From: [Phormidium] sp. LEGE 05292
Lineage (GTDB): Bacteria > Cyanobacteriota > Cyanobacteriia > Cyanobacteriales > Aerosakkonemataceae
Reading direction: 5' to 3'
Length of the DNA stretch: 64,000 nucleotides
Assembly: GCF_015207735.1 (NCBI RefSeq)
Contig: NZ_JADEWG010000002.1
Coordinates: 62,001-126,000 of the forward strand
Part shown: piece by piece, positions 1 through 64,000 of the stretch
Numbering within the stretch: position 1 is the stretch's first letter
How the letters are laid out: each line of letters begins with the position of its first letter
Notes under the pieces: model-generated
What the model saw: only the letters and a program-made list of their open reading frames with translations
Databases searched by the model: none
Told to the model about the DNA's origin: nothing
Made by a program: the position numbers and the translations under genes

Positions 1-2
1 AG

Positions 3-341
3 CGGCGTTGCTGGGAAATTCCCGCCGTTCTAGCAGCCGAGTACATCCAGCTAGACGACCCTCAAGAACCCCCTCCACTAGAAGGTGAGCCAGTCGATGG
101 AACCGATGGAACCAATGGAACCACTCAAAACCGATTGGAACCAATTTCTGGTTCCAGCATGGAAGCTTACCAGATAAACACTTCAGCTTCTCAAACTTCG
201 ACGGAACCATCTGAGTTAGAAAACAACCATCCAAAAACAGCAGGAGCAATTAATTCAGCCCCTGGTGTGGCATCTCAGATACCTTCTTCCGACTCACAAA
301 AAAATGAAGGTATTTTTCCTCGCCAAACTAATGAAGTGTGA
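3..341 (+). CDS. C-terminal part of a protein that starts before the window
   Basis: An open frame enters from the left edge and ends at a TGA. Its first residues include CWEIPAVLAAEYIQL, which look folded. The rest is a polar, low-complexity tail rich in Ser, Thr, Asn and Glu. A tandem 9-base repeat inside it codes for Gly-Thr-Asp/Asn units. I do not recognise the family from this fragment. The tail style resembles the disordered C-terminus of the DUF3854 protein nearby, so a plasmid replication or DNA-processing protein is possible, but that is a guess. It converges with the recombinase gene on the other strand. Confidence 0.5.
   Translation, partial: RRCWEIPAVLAAEYIQLDDPQEPPPLEGEPVDGTDGTNGTTQNRLEPISGSSMEAYQINTSASQTSTEPSELENNHPKTAGAINSAPGVASQIPSSDSQKNEGIFPRQTNEV
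96..122. repeat. three tandem 9-bp repeats (GATGGAACC type)
   Basis: GATGGAACC occurs twice in a row, followed by AATGGAACC. The related words GATTGGAACC and GGTTCC follow shortly after. The array lies inside an open frame and encodes Gly-Thr-Asp/Asn repeats, so it is most simply a coding microsatellite. Confidence 0.7.
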
Positions 342-452
342 CGTTCTCTTGCCGCGATCGCAATCAGCCTTCTGGCCTTTATACTTGTTGGACAACCTAC
401 ACTCGAAAGCGCATTATTGCAGCGGCGACAACTGTACCGTTGGGCATCGGCA

Positions 453-1505
453 TCACACCTCAACATCAATTCCCAAAGCCGGATTGAACGCATGACGGTC
501 GTTGACGTGAGCGTACAAAGCAGTTGTCTTCGGGTCTTTATGACCCAACAAATCCTGCACCTGCCTCAAATCTGCCCCCTTTCGCAATCCCAGCGTCCCT
601 GCCGTATGCCTGAGACTATGCGCTGATAGCCGTCGTCCTTCAGTTGCGTTCTCGGTTGTTTTCAGTTTCGCCGCCACCAAATACTCATCCACGATCCACC
701 GAATCCCGCGCCGCGATAACCGTTGTCCCTCAAACCGATGGCTCGCCGCCACGAACAAAGGACTCTCAGGAGCCAGTTCCTCTCCTGCGCTCTCCCTTGC
801 TTGCAAATACTGCCACAAGACCTTACTCAAATCCGGACGCAGCGGAATCGTTCTGATGCTACCCTTCCCCTCTACCCGCAATCCCCAGTTAGACCCAGAG
901 CGCACCAAATCCCCGAAATTCGCCCGATGTAACTCCACCGTGCGCGGCCCTTGCAGTGCCATGATGCCCAAAAGCGCCCGATCGCGCAAACTCTTTCGAC
1001 TGCCATCGTGAGGAATCACCGCCAAAAGCTGCTTGAGTTCCTCTTCCTGCAAATAAGTCACCCGTTCTGCCGGGTCTAGCTTTTCCTTCGGCGGTTTAAT
1101 TTGAGCGGCAGGATTTTCCTTTACCAACCCCTTAGATAGTGCCGCCTCGTAAAACCGACGCACTACCGACAAAGTAAGGGCAACGGTAGCTGATTTTTGA
1201 TGCTTCTCCTGCACCAAATAGCGACGAAAAAGCTTGACATCTTCCTCATTCGCTAAAGCCGGATTGATACTTTGTCGATCGCACCAATCAATATATTGAA
1301 TGACGCGCCGCTGGTAAGTGTAAACCGTATCCTCTGCCGCATCCCCATTTGCGACATCCAAAGCCAAAAATCGCTCGAACGCCTCTACCATCGCCTCCGT
1401 TGTAGGCAAAATAGCGACGCGCTGGTTTTGTTGACGACGCTTGTTAGTAGGTTCTTGGGGCAGCCGTTTGGTTGGCACTTTGATTGAAAAGTCACACAAT
1501 GCCAC
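453..1505 (-). CDS. tyrosine recombinase / phage-type integrase
   Basis: Site-specific DNA recombinase of the XerC/D-like tyrosine family, 350 aa. Residues about 38-130 form the SAM-like core-binding domain (a long-helix region around TYQRRVIQYIDW). Residues about 150-345 form the catalytic domain. Expected catalytic residues are visible: Arg188 in GPRTVELH, Lys214 in EGKG, HSLRH at 296-300, LGH at 320-322 and the nucleophile Tyr331 in TALYAHV. The first codon of the longest frame is GTG; an internal ATG at codon 39 is an alternative because the first 35 residues are basic and poorly ordered. Such enzymes resolve plasmid multimers or integrate mobile DNA. Which one applies cannot be told here. 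TGTCTAG repeats lie just upstream of its start. Confidence 0.9.
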   Translation of the reverse strand: MALCDFSIKVPTKRLPQEPTNKRRQQNQRVAILPTTEAMVEAFERFLALDVANGDAAEDTVYTYQRRVIQYIDWCDRQSINPALANEEDVKLFRRYLVQEKHQKSATVALTLSVVRRFYEAALSKGLVKENPAAQIKPPKEKLDPAERVTYLQEEELKQLLAVIPHDGSRKSLRDRALLGIMALQGPRTVELHRANFGDLVRSGSNWGLRVEGKGSIRTIPLRPDLSKVLWQYLQARESAGEELAPESPLFVAASHRFEGQRLSRRGIRWIVDEYLVAAKLKTTENATEGRRLSAHSLRHTAGTLGLRKGADLRQVQDLLGHKDPKTTALYAHVNDRHAFNPALGIDVEV

Positions 1506-1907
1506 TTTACATCAAAGCAGGGAAGGCGGATAATTATTACTACCGAGAAGAGATATTTCTGGTAGCAATAAAGCCATAGAAGCTGTCTCACCAAGACTCT
1601 CCAATGCGTTCTGTTCTAAGCTCCGATGAGATACCCCTACATTGTCTAGCCACTGTCTAGACATATAAAAACTGCTCGAGAAATGCTCTAGAAAAATGTG
1701 TCGGTTCGCGCATAAGTAAGTTGATTGAAAAATGTTTGTGGGTGTCTGAAACCCCTAGCAAACCTTCAAGACGCTGCTTTGGCACGAAAATTAAACTCAA
1801 CAGTACTAAGCTAAAACTGAAATTTCTGATTTGTAGCACAAAGGCAGCAGTGCGATCGCATCAGTTTCACTGCACGATAGCAATCAGTTTCAGTGGTGCA
1901 AAGAAAC
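1506..1907. other. intergenic region with TGTCTAG repeats
   Basis: No convincing gene is present. The word TGTCTAG occurs at 1643-1649 and again at 1654-1660, eleven bases apart. The second copy is part of the palindrome TGTCTAGACA (1654-1663). The spacing of about one helical turn and the position near the recombinase start would fit an operator or a recombinase-binding arm, but this is inference. Confidence 0.35.
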
Positions 1908-4900
1908 TTATTGTTGTAAGTGGTTCTCTTGCCAGTCAAACAAATTCCGCTGTCCGCATCTACCGCTCATTATCTCTAAGAGTGCAGCACGTTCAGTTTC
2001 GTTAAAATGCCATCGCCATACCCAAAGCGCACGCATTTGACCGTATTTTTTGGCGATCGCTTCCCAGTCCGCCTTACACTGCATCGCAGACAAAAGCCTA
2101 GCTATTTGGCGTGGTTCCTTTTTTCGATCGAACCCCCTAGCACCTGGATACTCGGCTGGCAATTGGATAGATATACCATCTGGACGTTTCACACTAACAG
2201 CACGCGGGGTATTGTCCTCTCGGTCTAAACCAGATTCGGCAGAGGCAGGTGAAACTGGTGAAACCGGATGAAACTGAAGTGAAACTGAGGGGGTTTCAGG
2301 TTCAAACCCTTGATTAGCAGGAGTTTCAGTCGGTGAAACCGTTGAAACCAAATCTTGAGAACTAGAGGCTAAGTTTGTTTTTAGAGTTTCCTGGTTTCCA
2401 GAACAGCTGTAAGAGGCTGAAACACTTGGTATTAGGTGATTAGAGCATGAAACTGAATTTAGTTTCAAAATAGTTTCATCAGTTTCAGTGTCAGCTACAA
2501 CTTGAGTATCGGGAGGCATATCGTCGCCATCGTTATTATACTCATCACCACCAGAGCTAGGAGGGCGATCGCCCGAGCCGCCATCGGGAGGATAATCTGG
2601 CGGATCTGTGTCATCGGAGTCAATATTAGGGTCAATACCAAACAACTCTAGCGGAATTAGCCACGCCTTTTTCATCTTTTTCTTAGGCGAGTTAGGTTTA
2701 ATCAAGTTCCCTTCGGAATCGCGCCCTACTGTTAACAAAGCCCGCTTATAAGCTAAAACTTCATCCCGCGAAGCATGAAAACGGACAGAGCGATCGACTA
2801 TGCCACCTACCTTCAATAAAGTGGCTTTGAGGGACTTTTGATTGTAAGTGGCAGGTTTAAAAGCTTTTTGTACTTCACTCCAAACACTCGTCGGATGAAT
2901 TGCTACCCACCGGACGCCATCTTCATCGGTAAACAAGCGCTTATCCCAACTGCCAACTTCGTCTTTTCCTTCTAACGCCTGGATACAGCGAATAAAGTCA
3001 GCTAGAGGGTCGCCATTATTTTCTTCATCATTTTCGATCGGTGTCAGGTTTTCCAGCACCCAAGTCCGAGGTTGTTCGTTTCCTCCGACCAGTTCAATTA
3101 CCTTTTCGGCATAATAAACGATCAGCGCTAGATTCCAAGCAATGCGTTCGTGTGCTAAGGGCAACCGCGCCAAAAATTCACTGCCAATAGCATTAATTTG
3201 TTTGGGGTGATAGCCGATGCCAATTAATGTAGAAAAGGAACCGGACGCTAATTTCATCGCTTCCTTAAGCAATGGAATCGCTATTGCGTTACCGCCTGGG
3301 TAAAATGGAACTCTGGCAAAACGAGTGAAAGCCGCGTCGTGTTCGCCGCCAATCATATGGTTGCTAGTGAAACCAATCGGACTGTGGGGTGTCTGACGAT
3401 TTCCCCTCACTACGCGCGGTTTCGCATTGTACATGGCTTTACAGAATTCATCTAACTCTCTGGCGCTGTCACCGTTACGTGGGGGGTCATCCCAGACTAC
3501 TGGTAAACTGCCCGTTTTACTGAGATGTTCGTAGACGGCGGAGATGGTGACTTTGCTAATCATCCCTAGAGATGCCCAATTTGTCCCAACTAGAGAAAGC
3601 GCCGCTTCTAGTGCAACCGTTTTCCCAGTACCGATCGCACCGTAGGCATTCAGAATGGGGAAGCGTCCTTCTTTATTTAAAATGTTTTGAAAATGAAGTC
3701 CAGCAATTACCCAACCGCAACAAAGTAGAAATTGATTGATATTGTCTAGACCAAATACGATTCTTGCTGCTTCAATTAAATGTTTTAAACCTTGAATTCC
3801 ACTATTGTCTGCCAAAGTTGGGCAGGGAATGAAATCTTCTTTTCCTAATGCTGGGTCGAATACTGTTGAGCTATCGTTCTCGGTTGTTGGTTTACCATCT
3901 GCGGTAAACTGAGTGTTGGCAAATACCCACAAGCCGTTTTCTTGTTGTCCGTAGCGATCGATGGAACGAAAGATTTGGCCCTCTCGATGACGGCGGTAAA
4001 CTGCTTGTTTGGCAGCAATTAAAGCATTGAGTTCCCATTTTGATAAACTGACGACAACAACGAATCCTAAAGCTTTAGAAAGGGCAATGGTGAATTTATC
4101 GGGTGATGCCAAGTCAGTGGCTTTCACTAGCACTCGGTATTGGGTGTATTCCCATTCCGGTTTGAGTTGAAGTACGAAACCACCTCCTTCTTCTGAAGTG
4201 AGTTCGCGTTCGATGGCGAAGTCGAAATTACAGCGAGGTTCCCAAGTGACATCGCCTTCCTTGTCAGCTTTCCAGTATCCGATGGTTCCCAAGTAACTTT
4301 GCGGTTCGTTCCAATCAACTGTTTCTGGTTCTTCAAACTGCTTTTCCCAAACGCTTATAGACGTACATTTGCCAATCACTTCCCGGATAAATTTGGTAGG
4401 ACCGTGATTCTGGATGTAGTCATCGGCTCCTTTGTTACCGTTGGGATAGCTATCATCGCACTGCCATAAGCCTGTCGCGTTGTACAGCGGGACTTTAAAG
4501 GCTTTCAGCTGGTGGGCTAGTTTCCGCTGTGCCCAACATACACCGGGTTTAGTGGCAGCATCAGCATCGAAACAGAAGATGAAACCGAAACCGACTTTGG
4601 CGAGTTTCTCTAGTGTGGGAACCAAGTAGCGTTTTCTCTGGGGGTCTTCCTTGCTACTGGTTAATCCCATTTCAACACCCAGTAAGATGACGGTAGCAAT
4701 ACCAATGGCGTTCATCGCCATCCCGGTAAAAACGCCTTCTGTGATGGCTAAGCAGGGATGTCCGTCGATTTTATAAGCTTTTTGTTTGAGTGCTTCTAGA
4801 TCGTTCCAGAAACGGGGGTCGTCTGGGTGGTGCAGTAGGATGGCGTCGTAGTCGCCTAGAGGTGAGCGATACTTGGGAGCTTTTTTTGTTTTATCGTCTC

Positions 4901-5117
4901 GCCAGGGTTTGTCGGGTTTGAATTGAATTTGAATACCGACGCCTTCGAGTAGTATCCCGTCAGATTTGGCTGTGTAACCGAGTCGAGATGAGGCTTCTTG
5001 GGCGCAGACAGAACGACAATTGGCAACTGCCCAATTTAGAGGTAGCCCGCGCTGTTCGATTTCTTTGATATGGCGAGGGTTGAGGCTCCCAGAAGTGCTT
5101 TTGTTATTAAATTCCAT
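1908..5117 (-). CDS. DUF3854-type Toprim / P-loop plasmid replication protein
   Basis: Large 1069-aa protein of the primase-helicase-like kind found on cyanobacterial plasmids. Residues about 20-250 match a DUF3854/Toprim-like fold, with Glu127 in ITEGVF, the DxD pair 184-186 in FCFDADA, and GADDY at 230-234. A P-loop GAIGTGKT lies at 493-500, and a Walker B-like VVWDD lies near 541-545, resembling DUF927-type helicase domains. After about residue 800 there is an acidic Pro/Ser/Thr-rich linker, then a short C-terminal domain (about 1000-1069). The likely role is priming and unwinding at plasmid replication, inferred from the fold combination. The start ATG is clear. The gene faces away from the iteron-like repeats, placing a possible origin just upstream. 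The linker DNA is packed with TGAAAC/GTTTCA words. Confidence 0.8.
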   Translation of the reverse strand: MEFNNKSTSGSLNPRHIKEIEQRGLPLNWAVANCRSVCAQEASSRLGYTAKSDGILLEGVGIQIQFKPDKPWRDDKTKKAPKYRSPLGDYDAILLHHPDDPRFWNDLEALKQKAYKIDGHPCLAITEGVFTGMAMNAIGIATVILLGVEMGLTSSKEDPQRKRYLVPTLEKLAKVGFGFIFCFDADAATKPGVCWAQRKLAHQLKAFKVPLYNATGLWQCDDSYPNGNKGADDYIQNHGPTKFIREVIGKCTSISVWEKQFEEPETVDWNEPQSYLGTIGYWKADKEGDVTWEPRCNFDFAIERELTSEEGGGFVLQLKPEWEYTQYRVLVKATDLASPDKFTIALSKALGFVVVVSLSKWELNALIAAKQAVYRRHREGQIFRSIDRYGQQENGLWVFANTQFTADGKPTTENDSSTVFDPALGKEDFIPCPTLADNSGIQGLKHLIEAARIVFGLDNINQFLLCCGWVIAGLHFQNILNKEGRFPILNAYGAIGTGKTVALEAALSLVGTNWASLGMISKVTISAVYEHLSKTGSLPVVWDDPPRNGDSARELDEFCKAMYNAKPRVVRGNRQTPHSPIGFTSNHMIGGEHDAAFTRFARVPFYPGGNAIAIPLLKEAMKLASGSFSTLIGIGYHPKQINAIGSEFLARLPLAHERIAWNLALIVYYAEKVIELVGGNEQPRTWVLENLTPIENDEENNGDPLADFIRCIQALEGKDEVGSWDKRLFTDEDGVRWVAIHPTSVWSEVQKAFKPATYNQKSLKATLLKVGGIVDRSVRFHASRDEVLAYKRALLTVGRDSEGNLIKPNSPKKKMKKAWLIPLELFGIDPNIDSDDTDPPDYPPDGGSGDRPPSSGGDEYNNDGDDMPPDTQVVADTETDETILKLNSVSCSNHLIPSVSASYSCSGNQETLKTNLASSSQDLVSTVSPTETPANQGFEPETPSVSLQFHPVSPVSPASAESGLDREDNTPRAVSVKRPDGISIQLPAEYPGARGFDRKKEPRQIARLLSAMQCKADWEAIAKKYGQMRALWVWRWHFNETERAALLEIMSGRCGQRNLFDWQENHLQQ
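2250..2487. repeat. cluster of thirteen TGAAAC/GTTTCA hexamers
   Basis: By eye I count eight TGAAAC and five GTTTCA words in about 240 bases of the linker-coding part of the DUF3854 gene. GTGAAAC is the half-site of the widespread chromosomal parS (TGTTTCACGTGAAACA). On the coding strand the word reads Val-Ser or overlaps Glu-Thr codons, so a coding low-complexity linker is the simpler explanation. Confidence 0.5.
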
Positions 5118-5224
5118 GTTTACACCTTCCTACCTACGTTGTTGGTGCAGGTGGTGATGCAGGGAGTTAGACGATACAGGTACTCAACAAGCAGTGAGGC
5201 GCTAAATGGCATAGTCTTTAACTT

Positions 5225-5246
5225 TTTGTGCGCCATGGCGCACAAA
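5225..5246. promoter_or_regulatory. perfect 22-bp palindrome
   Basis: The sequence TTTGTGCGCCATGGCGCACA plus AA reads the same on both strands. It sits about 108 bases before the start of the DUF3854 gene. Twenty bases of it recur exactly inside the ParB-like gene near 13.05 kb. A dimeric regulator or partition protein could bind it. It could also be a dispersed cyanobacterial palindrome. Confidence 0.6.
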
Positions 5247-5429
5247 TTCTGATGTGTTAACTGTTCACCTCCAGCTCGCGGAGGCGGATCTTTGGCTTTA
5301 CTAGATTAGCAGCCGCCTGTTCACAGACAAGGGACAGTCGTTGGATCGGAAAGATCAGAAAGATCGGATTTGTGAACAAAAATGGAACACTTACTAGATA
5401 AAGGTTTCAGGCTACGAAAAAATTTTTTT

Positions 5430-5495
5430 GGGTAAGGCGAGGGGTATTTTTGGGTAAGGCGAGGGGTATTTTTGGGTAAGGCGAGGGGTATTTTT
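5430..5495. repeat. three 22-bp direct repeats (iteron-like)
   Basis: Three contiguous identical copies of GGGTAAGGCGAGGGGTAT followed by TTTT run head to tail. A fourth, degenerate copy (15 of 19 bases) is at 5542-5560. The 22-bp length equals two helical turns, typical of iterons bound by plasmid Rep proteins. There are no spacers, so this is not a CRISPR array. The repeat length is not a multiple of three, so a protein repeat does not explain it. Confidence 0.75.
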
Positions 5496-5848
5496 CTGTG
5501 TACAGGCTGAAAAGTAACACTGGTAAGGGTTTGAGGCTTTTGGTTAAACCAAGGGGTATTATCGTTCACTAGCTTCTGATAAAGCTAAAATTTAGGCATA
5601 TAAAGCTTTTTAGCCTTTTAAGTCCTAGCTGTTTTTCCCGTTCACAATGAGCATCAAACGAAAACCCCCGGTTTACACGAGGGTTCGATGCAGTTCAATA
5701 AAACTTGCTCAATTTTTCTAAAACTATCTATATTGATTGGCTAAAGCCTAGAAATAAGCAATTTTTAATAACTAAGATGAATTCTGACTTATGGACACAG
5801 AAATAAGGAAAACACGGTTGGCGAATTCATTGTGTGAGTTTCCAATCT

Positions 5849-7369
5849 TCAATACCTAGTCAAAAACGGTCTGCTAGAAGTTCCACTGCGGACTTGAATA
5901 ATAGCGGTTCCTTCAAGGTCAGCAGGACGATCGCGAATCTCACGAACACTCAGGATTGGAGTGCGATCGCTTCCTGAAATTCCATGACTGCGGCTACCAA
6001 TTGACCGACCAACGCTAGTTGAAGGGTCAACGCGATCGCCAAAACTTTTTGATAGGAATTCGGCTGTTTCAACATCCACTCCTGGTAGACAAATAGTGGT
6101 TGCACAAAGACCTGCAATCAAGCTTCCTTGATTGGGCTTCTCATTAGTATTGAATTGGCTGATACTTTGAGTGCTGAGGCAAAGTCCGACACCGGCTGCT
6201 CTCAATATAGCAGCCGATTTTGGAAAATCAACTGTTTGCTGAAGGGCATGAGCTTCATCTGCAATGAAAGCTACAGGTTCACCACTTAGACCAAAAGCAT
6301 AGCGACGCAGCATGAGATTATTAAATATTCCTGCGATTAGTTGCGCCATTTGCTTTCCTGTTTCCTCTTCTGCCTCTGGCTGTCCTATTAAAGCAAACAT
6401 TCGCACACCTGGTTTATTAAAATCTTGTAAGCGAAAGTCTGAGCGACCATCGCAAATACGAAATACATCAGTACGGTCAAAAAACTTTAGCTTGTTCCGT
6501 AAGACAAATGTTGCTTTATAAAAATCTGCATCGGAAATTCTGAGGTAATCGCTAAGAAGATTTTCACAATTTCTTTTTGTCTCCGATTTAAGAAAACCAA
6601 GCCGAACTTTAGCAGCAGGACGATCTAGGATTGTGGGCAGAATTTGACTGGGTTTTGGTAAAGGCTCTGTTTCCACTAGCAACCACAATATGCCCTCAAG
6701 CCAACTTAGATCCCGCTCCCAGAAAATTCCTTGCTCTCTTGGTAATCTTTCTCCCAGTAAGGCTTTAGCAACAACTGCAATATCTTTGTGCCGTTCTACA
6801 GAGTCAGTAGAAATTTCTTCAAAAAAGTTCCAGCGTTGTGATTCAGGATCGCTGAGATTCCAGTAACAGAATCGAGCGCCTGTCAATTCTGCATATTTAT
6901 CTAAACCAAACTCACGCCTTAAGTTTCCTTTCGCATCAATAGCAAAAACTGACTGAACTGAAATTAATTCTTTAATCCAAGGCACGATAAAACGAGTAGT
7001 TTTTCCCTTGTTAGGAGGGCCAATTAGTAAAATATGCTGTGGGAGTAGGTCTAGGGGTAGACCTAATTTTTGTCCATCCCGCCCGTTTGCATCTGTTGCG
7101 TGACCCAGTTTGATCGATGCCCCTGATGTGTATGTTAGGTGAAAAAGCTTTCCAATCGTTTCTAAGCCTCGATAGTCCCATACATCTCTGTGATGTCTAT
7201 CAGGTAATTTTCCTTTTGGGCCAACAACTTTTTCAGAGCGCAATGCTTGCCAATCTTTCAACTGTTCATAAAGCCACCTGCTGCCTTTCCATAGCGCTTG
7301 TACTAACCACCAACTGATCCGTAGGCATATTATTACTACAAACTCACAACTTTTTTGAAAGTCATTCAT
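5849..7369 (-). CDS. type IV coupling protein-like ATPase (TraD/TraG/VirD4 type)
   Basis: Membrane-anchored P-loop ATPase of about 506 aa that would couple a DNA substrate to a transfer channel. Residues about 11-30 form a hydrophobic N-terminal segment. The Walker A GPPNKGKTT is at 117-125 and the Walker B FIADEAHAL at 368-376, followed by the conserved CLSTQSISQF stretch of TraD/TraG-type ATPases. I place the start at the ATG preceded by GGAG nine bases upstream, rather than at an in-frame GTG 18 bases earlier. The C-terminus carries a Ser/Gly/Arg-rich tail. No relaxase or other type IV secretion gene is visible in this window, so a role in conjugation is inferred only from the family. It closes a minus-strand run with the small unknown gene and the DnaJ/vWA pair. 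Confidence 0.8.
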   Translation of the reverse strand: MNDFQKSCEFVVIICLRISWWLVQALWKGSRWLYEQLKDWQALRSEKVVGPKGKLPDRHHRDVWDYRGLETIGKLFHLTYTSGASIKLGHATDANGRDGQKLGLPLDLLPQHILLIGPPNKGKTTRFIVPWIKELISVQSVFAIDAKGNLRREFGLDKYAELTGARFCYWNLSDPESQRWNFFEEISTDSVERHKDIAVVAKALLGERLPREQGIFWERDLSWLEGILWLLVETEPLPKPSQILPTILDRPAAKVRLGFLKSETKRNCENLLSDYLRISDADFYKATFVLRNKLKFFDRTDVFRICDGRSDFRLQDFNKPGVRMFALIGQPEAEEETGKQMAQLIAGIFNNLMLRRYAFGLSGEPVAFIADEAHALQQTVDFPKSAAILRAAGVGLCLSTQSISQFNTNEKPNQGSLIAGLCATTICLPGVDVETAEFLSKSFGDRVDPSTSVGRSIGSRSHGISGSDRTPILSVREIRDRPADLEGTAIIQVRSGTSSRPFLTRY

Positions 7370-7395
7370 AGTTGGAAACTCCAGCACAGTAGTTA

Positions 7396-7875
7396 TCAGT
7401 AACGGTTAAAGTATGAGTCTCCTATTTCAGGAGTAACATTACGGTCAGGTTGTTCGCGGTCAAGTTCACTAATTGCTAACCTGACAGTTAAATATTGGGA
7501 GAAACACTCGGCAGCTTTAATATCACGCTTGGCTTGGAAAACCTGATTCATTTCTTTAAGTGAGTTATATGAATCAGTGCGATCGAGAAATTCCCAATCT
7601 GCACCACGATCAATATAGTATTCTCGCCAAGCTTTACCCTGTTCATCGCAACAGGTGTAAGCAAGCCCTATTGTATTTTCTCTTTTGCTATCCCAGTATA
7701 GATGATGATGCAAACCTCTCATGTGGCGATCTGGGTGGTTAGGGTAAGGATATAGTAGGTCACTTCCATCTGGGCGAGTTTCTACTTCTAAGTTCCAGAT
7801 GCGACCATGAGGCTCTGGAAAATTGAAGTACAATAAACTTGGTCTTGCCATAGTTTTTTTATGATGGTTTACCAT
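7396..7875 (-). CDS. hypothetical protein, 159 aa
   Basis: Unrecognised soluble protein with many aromatic and charged residues and a His-rich stretch (MRGLHHHLYW). There is no signal peptide or membrane segment. It ends 26 bases before the start chosen for the coupling-type ATPase gene and follows the DnaJ gene on the same strand, so co-transcription is likely. An in-frame ATG at codon 9 (MARPS) is a possible alternative start; neither has a clear Shine-Dalgarno sequence. A helper for the ATPase is possible but unsupported. Confidence 0.6.
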   Translation of the reverse strand: MVNHHKKTMARPSLLYFNFPEPHGRIWNLEVETRPDGSDLLYPYPNHPDRHMRGLHHHLYWDSKRENTIGLAYTCCDEQGKAWREYYIDRGADWEFLDRTDSYNSLKEMNQVFQAKRDIKAAECFSQYLTVRLAISELDREQPDRNVTPEIGDSYFNRY

Positions 7876-7965
7876 TTTTTACTTTAAGTTTAGATTAGCA
7901 TTTTTTATTTATGTAATTAACCATTTATCTACATATTTGATGACCCTTTTAATTTTTATCTTTAA

Positions 7966-9540
7966 TTATCTAGGTTTGTACTGCAAAGTTTCTTGAAAAA
8001 AGTGAACAGCAGGACAAGTACCACCTTCCAAACTGATAACTCCGGGCGGTAACGGACTCGGTTTAATGCACTCCGCTTGTATTAGAATAGCGCGGCTATC
8101 ACTAACATCGATATTCCAGATAATTTTATCGCCCTTAGTAATAATTTTAGACTTATATAACTTTCCACCTAAATATTTATCTGATTGATGTATAACTGTT
8201 ACAAAATCACCATCTTTATATACTGACACGCGGACTTTTACAGACTTATTAATGCTACCACTTCCAAGCTCTTCACTATTATCTGCCAATCCAAAACCTA
8301 AAGTTAAATTACTGAATTTTGGAATTTTGTTTTGGGTTGTGTCTCTCCAGTCTATAGGCTCAACTAATTGACAAACTATTTTAGCAGGTCTATATTTTAA
8401 TATGTAGTAATCGAATTTACTACTGAAATTACTAGGAACTGAGTTATAAAGAGATGTTATTGCTATCATATATTGTCCGTTTATAATAATATTTTTAGGT
8501 CTTCTAGCATCGTAGTACACCAAATCGCCCAAAGTACTACAGCCATAAGTGTCTATCGTTCTCGCTAAAGAAATAGTTCGAGGAGGAGGTGGTACACTTC
8601 GAGTTTGGGATACAGGAGCTTTTATCTTAGGCGATGGTGATAAAGGTGTTTGGGTAGCCTCATTAACGGGAGTATTATTAAGAGTTACGCGAGAGTTAAA
8701 ATATCCAAATAATCCTATTCCAAGTAGCAAAATCGAGCCAAATATAAGTGCCTGATTCCGGGTTCTTTCTTCCTCTTCTCTTCGTCTAATTTCTTCTTTT
8801 CGCCTGCGTTCAGTCTCACTCTTTTCTCTTTCTTCAGCAGCCCTTTTTTCTGATTCTCTTCGTCTCCGGGCTTCCTCCTCTCTTCTGCGTTCAGCCTCTA
8901 CTCTTTCTGCCGTTTCCCGCCGACTACTCTCCTCTTCCGCCCTTCTACGTTCAGCTTCATATTTTTTCCTGTCAGCAGCGGTTTTTTCTTCTTCCTCTTT
9001 CTGTTTTTTCGCTCTCAATAATCCCAAATCAGCCTGTACTCTTCGCTTAAACTCTTCATCAGTAGTGATATCAATAGCTTGTTTAAAATAGCTTTCTGCT
9101 TTGTTTAACTTTTCAGCCTCAACAAGTTGAATTGCCAACGCATAAGCTAGTTGTGCGTAGATGTTTCGGCAGTCCGAATCATCAGGAAACAGTTCATACA
9201 GACTCTTAGCTACTCTTACAGCCCCTTCAAGGTCATCATTATTAACAAGTTCCTGAATCTGTCGAATTAATTCTTGTTTTTTTATCTCAGCACCAGCTTT
9301 CTGCAATTCCCAGTCATAAATTCGCCTTTGATCTGGGCTTTTCAAAACTTCGTATGCTTCATTAATTTCCTTAAATTTGTCTTCAGCTAATTTCCGAATA
9401 GCTTCAGGGACGCTCGCCAATTTGTCTGGATGATAATCGTTAGCTAATTTTCGGAATGCCCGTTTAATCTCCTCTGGACTAGCTGTGGGTAGCACACCGA
9501 GAATTTCATAATAGTTTGGCTTATTGCTATCATTAGGCAT
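7966..9540 (-). CDS. J-domain protein with coiled coil and membrane anchor
   Basis: 524-aa membrane-anchored co-chaperone. Residues about 9-75 form a J domain with the HPD triad at 37-39, which stimulates the ATPase of an Hsp70. Residues about 90-180 resemble a TPR-like helical region. Residues about 180-262 are a strongly charged Glu/Arg coiled coil. One membrane segment ([17 protein letters not shown]) spans about 265-281. The remaining 240 residues form an unrecognised domain that would lie outside the cytoplasm. Its ATG overlaps the vWA gene end by eight bases, implying translational coupling. No free DnaK is nearby, but an Hsp70-TPR fusion lies at 31.5 kb. Confidence 0.85.
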
Positions 9541-10309
9541 TTGATGACCCTTTTAATTGATTGAGCAACCGCGCTTTAGAACCAGTTAACAAATTGTTAG
9601 CTTGAAGTTTTTGAGTATAGCTTTCCAGCAAACCTACTTCCTTCATACAAACCCCAATCAGTAGGTCTACCAAATCGGCAATATTCTCCAAATTTAGGTA
9701 AACACCACCAGTTTGACTAGCCAACCAGCGAAACACTTGTTCTGTTGACGAATCTCTACCGCACTGGGTTGCGTAAATTTTGACTCCCTTCTGTCCCAAA
9801 CTATTGCCTTCAGTTTTGTAATCGTGACCGTAAAGGCAATTAGAGGCTGCATCAATTACACCGTGAGGAGGAGCATCACCGACCAAAACTATAGCCCGAC
9901 TGCTACCAATTCGCCAATTCAGTTGGTTTGCCTGAAATAGCGCTTCTTCCACAGCTTCAGGCGCATCACCTCCGCCTGTTTTTTCCACTTGTCCGACAAA
10001 TGACCGTACTTTCTCAAAGTCAGTGGTTAAGTCTAGAACTTTGGTGACATAAGTGGAATTAGCATCACAGTAGTCACCATAGGCGACAACACCCATTCTC
10101 ACGTTGGGAACAGATTTGTAAACTTCACTGGCGAGTCGGGTTAGTTCGCGGCGCACCTGTTCCAGGTACGGGTACATACTGCCAGTGGTATCGAAGATAA
10201 AGGCCACATCCAGCTGCCTGGGAGAAACGCCCTGTGTAACTTGGGTTGGGTTGGGTTCTCCAGAATACTTGGCAAGCGTTTTTTTCAGGATGGATAACTC
10301 GCTACTCAC
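9533..10309 (-). CDS. von Willebrand factor type A domain protein
   Basis: 258-aa protein made mostly of a vWA domain. The metal-ion-dependent adhesion site is visible as DTTGS at 40-44 (a DxTxS form), with a Thr-Gly-Gly-Gly-Asp loop and the later GDAPPHG. vWA proteins bind protein partners through a bound divalent metal. The GTG start is supported by a strong GGAGG five bases upstream. It is translationally coupled to the J-domain gene, which suggests one complex. vWA-chaperone or vWA-AAA pairings occur in cyanobacterial signalling and conflict systems, so such a role is plausible. No MoxR gene is adjacent. Confidence 0.85.
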
Positions 10310-10438
10310 CAGTACCTCCAGAGGTAATTTTTTCTATTCTAAAGAATGAATTGAGGGAGGAATATGACTGAGTTTTTGCTGGTGATATGAACGGTCTTCC
10401 AATCAATGTCAGATCAATTCCTTAGCTGCGGACATAGC

Positions 10439-12058
10439 TCAGTGATTGATTTCCAGTGCTTGGGTAAGGCGCTTCTGGGTTTGGGCAGTTATAGGTCTTT
10501 TGCCAGTTTCGATCATGGAAACCATAGATTTAGCTAAACCTGCCAATTCAGCAAGTTTAGTGACGCTCAACCCCTTTTCTGTTCTGAGTCTTCTCACTTC
10601 TTCTCCTGTAAGCATTGAAAAATTTAAAGACTGCTCAGGCTCAAGTCCAGTATTTGTCTGTTCAGAGCGCTTATTAGTTTTCTGAGAGAGAGGTTTTTTC
10701 CGGTTAGATTTCTTGTGCTTTGTAATCTCATCCAGTTTTTGGGCAATCTCTGCTGGAGAACGTACCCAGAGCCTACCAGCCAGTAGCTGTTCAAAACTAG
10801 CGCGTGTGCGTTTTGTAATATCAGTTAAGCGTGTCCCCTCATCCACAGTCGCATCCAATGCCCAAAAGGATGCTGCTTCTTCAGGGTCATCGGGGATGCT
10901 TGTGAACGGACTGGAGTTAAATAATTCTGGCCAGTACTGAGGTGGATAAGTTTCAGAATCTGGTTGGATACTCCATCCCTTTTCTAGTAAGACTCTCAGC
11001 GTAATTTCCCAACGCCTGACCAACTTTTTCCGTTCTTTTGAAGATGTGATGGCTGCTGTAACTAATTCTTCTCCAAAGGCAACTTTCATTAATGTCTCTA
11101 CAATTAGCGGACTGCCTGGATTGACTTTAGTTTTGAACAGTAACCAAGTCATCAGTCGTGCTGCACCCGGATGGTTATGCCAAATGCTCATCAAGTCGTG
11201 CAGCAGTCCCTGAGACAGGATACCGAACTCGTAATAGCCCGCTCTAGAGGTACGTTTTTCCTTATTGAGAAAGTATTGCGCCCAGTTTCCGCATCGTATT
11301 TTAAGCGTGAATCCTATGAGTGTCTTCTCACCAATTGGATTTCCCCGCTCATCGTAAAAACAATCTTGGTAGTGCAAAATTGGCTCTGCGATCTCCCAAA
11401 GGTAAGTGCGGCTGACGCTAAAGGCTCCAACAGCTCCTTTTTCCGGCCAGGATGCGTACACTAGAAGGTGGCAAGGTTGTTTCGCCAGTTCTAACAGCGA
11501 TCTTAACTTTTCCTGTTTGTTGAGCTTCTTGTTGTGGTTCAATCCCAAATATCGTTCCAACTGGACATCACTTAAAACGAATTGCTGCTCCCAAGGGCGA
11601 TCGAGTTGTGTAGCATAAGCAGCATAGATCAAGTGAAGGCAACCAGCGCGAATATCGAATTGCTCGATTAGAGCTAAAGCAGCTTCCCCCTCCAAGACAG
11701 CAGGGGGCTTGGTATGTAAATCATCAGTTACCCAGAAAGATATATAGCCCTGACCTTTTGCAACAGGACTTTGGTAGTAAGGCGACCCTTTCTCAGTGTT
11801 AAGCCAACTAAGATTCTGGCCTTGCGTAAGAATGTTACATCCTTCCCAAATCAATCTGTTCGATGCCATACAGTTAGTTTGACCATCGGGAAACAAATTG
11901 GGACTGGTTGGTGGTCGAGAAATGGAACGGTAGCGCCCCCGCCGTTGGGGTTGACTGCTCCGATCATTTTGAGGAACTGTCTTACCAGCAATCTGTAGCT
12001 GTTCTGATGTCCCTACTTGTCTGTTAGTATCGATTCTATTATCTGTCCCTGGCATCAC
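10439..12058 (-). CDS. large protein with C-terminal XRE helix-turn-helix
   Basis: 539-aa DNA-binding protein. The last 50 residues are a clear XRE/Cro-type helix-turn-helix (LRTEKGLSVTKLAELAGLAK, then SMVSMIETGKR). The central 400 residues are an unrecognised, probably globular domain. The first 70 residues are polar and likely disordered. The long body plus a Cro-like domain suggests a plasmid replication or copy-number regulator, but no catalytic motif supports that. The frame opens GTG-ATG; the ATG three bases downstream is equally likely. The start overlaps the end of a tiny upstream frame in ATGA fashion. Confidence 0.7.
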   Translation of the reverse strand: MMPGTDNRIDTNRQVGTSEQLQIAGKTVPQNDRSSQPQRRGRYRSISRPPTSPNLFPDGQTNCMASNRLIWEGCNILTQGQNLSWLNTEKGSPYYQSPVAKGQGYISFWVTDDLHTKPPAVLEGEAALALIEQFDIRAGCLHLIYAAYATQLDRPWEQQFVLSDVQLERYLGLNHNKKLNKQEKLRSLLELAKQPCHLLVYASWPEKGAVGAFSVSRTYLWEIAEPILHYQDCFYDERGNPIGEKTLIGFTLKIRCGNWAQYFLNKEKRTSRAGYYEFGILSQGLLHDLMSIWHNHPGAARLMTWLLFKTKVNPGSPLIVETLMKVAFGEELVTAAITSSKERKKLVRRWEITLRVLLEKGWSIQPDSETYPPQYWPELFNSSPFTSIPDDPEEAASFWALDATVDEGTRLTDITKRTRASFEQLLAGRLWVRSPAEIAQKLDEITKHKKSNRKKPLSQKTNKRSEQTNTGLEPEQSLNFSMLTGEEVRRLRTEKGLSVTKLAELAGLAKSMVSMIETGKRPITAQTQKRLTQALEINH

Positions 12059-12255
12059 TCTGGTCTTCCCCCAAATTGCTGAATAGGAGAGTGAGCGAAA
12101 TGGCAGAAGACGAAAGGCTGGGAAATTCCGATCGCACCTTTTGACGCATTAAGCCAGAAAGCTAACAGTTTCAACGGTTGCAAATTGTTTGGGTAGAATC
12201 TTAGAACTTCCGGCTGTTTGTTGAAACAGCCTACCAGGGCGATGCACTTTGTCAT
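12055..12255 (-). CDS. possible small protein, 66 aa
   Basis: Short frame filling the gap between the ParB-like gene and the XRE gene. Its stop overlaps the XRE start codon, which is the main support. No recognisable domain and no clear ribosome-binding site. It may be a chance frame. Confidence 0.25.
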   Translation of the reverse strand: MTKCIALVGCFNKQPEVLRFYPNNLQPLKLLAFWLNASKGAIGISQPFVFCHFAHSPIQQFGGRPE

Positions 12256-12288
12256 ATAGAAAAAATAGTGAAATTTATGGGGACTTCC

Positions 12289-13392
12289 TCAAGCAGCAGC
12301 TGTTTCTTCTGAAAATTCATCAGCTGTTTCGGTATTTGCACTTACCTTGTATTTGGAAACTTGTGAAACTTCTGAAACTGAAACTTCGATACGATCTACG
12401 ACTACTGGCGTGGTGCTGTCGCAGGGGTTTGCTACGGTGTCAGGAATAGAAGTAGTTTCAGCAGGAGGGCAACTGTTTGCCTTAAGTGCTGTTTCTAAAA
12501 CTTTGGCTACCCAGTCCACCAAAACCAGTTCTTCTCTTCTAGCAGCATCTTGTATCAGGGGTTGCAAGTGAGCGGGAAGCTGTAGAGTTAGGGTGAAAGT
12601 TTCTGTTGGCAGTGGCGTTCTTTTGACTTCATCAGGCGTTGCTTGTCGATAAGTCCACAATTCGCATTCTGCTCCCCGTTCGTTACCGTCCTTCTCTATA
12701 AAGTTCAATTTTCCAAACTGGTAGCAATAAAAACTGTGGGGGTCATCTAGAAACTCTCGGCTGCAATGATAGCAATTCCAGCAGCTGCGCCAATTGGCTC
12801 CTACCTCGGTTGAATCTGTTTGTGCGACAGTATCTCCTTCGGGAACCGCAGGCGTTGAAGAGGCAGCGCTTCCAGTTTCAGAACAGGCATCCTCACTCGA
12901 AAGTTGGTACTCTTTGGCAACTTGGGCAACATGAGTAGATGTAACTCTACCTGATGGGGCGGTAGAGACGGCTTTGGCCCAAGCTTCCTGTTGTTTTTGG
13001 GGAGGCAGTGTCACTAGAGGACGAGTTTGGCGCTCGTTGGCGGGAAGAATTTGTGCGCCATGGCGCACATTTTCATAGACGGTGGCCGCCTCAATTAACT
13101 GGTAAGCGGAGCGACGAGACATTTCCCAACGGCAAATGCAATATTCCTCAAAGGTTGCATATTCTTGCCGATAGAGACGCTTGTCCCGTATCTGTTGTAA
13201 GGCTTGTCCTATCTCCCAAAATGCCCTTAACCCCCGCTCAACTGTAGCTTCCAAGCTACCCAGTTCCTCTAGTTCAGCCCCTGTTAGTACATTTTCTGGC
13301 TGGAAGTTCTGTACTGACCCTTGAGGCTCACTACCAATATCGGAGGACGGGTCAGGTAAATCGGGATGACCAACACTGTGGGAAGATAGCAT
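12289..13392 (-). CDS. plasmid DNA-binding protein, ParB/KorB-like helical domain with Cys cluster
   Basis: 367-aa protein. Residues about 40-110 contain the helical motif seen in many plasmid proteins (ALQQIRDKRLYRQEYATFEE, then the helix-turn-helix-like CRWEMSRRSAYQLIEAA). The middle has a Cys-rich segment (CWNCYHCSREF, later CYQF and CELW) that could bind zinc. Near 290-330 an LPAHLQPLIQDAARREE stretch resembles a ribbon-helix-helix or dimerisation unit. A partition or replication-control role is likely but inferred. The ATG start lies 16 bases from a 37-bp inverted repeat, and a 20-bp palindrome shared with the origin region lies inside the gene. Both are potential binding sites for its own product. 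Confidence 0.65.
   Translation of the reverse strand: MLSSHSVGHPDLPDPSSDIGSEPQGSVQNFQPENVLTGAELEELGSLEATVERGLRAFWEIGQALQQIRDKRLYRQEYATFEEYCICRWEMSRRSAYQLIEAATVYENVRHGAQILPANERQTRPLVTLPPQKQQEAWAKAVSTAPSGRVTSTHVAQVAKEYQLSSEDACSETGSAASSTPAVPEGDTVAQTDSTEVGANWRSCWNCYHCSREFLDDPHSFYCYQFGKLNFIEKDGNERGAECELWTYRQATPDEVKRTPLPTETFTLTLQLPAHLQPLIQDAARREELVLVDWVAKVLETALKANSCPPAETTSIPDTVANPCDSTTPVVVDRIEVSVSEVSQVSKYKVSANTETADEFSEETAAA
13050..13069. promoter_or_regulatory. second copy of the GTGCGCCATGGCGCAC palindrome
   Basis: Twenty bases identical to the palindrome near 5.2 kb, of which 18 are perfectly palindromic here. It lies inside the ParB-like coding region. Two copies flanking the minus-strand maintenance block could be partition or looping sites. 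Confidence 0.55.
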
Positions 13393-13750
13393 TTAACTAT
13401 GGGAATCCTTGCACGTTGCCATAATTAATATGGCAACGTGCAAGTTCGATGACAAGGGGGCTTAAAACTTCTTATCAATTTGCTCCTCTAGGCTAACTTT
13501 CCCAATCCTTTTGAGTATTGGGGAGGCCGCGCCTTAGATGAGCCTTCTAACGCCTACGACCACAAACTTCTAAGGGTCATTAGTCCTAAACTGCTTGTAA
13601 ATCTGGGAGTTTCCTTTTAAATTAGTTAGAAGGATAGGTAACGTCTATAATTTTTAAAATCCCTTACCCTAGTCATGTCTCTTTGACGAGGATAGCGGTA
13701 GTGGTGCAAACATTAAAATAGTGTATAGCTATATTTGAAAGGTTACATTT
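13393..13750. other. divergent intergenic region
   Basis: This 358-base gap separates two genes that point away from each other, so it should hold both promoters. It contains the 37-bp inverted repeat and a weak CCCAAT/ATTGGG hairpin at 13501-13522. I see no gene. No convincing -35/-10 pair stood out. Confidence 0.5.
13408..13444. promoter_or_regulatory. 37-bp inverted repeat, operator or centromere candidate
   Basis: Arms of 16 bases (CTTGCACGTTGCCATA and its exact complement) flank a 5-base centre. The repeat sits 16 bases upstream of the start of the ParB-like gene in a divergent promoter region. The length and symmetry suit a dimer or tetramer of an HTH protein. Autoregulation by the ParB-like or the 144-aa HTH protein is the obvious hypothesis. 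Confidence 0.7.
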
Positions 13751-14185
13751 GTGACTACTAGCTCTGTGTCTTCTCTTCTCCAAGCTCGTCAAAAGCGGCT
13801 GACTCAACTAATAGAGCAGCTGCTAGAAGAGGGTTGGACTCAAAGTAGTTTAGCCAATGCTTTTGGTGTAGACTTCTCAACCGTACATCGGTGGTTGAGA
13901 GGCAAAACCATTCCTGAGTCTGATTCTAAAAATTTTCGGCAACTAGCTCGCGTTAGTGGTGGTACTGCTGCAACACTGCAAATTTATTTAAATGGTGAAA
14001 TTTCTTTATTAGAATATCGTAACGGTTTTGAGAAGAAAATAACATCAGAAGTAAAAGACAGTAGCAAGCCGTCTGGCTCTGACGATATTAAAAGAGAAAT
14101 ATTAGCAAAAATTAAAGCATTAGATCCAGCTGATATTGTCGATGTAATTTCCTCATCAGTAGCATTTTTAGCTAATCAAGGTTGA
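13751..14185 (+). CDS. small helix-turn-helix protein
   Basis: 144-aa protein. Residues about 12-60 hold an XRE/homeodomain-like helix-turn-helix (EEGWTQSSLANAFGVDFSTV, then HRWLRGKTIPE). The rest is a short helical tail. Start is GTG, with a GAAAGG Shine-Dalgarno-like sequence eight bases upstream. It is transcribed away from the ParB-like gene across the 37-bp inverted repeat, so it may repress one or both. A MITE-like element lies downstream. Confidence 0.75.
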   Translation: MTTSSVSSLLQARQKRLTQLIEQLLEEGWTQSSLANAFGVDFSTVHRWLRGKTIPESDSKNFRQLARVSGGTAATLQIYLNGEISLLEYRNGFEKKITSEVKDSSKPSGSDDIKREILAKIKALDPADIVDVISSSVAFLANQG

Positions 14186-14643
14186 ATTGACATACTCCCC
14201 CATCAAGACTTCGGCGTGAGCATTCAACATTTTCAGGCAGAGTGTGTATTAGTACAGGTAGATGTAGTAGCTAAATAATTATTATTGAACTTTGGACAAA
14301 GAAGAAAAGCGTTTCGCGAAGAATGGGCGCGAAGCAAATTGTTGTTTAACAAGCTTTAAGCTTAACCGGGCTTAATTTTTCATTATTAATGATAACTTAC
14401 GCGCTCTTACTTCGCGCTATTAACTCGCGAAGCATATTTCCTTTTGTCCAAAGTCCAATTATTAGTTACCTGTCTTTTATAGGTGTCTTACTAAGACAGT
14501 ATAGGTAAAGATGATTAACGGAACACCAATGATGAGAGTGACAAAGAAGCGGTATGTTCACGCTACAATCAAGCGCATCTCCCATTGTCGGTACAAGTGG
14601 GCTATCTGAGAAATCAACCCAAAAAAGGCACTCGTCTAATTTT
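14186..14643. other. intergenic region carrying a MITE-like element
   Basis: No gene seen. Most of the space is taken by the imperfect inverted-repeat element listed separately. The remainder has no clear signal. Confidence 0.5.
14271..14465. mobile_element. MITE-like element with imperfect terminal inverted repeats
   Basis: The left end reads AATTATTATTGAACTTTGGA then CAAAG. The complement of the right end reads AATAATTGGACTTTGGACAAA. The TTTGGACAAA core is exact and the similarity runs on through GCTTCGCGA-type words. The element of about 195 bp has no coding capacity. Its exact borders and target duplication are unclear. Confidence 0.45.
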
Positions 14644-15120
14644 TTATTTGACAATATCAATTCCAAAATGCTTAATAAACAGGAGTTGAGTTTGAGCAAA
14701 AGCAGCATTTAAATTCTGCCGTTCTTCCTCTCCGCCTAGACCAAAATAAGGAGAGTGATGGATGAATTTACCAAAGATTTGCTGACAAGCCTGAGCATAA
14801 GCAAATGTATTCAAAATATGTTCGTGCCAAACTCTCTGGATTTCCTGCGATGGTGCAATTTCATGTGGATAGAGATACGACAAACAGAGGAACATTTTAT
14901 AGAGAGCGATCGCCTTGTTAGTCTGCTCTAAACTCCAAGCATCTCCGTAATCAGGATTCATCAGCTTATAGCTAATTTGCGTAAAGTCAAGCTTATTCAG
15001 CTTTTCCATGATTTCGTCTTGGGTAGCACAAGCTAACCTATACTCAGAATTTGGCACTTCAGTTTGATCTGAGCGCTCCAACAATTGCTTATCAACGAGA
15101 TTCTGCGGCATAATACACAT
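14644..15120 (-). CDS. GRDP-like (glycine-rich-domain-protein N-terminal type) protein
   Basis: 158-aa protein related to the N-terminal region of glycine-rich domain proteins (DUF1399-like). The signature is visible: YKLMNP near 50, WSLEQTNKAIALYK, then a His/Trp motif RVWHEHILNT, and CQQIFGKFIHHSPYFG. The conserved His, Trp and Cys positions suggest a small binding or catalytic centre, but the function of this family in bacteria is not established. A longer paralogue lies at 47.0 kb with the same order of motifs. It stands alone on the minus strand. Confidence 0.7.
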   Translation of the reverse strand: MCIMPQNLVDKQLLERSDQTEVPNSEYRLACATQDEIMEKLNKLDFTQISYKLMNPDYGDAWSLEQTNKAIALYKMFLCLSYLYPHEIAPSQEIQRVWHEHILNTFAYAQACQQIFGKFIHHSPYFGLGGEEERQNLNAAFAQTQLLFIKHFGIDIVK

Positions 15121-15666
15121 ATTTACTTCTGGTTTTGCAAGCAGGTTTGAGCAGAAGTGTTATTATTGCTTGCTTTCAATTTTCAGAATCTCAGAGTCCT
15201 CAAACCTTTGCCTAGATACAGTTTTTGCTCAGTGTTTAGTTGTGAAACCGATCTGAAACTGATCTTGACAAAGCTCAGGGTAGGTAGATTTGAACTATTT
15301 GTAGATGTTGGGTGCAAATCCTAAAATGAGCAGATCGTGAGAAAATAAAAGAATATGAGACAAAATAGCACTAAAAATCACTTGACAAATTCACAGATAG
15401 CTTTGTTTAATAAAAACTATATGATAGGGCTTGCTGAATAAGTGGGGAAAAAGGGGAAAAAGGGAAAAGGAGAGGACGAACAAAAAGTGCAAACGTTTTG
15501 AAGTTTAGCACCCTATGAGCGATCGCTTTCTTGACCTTTAACGCCGTTTGACCCGTTGATAGACCATAATTTTCGCTTTTTTCATTCAGCAAACCCTATG
15601 ATAGAGCTTCAAACGATGAATCTCTGGCTTGTATAAGTTTTTTAAGCATCTAGAAGGCAGAGTGTA
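15121..15666. other. intergenic region with a MITE
   Basis: Upstream space between divergent genes. It contains GTGAAACC and TGAAACTGATC words near 15241-15265 and the 170-bp MITE described separately. No gene is supported; a 61-codon minus-strand frame overlaps the MITE and looks like residual transposase sequence. Confidence 0.5.
15427..15596. mobile_element. 170-bp MITE with 7-bp target-site duplication
   Basis: Terminal inverted repeats GGGCTTGCTGAATAA (left) and, by complement, GGGTTTGCTGAATGA (right). The direct repeat TATGATA flanks it exactly on both sides (15420-15426 and 15597-15603). It contains a HIP1 site and no full gene. This is a clean non-autonomous insertion. Confidence 0.8.
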
Positions 15667-16494
15667 ATGGCAGTTCGCCGAAAAAGACCTACCTTCAAGT
15701 TAACTGAGAATGCCAAATTTTTAGCTTCGCAAGCGAGAATAAGGCTGGGCTGGAAACTGGAAGATCCGACACCTCTCAAGTTAGCTAGTCAATATCTCTA
15801 CCCTAATCAAACTTGGCCAATAGAAACTCAAACAAGATGTCTTTATGCCCCAGGCATATCCCAAGCAACTTGGAAGCGTTTTTTGTATGGCATGGAGCGC
15901 ATTTCCAAGGATGTTTTTGAAGCCTTTTGTAAAATTTTAGGACTGGACTGGCAGCAAGTAGCTGAATTGGAAAATATTGCTCACACGAACCAGTTCAGTT
16001 TCAAAGAAAAAGAACCTCTTACTCCTGTTTATTTTATTAAAGAAATTCACAAAATCAATGAATTTACAAAAACTCATAATAATGAAATTATTCCTATTTT
16101 AAAGTCATTTTTGCCTAGCAATCCTTATACTCTACCATCTTTACATACTCCTGTTTCATTAAATATTTACCAACAATCAGAATTAAGCTTTCATAACTCA
16201 ATATCTATAAATATAAAATGGTTAATGAGTTTGATCGATAAAGCTAGAAATCTTTATCAAGGAAATCAGACTAACAACCAAGAAGCAGCGATTGAAATAC
16301 TAGAAATTGTTAGAAATAGTATTAATTTTCCGCCCACGTCTGACGAATATTCTCTATGGCTAGTTGTACACTATGAACTTGGTGTTGCATACAAAAACCG
16401 GATTCAGGGAGATCATATTGAAAATTTGCGTCTTGCATATAATGCTTTTGAAAAAGTTATGGTTTACGAAATACAGCAAATATCAAACCCTTGA
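15667..16494 (+). CDS. STAND-associated N-terminal domain protein, possibly truncated
   Basis: 275-aa protein. Its first 100 residues (LGWKLEDPTP, ISQATWKRFLYGMERIS, FCKILGLDWQQV) are the HTH-like adaptor found at the N-terminus of many cyanobacterial STAND NTPases. The next gene begins with the same domain. Residues about 180-270 form TPR-like helices that stop abruptly. No NTPase domain is present, so the gene may be a truncated STAND or a stand-alone partner. The ATG start follows AGAAGGCAG. The same-strand neighbours suggest a common role in signalling or conflict responses. Confidence 0.65.
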   Translation: MAVRRKRPTFKLTENAKFLASQARIRLGWKLEDPTPLKLASQYLYPNQTWPIETQTRCLYAPGISQATWKRFLYGMERISKDVFEAFCKILGLDWQQVAELENIAHTNQFSFKEKEPLTPVYFIKEIHKINEFTKTHNNEIIPILKSFLPSNPYTLPSLHTPVSLNIYQQSELSFHNSISINIKWLMSLIDKARNLYQGNQTNNQEAAIEILEIVRNSINFPPTSDEYSLWLVVHYELGVAYKNRIQGDHIENLRLAYNAFEKVMVYEIQQISNP

Positions 16495-16839
16495 GGAATA
16501 AGCATTTGAGACTATATCTAAAGAAATTGCCATAAGCGCGATCGCTACCTTTGGGCTTAGATACTTTAGCCGAAACGTCGATTCTATCGTAAGTTTTCGG
16601 TCTACTGACAATTCTCACTACTCGTCCTGGGCTGGTGCGCCGTAGGCGCACCCCATAAACATTAATGTTGATGAGAACGGGAATTTTTTATAATGCCGCC
16701 TAAGTAGTTTAGGTAACAATCGGGATTACTTATAACACATAACCTTGCTTTTTGTCAAGTCCCACATTCTGGGATTAAGGTTAAAGGAACTAGCATATAA
16801 TTGAGCTATTAACTTATCAATAAGCTGATAGTGTATCTT
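16495..16839. other. intergenic region with one hairpin
   Basis: No gene seen. It holds a short perfect hairpin (listed separately) and AT-rich sequence before the STAND gene. Confidence 0.5.
16634..16652. terminator. GGTGCGCC hairpin
   Basis: GGTGCGCC and GGCGCACC form a perfect 8-bp stem with a GTA loop. No U-tract follows, so it may be a dispersed cyanobacterial hairpin rather than a classical terminator. The arms resemble those of the palindrome at 5.2 and 13.05 kb. Confidence 0.4.
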
Positions 16840-18315
16840 ATGCCATCTTTGAAGGCATCCTCTCTAGGACTAATTAAGATCAAGCAAGCTAGAAAGGAAA
16901 AAGACTGGAATGTAGATGATCCACAATGGCTTGTAGAGGCTAGCAAGATTATCGAACCAGATAAAAATTGGCAAGATGACAAACTTTACAACATATTTGC
17001 CCCAGGTGCTGCCCTACCCACTTGGAAACGTTTTCTTAAAGGACAGGCTATTTCTTCCAATACATTCAAAGCATTCTGTCAAGTTTTAAACTTAAACTGG
17101 GAAGATGTTGTAGAGCGTCCTCCAGTTGATGAAGTAGTTTCTCAAGCTAATAGTTCTATAGCATTCTCAGCTTATGATGATAACTGGGTTGGTAAGCAAG
17201 AACTACTATCTCAATTAATTAATAAATTAAACTCAAGCTGTCGAATTCTAATCCTCACTGGTATCACTGGTATTGGCAAAAGTGCTACGGCAGAAAAATT
17301 AGTTTTTGAACTATTGTTAAAGAATTGTCACCAATTTATTTCAGAAAACTTTGACAATCAAAAACAAGCACCTGATTTTATTAGTGTAGGAGCTAAATGG
17401 TTAGATAAGTTTGGAATAACTATCGCAAGCGAAGAACACAAAGAGCCACAACAAATTCTAAATAAGTTAGTTGATTACTTGCAAAACAACGAATTTATAG
17501 TCCAGATGGACTCCTTAGAAGAAATATTAGAAGGTAACGAAGAAGAAGGTTGGAGTAATTTCAGAGACGAGTGGTGGAGCAAATTTTTTCATGCAGTCTT
17601 ATCATCAGAAAGTTTCCGAAGCCAGCTAATTTTAACATCGCAAGATTTGCCAACTTCAATATTCACACATGGCTCTCGTTATCAAAATTTCTGGCATTAT
17701 CAGCCGTTAAGTGGACTTACGGAAGAAGAACAGTTAGAGTTATTTGATAAAATGGGTTTAGACATTAAAGCAGATACATCTGTTAAAGGTTATTTAAAAC
17801 GGATTGGCTCTGCTTATGAAGGTCATCCATTGGCTTTGCGAGTAATTACTGGAGAAATAGTAAGTCACCCATTCAATGGGAATGTTTTAGCTTATTGGAG
17901 CCAATATGGTGACGAAATAGTAGAAGTAGAAAAAGCTATTGAAGAAGGTAAAGCCGGAAGAGTATCGGCTAATGATACCTTAAAATTACATAATTATACT
18001 CAAAAACTAAAGTGGTCTGTGCGATCGCGTTTAGAAAAAACGCTAAATCGCTTAGAAAAAGATGCTTATTATGCCTATATATTACTTTGTGCCGCCTCAG
18101 AATATCGCTGCGCTGTTAAAGAAAGTTGGTGGCTAAATCTTTTACAACATTGGGATGATTTGCCAGAAAGTTGGAATGAATATAAAAGCCAGCAATTACT
18201 GGATATATTGCGCGATCGTAATTTGATTGAAGAAGTAGTTGAGAATAACGAATACCTAATAAGGCAACACAACTTGATTCGCAGTATTGCACTAGAACAT
18301 CTCAAAAAATTATGA
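16840..18315 (+). CDS. STAND-type NTPase (NB-ARC-like)
   Basis: Signal-transduction ATPase with numerous domains, about 491 aa. Residues 1-95 form the HTH-like adaptor with TWKRFLKGQAIS and LNLNWEDV. Residues about 110-330 form the NTPase with P-loop GITGIGKSATAEK and a later Walker B-like IVQMDSLEE. A winged-helix region follows, ending in RQHNLIRSIALEHLK, which normally leads into sensor repeats. Here it stops, and a TPR protein begins 17 bases later in another frame. I use the ATG; a GTG nine bases upstream is possible. Such proteins oligomerise on sensing a trigger. No effector domain is visible. Confidence 0.8.
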   Translation: MPSLKASSLGLIKIKQARKEKDWNVDDPQWLVEASKIIEPDKNWQDDKLYNIFAPGAALPTWKRFLKGQAISSNTFKAFCQVLNLNWEDVVERPPVDEVVSQANSSIAFSAYDDNWVGKQELLSQLINKLNSSCRILILTGITGIGKSATAEKLVFELLLKNCHQFISENFDNQKQAPDFISVGAKWLDKFGITIASEEHKEPQQILNKLVDYLQNNEFIVQMDSLEEILEGNEEEGWSNFRDEWWSKFFHAVLSSESFRSQLILTSQDLPTSIFTHGSRYQNFWHYQPLSGLTEEEQLELFDKMGLDIKADTSVKGYLKRIGSAYEGHPLALRVITGEIVSHPFNGNVLAYWSQYGDEIVEVEKAIEEGKAGRVSANDTLKLHNYTQKLKWSVRSRLEKTLNRLEKDAYYAYILLCAASEYRCAVKESWWLNLLQHWDDLPESWNEYKSQQLLDILRDRNLIEEVVENNEYLIRQHNLIRSIALEHLKKL

Positions 18316-18332
18316 ATAAAGCCAGATAATTT

Positions 18333-20021
18333 ATGGAATTAACAGCAAAAGATAATTTAAATATAAGCACAAATGTTGTTATATCTAGAAAATTTATTCT
18401 AGAACAACTTGGTATTACAAAAGAAAAAATTAAGTTTGTTAAATCATTTCGTAAACGGGTATTATATCAAATGATTATTAATTGGGTGATGGATGAACCA
18501 TTACCTAGTGATTCTAAATTGAAGGAAATTGATAAATATTTACAACCTTACGATATTCTATGCGAACTAGAAGAATGGGAAGCAGCTGCAAAAATTTTAT
18601 TTAATCGCCTTAATACACCAATCAAAGAAGAATTACACGAACAGTTAGATATTTGGGGATATCATAGTATACGAGTAGATTTATATCTCAAGCTTCAAGG
18701 TAAATTAAGCCTAGATTTAGACGTAATTATTCTCAATAGATTAGGCCAGACATATTTAGCTCTGGAACAGTATCAAAAAGCTGAAGAATCCTATAATAAA
18801 GCTTTACATATAGCTAATGAAATTAATAATCCCATAGAAAAATTGCTAGCATTATGTGGGTTAGGAAATATTAGGCTTAGGCAAAATGACTGTCACAGTG
18901 CAAAGACTTACCATGAAGAATCAGAAAAAATTTTATGTAAAGATACTAATGAAAAGCAAAAAAGGATAATATTTCAAAGTAAAGGTAATTTATGTCAAGC
19001 CTTAAAACAGCACAACCAAGCTATTAATTACTATGAAATGAGTTTAAATATTTCCAATAAAATAAATGATCGACGAGGGGCTGCTACTGCACTTTTTAGC
19101 TTAGGTAAAAATTATAATTTTATAGGAGAGATGGAAAAAGCTATTAGTTTCTATCTTGAAAGCTTAGAAATTTATTACGAAATTGATGATTTTGTAGGGC
19201 AAAGATGTGCAAACTATAATTTAGCTCAAATATATGAAACTAAAGGTCAACTTCATAAGGCCAAATTTCGTTATGAGCAAAGTCTAATTGTTCCTAACGG
19301 TTTAGATGATTCATTTATTAAAAATGACAGTTTTTATAGATTAGGAAATATTTGCTATAGGTTGGGTTATTTGACCGAAGCAGTTAATAATTATGAACAA
19401 TATTTACATAGTATTTTTGAGCGCGAAATAAGGTTTGATGTTTTTCTTAACTTGGCAGGGAGTTATCGGTACTTAGGTCAAATAGATAAAACAATTTTAT
19501 GTTATAAAAAATGCTTAAATTTAATTAATAATGATAGCGAAAAAAATCCTTTAATAGCTAGCCATGTATTCTGTAACTTAAGCCTTATTTACAACGATAA
19601 AAAGGAATTTAAAACCGCAGTTAAATATAGCTTAAAAGCAATAAAAAACTATCAAAGAGTTACCAATAAAAAAGAGGTACTTAAAGGAAAAAGCTACTCG
19701 CTTGGAAATTTAGGCATAGCTTTACGAGGAATAGGTAAATATAGAGCAGCGATTAAATTCTTTAATCAAGCCCTTGCTATCGCTGAAGATCTTCATGACT
19801 ACTCTAATCAAGGAGTTCAGTTACGTGACTTAGGTATCACTTACGAAAAAATGGGAATGTTAGATAAAGCGTTTGAATACTTACATAAATCAGAAGAAAT
19901 ATTAAACCAGCAGGGACTTCCTCAAGAAAAAAGTCAAACAATTATAACTATCGGTAAAACCTATCAAAAATATGGAGAATACCAAAAAGCTAAACTATAC
20001 TTTAATAAAGCGAAATATTAA
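18333..20021 (+). CDS. tetratricopeptide-repeat protein, sensor half of the STAND pair
   Basis: 562-aa protein built of about ten TPR units from residue 130 onward (for example LGQTYLALEQYQKAEESYNK and LGIALRGIGKYRAAIKFFNQ). The N-terminal 130 residues resemble the linker that follows the winged helix in intact STAND proteins. TAA codons close the frame just upstream, so this is a separate gene rather than a single frameshift of the NTPase. Together the two genes would reconstitute a typical NTPase plus repeat-sensor protein. Codon use is AT-rich like its neighbour. Confidence 0.8.
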   Translation: MELTAKDNLNISTNVVISRKFILEQLGITKEKIKFVKSFRKRVLYQMIINWVMDEPLPSDSKLKEIDKYLQPYDILCELEEWEAAAKILFNRLNTPIKEELHEQLDIWGYHSIRVDLYLKLQGKLSLDLDVIILNRLGQTYLALEQYQKAEESYNKALHIANEINNPIEKLLALCGLGNIRLRQNDCHSAKTYHEESEKILCKDTNEKQKRIIFQSKGNLCQALKQHNQAINYYEMSLNISNKINDRRGAATALFSLGKNYNFIGEMEKAISFYLESLEIYYEIDDFVGQRCANYNLAQIYETKGQLHKAKFRYEQSLIVPNGLDDSFIKNDSFYRLGNICYRLGYLTEAVNNYEQYLHSIFEREIRFDVFLNLAGSYRYLGQIDKTILCYKKCLNLINNDSEKNPLIASHVFCNLSLIYNDKKEFKTAVKYSLKAIKNYQRVTNKKEVLKGKSYSLGNLGIALRGIGKYRAAIKFFNQALAIAEDLHDYSNQGVQLRDLGITYEKMGMLDKAFEYLHKSEEILNQQGLPQEKSQTIITIGKTYQKYGEYQKAKLYFNKAKY

Positions 20022-21274
20022 TTTAGCTGTTGCAAAAGTTTTTGTATTTCCTGTGCTTCCGCGTTCATACTCAAAGCTATAAACCAATCCTTTGCTTTAG
20101 TTGCCCAATGGTGTGCTGATTTTAGATCGCCCTGTTTTTGTTTTAACAAACCCATCGATTGTTGATGCAATGCAAGAGAGCGCCAGTCTCGATGTTGTTC
20201 CACTACCACAATCCCTTGATTGAGCAAACGGTCAGCTTGCTCTAAGTTACCAAACTGAATGGCAATTTCTGCGCGCCAGTTATTTACTGCCACTTCTGCC
20301 CTTTTCCAACCTATTGCTTTGGCATATTGCCGAGCTGACTTATACTGCTCGTCAGCTTTTTTATACTGCCCTATGTGAAAATAGCACTCGCCCTCGTAGT
20401 AATGGATGTTGCTCAGGCAGCGATCGCGCACCCGTGAATCTGGCCATTGTTGTCCTAAAAATAGTTTAGCTCTGGTTAAGTGTGTGCTAGCATCTTCAGA
20501 CAGACCTTTTGCCAGACTCAGCATTGCCTGATAAATCTGTAAATCTATACAAAATACTACTTCCCGGTGGGTGGCTAATTTTTGAGCTTCCTCAAGGTAG
20601 AATTTTGCTTCAGATTGGGCTGTTGCTGTATAAGGATCGCGTAAAATACGAGTCAAACCGAGTTCAGCATAAGACTCTGCTATTATAGGGCGATCGCCGC
20701 TAGCTTTCGCGGCGACAAGCAACCAGCGTAAAATTTGCTCTCGCTGCTCCCAATGTTGTTCGTAAACATGGCTAAAGTTTTTGACTAACTGCCAGCGATC
20801 TACGATTTCCTGATAAGCTCCTCCATCGCGCTCTGAAGCTTCCTTAATAAACTGACTCATCTGCTCGAGCAGATGAGCGAAATCCAAATAGTCCTCTGGT
20901 GAGTACCAGTCCCGCCTTTGAGCCTGCCGAACTAGGTGAAAAAAGTGAGACTGTAGTGCCCAACCACCCAGATCGGCTGGATTTGATCCCCGCTGTACCT
21001 GCTTTAAATAAGGTTCTAAAGCCGAACGGAAAACATTTTTGTTAACCGTCTTAGCTGGTTGCTCACAAATTAGTGCAGCTAGATTGGTCAATTGGCTGCC
21101 TAATTTACGAATGTGGTCTGGAGCGTAGTTAAAATTATATTGAGTTGAAATTTCGTCATACTTCAATCCTTGCCAAAAACCTTGAAACAAAATGCGTTCG
21201 GGCCCGGTTAGCGGTCGCCCAAGCCGTTGCTGGACTAATTTAGCAAATAATTCTAAGGATTCGAGAGCTTCCAT
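20018..21274 (-). CDS. VMAP-N-like HTH plus TPR protein
   Basis: 418-aa protein. Residues 1-90 match the vWA-MoxR-associated-protein N-terminal HTH style seen in cyanobacteria: LTGPERILFQGFWQGLKYDE, then YAPDHIRKLGSQLTNLAAL and NKNVFRSALEPYL. Residues about 180-410 are TPR repeats (AELGLTRILRDPYTAT, CYFHIGQYKKADEQYKSARQ). It overlaps the end of the TPR gene by four bases in a convergent arrangement. The family links it to vWA/MoxR/STAND conflict or signalling networks. No effector is fused here. Confidence 0.75.
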   Translation of the reverse strand: MEALESLELFAKLVQQRLGRPLTGPERILFQGFWQGLKYDEISTQYNFNYAPDHIRKLGSQLTNLAALICEQPAKTVNKNVFRSALEPYLKQVQRGSNPADLGGWALQSHFFHLVRQAQRRDWYSPEDYLDFAHLLEQMSQFIKEASERDGGAYQEIVDRWQLVKNFSHVYEQHWEQREQILRWLLVAAKASGDRPIIAESYAELGLTRILRDPYTATAQSEAKFYLEEAQKLATHREVVFCIDLQIYQAMLSLAKGLSEDASTHLTRAKLFLGQQWPDSRVRDRCLSNIHYYEGECYFHIGQYKKADEQYKSARQYAKAIGWKRAEVAVNNWRAEIAIQFGNLEQADRLLNQGIVVVEQHRDWRSLALHQQSMGLLKQKQGDLKSAHHWATKAKDWFIALSMNAEAQEIQKLLQQLN

Positions 21275-21490
21275 CGCAGGCAGACAATCAAAATCATGTC
21301 CATTCTAAAGCCTATTACGAAGTCTGCCAATGGCCTGTAACCAAAATCTCACATTTCACACTTTTTCCGTACTCAGGTTCTCAATTTCAATCACACTTTT
21401 TCTCCCCTATTCAGCCAGTACCATCAGCCAAACTAAGAAGATAAGAGAGTGTTCTTCTCTCTAATATTCCTTAGTACCGAGGTCTGTCGT

Positions 21491-21862
21491 ATGAAAAAAC
21501 TGGCTTTAGTTTTAATCTCTAGCGTGGCTACAGTAAATAGTCTCCACATTACACCTGCACTTGCAAGCCAAGATGTAATTACTTCCTCGTTCGCAACCGA
21601 AAGGTCATCCTTGGAGGTTCCACATAACTATATTGCTCAAGCTAGAAAAGCTTTTACCGTCACATACTTATGGGGTGGGAGAGATATCAACATCAAAAGT
21701 GCTGCAACAGGAAAAGTGTATAACGTACAATACGCAAGTTCCATTGGTGCGGAAGTTGGAGATACAGTCACTGTAATCATTGATGATAGCGAGCGGTGGA
21801 TTACTATCATCAACGAGCGGACAGGCAGCTCTGCTGCAATAACTGGTGTAACGAGAAGGTAG
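21491..21862 (+). CDS. small secreted protein
   Basis: 123-aa protein with a clear Sec signal peptide: MKKLALVLISSVATV followed by a hydrophobic stretch and the cleavage-like site PALAS at about 25. The mature part is a small beta-rich domain (KAFTVTYLWGGRDINIKSA). The ATG used here has GAGG eight bases upstream; a longer frame from further upstream is less likely. It opens the long plus-strand array and would act in the periplasm or outside the cell. Family unknown. Confidence 0.65.
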   Translation: MKKLALVLISSVATVNSLHITPALASQDVITSSFATERSSLEVPHNYIAQARKAFTVTYLWGGRDINIKSAATGKVYNVQYASSIGAEVGDTVTVIIDDSERWITIINERTGSSAAITGVTRR

Positions 21863-21937
21863 CTTAGGTAGCAGATTCCTGTGAACTAATTTTTTACCAG
21901 CAATTGCAATTAGATTAACAGATTAGGAAAGTTGCCC

Positions 21938-22852
21938 ATGAAATATGAAATTTTGCAAAACCAAACGGCATCCAATAAAAATGGAAAAAACCTGCGTGTA
22001 CTCCAACCGAGTTGGACGCTAGGCGAAATCACATTACCTGCTAGCACCTTGGAACAAATTGAGGAGATGGTTGCCTATATTCGTTATCGAGAAAAGTTGC
22101 TAAATGAATGGTGCTTTGCTCGATTTTTGAAAAATAGCGGTGGCTTGATTGTCAACTTTTATGGACTACCAGGTACAGGTAAAAGCATTACTACTGAAGC
22201 CCTAGCTAACCTACTTCAGATGTCTATAATCAAAGTCAACTACGGAGAACTTCAATCAGAACTAATGGGAGGTACATCTTCCAACCTTAATAGCCTTTTT
22301 CAAGAAGCAGAAGAAACAAATAGTATGCTGATATTTGATGAGGCAGATGCCCTTGTGAGTCCGCGAATTTCTCGCCTCTCTCAAGCAGCAGATCATGACA
22401 TTAATGCAGTCAAGAGTACCCTGCTTACATTGCTAGACAGGACTCGAAATGTAGTAGTTTTTACGACTAATTTTTTTGGCCAATACGACCCATCTGTACT
22501 TAGAAGAATTCTCTTCAATATCGAGTTTTTACCACCGGATAATTCAATGCGAAAAAAACTCTGGGAATTCCATTTATCCACTAATATACCCAAAAGCATT
22601 AGCTATGAACGTTTAGCAGAAATCAGTGATGGCTTGTGTGGTGGCGATATTCGCAATCTTACTCTCAAGCTTGGATTAAAATTACTATTAGGTAAGGCTA
22701 GTGAGTTGAATGAAATGATTGTTCAGTCAGAAATAGATCGCTACTTAACAACTAAAAATCGTCATCAAGAACTAAACAACACCATAGCTGTAAACTCCCA
22801 GCTTACCGACGAAAAGAATGTGAAATTAAATCAAACCCAAATAGAGGAATAA
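21938..22852 (+). CDS. AAA+ ATPase
   Basis: 304-aa single-domain AAA+ protein, of the unfoldase/remodelling kind (FtsH/26S/ClpA-like core). Walker A GLPGTGKS is at 76-83, Walker B LIFDEADA at 131-138, a sensor 1 Asn lies in VVVFTTNFF, and an Arg finger region in SVLRRILFNIEF. The C-terminal small helical domain contains GDIRNLTLKLG. There is no protease or membrane segment. The ATG follows AGGAAAG at good spacing. It may remodel products of neighbouring genes such as the GTPases; that is contextual inference. Confidence 0.85.
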   Translation: MKYEILQNQTASNKNGKNLRVLQPSWTLGEITLPASTLEQIEEMVAYIRYREKLLNEWCFARFLKNSGGLIVNFYGLPGTGKSITTEALANLLQMSIIKVNYGELQSELMGGTSSNLNSLFQEAEETNSMLIFDEADALVSPRISRLSQAADHDINAVKSTLLTLLDRTRNVVVFTTNFFGQYDPSVLRRILFNIEFLPPDNSMRKKLWEFHLSTNIPKSISYERLAEISDGLCGGDIRNLTLKLGLKLLLGKASELNEMIVQSEIDRYLTTKNRHQELNNTIAVNSQLTDEKNVKLNQTQIEE

Positions 22853-22855
22853 ATC

Positions 22856-23197
22856 ATGCCTATCGACATTATTTTGTGGGCTGTTGCTGCTGGAATAGCA
22901 GGTTTTGCTGTGGGTTATTTCTGGGATGAAATAAAAGCATGGGCGACCCAAGCTGTCCGGGCTATTTTAAATGGAATCAATTGGGCAGTCGAGGTAACAT
23001 CCGATGCCCTCACGTATCTAGTAAGGCAGGGTACCCGTATCTATAAAAAGGTGGAAGTTTATGTCAAAAATGTAGCCAGTGGGGGTATTAGACGAGAATA
23101 TCGACAGGAGTTGATCTCAGAAACCGAAATCCCTGGTGATATTCTGTCCCAACTCAATGCTAAGGGTCAACTTCTAATGATGCGGACTTCTACTTAA
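22856..23197 (+). CDS. small membrane-associated protein
   Basis: 113-aa protein with one N-terminal membrane segment (IILWAVAAGIAGFAVGYFW) and an amphipathic helical middle. It starts three bases after the AAA+ gene, so translation is probably coupled. The C-terminal motif EIPGDILSQLNAKGQ resembles the NIPPDIAQELKQKG end of the next gene, hinting at a shared fold or peptide interaction. Function unknown. Confidence 0.7.
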   Translation: MPIDIILWAVAAGIAGFAVGYFWDEIKAWATQAVRAILNGINWAVEVTSDALTYLVRQGTRIYKKVEVYVKNVASGGIRREYRQELISETEIPGDILSQLNAKGQLLMMRTST

Positions 23198-23295
23198 CCA
23201 TTTTCTTGGGGTGGGGTAAATATAGCTCGCTCCACTCCAAATCTCTTTAAAACGTTATCAAAAATCCGACAACTACTGTTTAGAGGTTAATAATC

Positions 23296-23703
23296 ATGAG
23301 CCATGAAGAAACGCTAGGGCAAAGCTTTGGCAAATTTTTCAATAGTGTTAACCAGGCTGTTAAAAAAGTTTCTGAAGCATTTCAAGAGGAAATGGCTGCC
23401 TCCAACTCTCTGTTATGTATCAAAGAAGGAGTATTAGATTTTCATTACATCGAATCAGATATAGCTGGATTACACAAACAATTAAAGCGCGATGGACATG
23501 AGGTGCTAGGCAGCCATGTTCTTCTAAACGATCGAACTAACTCGCTGGTGATTAAAGTGTATACCCGTCAAGGTAAGGAAAACTTTGTTAACACAGTTAC
23601 AACTCCAGTCAAACTTGCTGTCAATATTCCGCCTGACATCGCTCAAGAATTAAAGCAGAAAGGCCACGTTGAGTTGAATGTAAAGCCTGATGTCGATTTT
23701 TAG
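23296..23703 (+). CDS. hypothetical protein with helical N-terminus
   Basis: 135-aa soluble protein. Residues 1-40 form an amphipathic helix (FGKFFNSVNQAVKKVSEAFQ); the rest alternates beta strands. Its end (NIPPDIAQELKQKGHVELNV) parallels the end of the preceding small membrane protein. This may be a recent duplication of one module, here without the membrane anchor. Same strand and close spacing place it in the array. Family unknown. Confidence 0.65.
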   Translation: MSHEETLGQSFGKFFNSVNQAVKKVSEAFQEEMAASNSLLCIKEGVLDFHYIESDIAGLHKQLKRDGHEVLGSHVLLNDRTNSLVIKVYTRQGKENFVNTVTTPVKLAVNIPPDIAQELKQKGHVELNVKPDVDF

Positions 23704-23856
23704 GGGCTTTCGCGTACTTGTGGTGAAAATCCCGGTTCTTTGGGCATGAGGGAGAGAAATGTTTACCCAACAAACATTTAAGCCATATATAAGTCTGCCT
23801 TATCACTATTTATCTGGGAGAGCCTGTTTGGGCCTGAGTGCATAAACTATAGACGA

Positions 23857-25593
23857 TTGAAGGTGAGGCCAGTTATAAACGATTCATGGTATCTCAACCA
23901 ACTGAACTTTATGGACGAGGATTTTGGTACTGACAATTCTGGCAACTTGCTACCTGACGGTATTAGTGAGGACGTGAGAGCGCATGGGCCAAATCATGCT
24001 CAAGACTACGTTGGCTCCCCACCACTTACTTTCATTGAACCTACTAACCTAGCCTCAATACTTAATGAGCCAAAGATTGATTTATTACCAGAGCAACACG
24101 AGCATCCACTTCAAGAAAATAATCAACATGAACTGGCGCGATCGCTTGAATACCAACCTTTAGCCTATTCAAAGGAGAGTTCTACCATACCTGAACCGCT
24201 TCAATTCAATTCTGACCCGAAATTTGACTCTGAGGAAAAGGGAAACTCTACTACAAACCCTGAACTGTGTCAGTTTCACTACGACGATAGGGAAGAATAC
24301 CTTTCTACAAAACCTGGGTTGTGTCAACTAGATAGCGATACAATAACGAGGAGCGAGGAGTATGACTGTGGTTATCCTGAGCAAACGGATGATACTGATA
24401 ATTATCTAGGACGAGAAAGTGCAGATAGTGGGTATACATACGGGAGCCACTTTGCTCAATCTTCATACAGTTGGGAAAATCAAGTCAACAATTTCTATGG
24501 CGATAATTCAAGCTTATCTGACTTATATACCAACTGGAGTTACGATCGCTCTGAAACTGATGACCAAATTCAACCCGAAAATCAGCCAGATGAGGAATTA
24601 AATCACCAAAGTGAGTATATTCTTGGTGATTCTACAAATCAACCTAACTATCTAGTTCACCAGAACTTCGATCCGGAACACCAAGACGGGTTTGTAATTG
24701 GCGATCCCAAGCATGAAATGCCTTATTGGGAACACCAAAGTTATTCCCATGACTGCGGAATTAAGGTTCAGCAATTTGTTTTAGAGAGCTTAACAGGAAA
24801 GCATTTTTCAGAAAATAGTCTTTGCCTAGAAGCTATGATTGATGGCTATTATGTCCCCGGAGTAGGAACTCCTATTGAATACATCGATCATTTACTGGAA
24901 GCTAAAGGTATTCCTATAGAGCATCATTTCAATGGTAACTTCAAGGAGTTGACTGACAAATTGAATCACCACGAATATGTGATTGTTAGTGTTGATTCCA
25001 ATGTACTTGCTGCACCAGATCAAGGTTCACTTCTAGGAAATCTCGTTCAAGATTATCGAGGAATACCAGGGCAAAAAGCTAATCATGCAGTAGAGGTTAT
25101 TGGCGTAAATTTTACTTCAGATCCTTTCCACCCAAAAGTTATTTTAAATGATCCTGGAGTTATTAATGGTAGGGGTGTAGAGATTCCATTAGAGCAGTTT
25201 GAAAAAGCCTGGGCTGCAAGCGACCATTTTATGGCATCTACCAAATTACATCATGATAATGATTTTATTGCCTCTACCGATAGCCAGCACCATCAAGAGC
25301 ATAATTTTGCACTAGGTTCATCTTCAGATGTGTTGATAAATGACTACGGTGAAGTATATATGCACGGTGGGCAAGTAGGCTCGGTTCACGACAGAAAATT
25401 TTATAACTTTATGGGTGTTTATTTAGGTCGATTAGATGATGATGGCTATATATATGACGCTCATGAAAAAAAAGTAGGCTGGACAGATAATATCAGCGCA
25501 CATGATATGAATAATACTCTCCTTTTTAGTTCAGGTAGCCGTCTGAAAAATGCTTCTTGGTTTTTATTTGAAAGATTAGGAGGAGTCAGCTAA
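23857..25593 (+). CDS. C39-like papain-fold peptidase with C-terminal beta-flower-like repeats
   Basis: 578-aa protein. Residues 1-280 are acidic, Asn/Gln-rich and likely disordered. Residues about 280-470 form a peptidase C39-like domain: Cys300 in SHDCGIKVQQFVL, His410 in KANHAVEVIGV and Asp432 in VILNDPG. The C-terminal 100 residues carry Gly/Asp-rich short repeats (GVYLGRLDDDGYIYDAHEKK) like the 4-fold beta flower family. There is no signal peptide, unlike ABC-linked C39 domains that sit on transporters. The longest frame starts at TTG; GTG two codons later and an ATG at codon 19 are alternatives, and none has a good ribosome site. A close paralogue follows the Hsp70-TPR gene. Confidence 0.75.
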   Translation: MKVRPVINDSWYLNQLNFMDEDFGTDNSGNLLPDGISEDVRAHGPNHAQDYVGSPPLTFIEPTNLASILNEPKIDLLPEQHEHPLQENNQHELARSLEYQPLAYSKESSTIPEPLQFNSDPKFDSEEKGNSTTNPELCQFHYDDREEYLSTKPGLCQLDSDTITRSEEYDCGYPEQTDDTDNYLGRESADSGYTYGSHFAQSSYSWENQVNNFYGDNSSLSDLYTNWSYDRSETDDQIQPENQPDEELNHQSEYILGDSTNQPNYLVHQNFDPEHQDGFVIGDPKHEMPYWEHQSYSHDCGIKVQQFVLESLTGKHFSENSLCLEAMIDGYYVPGVGTPIEYIDHLLEAKGIPIEHHFNGNFKELTDKLNHHEYVIVSVDSNVLAAPDQGSLLGNLVQDYRGIPGQKANHAVEVIGVNFTSDPFHPKVILNDPGVINGRGVEIPLEQFEKAWAASDHFMASTKLHHDNDFIASTDSQHHQEHNFALGSSSDVLINDYGEVYMHGGQVGSVHDRKFYNFMGVYLGRLDDDGYIYDAHEKKVGWTDNISAHDMNNTLLFSSGSRLKNASWFLFERLGGVS

Positions 25594-25662
25594 TTATTAT
25601 GTCTATCAACTCTTCTTAAGCAGCGCCAAAATCTTTTTTATCAAAAATTTTTGGAGCTATAT

Positions 25663-27183
25663 ATGGCAAACAATAACAACCCAGGCTTTGGTCAATTAAC
25701 TGTTTTATATTCAGGGATTCAGTTAGCTAATAACCTAATCAACACTGTTTTTCGGCGTGGGGAAAGAAAGACTGAATTTCAAAGGCAGACAGAATTACAA
25801 GAACAGGCACACAATTATCGACTAGACGAGCAATCAGTAGCTAGTAAGCATCGCATCCGAGAAATTTCTTATGCCAAGAAGCTTGAGGCAAAAGCCCAAA
25901 AAAAGGGACACCAACATCGGTTAGTAGAGCAAGAAAAAGCGCATGAGTATCGCAAAGTAGAACAGAATGAGGCTCATCAGCAGCGATTGGTAGAAATTGG
26001 CTATCGGGCTGACAGAGAGGAAAGCATACAGGCGATCGCCCATCATTACCGCATCGAAGAAAGGGGAGTCGATCATATCTATCGACTGCGAGAAGCTGAA
26101 TTTTCTAGCGAACTACAACTGTATTTAGGCTTGAAGTTTCGGGAGATTGACTATCAACACTCTACAGAATTAGAGCAACTTCGTAATCAAAATGCGGTTC
26201 GGACAGCTGCCATTAACCGCAAGTTGCAAAGACTAGAGGAAAATAGCCCTTTTCTAGACCCTGTTGAGTACGTTGTTGAAACTTTAACCGAGATTTATGA
26301 GCGAAATCGTCAACCTTTAGTTCTGATTGCTCCTTTTTGGGACAATACCCGCACTCATAACGCTAATGATGCAGGAGGATTTCCTGATTTTCGATTAGCA
26401 ATAAGTGTGGCGTGGCAAAAAACTCAGTGGTTTGATGGTGTAACTAGATGTGACGGTTACATATCGCGCCCTCTATTGCGGGGAGATCGGGATATTCACT
26501 TTATTAGTGCTGCTCTTGCCAATCTTCCTATCATCTTAATTCATGGTGCAGTTCAAGGTGGATACAGAGTGCATCCGGCGATCGCGTTCTGGAATCTACT
26601 TCCCGGACAAGGTGAAACCTACTCTGAGTTAAATCTAGACTCTTTTGACGTGCGATCGCCCAAACCTGGCTCGAATAACAAGCTAGAGTTTGAAGACTTC
26701 GTAGCTCATTATTTGGCATCAGTGGTAGGCATTTTAAGCGATGCACACCACCTAGTTTTAGAAGGTAAACGCCCTGATTTGCGGCGATACCTCTCCGACG
26801 AACCTGAGAAACTACAGCTATCTGCCCATCAGTTTTGTCTTTACTATGACCTACTTTGTTACCGTGAACCCGATCGAGAACACTTTTATCGTCTCGATCA
26901 AGCTTTGATGTTACATGAATGCAATCTTGGCAAAGAAGCAAGAGAGCAAATAGCAGAAGCGTTAATAAGTTGGCATTATCAAAAGTCTCAAAAACATGAT
27001 TTACCCGATCTTGCCTTACTGTTCAAGTTGTCTCACCAGGGGGATTTGTCATTTATGACTAAACTAGCCGAAACTTACCAAATTATTGGTGAGCAAGACC
27101 AAGCTGCCCAAATCAATCAATTGGTTGACGACTTAAAAATACCGAAGTTTGAGCCAATCGATTGGTTTGTCTACGAAAAATAA
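25663..27183 (+). CDS. unknown protein with Glu/Arg/His-rich coiled coil and globular C-terminus
   Basis: 506-aa protein of no family I can name. Residues about 35-200 are a highly charged coiled coil with repeated HxYR-x-E words (HNYRLDEQ, HEYRKVEQ, HHYRIEER, HIYRLREAE). Residues about 210-500 are globular with hydrophobic strands such as RQPLVLIAPFWDN and ALANLPIILIHGAV. The ATG is preceded by GGAG at six bases, preferred over an upstream TTG. It sits between a C39-like peptidase and a GTPase in the array, suggesting a scaffold or a substrate-recognition component. Confidence 0.7.
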   Translation: MANNNNPGFGQLTVLYSGIQLANNLINTVFRRGERKTEFQRQTELQEQAHNYRLDEQSVASKHRIREISYAKKLEAKAQKKGHQHRLVEQEKAHEYRKVEQNEAHQQRLVEIGYRADREESIQAIAHHYRIEERGVDHIYRLREAEFSSELQLYLGLKFREIDYQHSTELEQLRNQNAVRTAAINRKLQRLEENSPFLDPVEYVVETLTEIYERNRQPLVLIAPFWDNTRTHNANDAGGFPDFRLAISVAWQKTQWFDGVTRCDGYISRPLLRGDRDIHFISAALANLPIILIHGAVQGGYRVHPAIAFWNLLPGQGETYSELNLDSFDVRSPKPGSNNKLEFEDFVAHYLASVVGILSDAHHLVLEGKRPDLRRYLSDEPEKLQLSAHQFCLYYDLLCYREPDREHFYRLDQALMLHECNLGKEAREQIAEALISWHYQKSQKHDLPDLALLFKLSHQGDLSFMTKLAETYQIIGEQDQAAQINQLVDDLKIPKFEPIDWFVYEK

Positions 27184-27216
27184 GCAACTTTATGAAATAA
27201 AAAGGAGAAATTTATC

Positions 27217-29022
27217 ATGTCTAAAAATGCCTTAGAAAGCTTAAAGTTTCTTTTTCAAGACCGTCCTGATGTTACAAGGCTACTTGATATACGCGAGTTA
27301 GACTTAAGCGATAGGGAAGATGATGCATTTATTGAGCAGCAAGGAAAACAAGAGTTATTTCCGAAACCAGTAAATTTATACGCAACCGGAAGAACAGGTG
27401 CGGGAAAAACTACATTAGGAAGACGCATATTAGATCCCAAACAAACAATAGATACAAAGCAAGCAGTTATGGGTTCTACAGGCAAAACTGATTGTACTTG
27501 GATGGTGCAATTTTTCCAAATGCTCAGTAATTTGCGCTACTATGACTTACCTGGAGCAGGAGGATGCAATGACACTTATGAAAATATTAATAGAGCCGCT
27601 TTGCTGATTCGTCAAGTTGATGATGATGATTTACAACCTGTTGATAAGTTTGAAGTTTGGGATTGTTCTGATTATCCAAAAACCAAGCAAGTGAAGAAAA
27701 GAATTGCAACAGTACAACAATGGCAGTCACAAGAAAACCAAGAGTATGTTGCACCAGATATTATCCTCTATGTAGTAGCTCCACACACCCAATTTACTCG
27801 TGAAGATCAACGTTATTTGAAGGCATTACTCAAGTTTCAAAAGGAGCGTGGCAGCAAAAATAAAGTTATCTTTGCTCTAAATATTCATCATCAGGACAGA
27901 ACAAAGATTACAACCCAAGAAAATATTGATGATGCCCGTGAAAAAATAATAAATATTTATCAAAGTTTTTACTCAGATCAACCTCCAATTGTCGAAGTTG
28001 ATTGTTTGAGAGGAACTGGCATCAACAAAATTACTGAATTAATGTGCAAAATATTGCCTGACAATAAGATCGGTAATATGGGACAGGCACTACAAGACGA
28101 ACTAAAGGCAATTGCCAAAAAAGAACGCAGCCGTCGTTATCGGCAAGCATTAATTTACATTGCTAGTCGTCTAGCGACTTACAAAGTAGACGAAAAGCTT
28201 GGACAACAAGGAATACTGGAAGAAGCATATGCAGCTATTTGTGATTATGCTATTAGAATTTTTAGAGAAGAAGATGCTCGTGCTGCGGCGGAAAGAGAAC
28301 TTTATGAAATGGTTGACAGCTTTGCTACTGAAGCCAAGCTATCGCGAGAGGAAGCTATCAAAATTTTAGTTCCAGATGTCGTTGAAGAAGATGTTACCCA
28401 ACCAGAGATAGTAGGGTATACACCTAAGTACAAGACTGTAGATATCGAAGAAGAAGTACCAGATTATCGTGAAGTTACAGAGAAGGTGAAGCGTTCTGCC
28501 ATTGCACGGGCTGGACTTGGGGTAGTAGAAGGAGTTGCTCGGACAATTACATCTCCAATTAGTGGAATTCAGAAGTTATTTGGAGTGGAAAAAACTATTG
28601 GTGACAAGATTCATAAAGAAATCGACAGAGATGCTTATAGAAATGAAAATGTCATTAAGGCGGCAACAAGAAAAATTAAAAAGACAGAAGAGCGCATGAT
28701 CGGTATGGAAGCGGTAAGACAGGACGTTACTAGGAAAGTGCAAAAGGTTGTGCAGAAGGAAAAAGAGGTTGGCAAGAACTATCTTCAAGGCGGCTACCCC
28801 GTAGTTGAAAATCTGCTAGCGATTGGTCTAGGCATAGAGAATGCCGACCCTGCATGGGACTTACAGAATGATTTTGAATCTATAGTCGAAGCAGAACGAG
28901 AACAAGTAAAAGCGATGCTTACCAACCAAAAGGATGAAATCAATAAATTGGCAGTGAATAGCGACCCAAGACAGGCTGAAGTAAGAATTATTTGGATTCT
29001 AGAGCAGGCTTTGATGAACTAA
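27217..29022 (+). CDS. P-loop GTPase A of the GRTGAGKTTL family
   Basis: 601-aa GTPase. G1 is GRTGAGKTT at 58-66 and G3 is DLPG at 110-113. The G4 position is unusual: VIFALNIHHQD instead of a plain NKxD. The GTPase domain fills about 50-280. The C-terminal half is helical, with a short Gly/Ala-rich stretch (AIARAGLGVVEGVARTI) near 430 that may insert into or lie on a membrane, then charged helices. The overall style recalls AIG1/IRG- or dynamin-related GTPases. GGAG lies nine bases before the ATG. A paralogue follows directly. Confidence 0.8.
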   Translation: MSKNALESLKFLFQDRPDVTRLLDIRELDLSDREDDAFIEQQGKQELFPKPVNLYATGRTGAGKTTLGRRILDPKQTIDTKQAVMGSTGKTDCTWMVQFFQMLSNLRYYDLPGAGGCNDTYENINRAALLIRQVDDDDLQPVDKFEVWDCSDYPKTKQVKKRIATVQQWQSQENQEYVAPDIILYVVAPHTQFTREDQRYLKALLKFQKERGSKNKVIFALNIHHQDRTKITTQENIDDAREKIINIYQSFYSDQPPIVEVDCLRGTGINKITELMCKILPDNKIGNMGQALQDELKAIAKKERSRRYRQALIYIASRLATYKVDEKLGQQGILEEAYAAICDYAIRIFREEDARAAAERELYEMVDSFATEAKLSREEAIKILVPDVVEEDVTQPEIVGYTPKYKTVDIEEEVPDYREVTEKVKRSAIARAGLGVVEGVARTITSPISGIQKLFGVEKTIGDKIHKEIDRDAYRNENVIKAATRKIKKTEERMIGMEAVRQDVTRKVQKVVQKEKEVGKNYLQGGYPVVENLLAIGLGIENADPAWDLQNDFESIVEAEREQVKAMLTNQKDEINKLAVNSDPRQAEVRIIWILEQALMN

Positions 29023-29127
29023 GTAATAGGACTTAAATAACTTGAGCATTTGTTTGAGTCCAAATCAATATTTGGCACAGTAAATCGCTCAAGTTATTTC
29101 ATACCCATTTTTAATCAAGAATTGACT

Positions 29128-31479
29128 ATGTATTTTCAATTTAATCCTCCTTCAGATTCTAATATTCGTGCTAGCTTAATTATTGATAAGCTTAGAACTG
29201 TAAGCTCTACTAGCACCTATTATACTAATATATTCGTTACCGGAAGGACAGGTGCGGGTAAAACAACACTGGGTAATAAGTTGATTGGTGGCAGCCATTT
29301 TATGCCTTCTTCTGGCAGACAAGATTGCACAAATGAAATCAACTTAATTAAATTTGTCAATTGTTTGCAATATTTCGACTTACCTGGAGTATGCAGTAAC
29401 GATCGTCTAGAAAATTATAATAGAGCCGCACTGAATATTGAACAAATCGAAAGATTTGATGATGAAGACCTGCCGATAGTTGAAAAATTAACTGTGGCAG
29501 ATTACAGTAAAAGCGAAAATCCTCAAAGGAAAAGTTATAGACTTACAGAGTTCAGGACTCCTGAGTTTGAACCGGATTTAATTTTTTACCTAATTGCTCC
29601 TGAAAAGCAGTTTACCAGAGGCGATCGCAAATACCTACGAGATCTCCTGAAGATCCATCGTCAGGTAATTTATGTCCTGAATATGTTTGTCAACAAGCAA
29701 TCTGAGAAGATATTTGCTGCAACCGAAGCTAATCTGATCGATGCTGTAACAAAAATTATGGAAGTGCATACTTCCTTTTTTGGAACTAACAGTCAACCCA
29801 CGATAGTTCCTGTCAATTGTTGGACTGGTGAAGGTATTTCAGAACTACTAATACAATCTCAAGTTATTTTGGGGGGTGAAAAGGGTAGGCTTTTTGAGGA
29901 ACTGATTGCATATCAACAACAAAAAACTCCTGATGAATACAATCGCCAAGTCAACCGTGAATTAGTAAGAGCATTTGCTTATACAGCTTCTCAAAAGGCA
30001 AAAACTGGGGTTTACAGTTGCGATCAGCCTTTACATAAAGCCTGTCATTGTCTTTGGGATTTTCTCGCTAACTTACGAAGTAAAGCTGAACAGACATCCT
30101 ATTTCTTTGGTAAGGATGTTAGTAATCTAGTTAACAAAGTGCTTTCGGGCGCAATTCGTCCACCTCAGCAAGGGATTAATTCAACTGAGGAGAAGATTAG
30201 TGCAATTTCTAGGGGACTTGCTTACATTGGTGACAGCATCGAATTTCTTAATGATGAAATTAGCACACGCATTTTTGCAACTCAAGAACAAGCCATTGAG
30301 CTTCGCGATCGCCAAATTGAATCATTCAAAACAGATATTCAATCACGCGGAGAAGATATTACCAATTTTGAGCAAGAGATCAGTTATCGACTAGAGACAT
30401 TAAACTCTCTCATAGCTTCACGCGACTCCTTAGCGGCAGAGATTGATTCTAGAATAGATGCCCATAATGTCCGTGTAGATAAGCTTAATTCTATTCAAAT
30501 CGAATTGATTCAACGCAGAGAAAATTTAAATTCACGAGTAGAACGATGGAATTCTCGTCTAGAAAGCTACAACTACACAGTCAGTAGGATTAATAATGGT
30601 TATGCAAAGCCGAATAGAGATACTATTGAATCTCTTGAACAAGAAAGCGACTGGTTAGACGAAGAAAAATCAAAAATAAAATCCAAGCAAAGATCTCTTG
30701 AAAGAGATTTTGACGACTATCACGATCGAGTCAGAGTTATGGAGACAGAAGAAGAAACTCTTCAAAGAATGATCCAACAGCGAACAGAAAAGTCTCAGAC
30801 TCTTTCATCTGAGGCTAATTCAATTCAACAAATGCTGAAGCAGCGTTCAGAGAAACGAAAATATTTAGATGATGAGGTAAAATTTGCTGCCGCCATTCTC
30901 GAATCGTTTGAAGAAGAATTTAGCTCAATTGATAAAAGAGTAAATGAACGAATTAGCGAAATTAACAGCGATCTTGAAATTATTAAATTACGCTTGAGTA
31001 TTTACCAACAAGATGAAACTAACTCCATACAAGACGAAATTACCGCTTTTCAAGAAGAGGTTAACAAATGTGTAGATCGAATGCGCGACTTTGAACAGGA
31101 AATCAAAAAATTTCAAGCCGCTATTGAAGCTTGTGAAGCAAAAATGCTAATTAATAAACTTGTACTGAGGTTAATCATGCAATCTACTAAATATTACTTT
31201 GACGAAACAGGTGATTGTGAATTTAAAGACAGCACGGCTGATTATTTTGGCAAAAATGGAGTAGTATTACTATTAAGTTTGGCTCATTCAATTGTTTCTG
31301 GTAAAGATATAGAAAGTGGCGATCGCGCTCTCTACAACAGCATTTTAGCTCGAATCAACAAGTTAGGGATGTTTCCCGAACCTCCAACAGAAAACAATGT
31401 CAAACAATTTCTGGAATTAAAAATAGATTCACTATTTGATGAATCATTCAATCAAGTAATTAGACAGGCTGCATTATAA
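29128..31479 (+). CDS. P-loop GTPase B with long coiled coil
   Basis: 784-aa paralogue of the previous GTPase. G1 GRTGAGKTT is at 39-47, G3 DLPG at 84-87, and a G4-like VLNMFVNKQ follows. From about residue 330 to 690 it is almost entirely coiled coil (SLEQESDWLDEEKSKIKSKQ and similar), ending in a small globular domain. The longest frame begins at TTG 26 codons upstream; the ATG MYFQF fits the start of the G domain better, though its ribosome site is weak. The coiled coil suggests a filament, tether or mechanical role. Confidence 0.75.
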   Translation: MYFQFNPPSDSNIRASLIIDKLRTVSSTSTYYTNIFVTGRTGAGKTTLGNKLIGGSHFMPSSGRQDCTNEINLIKFVNCLQYFDLPGVCSNDRLENYNRAALNIEQIERFDDEDLPIVEKLTVADYSKSENPQRKSYRLTEFRTPEFEPDLIFYLIAPEKQFTRGDRKYLRDLLKIHRQVIYVLNMFVNKQSEKIFAATEANLIDAVTKIMEVHTSFFGTNSQPTIVPVNCWTGEGISELLIQSQVILGGEKGRLFEELIAYQQQKTPDEYNRQVNRELVRAFAYTASQKAKTGVYSCDQPLHKACHCLWDFLANLRSKAEQTSYFFGKDVSNLVNKVLSGAIRPPQQGINSTEEKISAISRGLAYIGDSIEFLNDEISTRIFATQEQAIELRDRQIESFKTDIQSRGEDITNFEQEISYRLETLNSLIASRDSLAAEIDSRIDAHNVRVDKLNSIQIELIQRRENLNSRVERWNSRLESYNYTVSRINNGYAKPNRDTIESLEQESDWLDEEKSKIKSKQRSLERDFDDYHDRVRVMETEEETLQRMIQQRTEKSQTLSSEANSIQQMLKQRSEKRKYLDDEVKFAAAILESFEEEFSSIDKRVNERISEINSDLEIIKLRLSIYQQDETNSIQDEITAFQEEVNKCVDRMRDFEQEIKKFQAAIEACEAKMLINKLVLRLIMQSTKYYFDETGDCEFKDSTADYFGKNGVVLLLSLAHSIVSGKDIESGDRALYNSILARINKLGMFPEPPTENNVKQFLELKIDSLFDESFNQVIRQAAL

Positions 31480-31504
31480 CATTAGAAAACTTTAGGAATG
31501 AACT

Positions 31505-34500
31505 ATGTGGTTAGGTATTGATTTCGGTACTTCTAATTCCAGTGCTATTTTCATGCAAGGGTGGGTTCCATCCTTAGTTGAAATTCCTGGCCGAGAGCAG
31601 GTTTACTCTTTGCCAACTTGTGTTTATGTGAAAAAAGAAACAGAAATTTATGTAGGGTATGAAGCTTACAATCAGCGTCTCAGAGATGCAAGTCGTTATA
31701 AGGAGCTATTTAAGCGAGATTTAGGTCGAACCAAACCGTATTATATTGGTGATTGCGAGCTTCTACCAGAAGATTTAGTTGTTAAGGTCATAGCAAAGCT
31801 CAAAGCTCTTGCAGAGAGCCAATTCAACGTTAAACTCACTAGAGTTACTCTAGCAGTACCAGCCAGCCACCCAGAGCATAAACGCCAGTTGATGGTAGAA
31901 GCGGGTAAAAAAGCTGGTTTCAGTCAAGTGGCCCTGGTAGATGAGCCAGTAGCCGCAGCTATTTATTACGCTCAACGCAGCAGTACAAAAGATGGAGAAA
32001 TTTTGCTAGTTTATGACCTTGGTGGTGGCACTTTTGATGTTGCTTTAATCCAGAGGAGAGGGTCGGGTTACAAGTCTTTGACTCTTCCTTTAGGTGATCC
32101 GCAGTGCGGCGGAATGGATTTCGATCGCAAAATCTTTGAAGATTTCAAAGCGCGTTGCAATCTAGAACAGCGTGAATTGCTCGAACGGCAGGATACTCAA
32201 GCACTGCGAACTCGCTTTACCTTAAATGATTATTGTCGAAGCCTCAAGGAAAATCTCAGCACCAAGCAAGAAGACTCATTCACAATTCCTTTATTTGGGG
32301 AAGAGCAAGAGTATCGGCTAACCAGAACAGCTTTCGAGTTAATGATTACTCCTTACCTAGAAAAAACTCTTCAACTATGCCGCCAGTTAGTGCGAAACGC
32401 AGGTTTAACAGAGGAGCAGGTTGACAAGATCCTATTAGTGGGTGGAAGTTGTCAGATCCCTTATGTGCGTCAAGTAATGGAGCGAGAGTTTCAAAGACCT
32501 GTACTTCGGTTTGACGATCCGGATCTGGCAGTTTGTAAAGGAGCAGGACTCTATGAAGGGTGGAATCCAGCTTATGAATCACTTCAGGCTGGGATCGATC
32601 GCGCAGATGTGGGAGATTATCATGGAGCGATCGAAAAATACAATGAAGCATTACAGATAAATTCCAATTATGCGAGGGCTTATGTTGAACGCAGTCGCGC
32701 TCATCTCGAACTCGGAAACCACGATCAAGTAATTGAGGATGTTGAGCGAGCTATCCAGCTTGAACCTAAATATGCAGATGCTTACGGTGGATACGCCGAT
32801 CTTTACTTTAGATTAGGAGAAGATGAGAGAGCGATCGCTCAGTTTCAACGAACTATAGAAATTAATCCTAATGATATAGGAGCTTATTGCGAACTGGGAA
32901 GATGTTATTCAGCTTTAGGAGAAAAAGAAAAAGCTTTAGATAGTTGGCATCAAGCTTTAAAAATAACACCCCAGAGTGCTGGAGATTTTTCTAATCGAGG
33001 GTCTATATATCATTGGTTAGAAGAAGAACAATCTGCTTTAGAACAATACAACAAAGCTATCGAACTCAACCACCGCTCTGTAGATGCTTATGTTGGTAGA
33101 GCACTCGTTTACGCTAAACTTAAGAATCACCAAGCAGTTACTGACGATTTCAATGAAGCATTAAGATTAAACCCCAATTGTACTCATGCTTTTGGCTGGC
33201 GGGGAATCTACTTTTATGAAGAGTTAGGTGATTTTGAAAGAGCGATCGCAGAATTTAACCTTGCTCTAGATCTTAATCCCAATTACATTGCTATCTACAG
33301 TCATCGAGGTCTATGTCACACGTTGATGGGCAATGCAGAACAAGCGATCACTGATTTTAAACAAATCTTGCAAACTAATCCTAATGATAGCTCCGCTTAT
33401 TCTGGTCTTGGTAATGTTTACTCAGCTATAGAAAATTATCAAGAAGCAACTGATAATTTTAATAAAGCATTACAGATAAATCCTAAAAATTCAGTAGCAT
33501 ATTCTGGCTTAGGAGATATTGCTTCCAATCAAGATAAGCCAGAACAAGCTATTACTAACTATAAAAAAGCAATTGAGCTAGAACCTAAATTGGTATCTGC
33601 TTATTTGGGACTTGGGAAAGTTTATTTAGTGTTAGGAAATTATCAAGAAGCTATTGATAATTTTAACAAAGCAATACAGATAAATCCTAAAAATCCAGTA
33701 GCTTATTCTGAATTAGGAGATATTTTTTATGACCAAGAGAATTTAGAACAAGCTATTGCTAACTATAAACAAGCAATCGAGATCGAACCTGAATTTGTCG
33801 CTGCTTATCTGGGACTTGGGCAAGTTTACTTAGTGCTAGGAAATTATCAAGAAGCTATTGATAATTTTAATCAATCAATCCAAATTAATCCTAAAAACCC
33901 AGTAGCATATTTTAATTTAGGAACTGCTTTCCATAGCCAAGATAACCTGGAACAGGCTATTGCTAACTATAGACAAGCAATTGAACTCGAACCTGAGTAT
34001 ACTCGGGTATACAATCAGTTGGGTGTAGCTCTTCAGCAACAGGGAGAATTAGATGAGGCTATTTTGGCGTATCGAGAGGCAGTGATGCTAGTGCCTGATT
34101 ATGCTCGTGCTAACTCTAACTTAGGATATGCGTTATTACAACAAGAAGAAACAGAAGAAGGCATTGAATTCCTTGAGATAGCTAGAGAACTATTCAGAAC
34201 GGCAGAAAACCACAAAGAAGCTGACGAAATTGATGCGTTTTTACAGAAACGTATTGCCGAAACTTACTATCAAAGAGGTGAAGAGTTTTTTGAACAAGAT
34301 AAATTTGCAGAAGCGATCGCTGCATACCAAGAAGCTATTCGGATAGATTCTAGTTATGTAGATGCCTATTTTAAAATGGGAATTGCCTCATTCAAGCAAG
34401 GTAAGCGTTCTCAAGCAAGTATTGCATTAAGAAAAGCTAGGGATCTATTCAGGGAGCAAGGAAACGAAGAATTGGCAAACGAAATTAATAACTTTTTACG

Positions 34501-34525
34501 CCGAGAAGGATTAGGGCTAGGATAA
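31505..34525 (+). CDS. Hsp70-type ATPase domain fused to TPR repeats
   Basis: 1006-aa protein. Residues 1-355 are an Hsp70 nucleotide-binding domain: IDFGTSNSS at 5-13, DLGGGTFDVAL at 171-181 and LLVGGSCQIPYVR at 310-322. The usual Hsp70 substrate-binding domain is absent. Instead, residues about 363-1000 are some eighteen TPR units. The fusion probably uses the TPR array to bind partners and the ATPase to cycle. A GrpE-like gene downstream is the expected exchange factor, and a J-domain gene lies at 8-9.5 kb. The next gene starts two bases after its stop. Three TPR pairs are near-identical at DNA level with a 204-base period. Confidence 0.9.
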   Translation: MWLGIDFGTSNSSAIFMQGWVPSLVEIPGREQVYSLPTCVYVKKETEIYVGYEAYNQRLRDASRYKELFKRDLGRTKPYYIGDCELLPEDLVVKVIAKLKALAESQFNVKLTRVTLAVPASHPEHKRQLMVEAGKKAGFSQVALVDEPVAAAIYYAQRSSTKDGEILLVYDLGGGTFDVALIQRRGSGYKSLTLPLGDPQCGGMDFDRKIFEDFKARCNLEQRELLERQDTQALRTRFTLNDYCRSLKENLSTKQEDSFTIPLFGEEQEYRLTRTAFELMITPYLEKTLQLCRQLVRNAGLTEEQVDKILLVGGSCQIPYVRQVMEREFQRPVLRFDDPDLAVCKGAGLYEGWNPAYESLQAGIDRADVGDYHGAIEKYNEALQINSNYARAYVERSRAHLELGNHDQVIEDVERAIQLEPKYADAYGGYADLYFRLGEDERAIAQFQRTIEINPNDIGAYCELGRCYSALGEKEKALDSWHQALKITPQSAGDFSNRGSIYHWLEEEQSALEQYNKAIELNHRSVDAYVGRALVYAKLKNHQAVTDDFNEALRLNPNCTHAFGWRGIYFYEELGDFERAIAEFNLALDLNPNYIAIYSHRGLCHTLMGNAEQAITDFKQILQTNPNDSSAYSGLGNVYSAIENYQEATDNFNKALQINPKNSVAYSGLGDIASNQDKPEQAITNYKKAIELEPKLVSAYLGLGKVYLVLGNYQEAIDNFNKAIQINPKNPVAYSELGDIFYDQENLEQAIANYKQAIEIEPEFVAAYLGLGQVYLVLGNYQEAIDNFNQSIQINPKNPVAYFNLGTAFHSQDNLEQAIANYRQAIELEPEYTRVYNQLGVALQQQGELDEAILAYREAVMLVPDYARANSNLGYALLQQEETEEGIEFLEIARELFRTAENHKEADEIDAFLQKRIAETYYQRGEEFFEQDKFAEAIAAYQEAIRIDSSYVDAYFKMGIASFKQGKRSQASIALRKARDLFREQGNEELANEINNFLRREGLGLG
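33433..34044. repeat. 204-bp tandem intragenic repeats in the TPR region
   Basis: The word AAATTATCAAGAAGC recurs at 33433, 33637 and 33841, with long near-identical stretches after each copy. The period of 204 bases equals 68 codons, or two TPR units. This indicates recent unequal duplication within the gene. Confidence 0.75.
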
Positions 34526-34527
34526 CT

Positions 34528-35811
34528 ATGAGCAATAATTATTTGTTTAACGATCTGTTTGGCAATCTATTAGATAGTCAAAATTTCATAGATAGTCAAA
34601 ATTTCACAAGCCAAGAACAATACCATCATTGTGATACTAATACGGATAGCGGTAACTCACAAAAGCATGAATCTGATTATACTCATTCAGAGTTCACCCC
34701 TGATGGGAATAACTATCACCTAGATGGACACCAAGATCTAAATTACTACGTAAATGATTGGCACTCTTATCCATCAGAGTTTGACCCTCATCACTCACGG
34801 ATTCTTGGGAACACAGTAAACCAAACAAACGACTGGAATAATCAGCATTTTGATCCCCATCATCACAGTAATGCGATCGTTGGCGATCCTGCTCATGAGA
34901 TGCAATACTGGCATCACCAAATTCATTCAGAAGACTGTGCTATTGCTACTCAAGAGTTCGTTTTAGAAAGTCTAACAGGTCAGCATTTTTCAGAAAATAA
35001 ATTATGTTTAGAAGCAATGAATCAAGGCTGGTACATACCTGGTATTGGTACTCCAGCCGACCATGTAGGCGATCTGATTGCAAAGCAGGGTTTTCCTGTA
35101 GCGCATGAATATGGATGCACTATAGAACACTTGGCTGAAAAATTAGATAACCATGAAAAAGTAATCGTGGCTGTTAATGAGAGTATACTTCTAACTTCAA
35201 ATCAATCTCTCAATAATTATCTTGGCATCCCAGGTCAGGAAGCTAACCATGCTGTTCAAGTAATTGGAATTGATAATTCTCACCTCGATCGTCCAATGGT
35301 CATTCTTAACGATCCAGGTGTAGCAGATGGTAAAGGAATGATGGTGCCATTAACCCAATTTGAAAAAGCATGGGCTGCAAGCGATCACATGATAGTATCT
35401 ACTTATATAACTAATAACTATGAGCTTCATCATTCTGTTAATTTCGCTACACTCCAAGCTCACGAGCAGAATGCTCTTTCTTTAAACAGCGATCGCTTGA
35501 TATTAGGGTCATCAGACTGTCTTTCTGTACATATATGGAACGATGGCGATGTTTGGCTGTATCGAAATGGAAACCATGTGAGCAATCTCGGTCACATTAA
35601 TGGACGAACAATCTATAACTCGGCTGGACACGAAGCTGGTTATGCTGGAACAGATGGCAAAGTTTATGACAGAAATGACAAATGTGTAGGACGAGTAGAT
35701 GCCTGCGGTCATGTTTACAATACGGCAAGTGAAGAAGTTTATACCACTAACAATGGTGTAGTTGGAGGTGCTGCTTATCTTCTTTTGGTGTATTTGGGTG
35801 GAATGAAGTAA
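34528..35811 (+). CDS. second C39-like peptidase with beta-flower-like repeats
   Basis: 427-aa paralogue of the peptidase at 23.9 kb. The shared core is obvious: GDPAHEMQYWHHQ, then Cys137 in SEDCAIATQEFVLESLTG, His241 in EANHAVQVIGID and Asp near 261 in VILNDPG. The N-terminal disordered region is shorter (about 115 residues). The C-terminal Gly/Asp repeats (GYAGTDGKVYDRNDKCVGRV) match the 4-fold beta flower type. The start lies two bases after the Hsp70-TPR stop, so the two are almost certainly co-translated. That makes the peptidase a likely client or partner of the chaperone. Confidence 0.8.
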   Translation: MSNNYLFNDLFGNLLDSQNFIDSQNFTSQEQYHHCDTNTDSGNSQKHESDYTHSEFTPDGNNYHLDGHQDLNYYVNDWHSYPSEFDPHHSRILGNTVNQTNDWNNQHFDPHHHSNAIVGDPAHEMQYWHHQIHSEDCAIATQEFVLESLTGQHFSENKLCLEAMNQGWYIPGIGTPADHVGDLIAKQGFPVAHEYGCTIEHLAEKLDNHEKVIVAVNESILLTSNQSLNNYLGIPGQEANHAVQVIGIDNSHLDRPMVILNDPGVADGKGMMVPLTQFEKAWAASDHMIVSTYITNNYELHHSVNFATLQAHEQNALSLNSDRLILGSSDCLSVHIWNDGDVWLYRNGNHVSNLGHINGRTIYNSAGHEAGYAGTDGKVYDRNDKCVGRVDACGHVYNTASEEVYTTNNGVVGGAAYLLLVYLGGMK

Positions 35812-35848
35812 TTATTCAAAAATTGGAGCATTAAACAAGTTAGAAACA

Positions 35849-36382
35849 ATGGAAAGAACTAGAAAAATAGAAAGATTAATCGAGGACATTCGTAAAACTC
35901 CTATCTTTCGTCAACTTATCCCAATGGAGGCGCAGATTGGTTGGCCTATCCCTTTACGTCGAGAAAGCAAAGTCTATGTCACTTTAGTATTCTTTGGTGC
36001 AAATAGTCGAAGTAAAGGTGAAACAGTCCTTTTTCCGCCCTTTGCCAAAATTACTCTAGATTGGTCTAACCAGATTCCTGTTGAATATGTTAATTTACGC
36101 TTCCAAAATCCTTGGAAAGAAGGTAATTGGGAAGCTGAGGTTGGCATTTTTCCTCATTCAGCAATAGCTCAAATAACTGTAGCAGAATATCAGAAAAAAC
36201 GACAAGAATTACTAGCAATGTATGACGAAATGCTGGATAAGCTAGCACAGGGTGGGTCATTTCTCCCCGACTGGAAAACACGCTTTAAGGAATTGTTACG
36301 GCTTTTAATGGAACCTCCATTAGAACCATACTATCGCGCTATTGACGCGAAGTTTTTTGACCATTTTTTACCTCATTATTAA
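35849..36382 (+). CDS. hypothetical protein, 177 aa
   Basis: Soluble protein with a beta-rich first part (ESKVYVTLVFFGANSR) and a helical C-terminus. No known motif. It lies between the second peptidase and the dynamin-like genes with short gaps on both sides, so it belongs to the array. Possibly an adaptor. Confidence 0.65.
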   Translation: MERTRKIERLIEDIRKTPIFRQLIPMEAQIGWPIPLRRESKVYVTLVFFGANSRSKGETVLFPPFAKITLDWSNQIPVEYVNLRFQNPWKEGNWEAEVGIFPHSAIAQITVAEYQKKRQELLAMYDEMLDKLAQGGSFLPDWKTRFKELLRLLMEPPLEPYYRAIDAKFFDHFLPHY

Positions 36383-36397
36383 TTAGAAGAGGAATCA

Positions 36398-38410
36398 ATG
36401 TTTAATTCTCATGAATGGTATCAACAAAAGAAGCAAGAAACATTAACTTTGGTTCAGTCAGCAATTACTTTATCTCAAAACCAAGGCAATCAAAAATTTG
36501 ACCGACGACTACAGGACGCACGAAAACGTTTGATTGAAGGGAAATTATTAGTAGTTGTATGTGGTGAGTTTAAGGAAGGGAAATCAAGTTTACTCAATGC
36601 TCTACTTAATGAAATTAATGACGATCTATTCCCTGTAGATTCAGACATTGCTACAGGCATTGTAACTACTATCAGTTATGGAGAACAAGAAAAAATTACA
36701 GTAATTTTAGGAGAACCAGGCAAAGAAGAGCAAATACAAATTCAGAGGCATCAAATTGATGAATATGTTAACGAGCAACGCAATAAGGGAAAACAAGCTC
36801 GAATGCTAACAATTCAAGCTCCAAACTCTCAACTTAAAGAGGGTTTAGTTTTGGTTGATACACCTGGTGTAGGAGGATTAAACACACAACATACTGGAAT
36901 TACATACGGTTTCATTCCTGAAGCTGATGTGATTCTATTTGTTAGTGATGTCAAAGCTCCACTATCAACAGACGAACTAAAATTTTTGAAGTTTATCACA
37001 GAGCGTTGTCCTGATATTATTCCTAACATTATCTTCGTCGCTACCAAAATAGATGCTAATGCTAATTATGAAGAGATTGTAGAGAATAATCGGGAGAAAC
37101 TGTCCCAAGTGCTGAAGCGTTCGGGTAAAGAAATTACCATTATTCCTGTCTCCAGTCATATCAAATTAGAGTATTTAAGATCTAAACATCTAGAAGATTT
37201 AGAGGATAGTAATTTCCAAGCACTAGAGAACGAACTTTGGCAACTGCTTAATCAGCGTGGCGGCTACACCTTACTAATGCGATCGTTTGGGGAACTTGGT
37301 TCAGTTTTAAAGGAAATGAGAATTCCCCTACAAGCACAACTATCAGCGTGTCAGCAGCAGAGCGAACTGGAGGTGAAAAAACTGGAACAGCAGTTCCAAA
37401 AAGAGCGAGAACGCCTAGCCGAACTGGAAACTAACAATGCCAACTGGCAAAGGCAGTTAAACAGAGGTCTTGAAGATATCAGTGTAGAAATATCCAATCA
37501 ATTTCAGAGAGGGTTTGCTAAGATTGGCACTTGGGCTAATGGATACATAGCAGATGAGAAATTGTTAGTAAACCCGGCAGAAATAGCTGCGCTAATTGAG
37601 CGAGATATTGATACATTAATGTCTGCGTTAGGTCGTCAATTGAGTCAAGCAGCATCTAAGTTACATTTTAAGATTGAGGCAACAAGCGGTTTAAATTTAA
37701 ATTTTGTCGATTCTGAATATTTGGATTGGGAAAAAACTCAACTTTCAACTGAAAATATCCAAATTAAGCAAGCAGGATGGTGGGAAAAAAGTCTGAATGC
37801 CACCCGCTCTGCTATGTTTAACGCCTCTGCTGGTTCTGTTGTTGGTGGCGGATTCGGGGCAGCAATTGGAGGTTTTCTTGGTAGTCTGCTAGGAGGTATT
37901 GGTGCTATCCCTGGAGCGGTAATTGGTGGCAAAATTGGGGCAGCAATTGGTGGAGTAGCTGGTAGTGCATCAGGTGTTAGACAAGGATTGTCTCAACTTA
38001 GAGAGCGAGACTTCGCCTCAGTTAGGAATAAAGTGACACCAATGATTAATCAGTTTATTAGTGAAAGTAGACAGCTTTGTAACCAGAGTTTGACAGATGC
38101 TATCAGAAGTTTAAAACGGTCAATGGAGGATGAGTTAAGCGAACAAATTCGACAACTCAAACAAACTTGCGATCGCACTATCCGGTCGATTCAAGATACC
38201 CATAGGCTAACCGAACAACAAAAAGCTGAAAAAATTAAGGCTCTTACGATCCCTCTCCAGACCCTAGAGCAAATCCACAAAAGCGTTGCGACTCTAGCTA
38301 GTGCTGTAATTAAACAAAAAGAGATGGCAGAACAGCATCAAGTTGCTGTTGCAACTCAATCAAATAAGACAGATGACGCTGATTATGGTGAGGATTGGGC
38401 AGATGGATGA
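36398..38410 (+). CDS. dynamin-family GTPase with glycine-zipper membrane segment
   Basis: 670-aa bacterial dynamin-like GTPase. G1 is GEFKEGKSS at 56-64, G3 is DTPG at 154-157, and G4 is TKID at 216-219. A coiled coil spans about 320-390. A Gly/Ala zipper (GGGFGAAIGGFLGSLLGG and following) near 475-525 is a probable membrane-insertion element. The C-terminal helices would complete the stalk. Such proteins remodel or fuse membranes using GTP. The next dynamin-like gene overlaps its end by eight bases, and paired dynamins of this sort often act as hetero-oligomers. Confidence 0.88.
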   Translation: MFNSHEWYQQKKQETLTLVQSAITLSQNQGNQKFDRRLQDARKRLIEGKLLVVVCGEFKEGKSSLLNALLNEINDDLFPVDSDIATGIVTTISYGEQEKITVILGEPGKEEQIQIQRHQIDEYVNEQRNKGKQARMLTIQAPNSQLKEGLVLVDTPGVGGLNTQHTGITYGFIPEADVILFVSDVKAPLSTDELKFLKFITERCPDIIPNIIFVATKIDANANYEEIVENNREKLSQVLKRSGKEITIIPVSSHIKLEYLRSKHLEDLEDSNFQALENELWQLLNQRGGYTLLMRSFGELGSVLKEMRIPLQAQLSACQQQSELEVKKLEQQFQKERERLAELETNNANWQRQLNRGLEDISVEISNQFQRGFAKIGTWANGYIADEKLLVNPAEIAALIERDIDTLMSALGRQLSQAASKLHFKIEATSGLNLNFVDSEYLDWEKTQLSTENIQIKQAGWWEKSLNATRSAMFNASAGSVVGGGFGAAIGGFLGSLLGGIGAIPGAVIGGKIGAAIGGVAGSASGVRQGLSQLRERDFASVRNKVTPMINQFISESRQLCNQSLTDAIRSLKRSMEDELSEQIRQLKQTCDRTIRSIQDTHRLTEQQKAEKIKALTIPLQTLEQIHKSVATLASAVIKQKEMAEQHQVAVATQSNKTDDADYGEDWADG

Positions 38411-39962
38411 AACAACATTACAACAGCAGGTGGAAAACCTCTTTGATTTTTGGTGCGGCTCAATTCAGAATCGTCCTAACCTAGCGAACTTATATCAGAC
38501 TCTGAAACAGTGTCAGCAGCGACTGCGGCAACCAATGCGAGTGGCGATCGTCGGCAAGATCAAGGCTGGTAAATCCACGATGATGAATGGATTGCTAGGA
38601 GAAAAAGTTGTTCCCACTGGTTCAGTAGAAGCGACTTTTAATGTTAACTGGTTCAAGTATGGCGAACAAAAATCCCTACTGGTAAATTACAAAGATGGTA
38701 AGAACCCAGAATCAAAATCTTTTGATGAATTAGAACGTTTGACTTTACGAGCTAAGGAAAACTACGATTACTTATTGGGTATTAAATATATTGAGGTATT
38801 GTACCCAAACCATATCTTAAAAGAGCTAAATCTGATTGATACACCTGGGTTAGCATCCTATTATCAAGATGACTCAGAAAATACCCGCGAATTCCTAAAC
38901 TTACACGGTCAAGAACTTACTCAAGTAACTCAATCTGAAGCCTCTAATGCAGACGCAGTGTTGTTTTTATTTGATAAAAGTATTTCTGAGTCAGTTAGGG
39001 AAACGATGGCTCAATTTCAGGGCGCTGCCGCAGGACAAGCAACACCCATCAATGCTATTGGTGTACTAACCAAAGTTGATGATTACTGGTCAGATAAAGA
39101 TCAACCTATTAAAAAAGGTTTAGAAATTGCCGATCGGTTGCAACGCGACCACTCAGAACTAAGGAACTTGTTGTATACAATTCGCCCTATCTGCGGTTTG
39201 TTAGCTTTTGGCGCACAAACTTTAACAACAGAGGAATTTAAAACCTTGACCCAACTAGCTTACTTGTCTGAAGAACGTTCTGAGAGATTAATCAAGGATG
39301 CAAGACGATTTAGCCAGCGTGATTACCCAGATGAACCAGATATTCCCCCAGCTTCTGAGAGAAAATTGGTGTTACATCGATTGGGACAATATGGAGTATG
39401 GTTAGCTTGCACTATTATTCGTTCTGGAGTTAGTGATGCCAAACTACTTGCTAGGCAACTATTACAAAGTAGTGGAATTCCAGAACTATACGATTTGATA
39501 GTTTCTCACTTTGGTAATCGGGCTTTTTTAATCAAGCTAAATACTGGATTACAACAGATCAAAGCAGCTTGTTTCTTAGAATGTCAAAGATTGGAAGGTG
39601 TAGATTGCCAACTAGCCGCCCAGATAGCAGGACAATTTGGCAGGCTAGAAGACGATGAGCATTCTTTACAAGAACTAAGAGTTCTACGGAATTATTACGA
39701 GGCAAAACTTAATTTCAGTGATGCTGACGTAGAACAATTATTGGCAGTAACTGGTGAGAATGGAACCTCATTAGAATCCCGCTTAGGGCTGGCTGAAAAT
39801 ACTGCTGTATCAGAGATGATTTCTACCGCTGCTAGAAGGGTGCAAGAATGGAATCAACGAACAAACGATTATTTAGGTGCTGATGGTCAAACTATTGATG
39901 CCGCTAGAGTTTTAGCTCATTCTTACGAAAGAATACTTTATTCACTCAAACACAACAAATAG
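38403..39962 (+). CDS. second dynamin-family GTPase
   Basis: 519-aa GTPase. G1 is GKIKAGKST at 51-59, G3 DTPG at 146-149 and G4 TKVD at 223-226. The C-terminal part is helical and lacks the glycine zipper of its partner. I start it at the ATG that overlaps the previous stop, because GGTGAGG lies nine bases upstream; a TTG start further up is unlikely. Overlap and family suggest obligate partnership with the preceding dynamin. Confidence 0.85.
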   Translation: MDETTLQQQVENLFDFWCGSIQNRPNLANLYQTLKQCQQRLRQPMRVAIVGKIKAGKSTMMNGLLGEKVVPTGSVEATFNVNWFKYGEQKSLLVNYKDGKNPESKSFDELERLTLRAKENYDYLLGIKYIEVLYPNHILKELNLIDTPGLASYYQDDSENTREFLNLHGQELTQVTQSEASNADAVLFLFDKSISESVRETMAQFQGAAAGQATPINAIGVLTKVDDYWSDKDQPIKKGLEIADRLQRDHSELRNLLYTIRPICGLLAFGAQTLTTEEFKTLTQLAYLSEERSERLIKDARRFSQRDYPDEPDIPPASERKLVLHRLGQYGVWLACTIIRSGVSDAKLLARQLLQSSGIPELYDLIVSHFGNRAFLIKLNTGLQQIKAACFLECQRLEGVDCQLAAQIAGQFGRLEDDEHSLQELRVLRNYYEAKLNFSDADVEQLLAVTGENGTSLESRLGLAENTAVSEMISTAARRVQEWNQRTNDYLGADGQTIDAARVLAHSYERILYSLKHNK

Positions 39963-39967
39963 GTCTT

Positions 39968-40603
39968 ATGGATAGTTATTTTGCGCTTTTTGAAACCTTT
40001 TCCCCTTGGATATTACTGATTTTAGGGACAATTTTTTGGTTACTCCATAACCAAAAGCTCCAAAAACAACGGCTAGAGGAACTCGATTTAGCATGTAGAG
40101 TAGAGGCGATCGCCCGAAAGTTGAGCGAGCTATCGCCAGAAGCTCCCGAGCAATCCCAGAATGAGATAGTCACGTCCCTAAGATCTACTTACTCATTCTT
40201 AGAACGGTTGTCAGAAAAAGAAGTCATATCTGAAAATTTTCAAAAAAAGGTAATACCTGAAAACTATTCCGAACCATCAGAGAAACCTTTACAACTATCT
40301 GGTACAGCCAAAGAATTAATTAAAGTTCGAGATTGGGTATTACTTGCAAAAACTGGGAGTGAATCTATAAAGCCTGAAATGTTCGATTCTTTATATCGTC
40401 AGTTAGGGCAAGTCTTAGAAAAAGAAGGAGTAACTTCTTTAGAAGAAACTGGTACATACAATGTTGAACGGCAACAAATAGTTGGTACACAGCCTACTAA
40501 CGATCCATCGCTAGACGAGCAGATTTGTGAAACCATCAGACCTGGGTATCTGTTTCAAGGCCGCTTAATTCGATCGCAGGAAGTTGTTATCTATACAACA
40601 TAA
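39968..40603 (+). CDS. membrane-anchored GrpE-like nucleotide-exchange factor
   Basis: 211-aa protein. One N-terminal membrane segment (WILLILGTIFWLL, about 14-26) is followed by a coiled coil and linker. The last 60 residues resemble the GrpE beta head: EETGTYNVERQQIVGTQPTN, then DPSLDEQICETIRPGYLFQG, then RLIRSQEVVIY. GrpE proteins release ADP from Hsp70. The likely partner is the Hsp70-TPR fusion eight kilobases upstream in the same array, placing that chaperone at a membrane. The family call rests on the C-terminal motif and is moderately strong. The gene follows the second dynamin gene by five bases. Confidence 0.7.
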   Translation: MDSYFALFETFSPWILLILGTIFWLLHNQKLQKQRLEELDLACRVEAIARKLSELSPEAPEQSQNEIVTSLRSTYSFLERLSEKEVISENFQKKVIPENYSEPSEKPLQLSGTAKELIKVRDWVLLAKTGSESIKPEMFDSLYRQLGQVLEKEGVTSLEETGTYNVERQQIVGTQPTNDPSLDEQICETIRPGYLFQGRLIRSQEVVIYTT

Positions 40604-40747
40604 ACTAACTGTATTAAAACACTCTAGTCTTGCATATAGGCATTCTTGGGGAAACAGACCCCCCACAGTAATACAACGCCTGTTTAAGTTTTTTCGTCCT
40701 TCCTCGGAGGCATGATAACCATAGTTCTTTAAATTTTTATTTGCTGA

Positions 40748-40933
40748 TTGTCAATACTCATTTTAGATTCAGTTTCATACTGGTGGGGTGATCTTATTTT
40801 GCGTCTGGTAAAACGCTTATCTATCAAGCATTCTGAGAATCAAAGCCAAGGTGAAAACCAGGCTGGTAGCGATACAGATGACTTGAAAGAAAAATATGAA
40901 CACAAACCACCGCTATATTCAGCCCCTTGTTGA
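40748..40933 (+). CDS. possible small protein, 61 aa
   Basis: Short frame with a hydrophobic first third (SVSYWWGDLILRLVKRL) and a polar end that overlaps the methyltransferase start by 38 bases. The start would be TTG with no ribosome site. It could be a leader peptide or a chance frame. Confidence 0.25.
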   Translation: MSILILDSVSYWWGDLILRLVKRLSIKHSENQSQGENQAGSDTDDLKEKYEHKPPLYSAPC

Positions 40934-41954
40934 GGAAAGATTAGAAACCCGGTTAGGTAATAGCCAATCTAATCAGTTTGTACGCATTCAAGATTTGAAG
41001 CCAGCAATTTTTGAATCAGTAAATCAGTGGCTATTTTATCTGCACGAGCAATTCCCTCAAGTATCAAAGGTTCTCGATCTAAACTCCATCAATAACCGCC
41101 TTCACTACTTGATAGATTCCGGTCAAATTGGTACTAACGAATTTAGTGAAAATGGTCGAGGTGAAGAGTATACGAATAGCATTGAAATCTATCCGCTAGC
41201 TCGTCAAGAAGGCACTGTTGATTTACTCAAGCTAACCCATCCTCAAAAGGAAATCAGATTTTCAAAGAATTATCTTGTAGCAGATTTGCTAGCAGGAGAT
41301 GGGTATATCAATAAAATTTCCAATGCCTTATTGTCTGAAGAGCAGAGACCTACTGTGCTTAATTCAGATTTATCTTCATACATGATTAAACGCTGCCTTA
41401 ACCAGGGTTTTGCTGGTATGTTACAAAGCGCAGATGACTTATTTTGGTTCCTTTCTAAATCAATTGATGCTGTCATTTTTGCTTATGGTACGCATCATAT
41501 TCCAAAAGAACAACGCCCTCAAGCAGCCCGTGAAGCTGCTCGAATTCTGAAACAGGGTGGACGTTGGGTAATGCATGACTTTGAAGAAGGCTCTAGCATG
41601 GCTAATTGGTTTGCTCAAGTAGTTAATAAATACTCTAAAACTCGCCATGATTATCCCCACTTTACTCAGCAAGAGATGTTGAATTTAGCTCAGTATGCTG
41701 ATTTGGAAGATGTGCAGTTAGACTATATCCCCGATCCATTTGTTGTCCAGGCTCCCACAGAATATGATGCTGTTTCGCTCTTAGCTAAATACGTCATCAA
41801 TATGTACGGTTTGAGTGCTCTGAATGGTGATATCGAGAAAACTGTACAACTTTTGGATAAATACTTTGGGCTTCGTGTTTGCCAAATTCAGTCCTCTATT
41901 TATGAAGCACGGGTTGTCCGCAATGCTCTGGTTTGTCACGGTACAAAACCCTAG
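40896..41954 (+). CDS. class I SAM-dependent methyltransferase
   Basis: 352-aa methyltransferase of the UbiE/Methyltransf_11 style. Residues about 128-139 hold motif I (VADLLAGDGYIN). The post-I/II region has DAVIFAYGTHHIPKEQR, followed by ILKQGGRWVMHDFEEG, typical of these enzymes. The N-terminal 100 residues are an extra domain, perhaps for substrate recognition. A strong hairpin terminator follows. The next genes encode a desaturase and an oxidoreductase, so a lipid or small-molecule tailoring pathway is plausible. The substrate cannot be told. Confidence 0.8.
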   Translation: MNTNHRYIQPLVEERLETRLGNSQSNQFVRIQDLKPAIFESVNQWLFYLHEQFPQVSKVLDLNSINNRLHYLIDSGQIGTNEFSENGRGEEYTNSIEIYPLARQEGTVDLLKLTHPQKEIRFSKNYLVADLLAGDGYINKISNALLSEEQRPTVLNSDLSSYMIKRCLNQGFAGMLQSADDLFWFLSKSIDAVIFAYGTHHIPKEQRPQAAREAARILKQGGRWVMHDFEEGSSMANWFAQVVNKYSKTRHDYPHFTQQEMLNLAQYADLEDVQLDYIPDPFVVQAPTEYDAVSLLAKYVINMYGLSALNGDIEKTVQLLDKYFGLRVCQIQSSIYEARVVRNALVCHGTKP

Positions 41955-41966
41955 CTAGCTCTATCT

Positions 41967-42012
41967 GAGGCAGTTAGTTTTTTTTTGAATTGACTGCCTT
42001 CGGTTTTTTTTT
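41967..42012 (+). terminator. rho-independent terminator after the methyltransferase
   Basis: AGGCAGT and ACTGCCT pair around a T-rich loop, followed by CGG and a run of nine T. It ends the methyltransferase transcript just before the desaturase gene. Confidence 0.65.
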
Positions 42013-42042
42013 GAGTCATACAAGATTAACTGAGGTTTAATT

Positions 42043-43272
42043 ATGCCAAACATAGATTTATCACCTAAAGTTGAGGTGAAATGCTCTTTATCTTCGGAGT
42101 CTAGAACAAGCCAAACCGATTATAGAGAGTCAATGGCAAAGTTACCAGGTTTCATGCAAGGCTTACTTACTTGGGTAACAGGCAAACCCCTCAAAGAGCA
42201 ATTATTACAGACTAAAACCCCAATCTACCATCTAGCAATGGTATTGACAATTTTGCTCGTCGGAACTTTACTGAGTATTTTTGCTGTACTCGCTCAAGGG
42301 GTTTGGCTACTACTGCTATTGCCAGGTTGGATTTTTACTGTTTCAGGGGCGCGTCAGCTTCAAGTAGTAATTGTTCATCATTGCGCTCACGCCAATTTTA
42401 CCCGCAACCGCTCTTTGGATCGGCGCTTAGGTCAGATTATTTCAACCATCCTTCTATTCAGAGAATTTGATGGGTATCAGCAGGATCATATAAAACATCA
42501 TGCAGATCCTTCTGCTGTTGATGACGAGACGGTCAAATTTTTGCGCTTGCTCTTGGGCATAAGAGAGGGAATGAGCGTGCGCGAACAATGGCAAAGATTG
42601 TGGTTCAGCTTAGTGTCACCCATTTTCCACGCTCAGTTCCTAGCTGCTAGATTAATTTCTAGCTTGGGTTCGACTTCTGTTACTCATAGAGTTTTAACTT
42701 GGTCATCTCTGATTATTGTTCTGACAATGGTAACTTTAAGCAGCAGTTGGCATATCTTCTTAATAGTATGGGTCTTTCCCCTGACAGTGCTTTATCAAAT
42801 CAGTACCACTTTGCGTCTTTGTTCTGAGCATCTCCGTTTACCAACCCTCAAAGATAATGCCAGAAGAGATAAGCAATCTTACAGTCAAGCCACAGTTGGT
42901 ATATTTCTAGGAGATCCAGTACCCGATTTTACTCTGCCTTTCTGGTCGCAATTAAAGCAGTGGTTTTGGTGGTATCTGAGACTGGCACTAATACATATTC
43001 CAACTAGAGCCTTTATTCTGGTAGGCGATTGCCCCCATCATGATTATCATCACAGACATCCAAACGGCAATTGGGCTAACGCAACAGTTGCGAGGCAACA
43101 AGATATTGATGCTGGGTGTCCTAGTTGGAATGAACCTTACAGAGAAGTAGCTGGTTTATGGGCAGCAATTGAGTTGGCTTTCCAATCCATTAGCCAACAA
43201 GAACCTGTAGTTATTGCCCAAACTAACGAGCCTATTCACAAACTCTATACCGTAAGTGCAGAAGAGGGATAG
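42043..43272 (+). CDS. membrane fatty-acid desaturase
   Basis: 409-aa integral-membrane desaturase/hydroxylase. Several hydrophobic helices occur (about 62-105, 215-260, 315-335). Three His boxes that bind the di-iron centre are visible: HHCAH at 112-116, HIKHH at 149-153 and HHDYHHRH near 335-345. It would introduce a double bond or hydroxyl group into an acyl chain. The N-terminal 35 residues are polar. It has its own upstream region after the methyltransferase terminator. A substrate cannot be assigned. Confidence 0.85.
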   Translation: MPNIDLSPKVEVKCSLSSESRTSQTDYRESMAKLPGFMQGLLTWVTGKPLKEQLLQTKTPIYHLAMVLTILLVGTLLSIFAVLAQGVWLLLLLPGWIFTVSGARQLQVVIVHHCAHANFTRNRSLDRRLGQIISTILLFREFDGYQQDHIKHHADPSAVDDETVKFLRLLLGIREGMSVREQWQRLWFSLVSPIFHAQFLAARLISSLGSTSVTHRVLTWSSLIIVLTMVTLSSSWHIFLIVWVFPLTVLYQISTTLRLCSEHLRLPTLKDNARRDKQSYSQATVGIFLGDPVPDFTLPFWSQLKQWFWWYLRLALIHIPTRAFILVGDCPHHDYHHRHPNGNWANATVARQQDIDAGCPSWNEPYREVAGLWAAIELAFQSISQQEPVVIAQTNEPIHKLYTVSAEEG

Positions 43273-43309
43273 TATTGTCAGGCAGTCGGCTCAGGGTTAT
43301 TGATTGTAG

Positions 43310-43336
43310 TGGGTTCTGAGGAATTCCTCTAACCCA
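43310..43336 (+). terminator. palindromic hairpin after the desaturase
   Basis: TGGGTT and AACCCA enclose the palindrome GAGGAATTCCTC, followed by AATTTTATT. It may terminate the desaturase transcript. Confidence 0.45.
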
Positions 43337-43367
43337 TAATTTTATTGCCTATTCTCTAGGAGTAACT

Positions 43368-43958
43368 ATGAAGGCAATTTTAGTTAAGAACTACGATGGA
43401 TCGGAACAGTTACAGCTAACTGAAGTGCCACAACCAGAAATCTCCCCTGTTGATATTCTGATCGAATTGGAAGCTGCTGGGGTGAACTTTGTTGATGTGT
43501 ATGAACGCTCTGGGGTTTATTCCAATCTTCAACTACCTTATATTCCTGGTAAGGAAGGTGCAGGGGTAGTTGTAGGTAAAGGAGAGATGGTTAAAAACTT
43601 TGCTATCGGCGAGCGAGTGGCTTTTCCTTATATTAATTGCGGTAGCTATGCTGAATATGTAGCGATTCCAGCTTCTCAAGCCGTATCCTTACCAGCAGAG
43701 ATTGACTTTATCACAGGTGCTGGTTGTTTATTACAGGGGTTAACTGCTCATTTCTTAACCCATGATACTTTTCGATTAGGAACGGGGCATACTGCTTTAA
43801 TCCACGCAGCTGCTGGGGGAGTAGGTCTGCTAGCAGTGCAAATGGCCAAGCTAAGGGGAGCGACAGTTATTGGCACTGTTTCAACAGAAATCAAGGCTCA
43901 AATGGTTAAAAAGGCTGGGGCTGATTATGTAATCCGTTATGACCAAGAAGATTTTGTC
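43368..43958 (+). CDS. NADPH:quinone oxidoreductase, exon 1 (interrupted by group II intron)
   Basis: First 197 codons of a zinc-independent medium-chain dehydrogenase/quinone oxidoreductase. Typical features are AAGVNFVDVYERSGVY, PGKEGAGVV, GLTAHFL and the nucleotide-binding loop HAAAGGVGLLAVQMAK. The family sequence continues to DYVIRYDQEDFV and is then broken by a GTGCG intron start. Without splicing the frame runs into the intron and stops after another 15 codons. It follows the desaturase in the same direction. A role in reductive tailoring of a lipid or quinone is possible. Confidence 0.85.
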
Positions 43959-46095
43959 GTGCGATTCGTTGTAGCCGAATCAGTGAATAAAACCACAAAA
44001 AAATAACGCTACTCACAGCCATTTAGAGGCTGTGAAACTCTCAAGATGATGAGGGTGCAAGCCCCTCCCATCAGGTAAGGATGTGACTCCCAATCTAGCC
44101 ACAGCGACCAGACTCGGAATTCTGGAGACTGAAGCTGGCAGTAGGGCGCAATCAGAGCTTGACCGAAAGCACACTGGCGCTAGGGAAGTTCCCAAGGTGA
44201 AACATAGCCTAAAAAAGCAACTCATCTTCAAGCCGGACGGAAAAGAATAACCCCCCGGACTTCGCTAGAGTAAAAACTCGCTAGCTTATGCCAAAGAGAC
44301 TAGCCTTACCTTGGGTTTCTAGCAGTTGAAATGGCTACACCTAACGGAACAAGACAATCGCTTGAGGGAACGAAGAAAAACGAGTCTAAGGTCTTGGGAA
44401 AGGTCGAACCCCAGGTAGACATGACGAGATGTGGAACCCCTTAGATTCGGGTAGGATTCAGCGTAATTGCTGAAAGGCAATCAGAATACAGAAATAGGAG
44501 TAGAGCATGATTGGGCGCAGCCTAAGTGCTAGCGAATTTTGGAAAAAGCTACCCTGGAAGCAATTTCGGCGTAATCTATTCCGCCTACAAGTAAGACTGT
44601 ACAAAGCTATTCGAGCCAATGACCTGCGGAAAGCTAAGTCATTACAAAAGCTAATTCTGAAGTCCCGTGCAGCAAGGCTATTGGCAATCCGTCAAGTAAC
44701 ACAGCTAAACGCAGGAAGGAAAACCCCCGGTATTGACGGCAAAGCGTCCCTGACACATCAAGAACGCTTAGATTTGAGTACAAGACTCAAGTTGAATGTT
44801 AACACCTGGAAGCACCAAGGGTTGAGAGAAATTCCTATACCAAAAAAAGATGGGTCAACCCGGATTCTCAAAGTGCCTACCATAGCAGATAGGGCTTGGC
44901 AATGCCTCGTCAAGTACGCCTTGGAACCTGCACATGAAGCTACATTTCATGCTCGGAGTTACGGATTTAGGCCAGGAAGAGCGGTACAGGACGCTCAGAA
45001 ATTCCTGTTCTTAAATCTAAACTCAAAAGCGAATGGAAGCACTAAATATGTCATCGAATTAGACATCGAAAAATGCTTTGACCGAATAAGTCATACCGCC
45101 ATCATGGATAGACTCATTGCCCCACTAAGCATTCGCAACGGGATCTACCGTTGCCTAAAATCAGGAGTAAACCCAGAGTTCCCAGAACAAGGAACGCCCC
45201 AAGGCGGAGTATTTAGCCCACTATTGGCTAATATTGCATTAAACGGTATCGAATCCATACACCAATCAGTCAGGTACGCCGATGATATGGTGTTCATATT
45301 GAAGCCCGAAGATGACGAACGAAAAATACTTGACAAAATCAGTCAGTTCCTTTCTCAAAGAGGAATGAAGGTTAGTGAAAAGAAGACAAAAATCACCGCA
45401 TCGACAGATGGATTTGACTTTCTAGGATGGCATTTTAAAGTGCAAAAGAACGGAAAGTTTCGGAGTCAGCCCTCTGAGGAAAACTTCAAAAAGTTCCGAG
45501 AGAAGGTCAAGAAAATCGTCAACAACTCGAATTATGGGGCAATGGTTAAAGCCCAAAAGCTAGCACCCATTGTCAGAGGTTGGAGAAACTATCACCAGTT
45601 CTGTAAGTTAGATGGCCCAAGATTTAATTTATGGCACATCAACAAGAGAGCCTGGAAGGTATTCAACAAAGAAAGTAAGCTTAATCGATATCAGGTAGAT
45701 GACCTGATAAGAAAAGCATTTCCGGCTGTCCCTTACCACGAAAACAAATTCGTAAATGTTAAAGGAGACAAGTCACCTTTCGACGGAGATACTCTGTACT
45801 GGACAAAGCGCAATAGCGCATTGTATGACGGTACGACCTCTAAGATGCTTAAAAAGCATAACCATACTTGTGGATACTGTGGGCTTCTCTTCATCGGAGA
45901 AGAAAAGGTGCATCTGCATCATATAGACGGCAATCATAGCAACTGGAAAACTAATAACTTAATGGTTGTACACGAAAGCTGCCACGATTATATTCACATG
46001 AGCAACTAAGATTGTCGGAAGCTGGGTGCGATGAAAGCCGCACGCCCAGATTTAACTGAGAGGGGCGAGGGGTAATGCCCTCCCTCGACTCAACC
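43959..46095 (+). mobile_element. group II intron with encoded maturase
   Basis: The 5' end is the consensus GTGCGA, followed by TTCGTTGTAGCCGAATC as in domain I. Domain V is visible at about 46019-46052 (GGGTGCGATGAAAGCCGCAC), and a domain VI hairpin ends near CTCAAC with a likely branch A at 46088. The 3' border at 46095 is set by the host reading frame; 46094 would suit the usual AC end but breaks the frame. GACAA at 44353-44357 could be EBS1, pairing with TTGTC at the exon 1 end. The insertion is in sense orientation inside a quinone oxidoreductase gene. Confidence 0.9.
44507..46009 (+). CDS. ltrA: group II intron reverse transcriptase/maturase with HNH endonuclease
   Basis: 500-aa multifunctional intron-encoded protein. 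The reverse-transcriptase domain (about 60-330) has GIDG, the YGFRPGR block and the YADD catalytic box at 257-260. The maturase X domain follows (about 345-420). The C-terminal HNH domain (about 450-497) shows CGYCG, HLHHIDGNH, and CHDYIH, so it can cleave target DNA. It should assist splicing and homing of its own intron. AGGAG lies six bases before the ATG. All motifs look intact, so the element may be active. Confidence 0.95.
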   Translation: MIGRSLSASEFWKKLPWKQFRRNLFRLQVRLYKAIRANDLRKAKSLQKLILKSRAARLLAIRQVTQLNAGRKTPGIDGKASLTHQERLDLSTRLKLNVNTWKHQGLREIPIPKKDGSTRILKVPTIADRAWQCLVKYALEPAHEATFHARSYGFRPGRAVQDAQKFLFLNLNSKANGSTKYVIELDIEKCFDRISHTAIMDRLIAPLSIRNGIYRCLKSGVNPEFPEQGTPQGGVFSPLLANIALNGIESIHQSVRYADDMVFILKPEDDERKILDKISQFLSQRGMKVSEKKTKITASTDGFDFLGWHFKVQKNGKFRSQPSEENFKKFREKVKKIVNNSNYGAMVKAQKLAPIVRGWRNYHQFCKLDGPRFNLWHINKRAWKVFNKESKLNRYQVDDLIRKAFPAVPYHENKFVNVKGDKSPFDGDTLYWTKRNSALYDGTTSKMLKKHNHTCGYCGLLFIGEEKVHLHHIDGNHSNWKTNNLMVVHESCHDYIHMSN

Positions 46096-46500
46096 TCAGC
46101 CGTGATGGATTGGACAGATGGAGTCGGTGTAGATGTTGTTTACGACTCTGTGGGAGTGGCTACCTTCAATCGCAGTCTGCAAATTCTCAAAAGTCGAGGC
46201 TTATTAGTTGTGTTTGGCCAGTCTAGTGGTGTAGTCCCAGCAGTAGATTTGAACTCTCAATTAGGAAATCGAGATAAGAAGCGTGGCTCTTTTTATATAA
46301 CTCGTCCTGTAATTCGACACTATATTGGTGATGAATTAGCTTTAAAGTCAAGAGCAGACGAATTATTTAAGTATATAATTACAGAAGCTATCAAAGTTCT
46401 GATTGGGTATCAATACGATTTGTCAAGTGCAAAAAAAGCGCATGATGATTTAGAGAAGCGTTTAACTATAGGAAAATCTATTTTGCGAATACCTTTTTAA
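46096..46500 (+). CDS. NADPH:quinone oxidoreductase, exon 2
   Basis: Remaining 134 codons of the interrupted oxidoreductase, beginning SAVMDWTDGVGVDVVYDSVG, which follows QEDFV in intact relatives. It continues through LLVVFGQSSGVVPAVDL to the C-terminus LTIGKSILRIPF. Joining the exons gives 331 residues, the usual family length. An ATG inside the intron tail could start a shorter product, but spliced expression is more plausible. Confidence 0.8.
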   Translation, partial: SAVMDWTDGVGVDVVYDSVGVATFNRSLQILKSRGLLVVFGQSSGVVPAVDLNSQLGNRDKKRGSFYITRPVIRHYIGDELALKSRADELFKYIITEAIKVLIGYQYDLSSAKKAHDDLEKRLTIGKSILRIPF

Positions 46501-47028
46501 GGTAATAGCTGGTAAATAATATAAGCATAATAATTATATGGTTATTATGGTTTACCAATTCCGGCTAACGTTTCTAACGTTGAAACCTCTGCCACCCAAA
46601 CCTTCTTAACGGGGCTTAGACAAATTCTGGGCTTAAAACGGCCTGTATTCCTTTCTGGTCAAGAGTTTTAGATCGAAAGGGATATATAAGCCTAAAACCC
46701 AGTCGTAGCAAGGAAAACTAAAAATTGACCTCAAAATCTCTTGACGACTGGATTTGAGCCTATTTTTAAGCTAAATTCTGTCTAAGTCCATTCAAATAAT
46801 ACGAAATAGCGAAGCTAATATTTCTCAGTATTGGAAGTTTTTTACCTTATTAAAAATTTGATTGTTGGATCGGTTTTAGATCACTTAAAGCTGTCCTTAT
46901 TGATCTTTTTTTGGCTATTGCTAATTTTAAGGCAACTTGAGATTTTGATATTAGAAAAGGTGCTGCTTTATAAATAAGCAAAGCAGAGCCTACCAGTAAA
47001 ACACCTACATAATTAAGACATAAGAAGA
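46501..47028. other. intergenic region with inverted-repeat element
   Basis: No gene seen. It carries a MITE-like inverted-repeat element (listed separately) and AT-rich flanks upstream of the second GRDP-like gene. Confidence 0.5.
46614..46788. mobile_element. MITE-like inverted repeat
   Basis: The left end reads CTTAGACAAATTCTGGGCTT then AAAA. The complement of the right end reads CTTAGACAGAATTTAGCTTA then AAAA. An inner pair CCAGTCGT/ACGACTGG adds a second stem. It has no coding capacity. Target duplications were not resolved. Confidence 0.45.
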
Positions 47029-47739
47029 ATGACACACTCTCTAATAACCCAGCAAGAGGTTAGGTTAAATTGTTCAGTTCAACTGGTCGATCAACAGATT
47101 GAGTCCACCTTCTGTCAGACTAGGAGAATTACTCTCCCTCTTTTGATGGCTATGCAAGAGAAGGAACGACAACTGATCGCAACGAATGATCGCCAGAATA
47201 TCGACGGTATTCTTCGATTCTTACAAAATTTGAAAGTTATTAATCTCGAAGCGTTGGCTTTAAGATTAATGAATCCAAAAACGGGTTTTGGTTGGAGTCA
47301 TCAGCAGACTCTACGGGCGATCGCTCGTTATTTTATGTTCTTGTTTCTGATGTATCTATATCCAAGTGGTGTGATTATCCCGACAAAAGAAATTGACCGC
47401 GTGTGGCATACACACATTATTGACACGCGAAGATATGAAGCCGACTGTTTAATGCTTTTCGGTTACTTTTTGCACCATGATGTTTGTGGTAACGAAACTG
47501 AGGCAGAGGAACAAGCTTTGGATAGTGCTTTTACAGAAACAGTCAAACTGTTTGAAAATCACTTTGGTGCAGAGATTTTAGCAGACGCAGACAATGAAGA
47601 CTGGCAAATAGTTGCTAAGAAATCTCCACAACGAGGGGCTTGCCTGCGACCAAGGCCAAAAGAGCGCAGAAATGAAATAGCTAAGCTAATACCAGTGGCG
47701 TGCGACATGAAGCCATCTACTAAGCACAATAATGCTTGA
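47029..47739 (+). CDS. GRDP-like protein, longer paralogue
   Basis: 236-aa paralogue of the protein at 14.6-15.1 kb. The same order of motifs occurs: LALRLMNPKTGFGWSHQQTL, RYFMFLFLMYLYP, then IDRVWHTHIIDTRRYEADC and FGYFLHHD. The conserved Trp-His-x-His and Cys suggest a common binding site. A basic, polar tail of about 40 residues is unique to this copy. A hairpin terminator follows. Function is unknown; the family resembles the N-terminal domain of plant glycine-rich domain proteins. Confidence 0.7.
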   Translation: MTHSLITQQEVRLNCSVQLVDQQIESTFCQTRRITLPLLMAMQEKERQLIATNDRQNIDGILRFLQNLKVINLEALALRLMNPKTGFGWSHQQTLRAIARYFMFLFLMYLYPSGVIIPTKEIDRVWHTHIIDTRRYEADCLMLFGYFLHHDVCGNETEAEEQALDSAFTETVKLFENHFGAEILADADNEDWQIVAKKSPQRGACLRPRPKERRNEIAKLIPVACDMKPSTKHNNA

Positions 47740-47752
47740 TGATTGAGAGGCT

Positions 47753-47781
47753 GCCCTCTCCAGAGAATCCTTCTGGAGGGG
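47753..47781 (+). terminator. hairpin after the second GRDP-like gene
   Basis: CTCCAGA and TCTGGAG form a stem extended by GGG/CCC with one bulge. No long U-tract follows, so termination strength is uncertain. Confidence 0.4.
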
Positions 47782-47823
47782 TGCATCCGTCTTTGTAACT
47801 AGCAAAATAACCCACATAATGCC

Positions 47824-48003
47824 TCAAAACATCGCCCGTGGCTTACAGCTGACGGCGGTATTCGTAACCAATCCACGATTAGCAACCGTAGGTAAAGCTA
47901 CAGTCTGACGTTGCTTTTCTACCAATTCGCTCAAAAAATCAGTTGGCATTTCTACCAGTAATGCTTCTTTGACTTGCTTTTGTTGTGCTGCTGTGACGCC
48001 TAA
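47824..48003 (-). pseudogene. C-terminal gene remnant
   Basis: On the minus strand an uninterrupted frame without a start reads VKEALLVEMPTDFLSELVEK, then QRQTVALPTVANRGLVTNTA, and ends at a TGA. A TAA lies just before it. It looks like the tail of a decayed gene; the family is not recognised. It occupies part of the 330-base gap before the PRTRC genes, and nothing else is seen there. Confidence 0.35.
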
Positions 48004-48067
48004 TTATTACTATAAAAAATGGCTAGCGCCATTGGAAAAGATGATTTTGATTGTTAAATAAACTTTG

Positions 48068-48460
48068 ATGAACAACAAAGAAGAAAACCTTTTAGAAAAT
48101 GTTGAGCAAATAGAAAATCAAAATCCCAACATTAGCTTTGAAAAGGCTGCCCTGATTATAGGAGTACAAATCCTGCCCCAATTTGAAAGTTCTTTAACCC
48201 GTTGTGTCATCCTGAGTGCGGGTATCAAAGGAGAACCACCTCTTCTATCTAGTTGTACGCTGACTGAACTGCTAACTGGTATTCCCATTCAAGAAACTTT
48301 ACAGAAGTTAGAAGAAACATTACCCGAAATCATTGAGACATCTAGAAATAGAAAAAAGGCCAAGCAACAGGAAGTCCAAAATATTTCAAGACGCATCCAT
48401 ACTCCACAATCATTGCCGGAAAATCATGACAACAAAAGCACTCAACTTACTCTATTTTAG
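48068..48460 (+). CDS. PRTRC-associated protein, possibly protein E-like
   Basis: 130-aa protein at the head of the PRTRC gene run. The order of a central beta region (TRCVILSAGIKGEPPLL) and a long charged helix (LEETLPEIIETSRNRKKAKQ) resembles PRTRC protein E, but similarity is weak. The C-terminus ends in QLTLF, which looks like a beta-clamp-binding peptide (QLxLF); a clamp gene lies at 57.7 kb. An ATG three bases after the frame's first TTG is used. The next gene begins three bases after its stop. Confidence 0.55.
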   Translation: MNNKEENLLENVEQIENQNPNISFEKAALIIGVQILPQFESSLTRCVILSAGIKGEPPLLSSCTLTELLTGIPIQETLQKLEETLPEIIETSRNRKKAKQQEVQNISRRIHTPQSLPENHDNKSTQLTLF

Positions 48461-48463
48461 AAT

Positions 48464-48892
48464 ATGCAGTACATCTTGAAACTAGAAGGCCAAGATATTC
48501 CTCTGACTCCCGAAGTCGCTGCTAGTGACCAAACAATTCGGGATGCGATCGCTCCCTTTTTCCCCGACGCTACCACTGCCGAAATCAAGCGAGAAGAAGC
48601 GGATGGAATTACTGTCATTCGCTTAGTCAAGAAAGCAGGTACTAAGGGAAATGTAATGCAAAAGCTGGCGACTGCTGAAAATCAACTCAATCCAGCGATC
48701 GTACTATCATGGCAACTAAAAATGGCTGAAATTAAAGGTGAACTAACATTAGAAACTTTGTTAGGAATTCAGCCTTTGATTCAAACAGCTATTCAAGAGA
48801 GCGAACAATGGCAAACTGATATAAGCAGAGCAATCTGTCACCTCAAAAATTGCCAATCTATGCCCTCGATTAAACCCATTATTGGCATCTAA
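48464..48892 (+). CDS. PRTRC system protein C, extended
   Basis: 142-aa protein. The first 65 residues match the compact PRTRC protein C pattern: LPLTPEVAA-like start, IRDAIAPFFPDATTAEI, and the closing VIRLVKKAGTKG. Typical members are about 70 aa, so the 75-residue helical C-terminal extension is unusual. Protein C is beta-rich and has been discussed as a possible ubiquitin-like module, given the E1-like and JAB partners; I cannot confirm that here. It abuts the next gene directly. Confidence 0.7.
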   Translation: MQYILKLEGQDIPLTPEVAASDQTIRDAIAPFFPDATTAEIKREEADGITVIRLVKKAGTKGNVMQKLATAENQLNPAIVLSWQLKMAEIKGELTLETLLGIQPLIQTAIQESEQWQTDISRAICHLKNCQSMPSIKPIIGI

Positions 48893-49633
48893 ATGATGGA
48901 ACTCAGGAAATATCAAATTCCTCTTTCTGGAGGAGACTGCTTTGAATACCTGCAATTCCTTCAGTTACAAGCAACCCTGCTCCATCTTTATCAAGAACTT
49001 TTTCCCACTCAATGGAACAATTCTACCACTGGGCTGTTTCAAAAATCTTGTTCTGTAGTCTATACAGACCGAGAACTTGAATTTTTGAAACTGCTCAATT
49101 CATGGTTTCCCATTGAATATTATGATGACCTGGAGGCGATTGAAGAACGATACGAAGAAATTCCCATCTATCCCCAAAATTTTAGCTGGTGGAATGAAGA
49201 CTTCGAGCAACTCAATCCGGTCGAACAATTCATCATCAGTTTACTAGGCTGGGGATATGACCTAGAAGAATGGGAATCCGTCTTTGGTTTTACCCCTACC
49301 CACATAACACCACCAGAACAGATTGATTGGGAAAAATTAGAACAGCTATCTCTTGCTAACGAAGCGCCTCTGCAATACTTGTACAATGTCGTTAGCATTA
49401 TCGATCGCAGTTCAGATTGCATTTGGATTGATATTACCGACGAATGCTGGGAATCTTTACCTTGGACGAAAGAGAATATTCTGTACTTGAAAAACCAGTG
49501 GGAATTGGCTGTGGAATTATCGCAGCAGATGGCAGCATTTTCTGAATGGTTGACTGTCAACGTCGAACACAGGTATAAAGCTTTTAATTTATGGAACCAA
49601 GCCCAGAAAAGCAGTTCGCATTGCCCCCATTAG
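48893..49633 (+). CDS. unknown member of the PRTRC run, 246 aa
   Basis: Acidic, Trp/Glu-rich soluble protein (LEFLKLLNSWFPIEYYDDLE, SLLGWGYDLEEWESVFGF). No family recognised. It starts immediately after the stop of protein C and overlaps the start of protein B by 43 bases, so it is embedded in the cassette. It may be a lineage-specific PRTRC component. Confidence 0.65.
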   Translation: MMELRKYQIPLSGGDCFEYLQFLQLQATLLHLYQELFPTQWNNSTTGLFQKSCSVVYTDRELEFLKLLNSWFPIEYYDDLEAIEERYEEIPIYPQNFSWWNEDFEQLNPVEQFIISLLGWGYDLEEWESVFGFTPTHITPPEQIDWEKLEQLSLANEAPLQYLYNVVSIIDRSSDCIWIDITDECWESLPWTKENILYLKNQWELAVELSQQMAAFSEWLTVNVEHRYKAFNLWNQAQKSSSHCPH

Positions 49634-50295
49634 ACATAGGAAGCATTGCCAGAGCTATCATTTCTAAAACCGAGCTAGGCCAAGTACAAGCCCAGCTTTT
49701 ATTCTTAGAAGGACAGTACGTTTTTATCTACCAGGAACAAGAAAAAACACACTGTAAATTTCTGTCACCCACTGCCTTAGCACAAGCCTTTGCCCATACT
49801 GATATTGATTCGGGTTGGCTAAATTCTCATACCGTTCGCTGGGGTCATGGGTTATCCGGGGAATGGGTAGTGCAGTACTATCCACCCCAACAGTATCAAA
49901 TTCAAATCCATAACGAGAAATGGCAAATTCCTCTACCCGCGTTCGTATTTGCAGGGTATCAAACTAGGTACTGGATTTGGGCATCGAAAACCAAACAATT
50001 TGACCCAGATGCCCCTTTGTACGCTGCACCTTTGCCTAATGTTTATGGCGATGGTGCAATTTGCTTTGGCGAACTGCATCCACCTAACTGTTGTGAAAGC
50101 CAGATAAGACGAACTTGGGAATTATTTTGGCAGAGTAATTTCAGCAATCATCTAATTCAAGGAAAATCAAAGCGCTATCCTCAAGACGTGCTTAAGCAAC
50201 TAATGCAGGTTACGAACAAACGAAATTATCCCATCAAAGATCTAGTGCTTATCAATAATTCTCTCAGTGAAATTTTGTCAGCAATTACGAGATGA
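49591..50295 (+). CDS. PRTRC system protein B
   Basis: 234-aa protein. The diagnostic C-terminal half is present: PLPAFVFAGYQTRYWIWA, then DAPLYAAPLPNVYGDGAICF and the ELHPPN stretch, as in PRTRC protein B. Biochemical function of protein B is not established. It overlaps protein A by four bases (ATGA). Confidence 0.8.
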   Translation: MEPSPEKQFALPPLDIGSIARAIISKTELGQVQAQLLFLEGQYVFIYQEQEKTHCKFLSPTALAQAFAHTDIDSGWLNSHTVRWGHGLSGEWVVQYYPPQQYQIQIHNEKWQIPLPAFVFAGYQTRYWIWASKTKQFDPDAPLYAAPLPNVYGDGAICFGELHPPNCCESQIRRTWELFWQSNFSNHLIQGKSKRYPQDVLKQLMQVTNKRNYPIKDLVLINNSLSEILSAITR

Positions 50296-50891
50296 ATATG
50301 ACTCAATTTGTAGAGTATAAAACGGCTCTACATTCAAGTTTACCTCCGATGAGTGCTAGCGCACTCGAATATTGGTTATCTAGAAATGGCGTATTTGTTA
50401 GAGCGCAGCGACAAGGAATTAAAGCTTGTTTTCCAATCGCCAATTGTCGAATTGCTGGATTGGCAACAATAGAACCTTATTTCCAAATGGAATACCCTCG
50501 TGTACCGATGGAAATAACCAAATTGATGTTATTACTTAGTGAAGACGCGGGTGAGAATGAAATACTTTTTCACCTATCCTTTAGAACTGGAAATTGGCAT
50601 TTAGAAGTACCAGCCCAAATTGCTACGCCAATTAGCGTTACGCCGTTAATAAATTCGCTCGATTCATCTTATGAAAGAGCTTTGATTGAAGTGCATTCTC
50701 ATGCCAATATGAGTAGCGAGTTTTCGGAAACAGACAATCGTGAAGAAACTGGATTTAGAATATTTGCAGTTTTAGGTAAGCTGAAAAGCCAACCGGAAAT
50801 TAATGCTCGAATTGGCATTTATTCCCACTTTTACTCGCTTCTTGCATCTTGGGTATTTGAGCTACCACCGACGCTGGTTGAGAAAGCGTGA
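50292..50891 (+). CDS. PRTRC system protein A, JAB/JAMM isopeptidase-like
   Basis: 199-aa protein with a full JAMM metal site: HSH at 135-137 and SETD at 145-148, matching HxHx7SxxD. JAB domains cleave isopeptide or peptide bonds after ubiquitin-like modifiers. In the PRTRC cassette it partners with a ThiF/E1-like enzyme. Start codon overlaps the protein B stop. A strong terminator follows, splitting the cassette into two transcripts or attenuating the second. Confidence 0.85.
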   Translation: MNMTQFVEYKTALHSSLPPMSASALEYWLSRNGVFVRAQRQGIKACFPIANCRIAGLATIEPYFQMEYPRVPMEITKLMLLLSEDAGENEILFHLSFRTGNWHLEVPAQIATPISVTPLINSLDSSYERALIEVHSHANMSSEFSETDNREETGFRIFAVLGKLKSQPEINARIGIYSHFYSLLASWVFELPPTLVEKA

Positions 50892-50946
50892 ATTTAGGGT
50901 ACTTGTCGCACCTATTTTCTGCGATAATGGGCTTTCCTTACACACG

Positions 50947-50979
50947 AGAATCAGTATGGTTGATTAACCTACTGATTCT
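50947..50979 (+). terminator. rho-independent terminator inside the PRTRC cassette
   Basis: AGAATCAGTA pairs perfectly with TACTGATTCT. Inside lies GGTT/AACC around GATT, and TTTATT follows. This is the best terminator in the window, placed between protein A and the ThiF gene. Confidence 0.8.
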
Positions 50980-51047
50980 TTTATTAGAAATGAAAACTAT
51001 TTTTAAATAACTCACAAAATTTACCGTATTTTCGCGATCGAAAATAT

Positions 51048-51884
51048 ATGCTAAACCTAACTTACAGCAAATCTGTACCAATTTTAACTCGCAACAGCCA
51101 ACAAATCAACATCTGGATTATTGGAACTGGGGGAACAGGAGGATGGCTTGTACCTAATATAGCTAGGCTACTCAAAGTCTTAGAAACAAGTACCAACAAA
51201 AAGGTTAGTTGCACTTTGGTAGACCCCGATGTTATTGAAGCTAAGAACATTGCCAGACAGAACTTTATTCAGAGTGAAATAGGCTGCAATAAAGCTCTAG
51301 TTTTAGCAACTAGATACAACCTGGCATTGGGATGCAACCTAACTGCGATCGACAAATCTTTTCAGCGAGATTTATTAGATAATTATTGGAGAGGTTTAAC
51401 AGTAATTATCGGCTGTGTAGATAATGCAGCAGCCCGTTATCAAATCAGCCAATGTTTGGAATTCAATCAAAATAAAGAACCGAATATTTGGTATTTGGAT
51501 TGCGGCAATCACGCCCATTCAAATTCTGGACAAGTATTATTAGGTTCAACCAATCAATTTGAACTTAAAAACGCTTTCGACAACCCAGAAAGTCCTAGCT
51601 TTTGTATCAACCTGCCTTCACCTAGTTTGCAGCATCCTGAATTGTTAGAATCTCAACCTGAAGAATTAAGCGATACTACACTTTCTTGTGCGGAAATCGC
51701 ATTACGCAATCGGCAAGGATTATTTGTTAATCAACAAGTAGCTACGATTGCTACAGAGTATGTCAAAGCGCTGCTATTAACAGGAGGATTGAGACGATTT
51801 AGTACCTACTTTAATGGTGATATTGGCTCGATGCGATCGCACTACATTTGGACTAGCAATCTAGCTCAATATAACTCAAAATGA
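51048..51884 (+). CDS. PRTRC ThiF-family E1-like adenylyltransferase
   Basis: 278-aa ThiF/MoeB/E1-like enzyme. The nucleotide loop WIIGTGGTGG lies at 23-32 and the conserved DPDVIEAKNIARQNF at 59-73, with Arg70 and Asn72 as expected for ATP/adenylate binding. A later CVDNAAARY matches the family. These enzymes activate a C-terminal Gly of a small protein as an adenylate. The overlapping ATGA with the next gene implies coupling. Confidence 0.88.
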   Translation: MLNLTYSKSVPILTRNSQQINIWIIGTGGTGGWLVPNIARLLKVLETSTNKKVSCTLVDPDVIEAKNIARQNFIQSEIGCNKALVLATRYNLALGCNLTAIDKSFQRDLLDNYWRGLTVIIGCVDNAAARYQISQCLEFNQNKEPNIWYLDCGNHAHSNSGQVLLGSTNQFELKNAFDNPESPSFCINLPSPSLQHPELLESQPEELSDTTLSCAEIALRNRQGLFVNQQVATIATEYVKALLLTGGLRRFSTYFNGDIGSMRSHYIWTSNLAQYNSK

Positions 51885-53128
51885 ACCAACTTTTCAACCT
51901 CAACACGACAGACCAAAATCCAAACAGTTTGCTCGAAATGACTGATGAGGAAATCCAAAGCTTAGAAGTTCTAGACGTAGTAGCAGTTTTTGGAGCATCC
52001 CTTCCTCAACCAGAGTTAGTAAAACCGCACCTGTTTAATTTAGGCGATATTGTAACTCAAGGTCAGCATTATGGAGTGGTAACTTCATTAACTGAAACAG
52101 ACCGACCTATAACTATTACCTGGGATGGAAGGAGTGATTCTGAAGCCGATGCTTTTGCTTATACACTCGACGAAATTCGATTTTTTCAAATTTCGATCGT
52201 TTCACAATTTGTACCGCTCAAAACTCTTCTAGAGCTACCAGCGAACACGACTATGCAGTTTGGCAATGCTAAATTGGTGAAGTTGAATCAGACGAGAGTT
52301 TTTTTACTTGAAGAAGTTACCGAGCATCATCTAATTATTCGCTCTCTTGACGAGCGATTTCGCTTTACTAGACAACTGTTTCCCGGACGTTTATTTGCTT
52401 GTGCTGTAGACATTCCAATTCTCGATCGGCCCGAAACAGCTAGCCCTTTGACTCTTTTAGAACTAAAAACGAGATTAAGGGTACATCTAGCCTTGGCTAT
52501 GCCTAATAATTTGGAACTTATCACTACTGCGAAAAAGCAGCAAATCTTTCAGGAGTTGAGATGTTTACTAGCAGAAGAAAGGTATGATGATTTTCACCTT
52601 AATGCTGCTTGGGAAGAACTTTGGCAGCAACAACTAAAAAGTTTAGTTCAAGACCGAGATTTTCACGGGATTTATCTTGGTTCGCGTATCCTGAGACAGC
52701 GAAGTGGAATAAAAATATTCGGAACAATTGTCGAATTAAATATTGAACTTCTGCGACCTTTTCAAATTCAATGGGATAGTGGAGAAGTTCAAATTTACAG
52801 TTTAACTGAATTGAGATGCTTGGGCATTACTCAAATCGAGCCAATCGCTAAATTATCGCCGAATGTTGCTTACCAAGTTAGTGGGGATGGTTCGTATTTT
52901 AAAGCTTGGATTGGCTTTCGTACCAAAGCGCTAGCTAAAGCTTGGTGGCGTTTTATTAAAAAGCAAGTCGGCTACCTCAGCCACTTGCAAGACTGCTATA
53001 CTCCAGAACTTCGCCATACTGATAAACGGTACGAATATGGAGTAGAGAAGTATCGACAAAAAACTCTAGCCAAACGCATAGAGGCTCTCCAAAAAGTAGC
53101 AGAACTCAATTTAGAGCAAATACCCTGA
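51881..53128 (+). CDS. unknown protein following PRTRC ThiF, 415 aa
   Basis: Soluble protein with two SH3-like beta segments that share the pattern of a plasmid chromatin-like domain: FNLGDIVTQGQHYGVVTSLT with ITWDGRSDSEADAF, and later GTIVELNIELLRPFQIQWDS. The C-terminal 100 residues are basic and helical (AWWRFIKKQVGYLSHLQDCY). Family unknown; nucleic-acid binding is possible. Its start overlaps the ThiF stop by four bases, so the pair is probably functional. Confidence 0.65.
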   Translation: MNQLFNLNTTDQNPNSLLEMTDEEIQSLEVLDVVAVFGASLPQPELVKPHLFNLGDIVTQGQHYGVVTSLTETDRPITITWDGRSDSEADAFAYTLDEIRFFQISIVSQFVPLKTLLELPANTTMQFGNAKLVKLNQTRVFLLEEVTEHHLIIRSLDERFRFTRQLFPGRLFACAVDIPILDRPETASPLTLLELKTRLRVHLALAMPNNLELITTAKKQQIFQELRCLLAEERYDDFHLNAAWEELWQQQLKSLVQDRDFHGIYLGSRILRQRSGIKIFGTIVELNIELLRPFQIQWDSGEVQIYSLTELRCLGITQIEPIAKLSPNVAYQVSGDGSYFKAWIGFRTKALAKAWWRFIKKQVGYLSHLQDCYTPELRHTDKRYEYGVEKYRQKTLAKRIEALQKVAELNLEQIP

Positions 53129-53232
53129 AATGAAGGAGTAGACAATAATAAAAATTATGACTACTCCGCAATTACTTTAATAAGCTAACGCTTAGATTGT
53201 TGGTTGATGAAATTATCAATTGGAGCGAATAG

Positions 53233-54642
53233 ATGATGCAAAGTTTACTAACACATCCTCAAATAATCAATCCGCCGTATCCGTTTAAGCTGAAACCACA
53301 ACAGCAACAAGCTCTCTCAAAATTAAGAGAATTCTTGTCAAGCACAGAGTCCTTTTTTCTATTATGTGGCTATGCTGGTACGGGAAAATCTACAATCATC
53401 GTTCAGTTCATCAAAGAACTACTAAAACAAGGCAAACGAATTGCACTGACTGCTCCCACTAATAAGGCTGTTAATATTCTCAAAAAGATGGCAACCAAGC
53501 ACGGTATTTTAGGAGTTGATTTTCTGACGATACACCAACTTTTAGGGTTAAGTATGGTCAGCAAAGAACAAGATAAAGTCTTAGAACAGACTACTTCTAG
53601 CAGTCTCCATTTGTATGACATCATCTTTCTCGATGAATGTTCGATGGTGGGAAAACAATTGTGGAATTGGATAGAACGCAGTTTTGAAAGGACGTTGTTT
53701 AACCACCGCAAGTTAATTTTGATGGGAGATTCTGCTCAACTTAATCCAGTCGGAGAAAAGCGAAGCCCTAGCTTTAGCGTTACCGCTCGAACGTTTCTGA
53801 CTGAAGTAGTCAGACAAGCTGGAGAAAGCCCAGTACTTGATTTTATCACTGATTGCCGTCAAGCAGTTAAAAGTAAAAGTTCTAATTCGTTTTTTCTCCC
53901 CCATTCTCAATATAAAAAGGGGGATAAATCGAATGGAGCTTTTAAAGTTAAGACAGAAACATTGCTGCAATATGCAATTAAAGTCATTCACTGTAAATTT
54001 GCCGACAACCCAGATTGTTTTAGAATTCTCTGCTGGACTAACAAACGAGTAGACTATTACAACCAGATAATTCGAGAACAAATATACGGGATAACTGCAC
54101 CCCGATTTGTTCCAGGCGAAAGGTTAATTACCAAAAAGCCAATTATGGCTCCCGATGGCAAGACGGTAATTTTATCAACTTCAACAGAATTTACAGTGAA
54201 AGAAGTGGAAACGAATCAGCACTATGGTTATCGAGTCTGGCTGCTCAAGATTGTCACCGATGATGGAATGGTGCGGCAAATTTTTGTGCTGCATGAATCG
54301 GAGAAAAAGCGCTATGAAGTTGAATTGGAACAGAAGCTTAAAAGTGCCAAGCGTAATGGATTTTTGTGGCGCAAATATTATTGGTTCAGAGATGATTTAT
54401 TTGCTGATGTTAATAATTGTTTTGCACTGACAATTCATAATTCGCAGGGTAGCACTTTTGATGGGGTAGGGATTGATGGAGATGATCTGGTGACTCGATT
54501 ATTGATAGGAGATGATATGAGTGTAAAGCAAAAAATCAAAGAGTACCACCGCTTGTGGTATGTAGGAGCATCGAGATGTAGGGAACGGCTATTATTTATA
54601 GCTCCTAAAGAACACCGAATTGCGCGATTGCATTGTAGGTAG
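53233..54642 (+). CDS. RecD/Dda-like SF1B DNA helicase
   Basis: 469-aa helicase. Walker A GYAGTGKS is at 46-53, motif Ia TAPTNKAV follows, Walker B is FLDECSM, and motif III is MGDSAQLNPVGE. The C-terminal motifs LTIHNSQGSTFD and YVGASRCRERLLF complete the SF1B set. It is short, without a RecD N-terminal domain, like T4 Dda. It likely unwinds DNA during plasmid replication or repair. It follows the PRTRC genes in the same direction. A hairpin terminator lies about 140 bases after its stop. Confidence 0.88.
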   Translation: MMQSLLTHPQIINPPYPFKLKPQQQQALSKLREFLSSTESFFLLCGYAGTGKSTIIVQFIKELLKQGKRIALTAPTNKAVNILKKMATKHGILGVDFLTIHQLLGLSMVSKEQDKVLEQTTSSSLHLYDIIFLDECSMVGKQLWNWIERSFERTLFNHRKLILMGDSAQLNPVGEKRSPSFSVTARTFLTEVVRQAGESPVLDFITDCRQAVKSKSSNSFFLPHSQYKKGDKSNGAFKVKTETLLQYAIKVIHCKFADNPDCFRILCWTNKRVDYYNQIIREQIYGITAPRFVPGERLITKKPIMAPDGKTVILSTSTEFTVKEVETNQHYGYRVWLLKIVTDDGMVRQIFVLHESEKKRYEVELEQKLKSAKRNGFLWRKYYWFRDDLFADVNNCFALTIHNSQGSTFDGVGIDGDDLVTRLLIGDDMSVKQKIKEYHRLWYVGASRCRERLLFIAPKEHRIARLHCR

Positions 54643-54782
54643 AATTTTTTTGATTAGCTTCTCAAAAGTTTTGAGTAAAGTCTCGATCGCTTGTTGAGGT
54701 TTGTGTACGGTACAGAAATGCGGCTGGGTTTTAAGAAGTAATTTAGAGAAGCTAGACAGGTAGAAAATTCAAACAACTTAGG

Positions 54783-54815
54783 CAGGACTTTACAATTTGT
54801 GAAGTCCTGTTGTTT
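54783..54815 (+). terminator. hairpin terminator after the helicase gene
   Basis: CAGGACTT and AAGTCCTG pair with an 11-base loop and are followed by TTGTTT. Confidence 0.6.
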
Positions 54816-55121
54816 AAGTGATAATCAGAACAGTTGAGCTTGTAAATTATTTACAGCCTGACTGAGCCTTTAATGCGCGAATGGTTCCGCTATTCAAACT
54901 TATCTAAATTTCTATTAGAGATTGGAACACCGCAAAAACATCTCTGATGTTGGTGAGGAAGAAGGGTTAAAACTTGCGATTGCTTTCAATGTCTATCATT
55001 ATTCAAAAATCGATCGGTAATAGGTTTTAGAGAACATCACCATCCATTATTTTTTCTATATAAAAGTTGTTTCGGCTTGAGCTAATGGGAAAATATAACA
55101 CAGATAAACAAGGTAAGGTTG

Positions 55122-55250
55122 TAAGTAGTTGGACAAAAGCCATCGACACTGTGTTAAGGGTTGTAAAAACTATGAAATCGTTACCAGCAGGCTGATTAAC
55201 CAGCTTTATAAAACTTAAGACAGTTAACATTATTTATGTCCGACTACTTA
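55122..55250. mobile_element. MITE-like element
   Basis: TAAGTAGTTGGACA at the left and, by complement, TAAGTAGTCGGACA at the right (13 of 14 identical) bound 129 bases with no clear coding content. A target duplication was not identified. Confidence 0.4.
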
Positions 55251-55322
55251 ATTCGGAATGCTTGACATTTTTTTCATTTTTTTATTAAGATACTCATCAA
55301 TAATACTCAAAATATAATAATA

Positions 55323-56042
55323 ATGATCGATCTGTTAAATTTACCAAACCTGGTTGTTAATCAAGGCAAGCTCCCCACTGTACCAGCGATCTACTTCGTC
55401 CGATATGGGCGTAAAGTATTATATATTGGCAAAACCGGAAACCTCCGGCAACGTTGGGCAGGAAAAAACCATCATCTTTGGGAGAAGGATTGGTTCTCTT
55501 ATTGGGTTGAGACAGGTGAGGATATTCGCATAGCCTGGTTAACATACTCAGATATGCTGTGGTCTAACAAAACAGAGCAGATGTCCAAACTTGAAAAAAA
55601 TCTGCTCCAACATTATAAACCGTATTTCAATGAACGGAACCTGGAACCAAAGCCACCTATCAGACGGATTACTATTAACCTTAGCTTGGGGGATGAATTC
55701 AAGTCAGTTTGCAAACGTAGTGGGCTAAGCATGATTGAAGTTATTAGCAAACTGATTCAGGAGTGGTTAAAGAATCCCGTAACTATCCAAACAAAAGATA
55801 GCAGCAAAGCCAGGTATGAATACTCCTATTCTTCTTCCTCTCTATATAAATCGAGCAGACCGAAGCAGGTTGCCATTGCTCCAAGCTTATGGGATGAATT
55901 CCAGTCAACTTGCGGGCGTAAGAATCTAACAATGAATGAAGTTGCTAACGCACTAATCCAGAACCTACTTGATTACTTAATCACTCATTCGTATAATTAT
56001 GTAACTATTCACAGGGGGTTCCAATTTTATGCGATACACTAA
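55323..56042 (+). CDS. GIY-YIG nuclease-like protein with two RHH-like units
   Basis: 239-aa protein. Residues about 20-110 form a GIY-YIG-type domain: AIYFVRYGRKVLYIGKTGNL with LRQRW and a later Glu in KLEKNLLQHYKPYFNER. Residues about 115-150 and 180-215 are two similar units (ITINLSLGDEFKSVCKRSGL; KQVAIAPSLWDEFQSTCGRK) of ribbon-helix-helix style that could bind DNA as a built-in pair. This domain mix suggests a self-targeting nuclease or a regulator. The start ATG is clear but no ribosome site is strong. Confidence 0.7.
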   Translation: MIDLLNLPNLVVNQGKLPTVPAIYFVRYGRKVLYIGKTGNLRQRWAGKNHHLWEKDWFSYWVETGEDIRIAWLTYSDMLWSNKTEQMSKLEKNLLQHYKPYFNERNLEPKPPIRRITINLSLGDEFKSVCKRSGLSMIEVISKLIQEWLKNPVTIQTKDSSKARYEYSYSSSSLYKSSRPKQVAIAPSLWDEFQSTCGRKNLTMNEVANALIQNLLDYLITHSYNYVTIHRGFQFYAIH

Positions 56043-56114
56043 ATATTTTGTAGTGGTTTGTAATAAATTGGTTTGCTAATTGCTACTGTATCTCATAAAA
56101 GCGGGAACTGCTGG

Positions 56115-56123
56115 CAATTAATT
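56115..56123. repeat. target-site duplication, left copy
   Basis: CAATTAATT directly abuts the IS left inverted repeat and recurs at 57469-57477. Confidence 0.8.
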
Positions 56124-57468
56124 TTCAGGGGGCGACAACGGAGCTAGGAAGCTTGCTGGATCTGGGTTATAGCGTTTAAACCCCGTTGATAAAATGAGCG
56201 CTTATTGCGAACAGAAGTGACCAATTCCTCAACCCACTCCTGACACTCATGAAAGGCGGCTATCCAATTGTGACCATACAAACCGATCCAGAAATTGCTA
56301 TGCCTTCGTTTATTTCTCCCTGCTTCCTTTGGCCGACAAATATAAGCTGATTTCCCTAAAGTGCTTATTTGTTCCCCTTGTAACCAAGCCGTGCTCATCG
56401 CGATAGCAATCAATAAGATTAAACGTACTAATTTATCCTGTGAAGCTTGAGAACCTTCTAGGTTATAACCACCAGTTTTACAATCCTTAAACATTGCTTC
56501 AATCCCCCAACGTTGTTTATAAGCTTTTACCGCTGTTTCTAAATCACTTAAATTAGTTAGGAGATACCAAGGTGATTTTTCTTGTTTATTTTTATATTTC
56601 CTGCGCCAATATATAGCCAAATTAAACCGACCAAAACCTTTTTTTTGGGTAATGTTAATTTCTGAGAAAAATTTTCGTTGACCGGGTGCTAGCTGAATAC
56701 TTGATAGGGAATTAAATTTTTTTCTTTTCAGGCGAAAAGTCGTATCCTTTTTTTGCCTCAACACGAACTTGACACCTTGACGGTCTATCCACTGCGCCAA
56801 GTCTACACTGTGGAACTCTCTGTCCCCTACAATCACTATTTGATGAGTTTTAAATAATTTAATTACAGGGCGCAAGACGACTTGTTGTTCTCTCAAATCA
56901 CTCGCACCTTTTTTAGATAATAAAATCCAAAATATCGGGAAAGCGCGTTTTTGATAAATCGCACTGGCCATCAGGATATTATTCTCTTGCCAAGCGGTTC
57001 TATCCAAGGCAATAATCAATCGTTTTCCTTTGGGTATGCGTTGATTAACAATTTCTTTAATCAGGGGAAACCACACCAAAACTACGCTTAACCTAGTCAA
57101 ACTTAAAAAACGTTGTAGATGGCGACGGCGACTGTTCTGTTGAATTGGTAAAGGCAAGGTTGCAGCCAGCCTTTCTATTTTTACTTGTTTCTGGCTTTGC
57201 AGCAGCCATACTAATAATTTTAATGTAATCAGTTGGGTTTCAGTCAGATATTTTTGGAGATGGTTTTGAGAGAATTCAGGTAGCATATTTATCACGGTCT
57301 TGTTGAAATAATAAGACCGTTCTTTTTTACCACAAGAAGAGCAGCTAAATTCAGTTTTATTTTTCTCTCAATAAAGTTTGTTCTCAATAAGCTGGGAAAT
57401 TTTTCACCCAGTCTGAACCTTACAACCCTGCATTCATCTTGGTTTCGGGGCGCTTGTCGCCCCCTGAA
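56124..57468 (-). mobile_element. intact IS4-family insertion sequence
   Basis: The 1345-bp element is bounded by perfect 15-bp inverted repeats (TTCAGGGGGCGACAA and its complement at 57454-57468) and a 9-bp target duplication. It contains one full transposase gene. The identical repeats and duplication imply recent insertion. Confidence 0.92.
56144..57295 (-). CDS. IS4-family DDE transposase
   Basis: 383-aa transposase. The acidic triad is visible: Asp in IALDRTAWQ, Asp in IVGDREFHS and Glu in KQRWGIEAMFKDCK (the Y-(2)-R-(3)-E type signature). It would cut and paste its own element. The frame is intact from ATG to stop. A C-terminal motif FYQRGLNAITQIQQA recurs in a decayed copy inside the helicase pseudogene at 62.5 kb. 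Confidence 0.93.
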   Translation of the reverse strand: MINMLPEFSQNHLQKYLTETQLITLKLLVWLLQSQKQVKIERLAATLPLPIQQNSRRRHLQRFLSLTRLSVVLVWFPLIKEIVNQRIPKGKRLIIALDRTAWQENNILMASAIYQKRAFPIFWILLSKKGASDLREQQVVLRPVIKLFKTHQIVIVGDREFHSVDLAQWIDRQGVKFVLRQKKDTTFRLKRKKFNSLSSIQLAPGQRKFFSEINITQKKGFGRFNLAIYWRRKYKNKQEKSPWYLLTNLSDLETAVKAYKQRWGIEAMFKDCKTGGYNLEGSQASQDKLVRLILLIAIAMSTAWLQGEQISTLGKSAYICRPKEAGRNKRRHSNFWIGLYGHNWIAAFHECQEWVEELVTSVRNKRSFYQRGLNAITQIQQAS

Positions 57469-57656
57469 CAATTAATTACTCAATACCTCTGCAAAATACT
57501 TACAGACTCAACATTTTTCGATTGAATTATTGCTAGACTTAGCAACGAGCGATCGCCAATCCCACAAGTGTCCCCATCATCGAGGCACTATGAGATTGAT
57601 ATTAGTTCACATCTGCTACCGCAGTAGAAATCCAGATAATCAAACTGGGTTCAATC
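57296..57656. other. IS right end and dnaN upstream region
   Basis: The first 173 bases are the IS end. After the target duplication about 180 bases precede the clamp gene, with a HIP1-like GCGATCGC at 57549-57556. No gene seen. Confidence 0.5.
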
Positions 57657-59093
57657 ATGACAAAAGCTCCACTCAAAAAATTCACTACAGTAGAAGCAGA
57701 TACTCCAAGAAAAACCTCCAAGAAAAAGCGGCCATCGACTGCTAAATCTTCAGTAGCGGGTGAAGAGAAAGTACGCAGAGTCAAGGCTACATCACCTCTA
57801 ACTAACCAACCCGAAACAATCTCTCCAACTGAGGTTGAAGAAGTTTCCGAAACCTTAACCCCATCCCCCTCAACTGCATCTGAAGTTGAAATCATTTGCA
57901 ATTCTAGAGAATTCAACGATTACGTGCAAGCCCTTAAAACCATAATTCCTAATAATAGCACCCACCCTATCTTGTGCAATGCACTAATTGAAGCAGATGC
58001 AGATGCACAACAATTGCACCTGACAACCTATAATTTGGAATTCGGTTTGCAAGTGAGTTTCGATGCTACAGTCAATCAACCGGGAGCTTTGACACTTCCT
58101 GCACCCATACTTGCTGAAATTTTAGGTAAGTTTCCATCTGGTCGTCTCACCTTAAATAGCCAACTGACGACTTCAGGTACAAACACTCCATCGGTTAGTG
58201 CCACGATGAAGATGTCAGGAAGTCATCACGTTTTACGCGGACTTTTGAGTGATGAGTTTCCCCCTATTCCCAAGGTAGAACAAAAGCTGCTTTCTCTGCC
58301 TGCTAGCGTATTATTAGCAGCGCTTAAAGGTAGTTTATTCGCTGTCAGTTCTGATGAAGTTAAAAGGATTATAACAGGCGTTCATTTCCAACTGAGCCAC
58401 GATAGCGAAAGGGGACTTGACCAATTGAGGATTTGCACAACAGATGGTCATCGAATTGCCATGATTTTAGGATTAAGTGAAAGCAGCGATAATCCCAATC
58501 CTTTGATGAATTCCCCGGTACAGTTCACCGTACCTGCTAAAACACTTAAAGTCTTAGAGCGCAATTTAAACCCATCTGACCGTCTCTCTATCTACTACAA
58601 TATTTCGACTCAAACTTCGCAAAAATTTGTAGCATTTCGGTGGAAAAACTGGCATTTAACCAGTCAATTATTGGAGGGAGAGTATCCCGATTGTAGCCAA
58701 ATTATCGATCCATACAGGAATCGGTTCGATCGTGAATTACTGATTGAGCGATTGGCATTGTTGAAAGCTTTAGAGCGTTTAGCGACTCACAGCGATAAAT
58801 CTCATGTTACGGTCGTTTTAGAATTTAATTCCGAGCGGCAGCAAGTTCAAGCATCAATTAGTAACGCTATTAGTGCTGGAACTGAAATCTTGGATGCCAA
58901 AATTATTGGAAGTGACTTGAAGCTGAAGTGCGATATTCGCTATCTAATTGAAACTGCCAAAGCGATTTCTAGTTCGGATCTGCGAATACTTTTGGCAACA
59001 CCTACAACACCCATTTTGATATCCCCTTTTGGCACACCAGCATCGGGAGAAGCTGCGATCGAATCGGAGTATGTTCTCGCACCACAAGAATGA
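57657..59093 (+). CDS. dnaN: DNA polymerase III beta subunit (sliding clamp), plasmid-borne
   Basis: 478-aa clamp. The fold begins near residue 78 (EVEIICNSREFNDYVQALKT), then shows clamp motifs such as HHVLRGLLSDEFPPIP and TDGHRIAMILGL. It should form a ring that tethers a polymerase to DNA. The first 77 residues are a Lys/Thr/Pro-rich extension absent from ordinary DnaN (about 370-380 aa). The C-terminus ends in YVLAPQE instead of the common MPMRL, so surface contacts may differ. It is followed by dnaX and holA in the same direction. Confidence 0.92.
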   Translation: MTKAPLKKFTTVEADTPRKTSKKKRPSTAKSSVAGEEKVRRVKATSPLTNQPETISPTEVEEVSETLTPSPSTASEVEIICNSREFNDYVQALKTIIPNNSTHPILCNALIEADADAQQLHLTTYNLEFGLQVSFDATVNQPGALTLPAPILAEILGKFPSGRLTLNSQLTTSGTNTPSVSATMKMSGSHHVLRGLLSDEFPPIPKVEQKLLSLPASVLLAALKGSLFAVSSDEVKRIITGVHFQLSHDSERGLDQLRICTTDGHRIAMILGLSESSDNPNPLMNSPVQFTVPAKTLKVLERNLNPSDRLSIYYNISTQTSQKFVAFRWKNWHLTSQLLEGEYPDCSQIIDPYRNRFDRELLIERLALLKALERLATHSDKSHVTVVLEFNSERQQVQASISNAISAGTEILDAKIIGSDLKLKCDIRYLIETAKAISSSDLRILLATPTTPILISPFGTPASGEAAIESEYVLAPQE

Positions 59094-59198
59094 TTAATTG
59101 CAAGGGAGAAGGATTTTTTAGTTTTCCTACTCTCCCTATCCTTAAATTTTTCATCCCCTAACGGGGAGTTACTCAGCACTTTGAATAAAACTCGAATA

Positions 59199-60587
59199 AT
59201 GCACCAACCATTACCGCTCAAATATCGACCAAAAACCCTCTCAAGTTTAGTCGGTCAAGAACCAATTAAAACGGCGCTAACAAATGCCGTTACTTCCATT
59301 AAAATTGCCCCGGCTTATCTGTTTACAGGGCCAAGAGGAACGGGTAAAACTTCCACAGCACGTATTCTGGCTAAATCTCTCAATTGTCTTAGCAGCCAAA
59401 CTCCCACAGCCACTCCCTGCAATAAATGTACATCGTGTAAAGCAATTGATGCAGGCAATAGTTTGGATGTGAGTGAAATTGATGCTGCTAGCCACAATGG
59501 GGTAGAAGATGCTAGAGAATTAATCTCTAGTAGCAATTTTGCGCCAGCAATGAGTCGATATCGGGTATTCGTTTTAGATGAATGCCATCAGCTTAGTAGT
59601 AGCGCTCAAAATGCTCTCCTCAAGTGTATTGAAGAACCACCATCTCATGTGGTATTTATTCTTTGTACGACAGAAGCGCACAAAGTATTACCAACTATTA
59701 GTTCGCGCTGTCAAACGTTTAACTTCAAAGCACTGTCTATTGAGGCAATTGTCGGACAATTGTCGAAAGTAGCTCTTCAGGAATCGATCGCGATCGCAGA
59801 TGAAGCAACTAAACTTATCGCACGGCATTCTGAGGGTGGTTTGAGAGATGCTTTGCAATTGCTTTCTCAATTATCGCTGATGGGAGAAGAAATTACACCA
59901 AACCATGTGATAGAAGTGTCTGGTGGGATTTCTTCTAACGATTTAGCTGGTATTGTACGAGCTATCTGTGCAGGTGATGTGCTGGCAGTATTGCAATCGG
60001 CGAGAACCCTGATTGATAGCGGTAAAACACCGAAATTAATCCTCAGTAGTATGCTGGCAGTTTATCGCGATTTACTGATCGTTAAAAGCGTACCCAAAAG
60101 TGAAAGTGCGATCGCGGGAACTCTTAGCTACTCGCAATTGCGACAAATCGCTAGCAGCTTGGATTTCCATAGCATAGATGCAGCTTTAATGCAACTACAA
60201 AAGTCGGAGAGTCAATTGAGAATGACGACTAATGGTGCTACTTGGTTAGAAGTATGTTTGCTCAACTTGATTCAAAAGAGCGAACGCCAACCGTTACGAG
60301 AACAGCAAGTAAGTCGATCGCAGTATAACGGGAATGGAAATGGTACAACTAAAGATTTGGATTCGGTTTGGGGTCAGGTTATTGAAGCAACGAAACCAGC
60401 TAATCGCACCCTACTATCTCGTGCCAAATTAGTAAGCTTAAAGGATGGTAAGTGCATATTAGCAGTGCAAGCATCTGATGTCAAAAAGTTTCAAACCAAT
60501 ATTGTATTGGTAGAGCGAATTGTCAGTAAAGCATTGAGATATTCCGTTACGGTTGCCATCGAACAACAGGAGAAAGTTTCAGCATGA
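59199..60587 (+). CDS. dnaX: DNA polymerase III gamma/tau subunit, plasmid-borne
   Basis: 462-aa clamp-loader ATPase. Walker A GPRGTGKT is at 44-51, zinc-binding Cys at 63, 74, 77 and 80, Walker B is VFVLDECHQ, and the sensor/Arg-finger motif is TISSRCQTF. It loads the beta ring using ATP. I start it at the ATG of MHQPLPLKYRP, which fits the family start; a TTG six codons upstream is possible. It lacks the long tau tail of chromosomal DnaX. It overlaps holA by four bases. Confidence 0.92.
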   Translation: MHQPLPLKYRPKTLSSLVGQEPIKTALTNAVTSIKIAPAYLFTGPRGTGKTSTARILAKSLNCLSSQTPTATPCNKCTSCKAIDAGNSLDVSEIDAASHNGVEDARELISSSNFAPAMSRYRVFVLDECHQLSSSAQNALLKCIEEPPSHVVFILCTTEAHKVLPTISSRCQTFNFKALSIEAIVGQLSKVALQESIAIADEATKLIARHSEGGLRDALQLLSQLSLMGEEITPNHVIEVSGGISSNDLAGIVRAICAGDVLAVLQSARTLIDSGKTPKLILSSMLAVYRDLLIVKSVPKSESAIAGTLSYSQLRQIASSLDFHSIDAALMQLQKSESQLRMTTNGATWLEVCLLNLIQKSERQPLREQQVSRSQYNGNGNGTTKDLDSVWGQVIEATKPANRTLLSRAKLVSLKDGKCILAVQASDVKKFQTNIVLVERIVSKALRYSVTVAIEQQEKVSA

Positions 60588-61522
60588 TAACGCTATTGAT
60601 TGGTAACGATACTGAAGCGATTAAGCGAGAATTGGCAAGTTTAAAAGTACAAACGCATCCAGTGTGGCGAGACTTTAACGTGCATCGATTTAGTGCCGAA
60701 CAATTGAGTGCTGCGATAATGAGTGCTTTGTCGGTTCCTTTGGGTGAAGGTAGCAAACTGATTATCGTAGAAGGCTGTGATTTTAAACAGTTTGGCGAGA
60801 TGGGATTAGAGATTTTGCAACCTTTATCTATGCTACCTAAAACTACCCATTTGGTGTTTATCGCTACTTCGATTGATAAACGATTGAAGGTAAGTAAACA
60901 TTTGCTATCGTTAGGCAAGCTGAAAGAATTTAATTTGATTCCACCTTGGCGTACCGACTTAATCGAACAAGCGATCGCAAATACTGCTAAACAGATGCAG
61001 CTAACTATTGCTCGTGATGCTGTTAGCTATTTAGCACAAGCGATTGGCAATGATACTACCAGAATGGTGAAGGAATTGGAAAAGCTAGCTGTCTATGCAG
61101 CAGGTAAGCGGATTACCAAAGAGCAAGCTATTTTGCTAATTCCTACTACAACCAGCAATAGTTTACAATTAGCTCAAGCCTTATTGGAAGGTAAAACTAT
61201 TGAGATCGTTCGGATAGTACGTGAGTTGCTATCGAGAGCAGAATTCCCCCTGGTAATTGTTGCTACTCTCATCACTCAGTTTAAGACATGGTTGTGGGTA
61301 AAAGCAGCATTGGTAGCTAAACGCTCTGAAGAGGAAATTGCTAGTTTATGTGGATTGGGTAATCCGAAAAGAATGTATTTTCTGCGGCAAGAGGTGAAGG
61401 AGATTTCGATAAATTATTTGTCAAGAGCGCTTTCTATGCTGTTTGAATTAGAAGTTGAACTAAAAAGTGGAGAAAAGGCTGATTCGATCCTGCCAGCATT
61501 GTTGAGAATTTGCCTTTCTTAA
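60584..61522 (+). CDS. holA: DNA polymerase III delta subunit, plasmid-borne
   Basis: 312-aa delta subunit that opens the clamp. It begins MITLLIGNDTEAIKRELASL and contains the family stretches KLIIVEGCDF, GNDTTRMVKELEKLAVYA and the C-terminal collar helices FPLVIVATLITQFKTWLWVK. It is translationally coupled to dnaX. A delta-prime gene is not seen; host delta-prime or a gamma-only loader could serve. A hairpin terminator follows. Confidence 0.88.
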   Translation: MITLLIGNDTEAIKRELASLKVQTHPVWRDFNVHRFSAEQLSAAIMSALSVPLGEGSKLIIVEGCDFKQFGEMGLEILQPLSMLPKTTHLVFIATSIDKRLKVSKHLLSLGKLKEFNLIPPWRTDLIEQAIANTAKQMQLTIARDAVSYLAQAIGNDTTRMVKELEKLAVYAAGKRITKEQAILLIPTTTSNSLQLAQALLEGKTIEIVRIVRELLSRAEFPLVIVATLITQFKTWLWVKAALVAKRSEEEIASLCGLGNPKRMYFLRQEVKEISINYLSRALSMLFELEVELKSGEKADSILPALLRICLS

Positions 61523-61566
61523 AGGGTTGGAACTTTCCCTATCTGCGAAAATTGAATTGTCAATAG

Positions 61567-61593
61567 GCGCTATTGGTTAAAAACCAGTAGCGC
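61567..61593 (+). terminator. hairpin after the clamp-loader operon
   Basis: GCGCTATTGGTT pairs with AACCAGTAGCGC (one G-T pair) around AAA. No strong U-tract follows. Confidence 0.55.
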
Positions 61594-61634
61594 TAACTTG
61601 TAATGCTGTGCAAAAATTAAATGTAGGTTTTTGA

Positions 61635-62048
61635 ATGAATCCATCCATAGTAATTACTTTAATCGATCCAGACTGCAGCTATTCTCTCCCTGCTCGTTGG
61701 GGCAATGATTATCAAATCGATAGGATTGAAAAAGTTTATCTGAACGGGCAGCAAGGATTATGCTTGCATCTTTCTAGTTTACAAGATGAAAAAATTGATA
61801 CTTTCATTCCAGGGTGTCAGCCAATTAACTGCACTACTGAATACCCTTACTTTTACTTACTTTGCTTACCAAACGAAATTCCTCCTGCGATTGGAAGTGC
61901 ATGGGGAAACTTGTATCGAATATCAGAATGTTGTCAAGTTTTAAGGAAAAGTTATTTTAGCAAAGAAAAGTATTGCTTGAGATGGCATTGGAGATTAACG
62001 CTCAGTATGAGGAGAGAACCAATTAAACTACTTCCTCCTGTTCAGTAA
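61635..62048 (+). CDS. hypothetical protein, 137 aa
   Basis: Beta-rich soluble protein with several Cys and aromatic residues (INCTTEYPYFYLLCLP). No motif recognised. It follows the replisome genes after a hairpin and could share their function, but nothing in its sequence shows it. Confidence 0.55.
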   Translation: MNPSIVITLIDPDCSYSLPARWGNDYQIDRIEKVYLNGQQGLCLHLSSLQDEKIDTFIPGCQPINCTTEYPYFYLLCLPNEIPPAIGSAWGNLYRISECCQVLRKSYFSKEKYCLRWHWRLTLSMRREPIKLLPPVQ

Positions 62049-62103
62049 AGATTAGCAAAAAAGTTGTTTGTAGTTAATTTATTTGAGTTGTAAGTCAGCG
62101 CTT

Positions 62104-62139
62104 GAGATCCCCGACTTCTCTTGTCAAGTCGAGGATCTC
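62104..62139. repeat. GAGATCC hairpin
   Basis: GAGATCCCCGACTT and, by complement, GAGATCCTCGACTT form an imperfect stem around CTCTTGTC. This type of hairpin is widely dispersed in cyanobacteria. It may also act as a bidirectional terminator. Confidence 0.5.
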
Positions 62140-62168
62140 GCCTTATGTAGGCGGTAATCGCAGGGGGT

Positions 62169-62745
62169 TTAGGCAGTGCGGAGCCGTTTTCGATCGCGAT
62201 TCCCCGATTTTGTGGACTTTTTGCTGCGGGTGGGTGTGGATGGTGTCTGGGACTTTCTCTGGCTACTGCGACGTTGATTCGATTGCTTCGGCTTCGGTTG
62301 CTCTGCCGCAGGGGGAGGTTGGCTTGTACCCTGGAATCACGTATGAGGGAAGGGTTCGATTGAGCAACCGTTCGATGTTCTTCAGGAAGGGATATTCATC
62401 GCTACAGACCAGGGAAACGGCTTGTCCAACGTTTCCAGCGCGACCTGTGCGACCGATGCGATGCTTTTATCAAAGAGGTCTGAGAGCTATAAGCCTCATC
62501 CAGCAACCACTTTAGCCTCGTTGTCGCCCCCTGAAACGTTGGGCAGTTCAAAGTTCACCACATGGGGAAGCTGGTCGATATCTAGTCCCCGCGATGCTAC
62601 GTCGGTGGCGACTAATACCCGCACTTTCCCTTGCTTAAAGTCTTGCAGCGCACGGGTGCGGGCTGCCTGAGTTTTGTTGCCATGAATTGCGGTGCTTTTG
62701 AGCCCATCTTTAGTAAGCTGCTCGGCTAGACGGTTGGCTTTAGGT
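62169..62745 (-). pseudogene. DEAD-box RNA helicase (RhlE-like) remnant
   Basis: The minus strand encodes the C-terminal half of a DEAD-box helicase: [20 protein letters not shown], then [15 protein letters not shown] and VVNFELPNV. After a 72-bp scar it resumes at HRIGRTGRAGNVGQAVSL (motif VI). A 1-base frameshift near 62.31 kb then separates this from the basic tail ending TKSGNRDRKRLRTA. The N-terminal half is missing. Clearly inactive. Confidence 0.85.
62464..62535. mobile_element. 72-bp solo end of an IS4-family element
   Basis: The stretch ends in TTGTCGCCCCCTGAA, the exact inverted repeat of the IS at 56.1 kb. Its interior matches the transposase C-terminal codons ([14 protein letters not shown] versus FYQRGLNAITQIQQ). 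It interrupts the helicase remnant between FELPNV and HRIGRTG. The rest of the IS has been lost. Confidence 0.8.
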
Positions 62746-62906
62746 TTTTAGAGTCAGCCCATTGAGGTGTTGGCAGGGTATAGAGTTTCCTGATCGGTGT
62801 ATGAATTGGAGTTGCTCATTGAATGCTTTCAATTCTAAGGTCTAAACTAGCGATCGCGTGTTTCTGAAGCTAGAATATAGGGTAGTTTGCACAGTGTTTA
62901 AGCCTT

Positions 62907-64000
62907 ATGAGGATTTCTACGCTTGAGATCAAGAACTATCGGAACTTAGATGGGGTTAAAATAAAGTTTCATCCTACAACAAACTTCATTATTGGGGAGA
63001 ATAATTTAGGTAAGTCAAATTTACTCGATTTATTAAATATTATATTTAACAAAAATAATTTTTTGAATCAGATTTTTGGAATCTAGATAATCAAATTCAA
63101 ATTAATTTTTCATTGGGACTTTCCGAGCTTGAGCAAGGATTTTTTGATGATTTGTTTGATCCTAACAACAGAGAGGAAATAAATCTAGTAGCTATTCAAG
63201 AATCTCCTGATGAAATAATTAAGTTTCAACATCAAGAAACACAAACAGCTATTCATAGTAGCAAAGTAAAATGCGTCAATTACATAAACTATGACTCACT
63301 GAGGAATCCATCATCTGAACTAAGCTTTTCTAATAATAGAGGTGTTGGTAAATTCTTGCATCATATTATAGTCAAGTATCTAAGAAATGGCAGTTTGCAA
63401 GACTCTGACTTTGTAATTACTGAAAAAATTGATGAATTTATAATCGGAGTCAACCAATCTTTGCAAAAAATTAAATCGTTTCGAGATTTCTCGGTGCAAG
63501 CTGTTAGGGAAGAGAATAACGAGAACTTGTTGGCAAAGCTCATATTATTAGCAGATGATAATAATCGAACTTTGGAAAACTTAGGTTATGGCGTACAGTT
63601 CTCAATAATTATCACCTTGTCAATTCTCGAAAGGTTACTAAGCCTTAGCCAGCAGCGTTTAGATAGATGTATTGTCGAAGATAGCTCAAGTGGAGAAAAG
63701 TGCATTCCAGTTTTAATAGGGTTGGATGAACCGGAGATTCACTTGCATCCTTATGCTCAAAGAAGTTTAATTAAATATCTTATGCGAGTAGTAAATAATG
63801 ATGATCCAGATTTTAGCTCTCTTCTTGCAGAGATATTTCAAATAGATAGATTGCTTGGACAAATTATAGTTGTTTCACATTCGCCTAACATTTTACTAAA
63901 TGACTATAGACAGTTTTTAAGAATCTCTAAAGATGACAATGGTTCTATGGTTGTAAAAAATGGGTTTGATATAAACCTAGATACAGCTACTGAAAAACAG
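62907..64000 (+). CDS. OLD/RecF-like ATPase, frameshifted, runs off the window
   Basis: AAA/ABC-type ATPase beginning MRISTLEIKNYRNLDGVKI, with Walker A GENNLGKS at 30-37. Later parts are ENLGYGVQFSIIITLSIL (signature region), VLIGLDEPEIHLHP (Walker B) and VVSHSPNILL (H-loop). This is the layout of OLD-family nucleases, whose Toprim half would lie beyond the window. A run of six T at 63059-63064 shifts the frame; seven T would restore a continuous protein. It may be an assembly error or true decay. Relatives act in phage defence (OLD, GajA), but the Toprim part is not visible here. Confidence 0.7.

What the first reader, a model, noticed from the sequence alone, without database searches (positions are those of the whole stretch)
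21491..40603. Fourteen-gene chaperone-GTPase-peptidase array of unknown function
Sequence shows a same-strand run: secreted protein, AAA+ ATPase, two small proteins, C39-like peptidase, coiled-coil protein, two GRTGAGKTTL GTPases, Hsp70-TPR fusion, second C39-like peptidase, unknown, two dynamin-like GTPases and a membrane-anchored GrpE-like protein, with many overlaps or gaps under 40 bases. I know of no described system with this combination. Inference: a membrane-associated machine in which a dedicated Hsp70/GrpE pair controls GTPases and self-contained peptidases, possibly for defence or membrane repair.
Basis: partly seen in the sequence, partly recalled or inferred. Interest (0 to 1): 0.9.

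Follow-up and report, generated by a model that had tools for sequence, protein, structure and literature searches.

The report
Hsp70-dynamin-peptidase membrane cassette
Six of the fourteen genes form a real, often plasmid-borne gene set shared by cyanobacteria and, in reduced form, by soil actinobacteria, in which a chaperone-type ATP switch travels with a pair of membrane-cutting proteins and a protease; the other genes are separate neighbours.

Summary
The 14 genes are real and same-strand, but are three modules plus an extra C39 gene, not one conserved machine. A: divergent regulator, IetA-like AAA+, two small proteins. B: coiled-coil protein plus twin GTPases. C (core): Hsp70-TPR (g9), C39 peptidase (g10), unknown g11, IniA-like and IniC-like dynamins (g12, g13), GrpE-like protein (g14). 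A and B occur elsewhere without C in the stretches read. C recurs: of 310 order genomes the same four hold g11 and the IniC-type dynamin, with order C39-g11-IniA-IniC-GrpE where contigs allow. An Anabaena plasmid has it without a GrpE gene found. All 22 plasmid records with a C39 homologue also hold a dynamin and an Hsp70 within 7.3-12.6 kb. g12 and g13 form clades with actinobacterial IniA and IniC partners. In a sister arrangement g11 is fused to the dynamin that follows C39. Best reading (mechanism inferred): a dedicated Hsp70/GrpE ATPase cycle plus a peptidase step controls an IniA/IniC membrane-fission pair for membrane stress or defence. Dynamin-DnaK neighbourhoods are in print; I found no description of this set with C39, g11 and GrpE.

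The parts
31505..34525 (+). g9, core: Hsp70 ATPase domain (about 1-350) followed directly by TPRs, no Hsp70 substrate-binding domain matched
   Evidence: Pfam HSP70 3-349 and 16 TPR_1 stretches; ATPase motifs kept; clade with three relatives
34528..35811 (+). g10, core: C39-like cysteine peptidase with C-terminal beta-flower-like domain
   Evidence: 47.5% to an Anabaena C39 peptidase; Gln/Cys/His/Asp invariant in 8 of 8; Bflower_2 4.2e-07, below cut-off
35849..36382 (+). g11, core: conserved protein without Pfam match; homologous to the N-terminal extension of a dynamin in other loci
   Evidence: 56-63% identity to three relatives; fusion homology hhalign probability 93, E 2.7e-07
36398..38410 (+). 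g12, core: IniA-type dynamin-like GTPase
   Evidence: PDB 6j72 IniA, E 5.3e-46 over 33-637; one group with actinobacterial IniA-type partners 99/98
38403..39962 (+). g13, core: IniC-type dynamin-like GTPase (TTG 38343 is the ORF-list start; ATG at 38403 is likelier)
   Evidence: Dynamin_N 4.4e-18; one group 100/100 with actinobacterial IniC-type partners; start
39968..40603 (+). g14, core: GrpE-like nucleotide exchange factor with a hydrophobic N-terminal stretch in this copy
   Evidence: Pfam GrpE 8.6e-10; A4 profile matches GrpE 4ani, E 1.8e-04; C-terminal pattern
20018..21274 (-). g0, module A: divergent gene with TPRs; N-terminus shared with genes beside A elsewhere
   Evidence: TPR_MalT 9.2e-08, 32.2 bits against cut-off 45; 25.9% and 25.6% matches next to g3-g4 homologues in G019 and G153
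21491..21862 (+). g1: small protein with hydrophobic N-terminal stretch, no family
   Evidence: No Pfam match; hydropathy; position only
21932..22852 (+). g2, module A: AAA+ ATPase nearest to IetA but far below its cut-off
   Evidence: NF042959 103 bits against 510; 60.6% homologue in G019 next to g3 and g4 homologues
22856..23197 (+). g3, module A: small protein with N-terminal hydrophobic stretch
   Evidence: 46.9% homologues next to g4 homologues in G019 and G153
23296..23703 (+). g4, module A: small protein
   Evidence: 3 of 194 phylum genomes, window included; 40.7% and 37.9% homologues
23857..25593 (+). g5: second C39-like peptidase, paralogue of g10, with a long acidic N-terminus
   Evidence: 45% to g10; all four active-site residues kept
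25651..27183 (+). g6, module B: coiled-coil protein
   Evidence: 54.9% homologue beside g7 and g8 homologues in L039; 34.7% C-terminal match in L034; itself found only in the window among 194 phylum genomes
27217..29022 (+). g7, module B: GTPase of a tandem pair
   Evidence: 4 of 60 relatives have it, window included, each with a second match next to it; 61% in L039
29050..31479 (+). g8, module B: second GTPase with long coiled-coil region
   Evidence: Adjacent to g7 homologue in L034, L035, L037 and L039

Best explanation
g9-g14 are one functional cassette, often carried by plasmids: an ATP-switched membrane-remodelling machine. The dynamin pair g12/g13 (IniA/IniC type) is the membrane-acting part and, by homology to IniA, would bind and cut membranes with GTP. 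The Hsp70 is not a general folding chaperone: it keeps the ATPase, lacks a recognisable peptide-binding domain and carries TPRs here (protein kinase plus WD40, or almost nothing, in relatives), so it acts as an ATP switch or scaffold that assembles or disassembles the dynamins, reset by its own GrpE-like exchange factor. g11 is a dynamin adaptor. The C39 peptidase cuts a partner, most simply g11, a dynamin or an invader protein, to start or end the action. It probably serves membrane stress or defence of the plasmid-bearing cell. Shown: gene content, conserved order, shared ancestry of the pair, intact motifs, the g11 fusion. Inferred: direct interactions, switch role, peptidase target, purpose. 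Modules A, B and g5 are neighbours whose partnership with the core is unsupported.
For: g11 occurs in 4 of 310 order genomes (a fifth, G239, is a weak hit, E 2.0e-04, that turned out to be the fused form) and the IniC profile, at E up to 1e-20, in exactly those 4. Order C39-g11-IniA-IniC-GrpE in G382 and G253, g11 end-IniA-IniC-GrpE on the G270 contig, Hsp70-four genes-C39-g11-IniA-IniC on Anabaena plasmid pANA01. From C39 queries: in a 194-genome sample 4 of 5 genomes with a C39-domain hit, the window among them, have dynamins beside it, and 22 of 22 plasmid records have dynamin and Hsp70 within 7.3-12.6 kb. IniA and IniC groups span two phyla at 99/98 and 100/100. Nonomuraea has IniC-GrpE-IniA-Hsp70 and Nocardia IniA-IniC-DnaK-GrpE-DnaJ. 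Four cyanobacterial cassette Hsp70s form a group apart from six DnaKs, 100/99, with motifs kept. g11 is homologous to a dynamin N-terminal extension. IniA cuts membranes in vitro (PMC6715688, passages).
Against: No expression or interaction data. The set is not constant: no GrpE-like gene was found beside the Anabaena or R. opacus copies, and no C39 by profile in the Nocardia, Nonomuraea or Gordonia stretches (one weak match of a Nocardia ORF to g5, E 0.004). In G253 the Hsp70 lies on the opposite strand. Twelve of the 22 plasmid records are Prescottella equi plasmids, mostly with the same span, so independent cases are few. The phylum search with g14 found five other genomes, all weak and beside a DnaK-type Hsp70, so probably canonical GrpE. 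G005 has C39 but no dynamin in about 9.4 kb on either side. The rows of the IniC profile came from the four genomes it found. The g11 structure model is poor (pLDDT 42.5).
Confidence: 0.5

Rival explanations
1. Anti-phage or abortive defence: infection damage trips the Hsp70/peptidase switch and the dynamins wreck or seal membranes.
For: Sporadic, 4 of 310 genomes; plasmid or mobile-element context in Anabaena and the window; the Anabaena copy embeds a DO-GTPase (Pfam 2.7e-15), a family predicted to act in conflict systems some of which include Hsp70/GrpE (PMC7159879 section 29); PADLOC models LeoA 9.6e-29 on g12 and IetA 2.5e-30 on g2; NB-ARC and TPR genes upstream.
Against: No known defence system is complete here; IetA and LeoA hits reflect broad families, and g2 is not part of the core; no phage data.
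Confidence: 0.3
2. Envelope-stress repair like iniBAC, carried by plasmids for the cell's benefit.
For: Groups with IniA/IniC-type pairs; [quoted passage not shown] smegmatis (PMC5760070 passages).
Against: Peptidase and g11 have no counterpart in the iniBAC passages I saw; patchy distribution argues against housekeeping; g0 similarity to MalT-type regulators is below cut-off.
Confidence: 0.3
3. Plasmid biology: the cassette helps conjugation or membrane handling of the mobile element itself.
For: Plasmid-borne in Anabaena and many Rhodococcus, Gordonia and Prescottella records; 16 of the 22 C39-positive records are typed mobilizable; the window has a coupling-protein gene, an integrase and DUF3854.
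Against: 6 of the 22 records, pANA01 and R. opacus pLPS8 among them, are typed non-mobilizable; the G253 copy sits near the end of a 5.04 Mb contig.
Confidence: 0.12
4. The Hsp70 merely folds unstable dynamins; there is no switch.
For: IniC was unstable on purification (PMC6715688 passage); Nocardia places canonical dnaK-grpE-dnaJ after iniA-iniC.
Against: Window and pANA01 Hsp70s show no peptide-binding domain, which classical folding needs, and a J-domain search found none in the cyanobacterial cassette stretches apart from the window's own distant one.
Confidence: 0.2
5. Chance cluster of unrelated plasmid cargo.
For: True for modules A and B relative to C.
Against: Fails for the core.
Confidence: 0.03

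Closest known systems
Mycobacterial iniBAC (IniA/IniC dynamin pair)
   Same: Adjacent dynamin pair; g12 matches IniA over nearly its length; g12 and g13 group with actinobacterial IniA/IniC-type pairs (no mycobacterial row was in the tree); dnaK-like gene near the M. smegmatis locus (PMC5760070)
   Different: Here with C39 peptidase, g11, an Hsp70 without peptide-binding domain and a GrpE-like protein; IniB was not sought
Chaperone clade of cyanobacterial dynamins (PMC5827413, section 7 read)
   Same: Dynamin with a DnaK-domain gene beside it
   Different: Described as one dynamin clade with DnaK downstream; here Hsp70 is upstream, the dynamins are a pair, with C39, g11 and GrpE. Whether any member is the same locus I could not check (supplement not read)
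DO-GTPase GAP1-N2 systems, Hsp70/GrpE theme (PMC7159879 sections 27 and 29)
   Same: Hsp70 without peptide-binding domain, GrpE, paired GTPases, TPRs; the Anabaena relative carries one DO-GTPase above and one below cut-off
   Different: Window g7/g8 do not match DO-GTPase models at E up to 1; the word dynamin has 0 occurrences in that paper; such systems are described as nearly absent from cyanobacteria
SrfB-type Hsp70-like protein with a dynamin
   Same: Such a pair lies just downstream of the core in G382; the SrfB match is below cut-off, 25.6 against 27.1
   Different: Separate genes, not in the window array
IetAS defence system
   Same: g2 resembles IetA
   Different: Score far below the IetA cut-off and no subtilase seen in the array

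Membership tests
IniA/IniC dynamin pair | Two adjacent dynamin-like genes | tested here: met
IniA/IniC dynamin pair | Common descent with actinobacterial IniA- and IniC-type pairs | tested here: met
   Groups 99/98 and 100/100; IniA structure match 5.3e-46; mycobacterial genes themselves not in the tree
IniA/IniC dynamin pair | IniB gene upstream and induction by wall inhibitors | not tested
   No IniB search; induction needs experiment
Hsp70 (DnaK) | ATPase domain with phosphate and adenosine motifs | tested here: met
Hsp70 (DnaK) | Substrate-binding domain | tested here: not met
   Pfam HSP70 match ends at 349 of 1006 (profile position 370 of 599), TPRs follow
GrpE | Pfam GrpE above cut-off and C-terminal domain pattern | tested here: met
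   39.0 against 25.8
C39 cysteine peptidase | Gln, Cys, His, Asp active-site set | tested here: met
   Invariant in 8 of 8; that these four make the C39 active site is recalled
C39 cysteine peptidase | Direct Pfam C39 match of g5/g10 | tested here: not met
   None at E up to 1; of the homologues scanned the Anabaena one passes, the G382 one has no match at 0.1
DO-GTPase/GAP1 systems | DO-GTPase in the window | tested here: not met
   g7, g8 no DO-GTPase hit at E up to 1
DO-GTPase/GAP1 systems | Hsp70 plus GrpE theme | tested here: met
   g9, g14 against PMC7159879
IetAS | IetA above cut-off | tested here: not met
   103 against 510 bits
IetAS | Subtilase partner IetS | tested here: not met
   No subtilase among the Pfam hits shown for g1-g14 (list for g9 cut at 25 of 62)

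The most novel reading that the evidence does not exclude
A mobile, cross-phylum immune or membrane-guard system in which a repurposed Hsp70 ATPase with its own GrpE gates an IniA/IniC dynamin pair through a dynamin adaptor (g11), and a C39 peptidase fires or ends the response; the mycobacterial ini dynamins would be a reduced, chromosomal relative of it.
Probability: 0.3. Interest if true: 0.85.

Novelty: new variant of a known kind. Interest (0 to 1): 0.7.

Why it matters
Few regulators of bacterial dynamins are known (recalled). A recurrent cassette that couples a dynamin pair to a dedicated Hsp70/GrpE cycle, an adaptor and a peptidase gives a directly testable control circuit for bacterial membrane fission, offers partner candidates for IniA/IniC, and parallels, by analogy only, Hsp70 action on membrane coats in eukaryotes.

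Tried and rejected
Rejected: one fourteen-gene machine (modules A and B occur without C in the fetched stretches). Rejected: IetAS, DO-GTPase and canonical DnaK membership for window proteins. Considered GAP1 for two Anabaena proteins that share an N-terminal motif; Pfam gives nothing at E 0.1, so not claimed. Looked whether dynamins of about 650-875 residues found in six other places (one of them in the window's own genome) are the published chaperone clade: blastp against my reference set found no Hsp70 beside them.

Led nowhere: structure models of g6 (pLDDT 47.7) and g11 (42.5) are too poor for fold searches, so none was run; profiles of g11 and g6 find nothing convincing in PDB (best g11 E 0.061); C39 profile best 0.057; viral contig scans with g7, IniC and g11 found no relative; the single genome-contig scan, with g7, found 1 locus; plasmid search with g7 found none; g9 ATPase domain matched 44 phage records, all under 60% identity and 27-32% in the ten rows shown, not followed. 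The Hsp70 query from Nocardia turned out to be canonical DnaK. Profile or protein searches of g6, g10, g11 and g14 in the 194-genome sample did not find the whole array elsewhere.

Print search for this combination; no title or abstract start in the listings describes the set; seven papers were opened. The library holds open-licence papers only. Papers: PMC7159879 sections 27 and 29 and passages; PMC5827413 section 7 and passages; PMC8195603, PMC6715688, PMC5760070, PMC6104087, PMC4159319 passages only.
Full report
What is there. The window lies on a 183 kb contig of a 7.5 Mb genome. Fourteen + strand genes run from 21491 to 40603, tightly packed from g6 onward. Surroundings look like a mobile element: integrase, DUF3854, a coupling-protein gene, group II intron with reverse transcriptase, DDE transposase, DNA polymerase III subunit homologues. 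I did not prove whether it is a plasmid or an integrated element.

Splitting the array. Searching parts in other genomes gave different distributions. g4 is in 3 of 194 phylum genomes, window included. In G019 the order is g4-g3-g2 homologues with a g0-like gene divergent to them; in G153 g3-g4 with a g0-like gene and no AAA+ homologue. So g0, g2, g3 and g4 form module A. The g7-g8 pair is in 4 of 60 relatives (window, G223, G199, G008) and in one genome of the GTDB collection, UBA11153; g6 goes with it in UBA11153 and, by its C-terminal part at a contig start, in G223: module B. A tblastn of g9 (ATPase domain), g10, g11, g12, g13 and g14 found nothing at E 0.01 in any of the eight stretches round these relatives, L034-L039, L100 and L101. 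g5 is a paralogue of g10 (45%).

The core. A two-row g11 profile found 5 of 310 order genomes: the window, G382, G253, G270 (a contig-end fragment, E 8.3e-19) and a weak G239. G382 has Hsp70-TPR (57.7%), thioredoxin, 2Fe-2S ferredoxin, C39, g11, IniA, IniC, GrpE-like; G253 has C39, g11, IniA, IniC, GrpE-like, with an Hsp70-kinase-WD40 fusion upstream on the other strand; the G270 contig has the g11 end, IniA, IniC, GrpE-like. A profile of IniC found, at E up to 1e-20, exactly G000, G253, G270 and G382 among 310; its rows came from those genomes, so the result says that no further close copies are in the sample. Earlier single-protein searches in a 194-genome phylum sample found g11 only in the window. 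Anabaena sp. 90 plasmid pANA01 has an Hsp70 of little more than the ATPase domain, four further proteins of which two match DO-GTPase models (one above, one below cut-off), C39, g11 (59.7%), IniA (47.5%) and IniC (56%).

Another phylum. With g10 as query, 22 of 72,556 plasmid records match: Anabaena 1, Rhodococcus 9, Prescottella 12. All 22 also have a g12-type dynamin and an Hsp70 in spans of 7.3-12.6 kb (the Anabaena Hsp70 from the annotation). The Prescottella records are one species and mostly show the same span. R. opacus has IniA-IniC-Hsp70-unknown-C39. Gordonia KTR9 has IniA-IniC-Hsp70 with no C39 found. Nonomuraea has IniC-GrpE-IniA-Hsp70, and Nocardia farcinica IniA-IniC-dnaK-grpE-dnaJ, the dnaK being canonical. 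These last two are held as plasmid records, but one is 11.9 Mb and both are probably chromosomes (inference).

Trees. On about 300 residues round the P-loop, of 43 dynamin rows the 8 IniA rows form one group (99/98) and the 9 IniC rows another (100/100), each split into cyanobacterial and actinobacterial halves (ten rows have odd composition and L087_A is long). The four cyanobacterial cassette Hsp70s group at 100/99 apart from six DnaKs; the three actinobacterial ones form a second group with a long Nonomuraea branch; whether the two groups are sisters is open.

The g11 link. In four loci of the same order (G155, G191, G111, G239) a C39 gene sits beside three dynamins, with no Hsp70 ATPase domain found in the stretches (the G155 contig is only 8.3 kb). 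The dynamin directly after C39 has its P-loop only at residue 261-278, and its N-terminal part is homologous to g11: hmmsearch hits 3 of 12 dynamins, all of this position (best 3.5e-08 for 12 sequences), the fourth (G191) only through the alignment, and hhalign gives probability 93, E 2.7e-07; plain tblastn sees it in G239 at 1.4e-04. So the order C39-g11-dynamin holds in both arrangements, once as a fusion. This is the strongest hint that g11 works on the dynamin. From the g10 query in 194 genomes, C39-domain hits occur in G000, G155, G191, G111 and G005; G005 has no dynamin nearby; G157 and G039 match only the beta-flower part.

Motifs. The Hsp70s keep phosphate, connecting Lys-Arg and adenosine motifs. 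C39 active-site residues are invariant in 8 of 8. g12 and g13 keep G1, G3 and G4 patterns. The four GrpE-like proteins share T-x-RPGY...LIR.

Mechanism. Shown by sequence: content, order, common descent, motifs, fusion. From the literature and recalled family knowledge: IniA binds negatively charged lipids and cuts membranes with GTP (PMC6715688 passages); Hsp70 cycles with GrpE (recalled). Inferred: that the Hsp70 acts on the dynamins rather than on general substrates; that TPR, kinase-WD40 or no C-terminal part set its partners; that C39 is the trigger or off-switch. Purpose is open between defence and membrane stress; plasmid function is a third option.

Known or new. DnaK-domain genes beside cyanobacterial dynamins are in print (PMC5827413 section 7), as is a dnaK-like gene beside iniR in M. 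smegmatis (PMC5760070) and Hsp70/GrpE in DO-GTPase systems (PMC7159879). The set Hsp70, C39, g11, IniA, IniC, GrpE was not found in the searches named under Tried and rejected. I therefore call it a new variant of a known kind.

Noticed in passing
L084:5234-11318: In Anabaena sp. 90, four of five consecutive proteins (Hsp70 and those at 6505-7743, 7766-8779, 9879-11318) end in NDWF, DNWF, FNWF or PEWF: a shared C-terminal tag, perhaps a docking or protease signal.
   Followed up: no
L094:14070-19998: Directly downstream of the G382 core lies another dynamin (875 aa) followed by an SrfB/Hsp70-like reading frame (at least 1092 aa, SrfB match below cut-off): a second Hsp70-dynamin pair.
   Followed up: partly
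L096:11296-14286: Hsp70 ATPase domain fused to a protein kinase and WD40 repeats in one 996-residue protein.
   Followed up: no
L094:6427-7312: Thioredoxin and 2Fe-2S ferredoxin genes between Hsp70 and C39 in G382, hinting at redox input.
   Followed up: no
7966-9540: DnaJ-TPR protein about 12 kb upstream on the - strand; could serve g9, but a J-domain tblastn of 20 related loci hit only Nocardia's own dnaJ.
   Followed up: partly
16831-20021: NB-ARC ATPase and TPR protein as two adjacent genes, STAND-like, in a 4 kb block of 32.7% GC against 38-48% elsewhere in the window.
   Followed up: no
51048-53128: ThiF/E1-like protein followed, with 4 bases of overlap, by a 415-residue protein without Pfam match at 0.001.
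   Followed up: no
57657-60587: DNA polymerase III beta and delta'/gamma homologues on the mobile-looking contig.
   Followed up: no
L087:10004-17367: Nocardia farcinica places iniA-iniC directly before dnaK-grpE-dnaJ on the same strand.
   Followed up: partly
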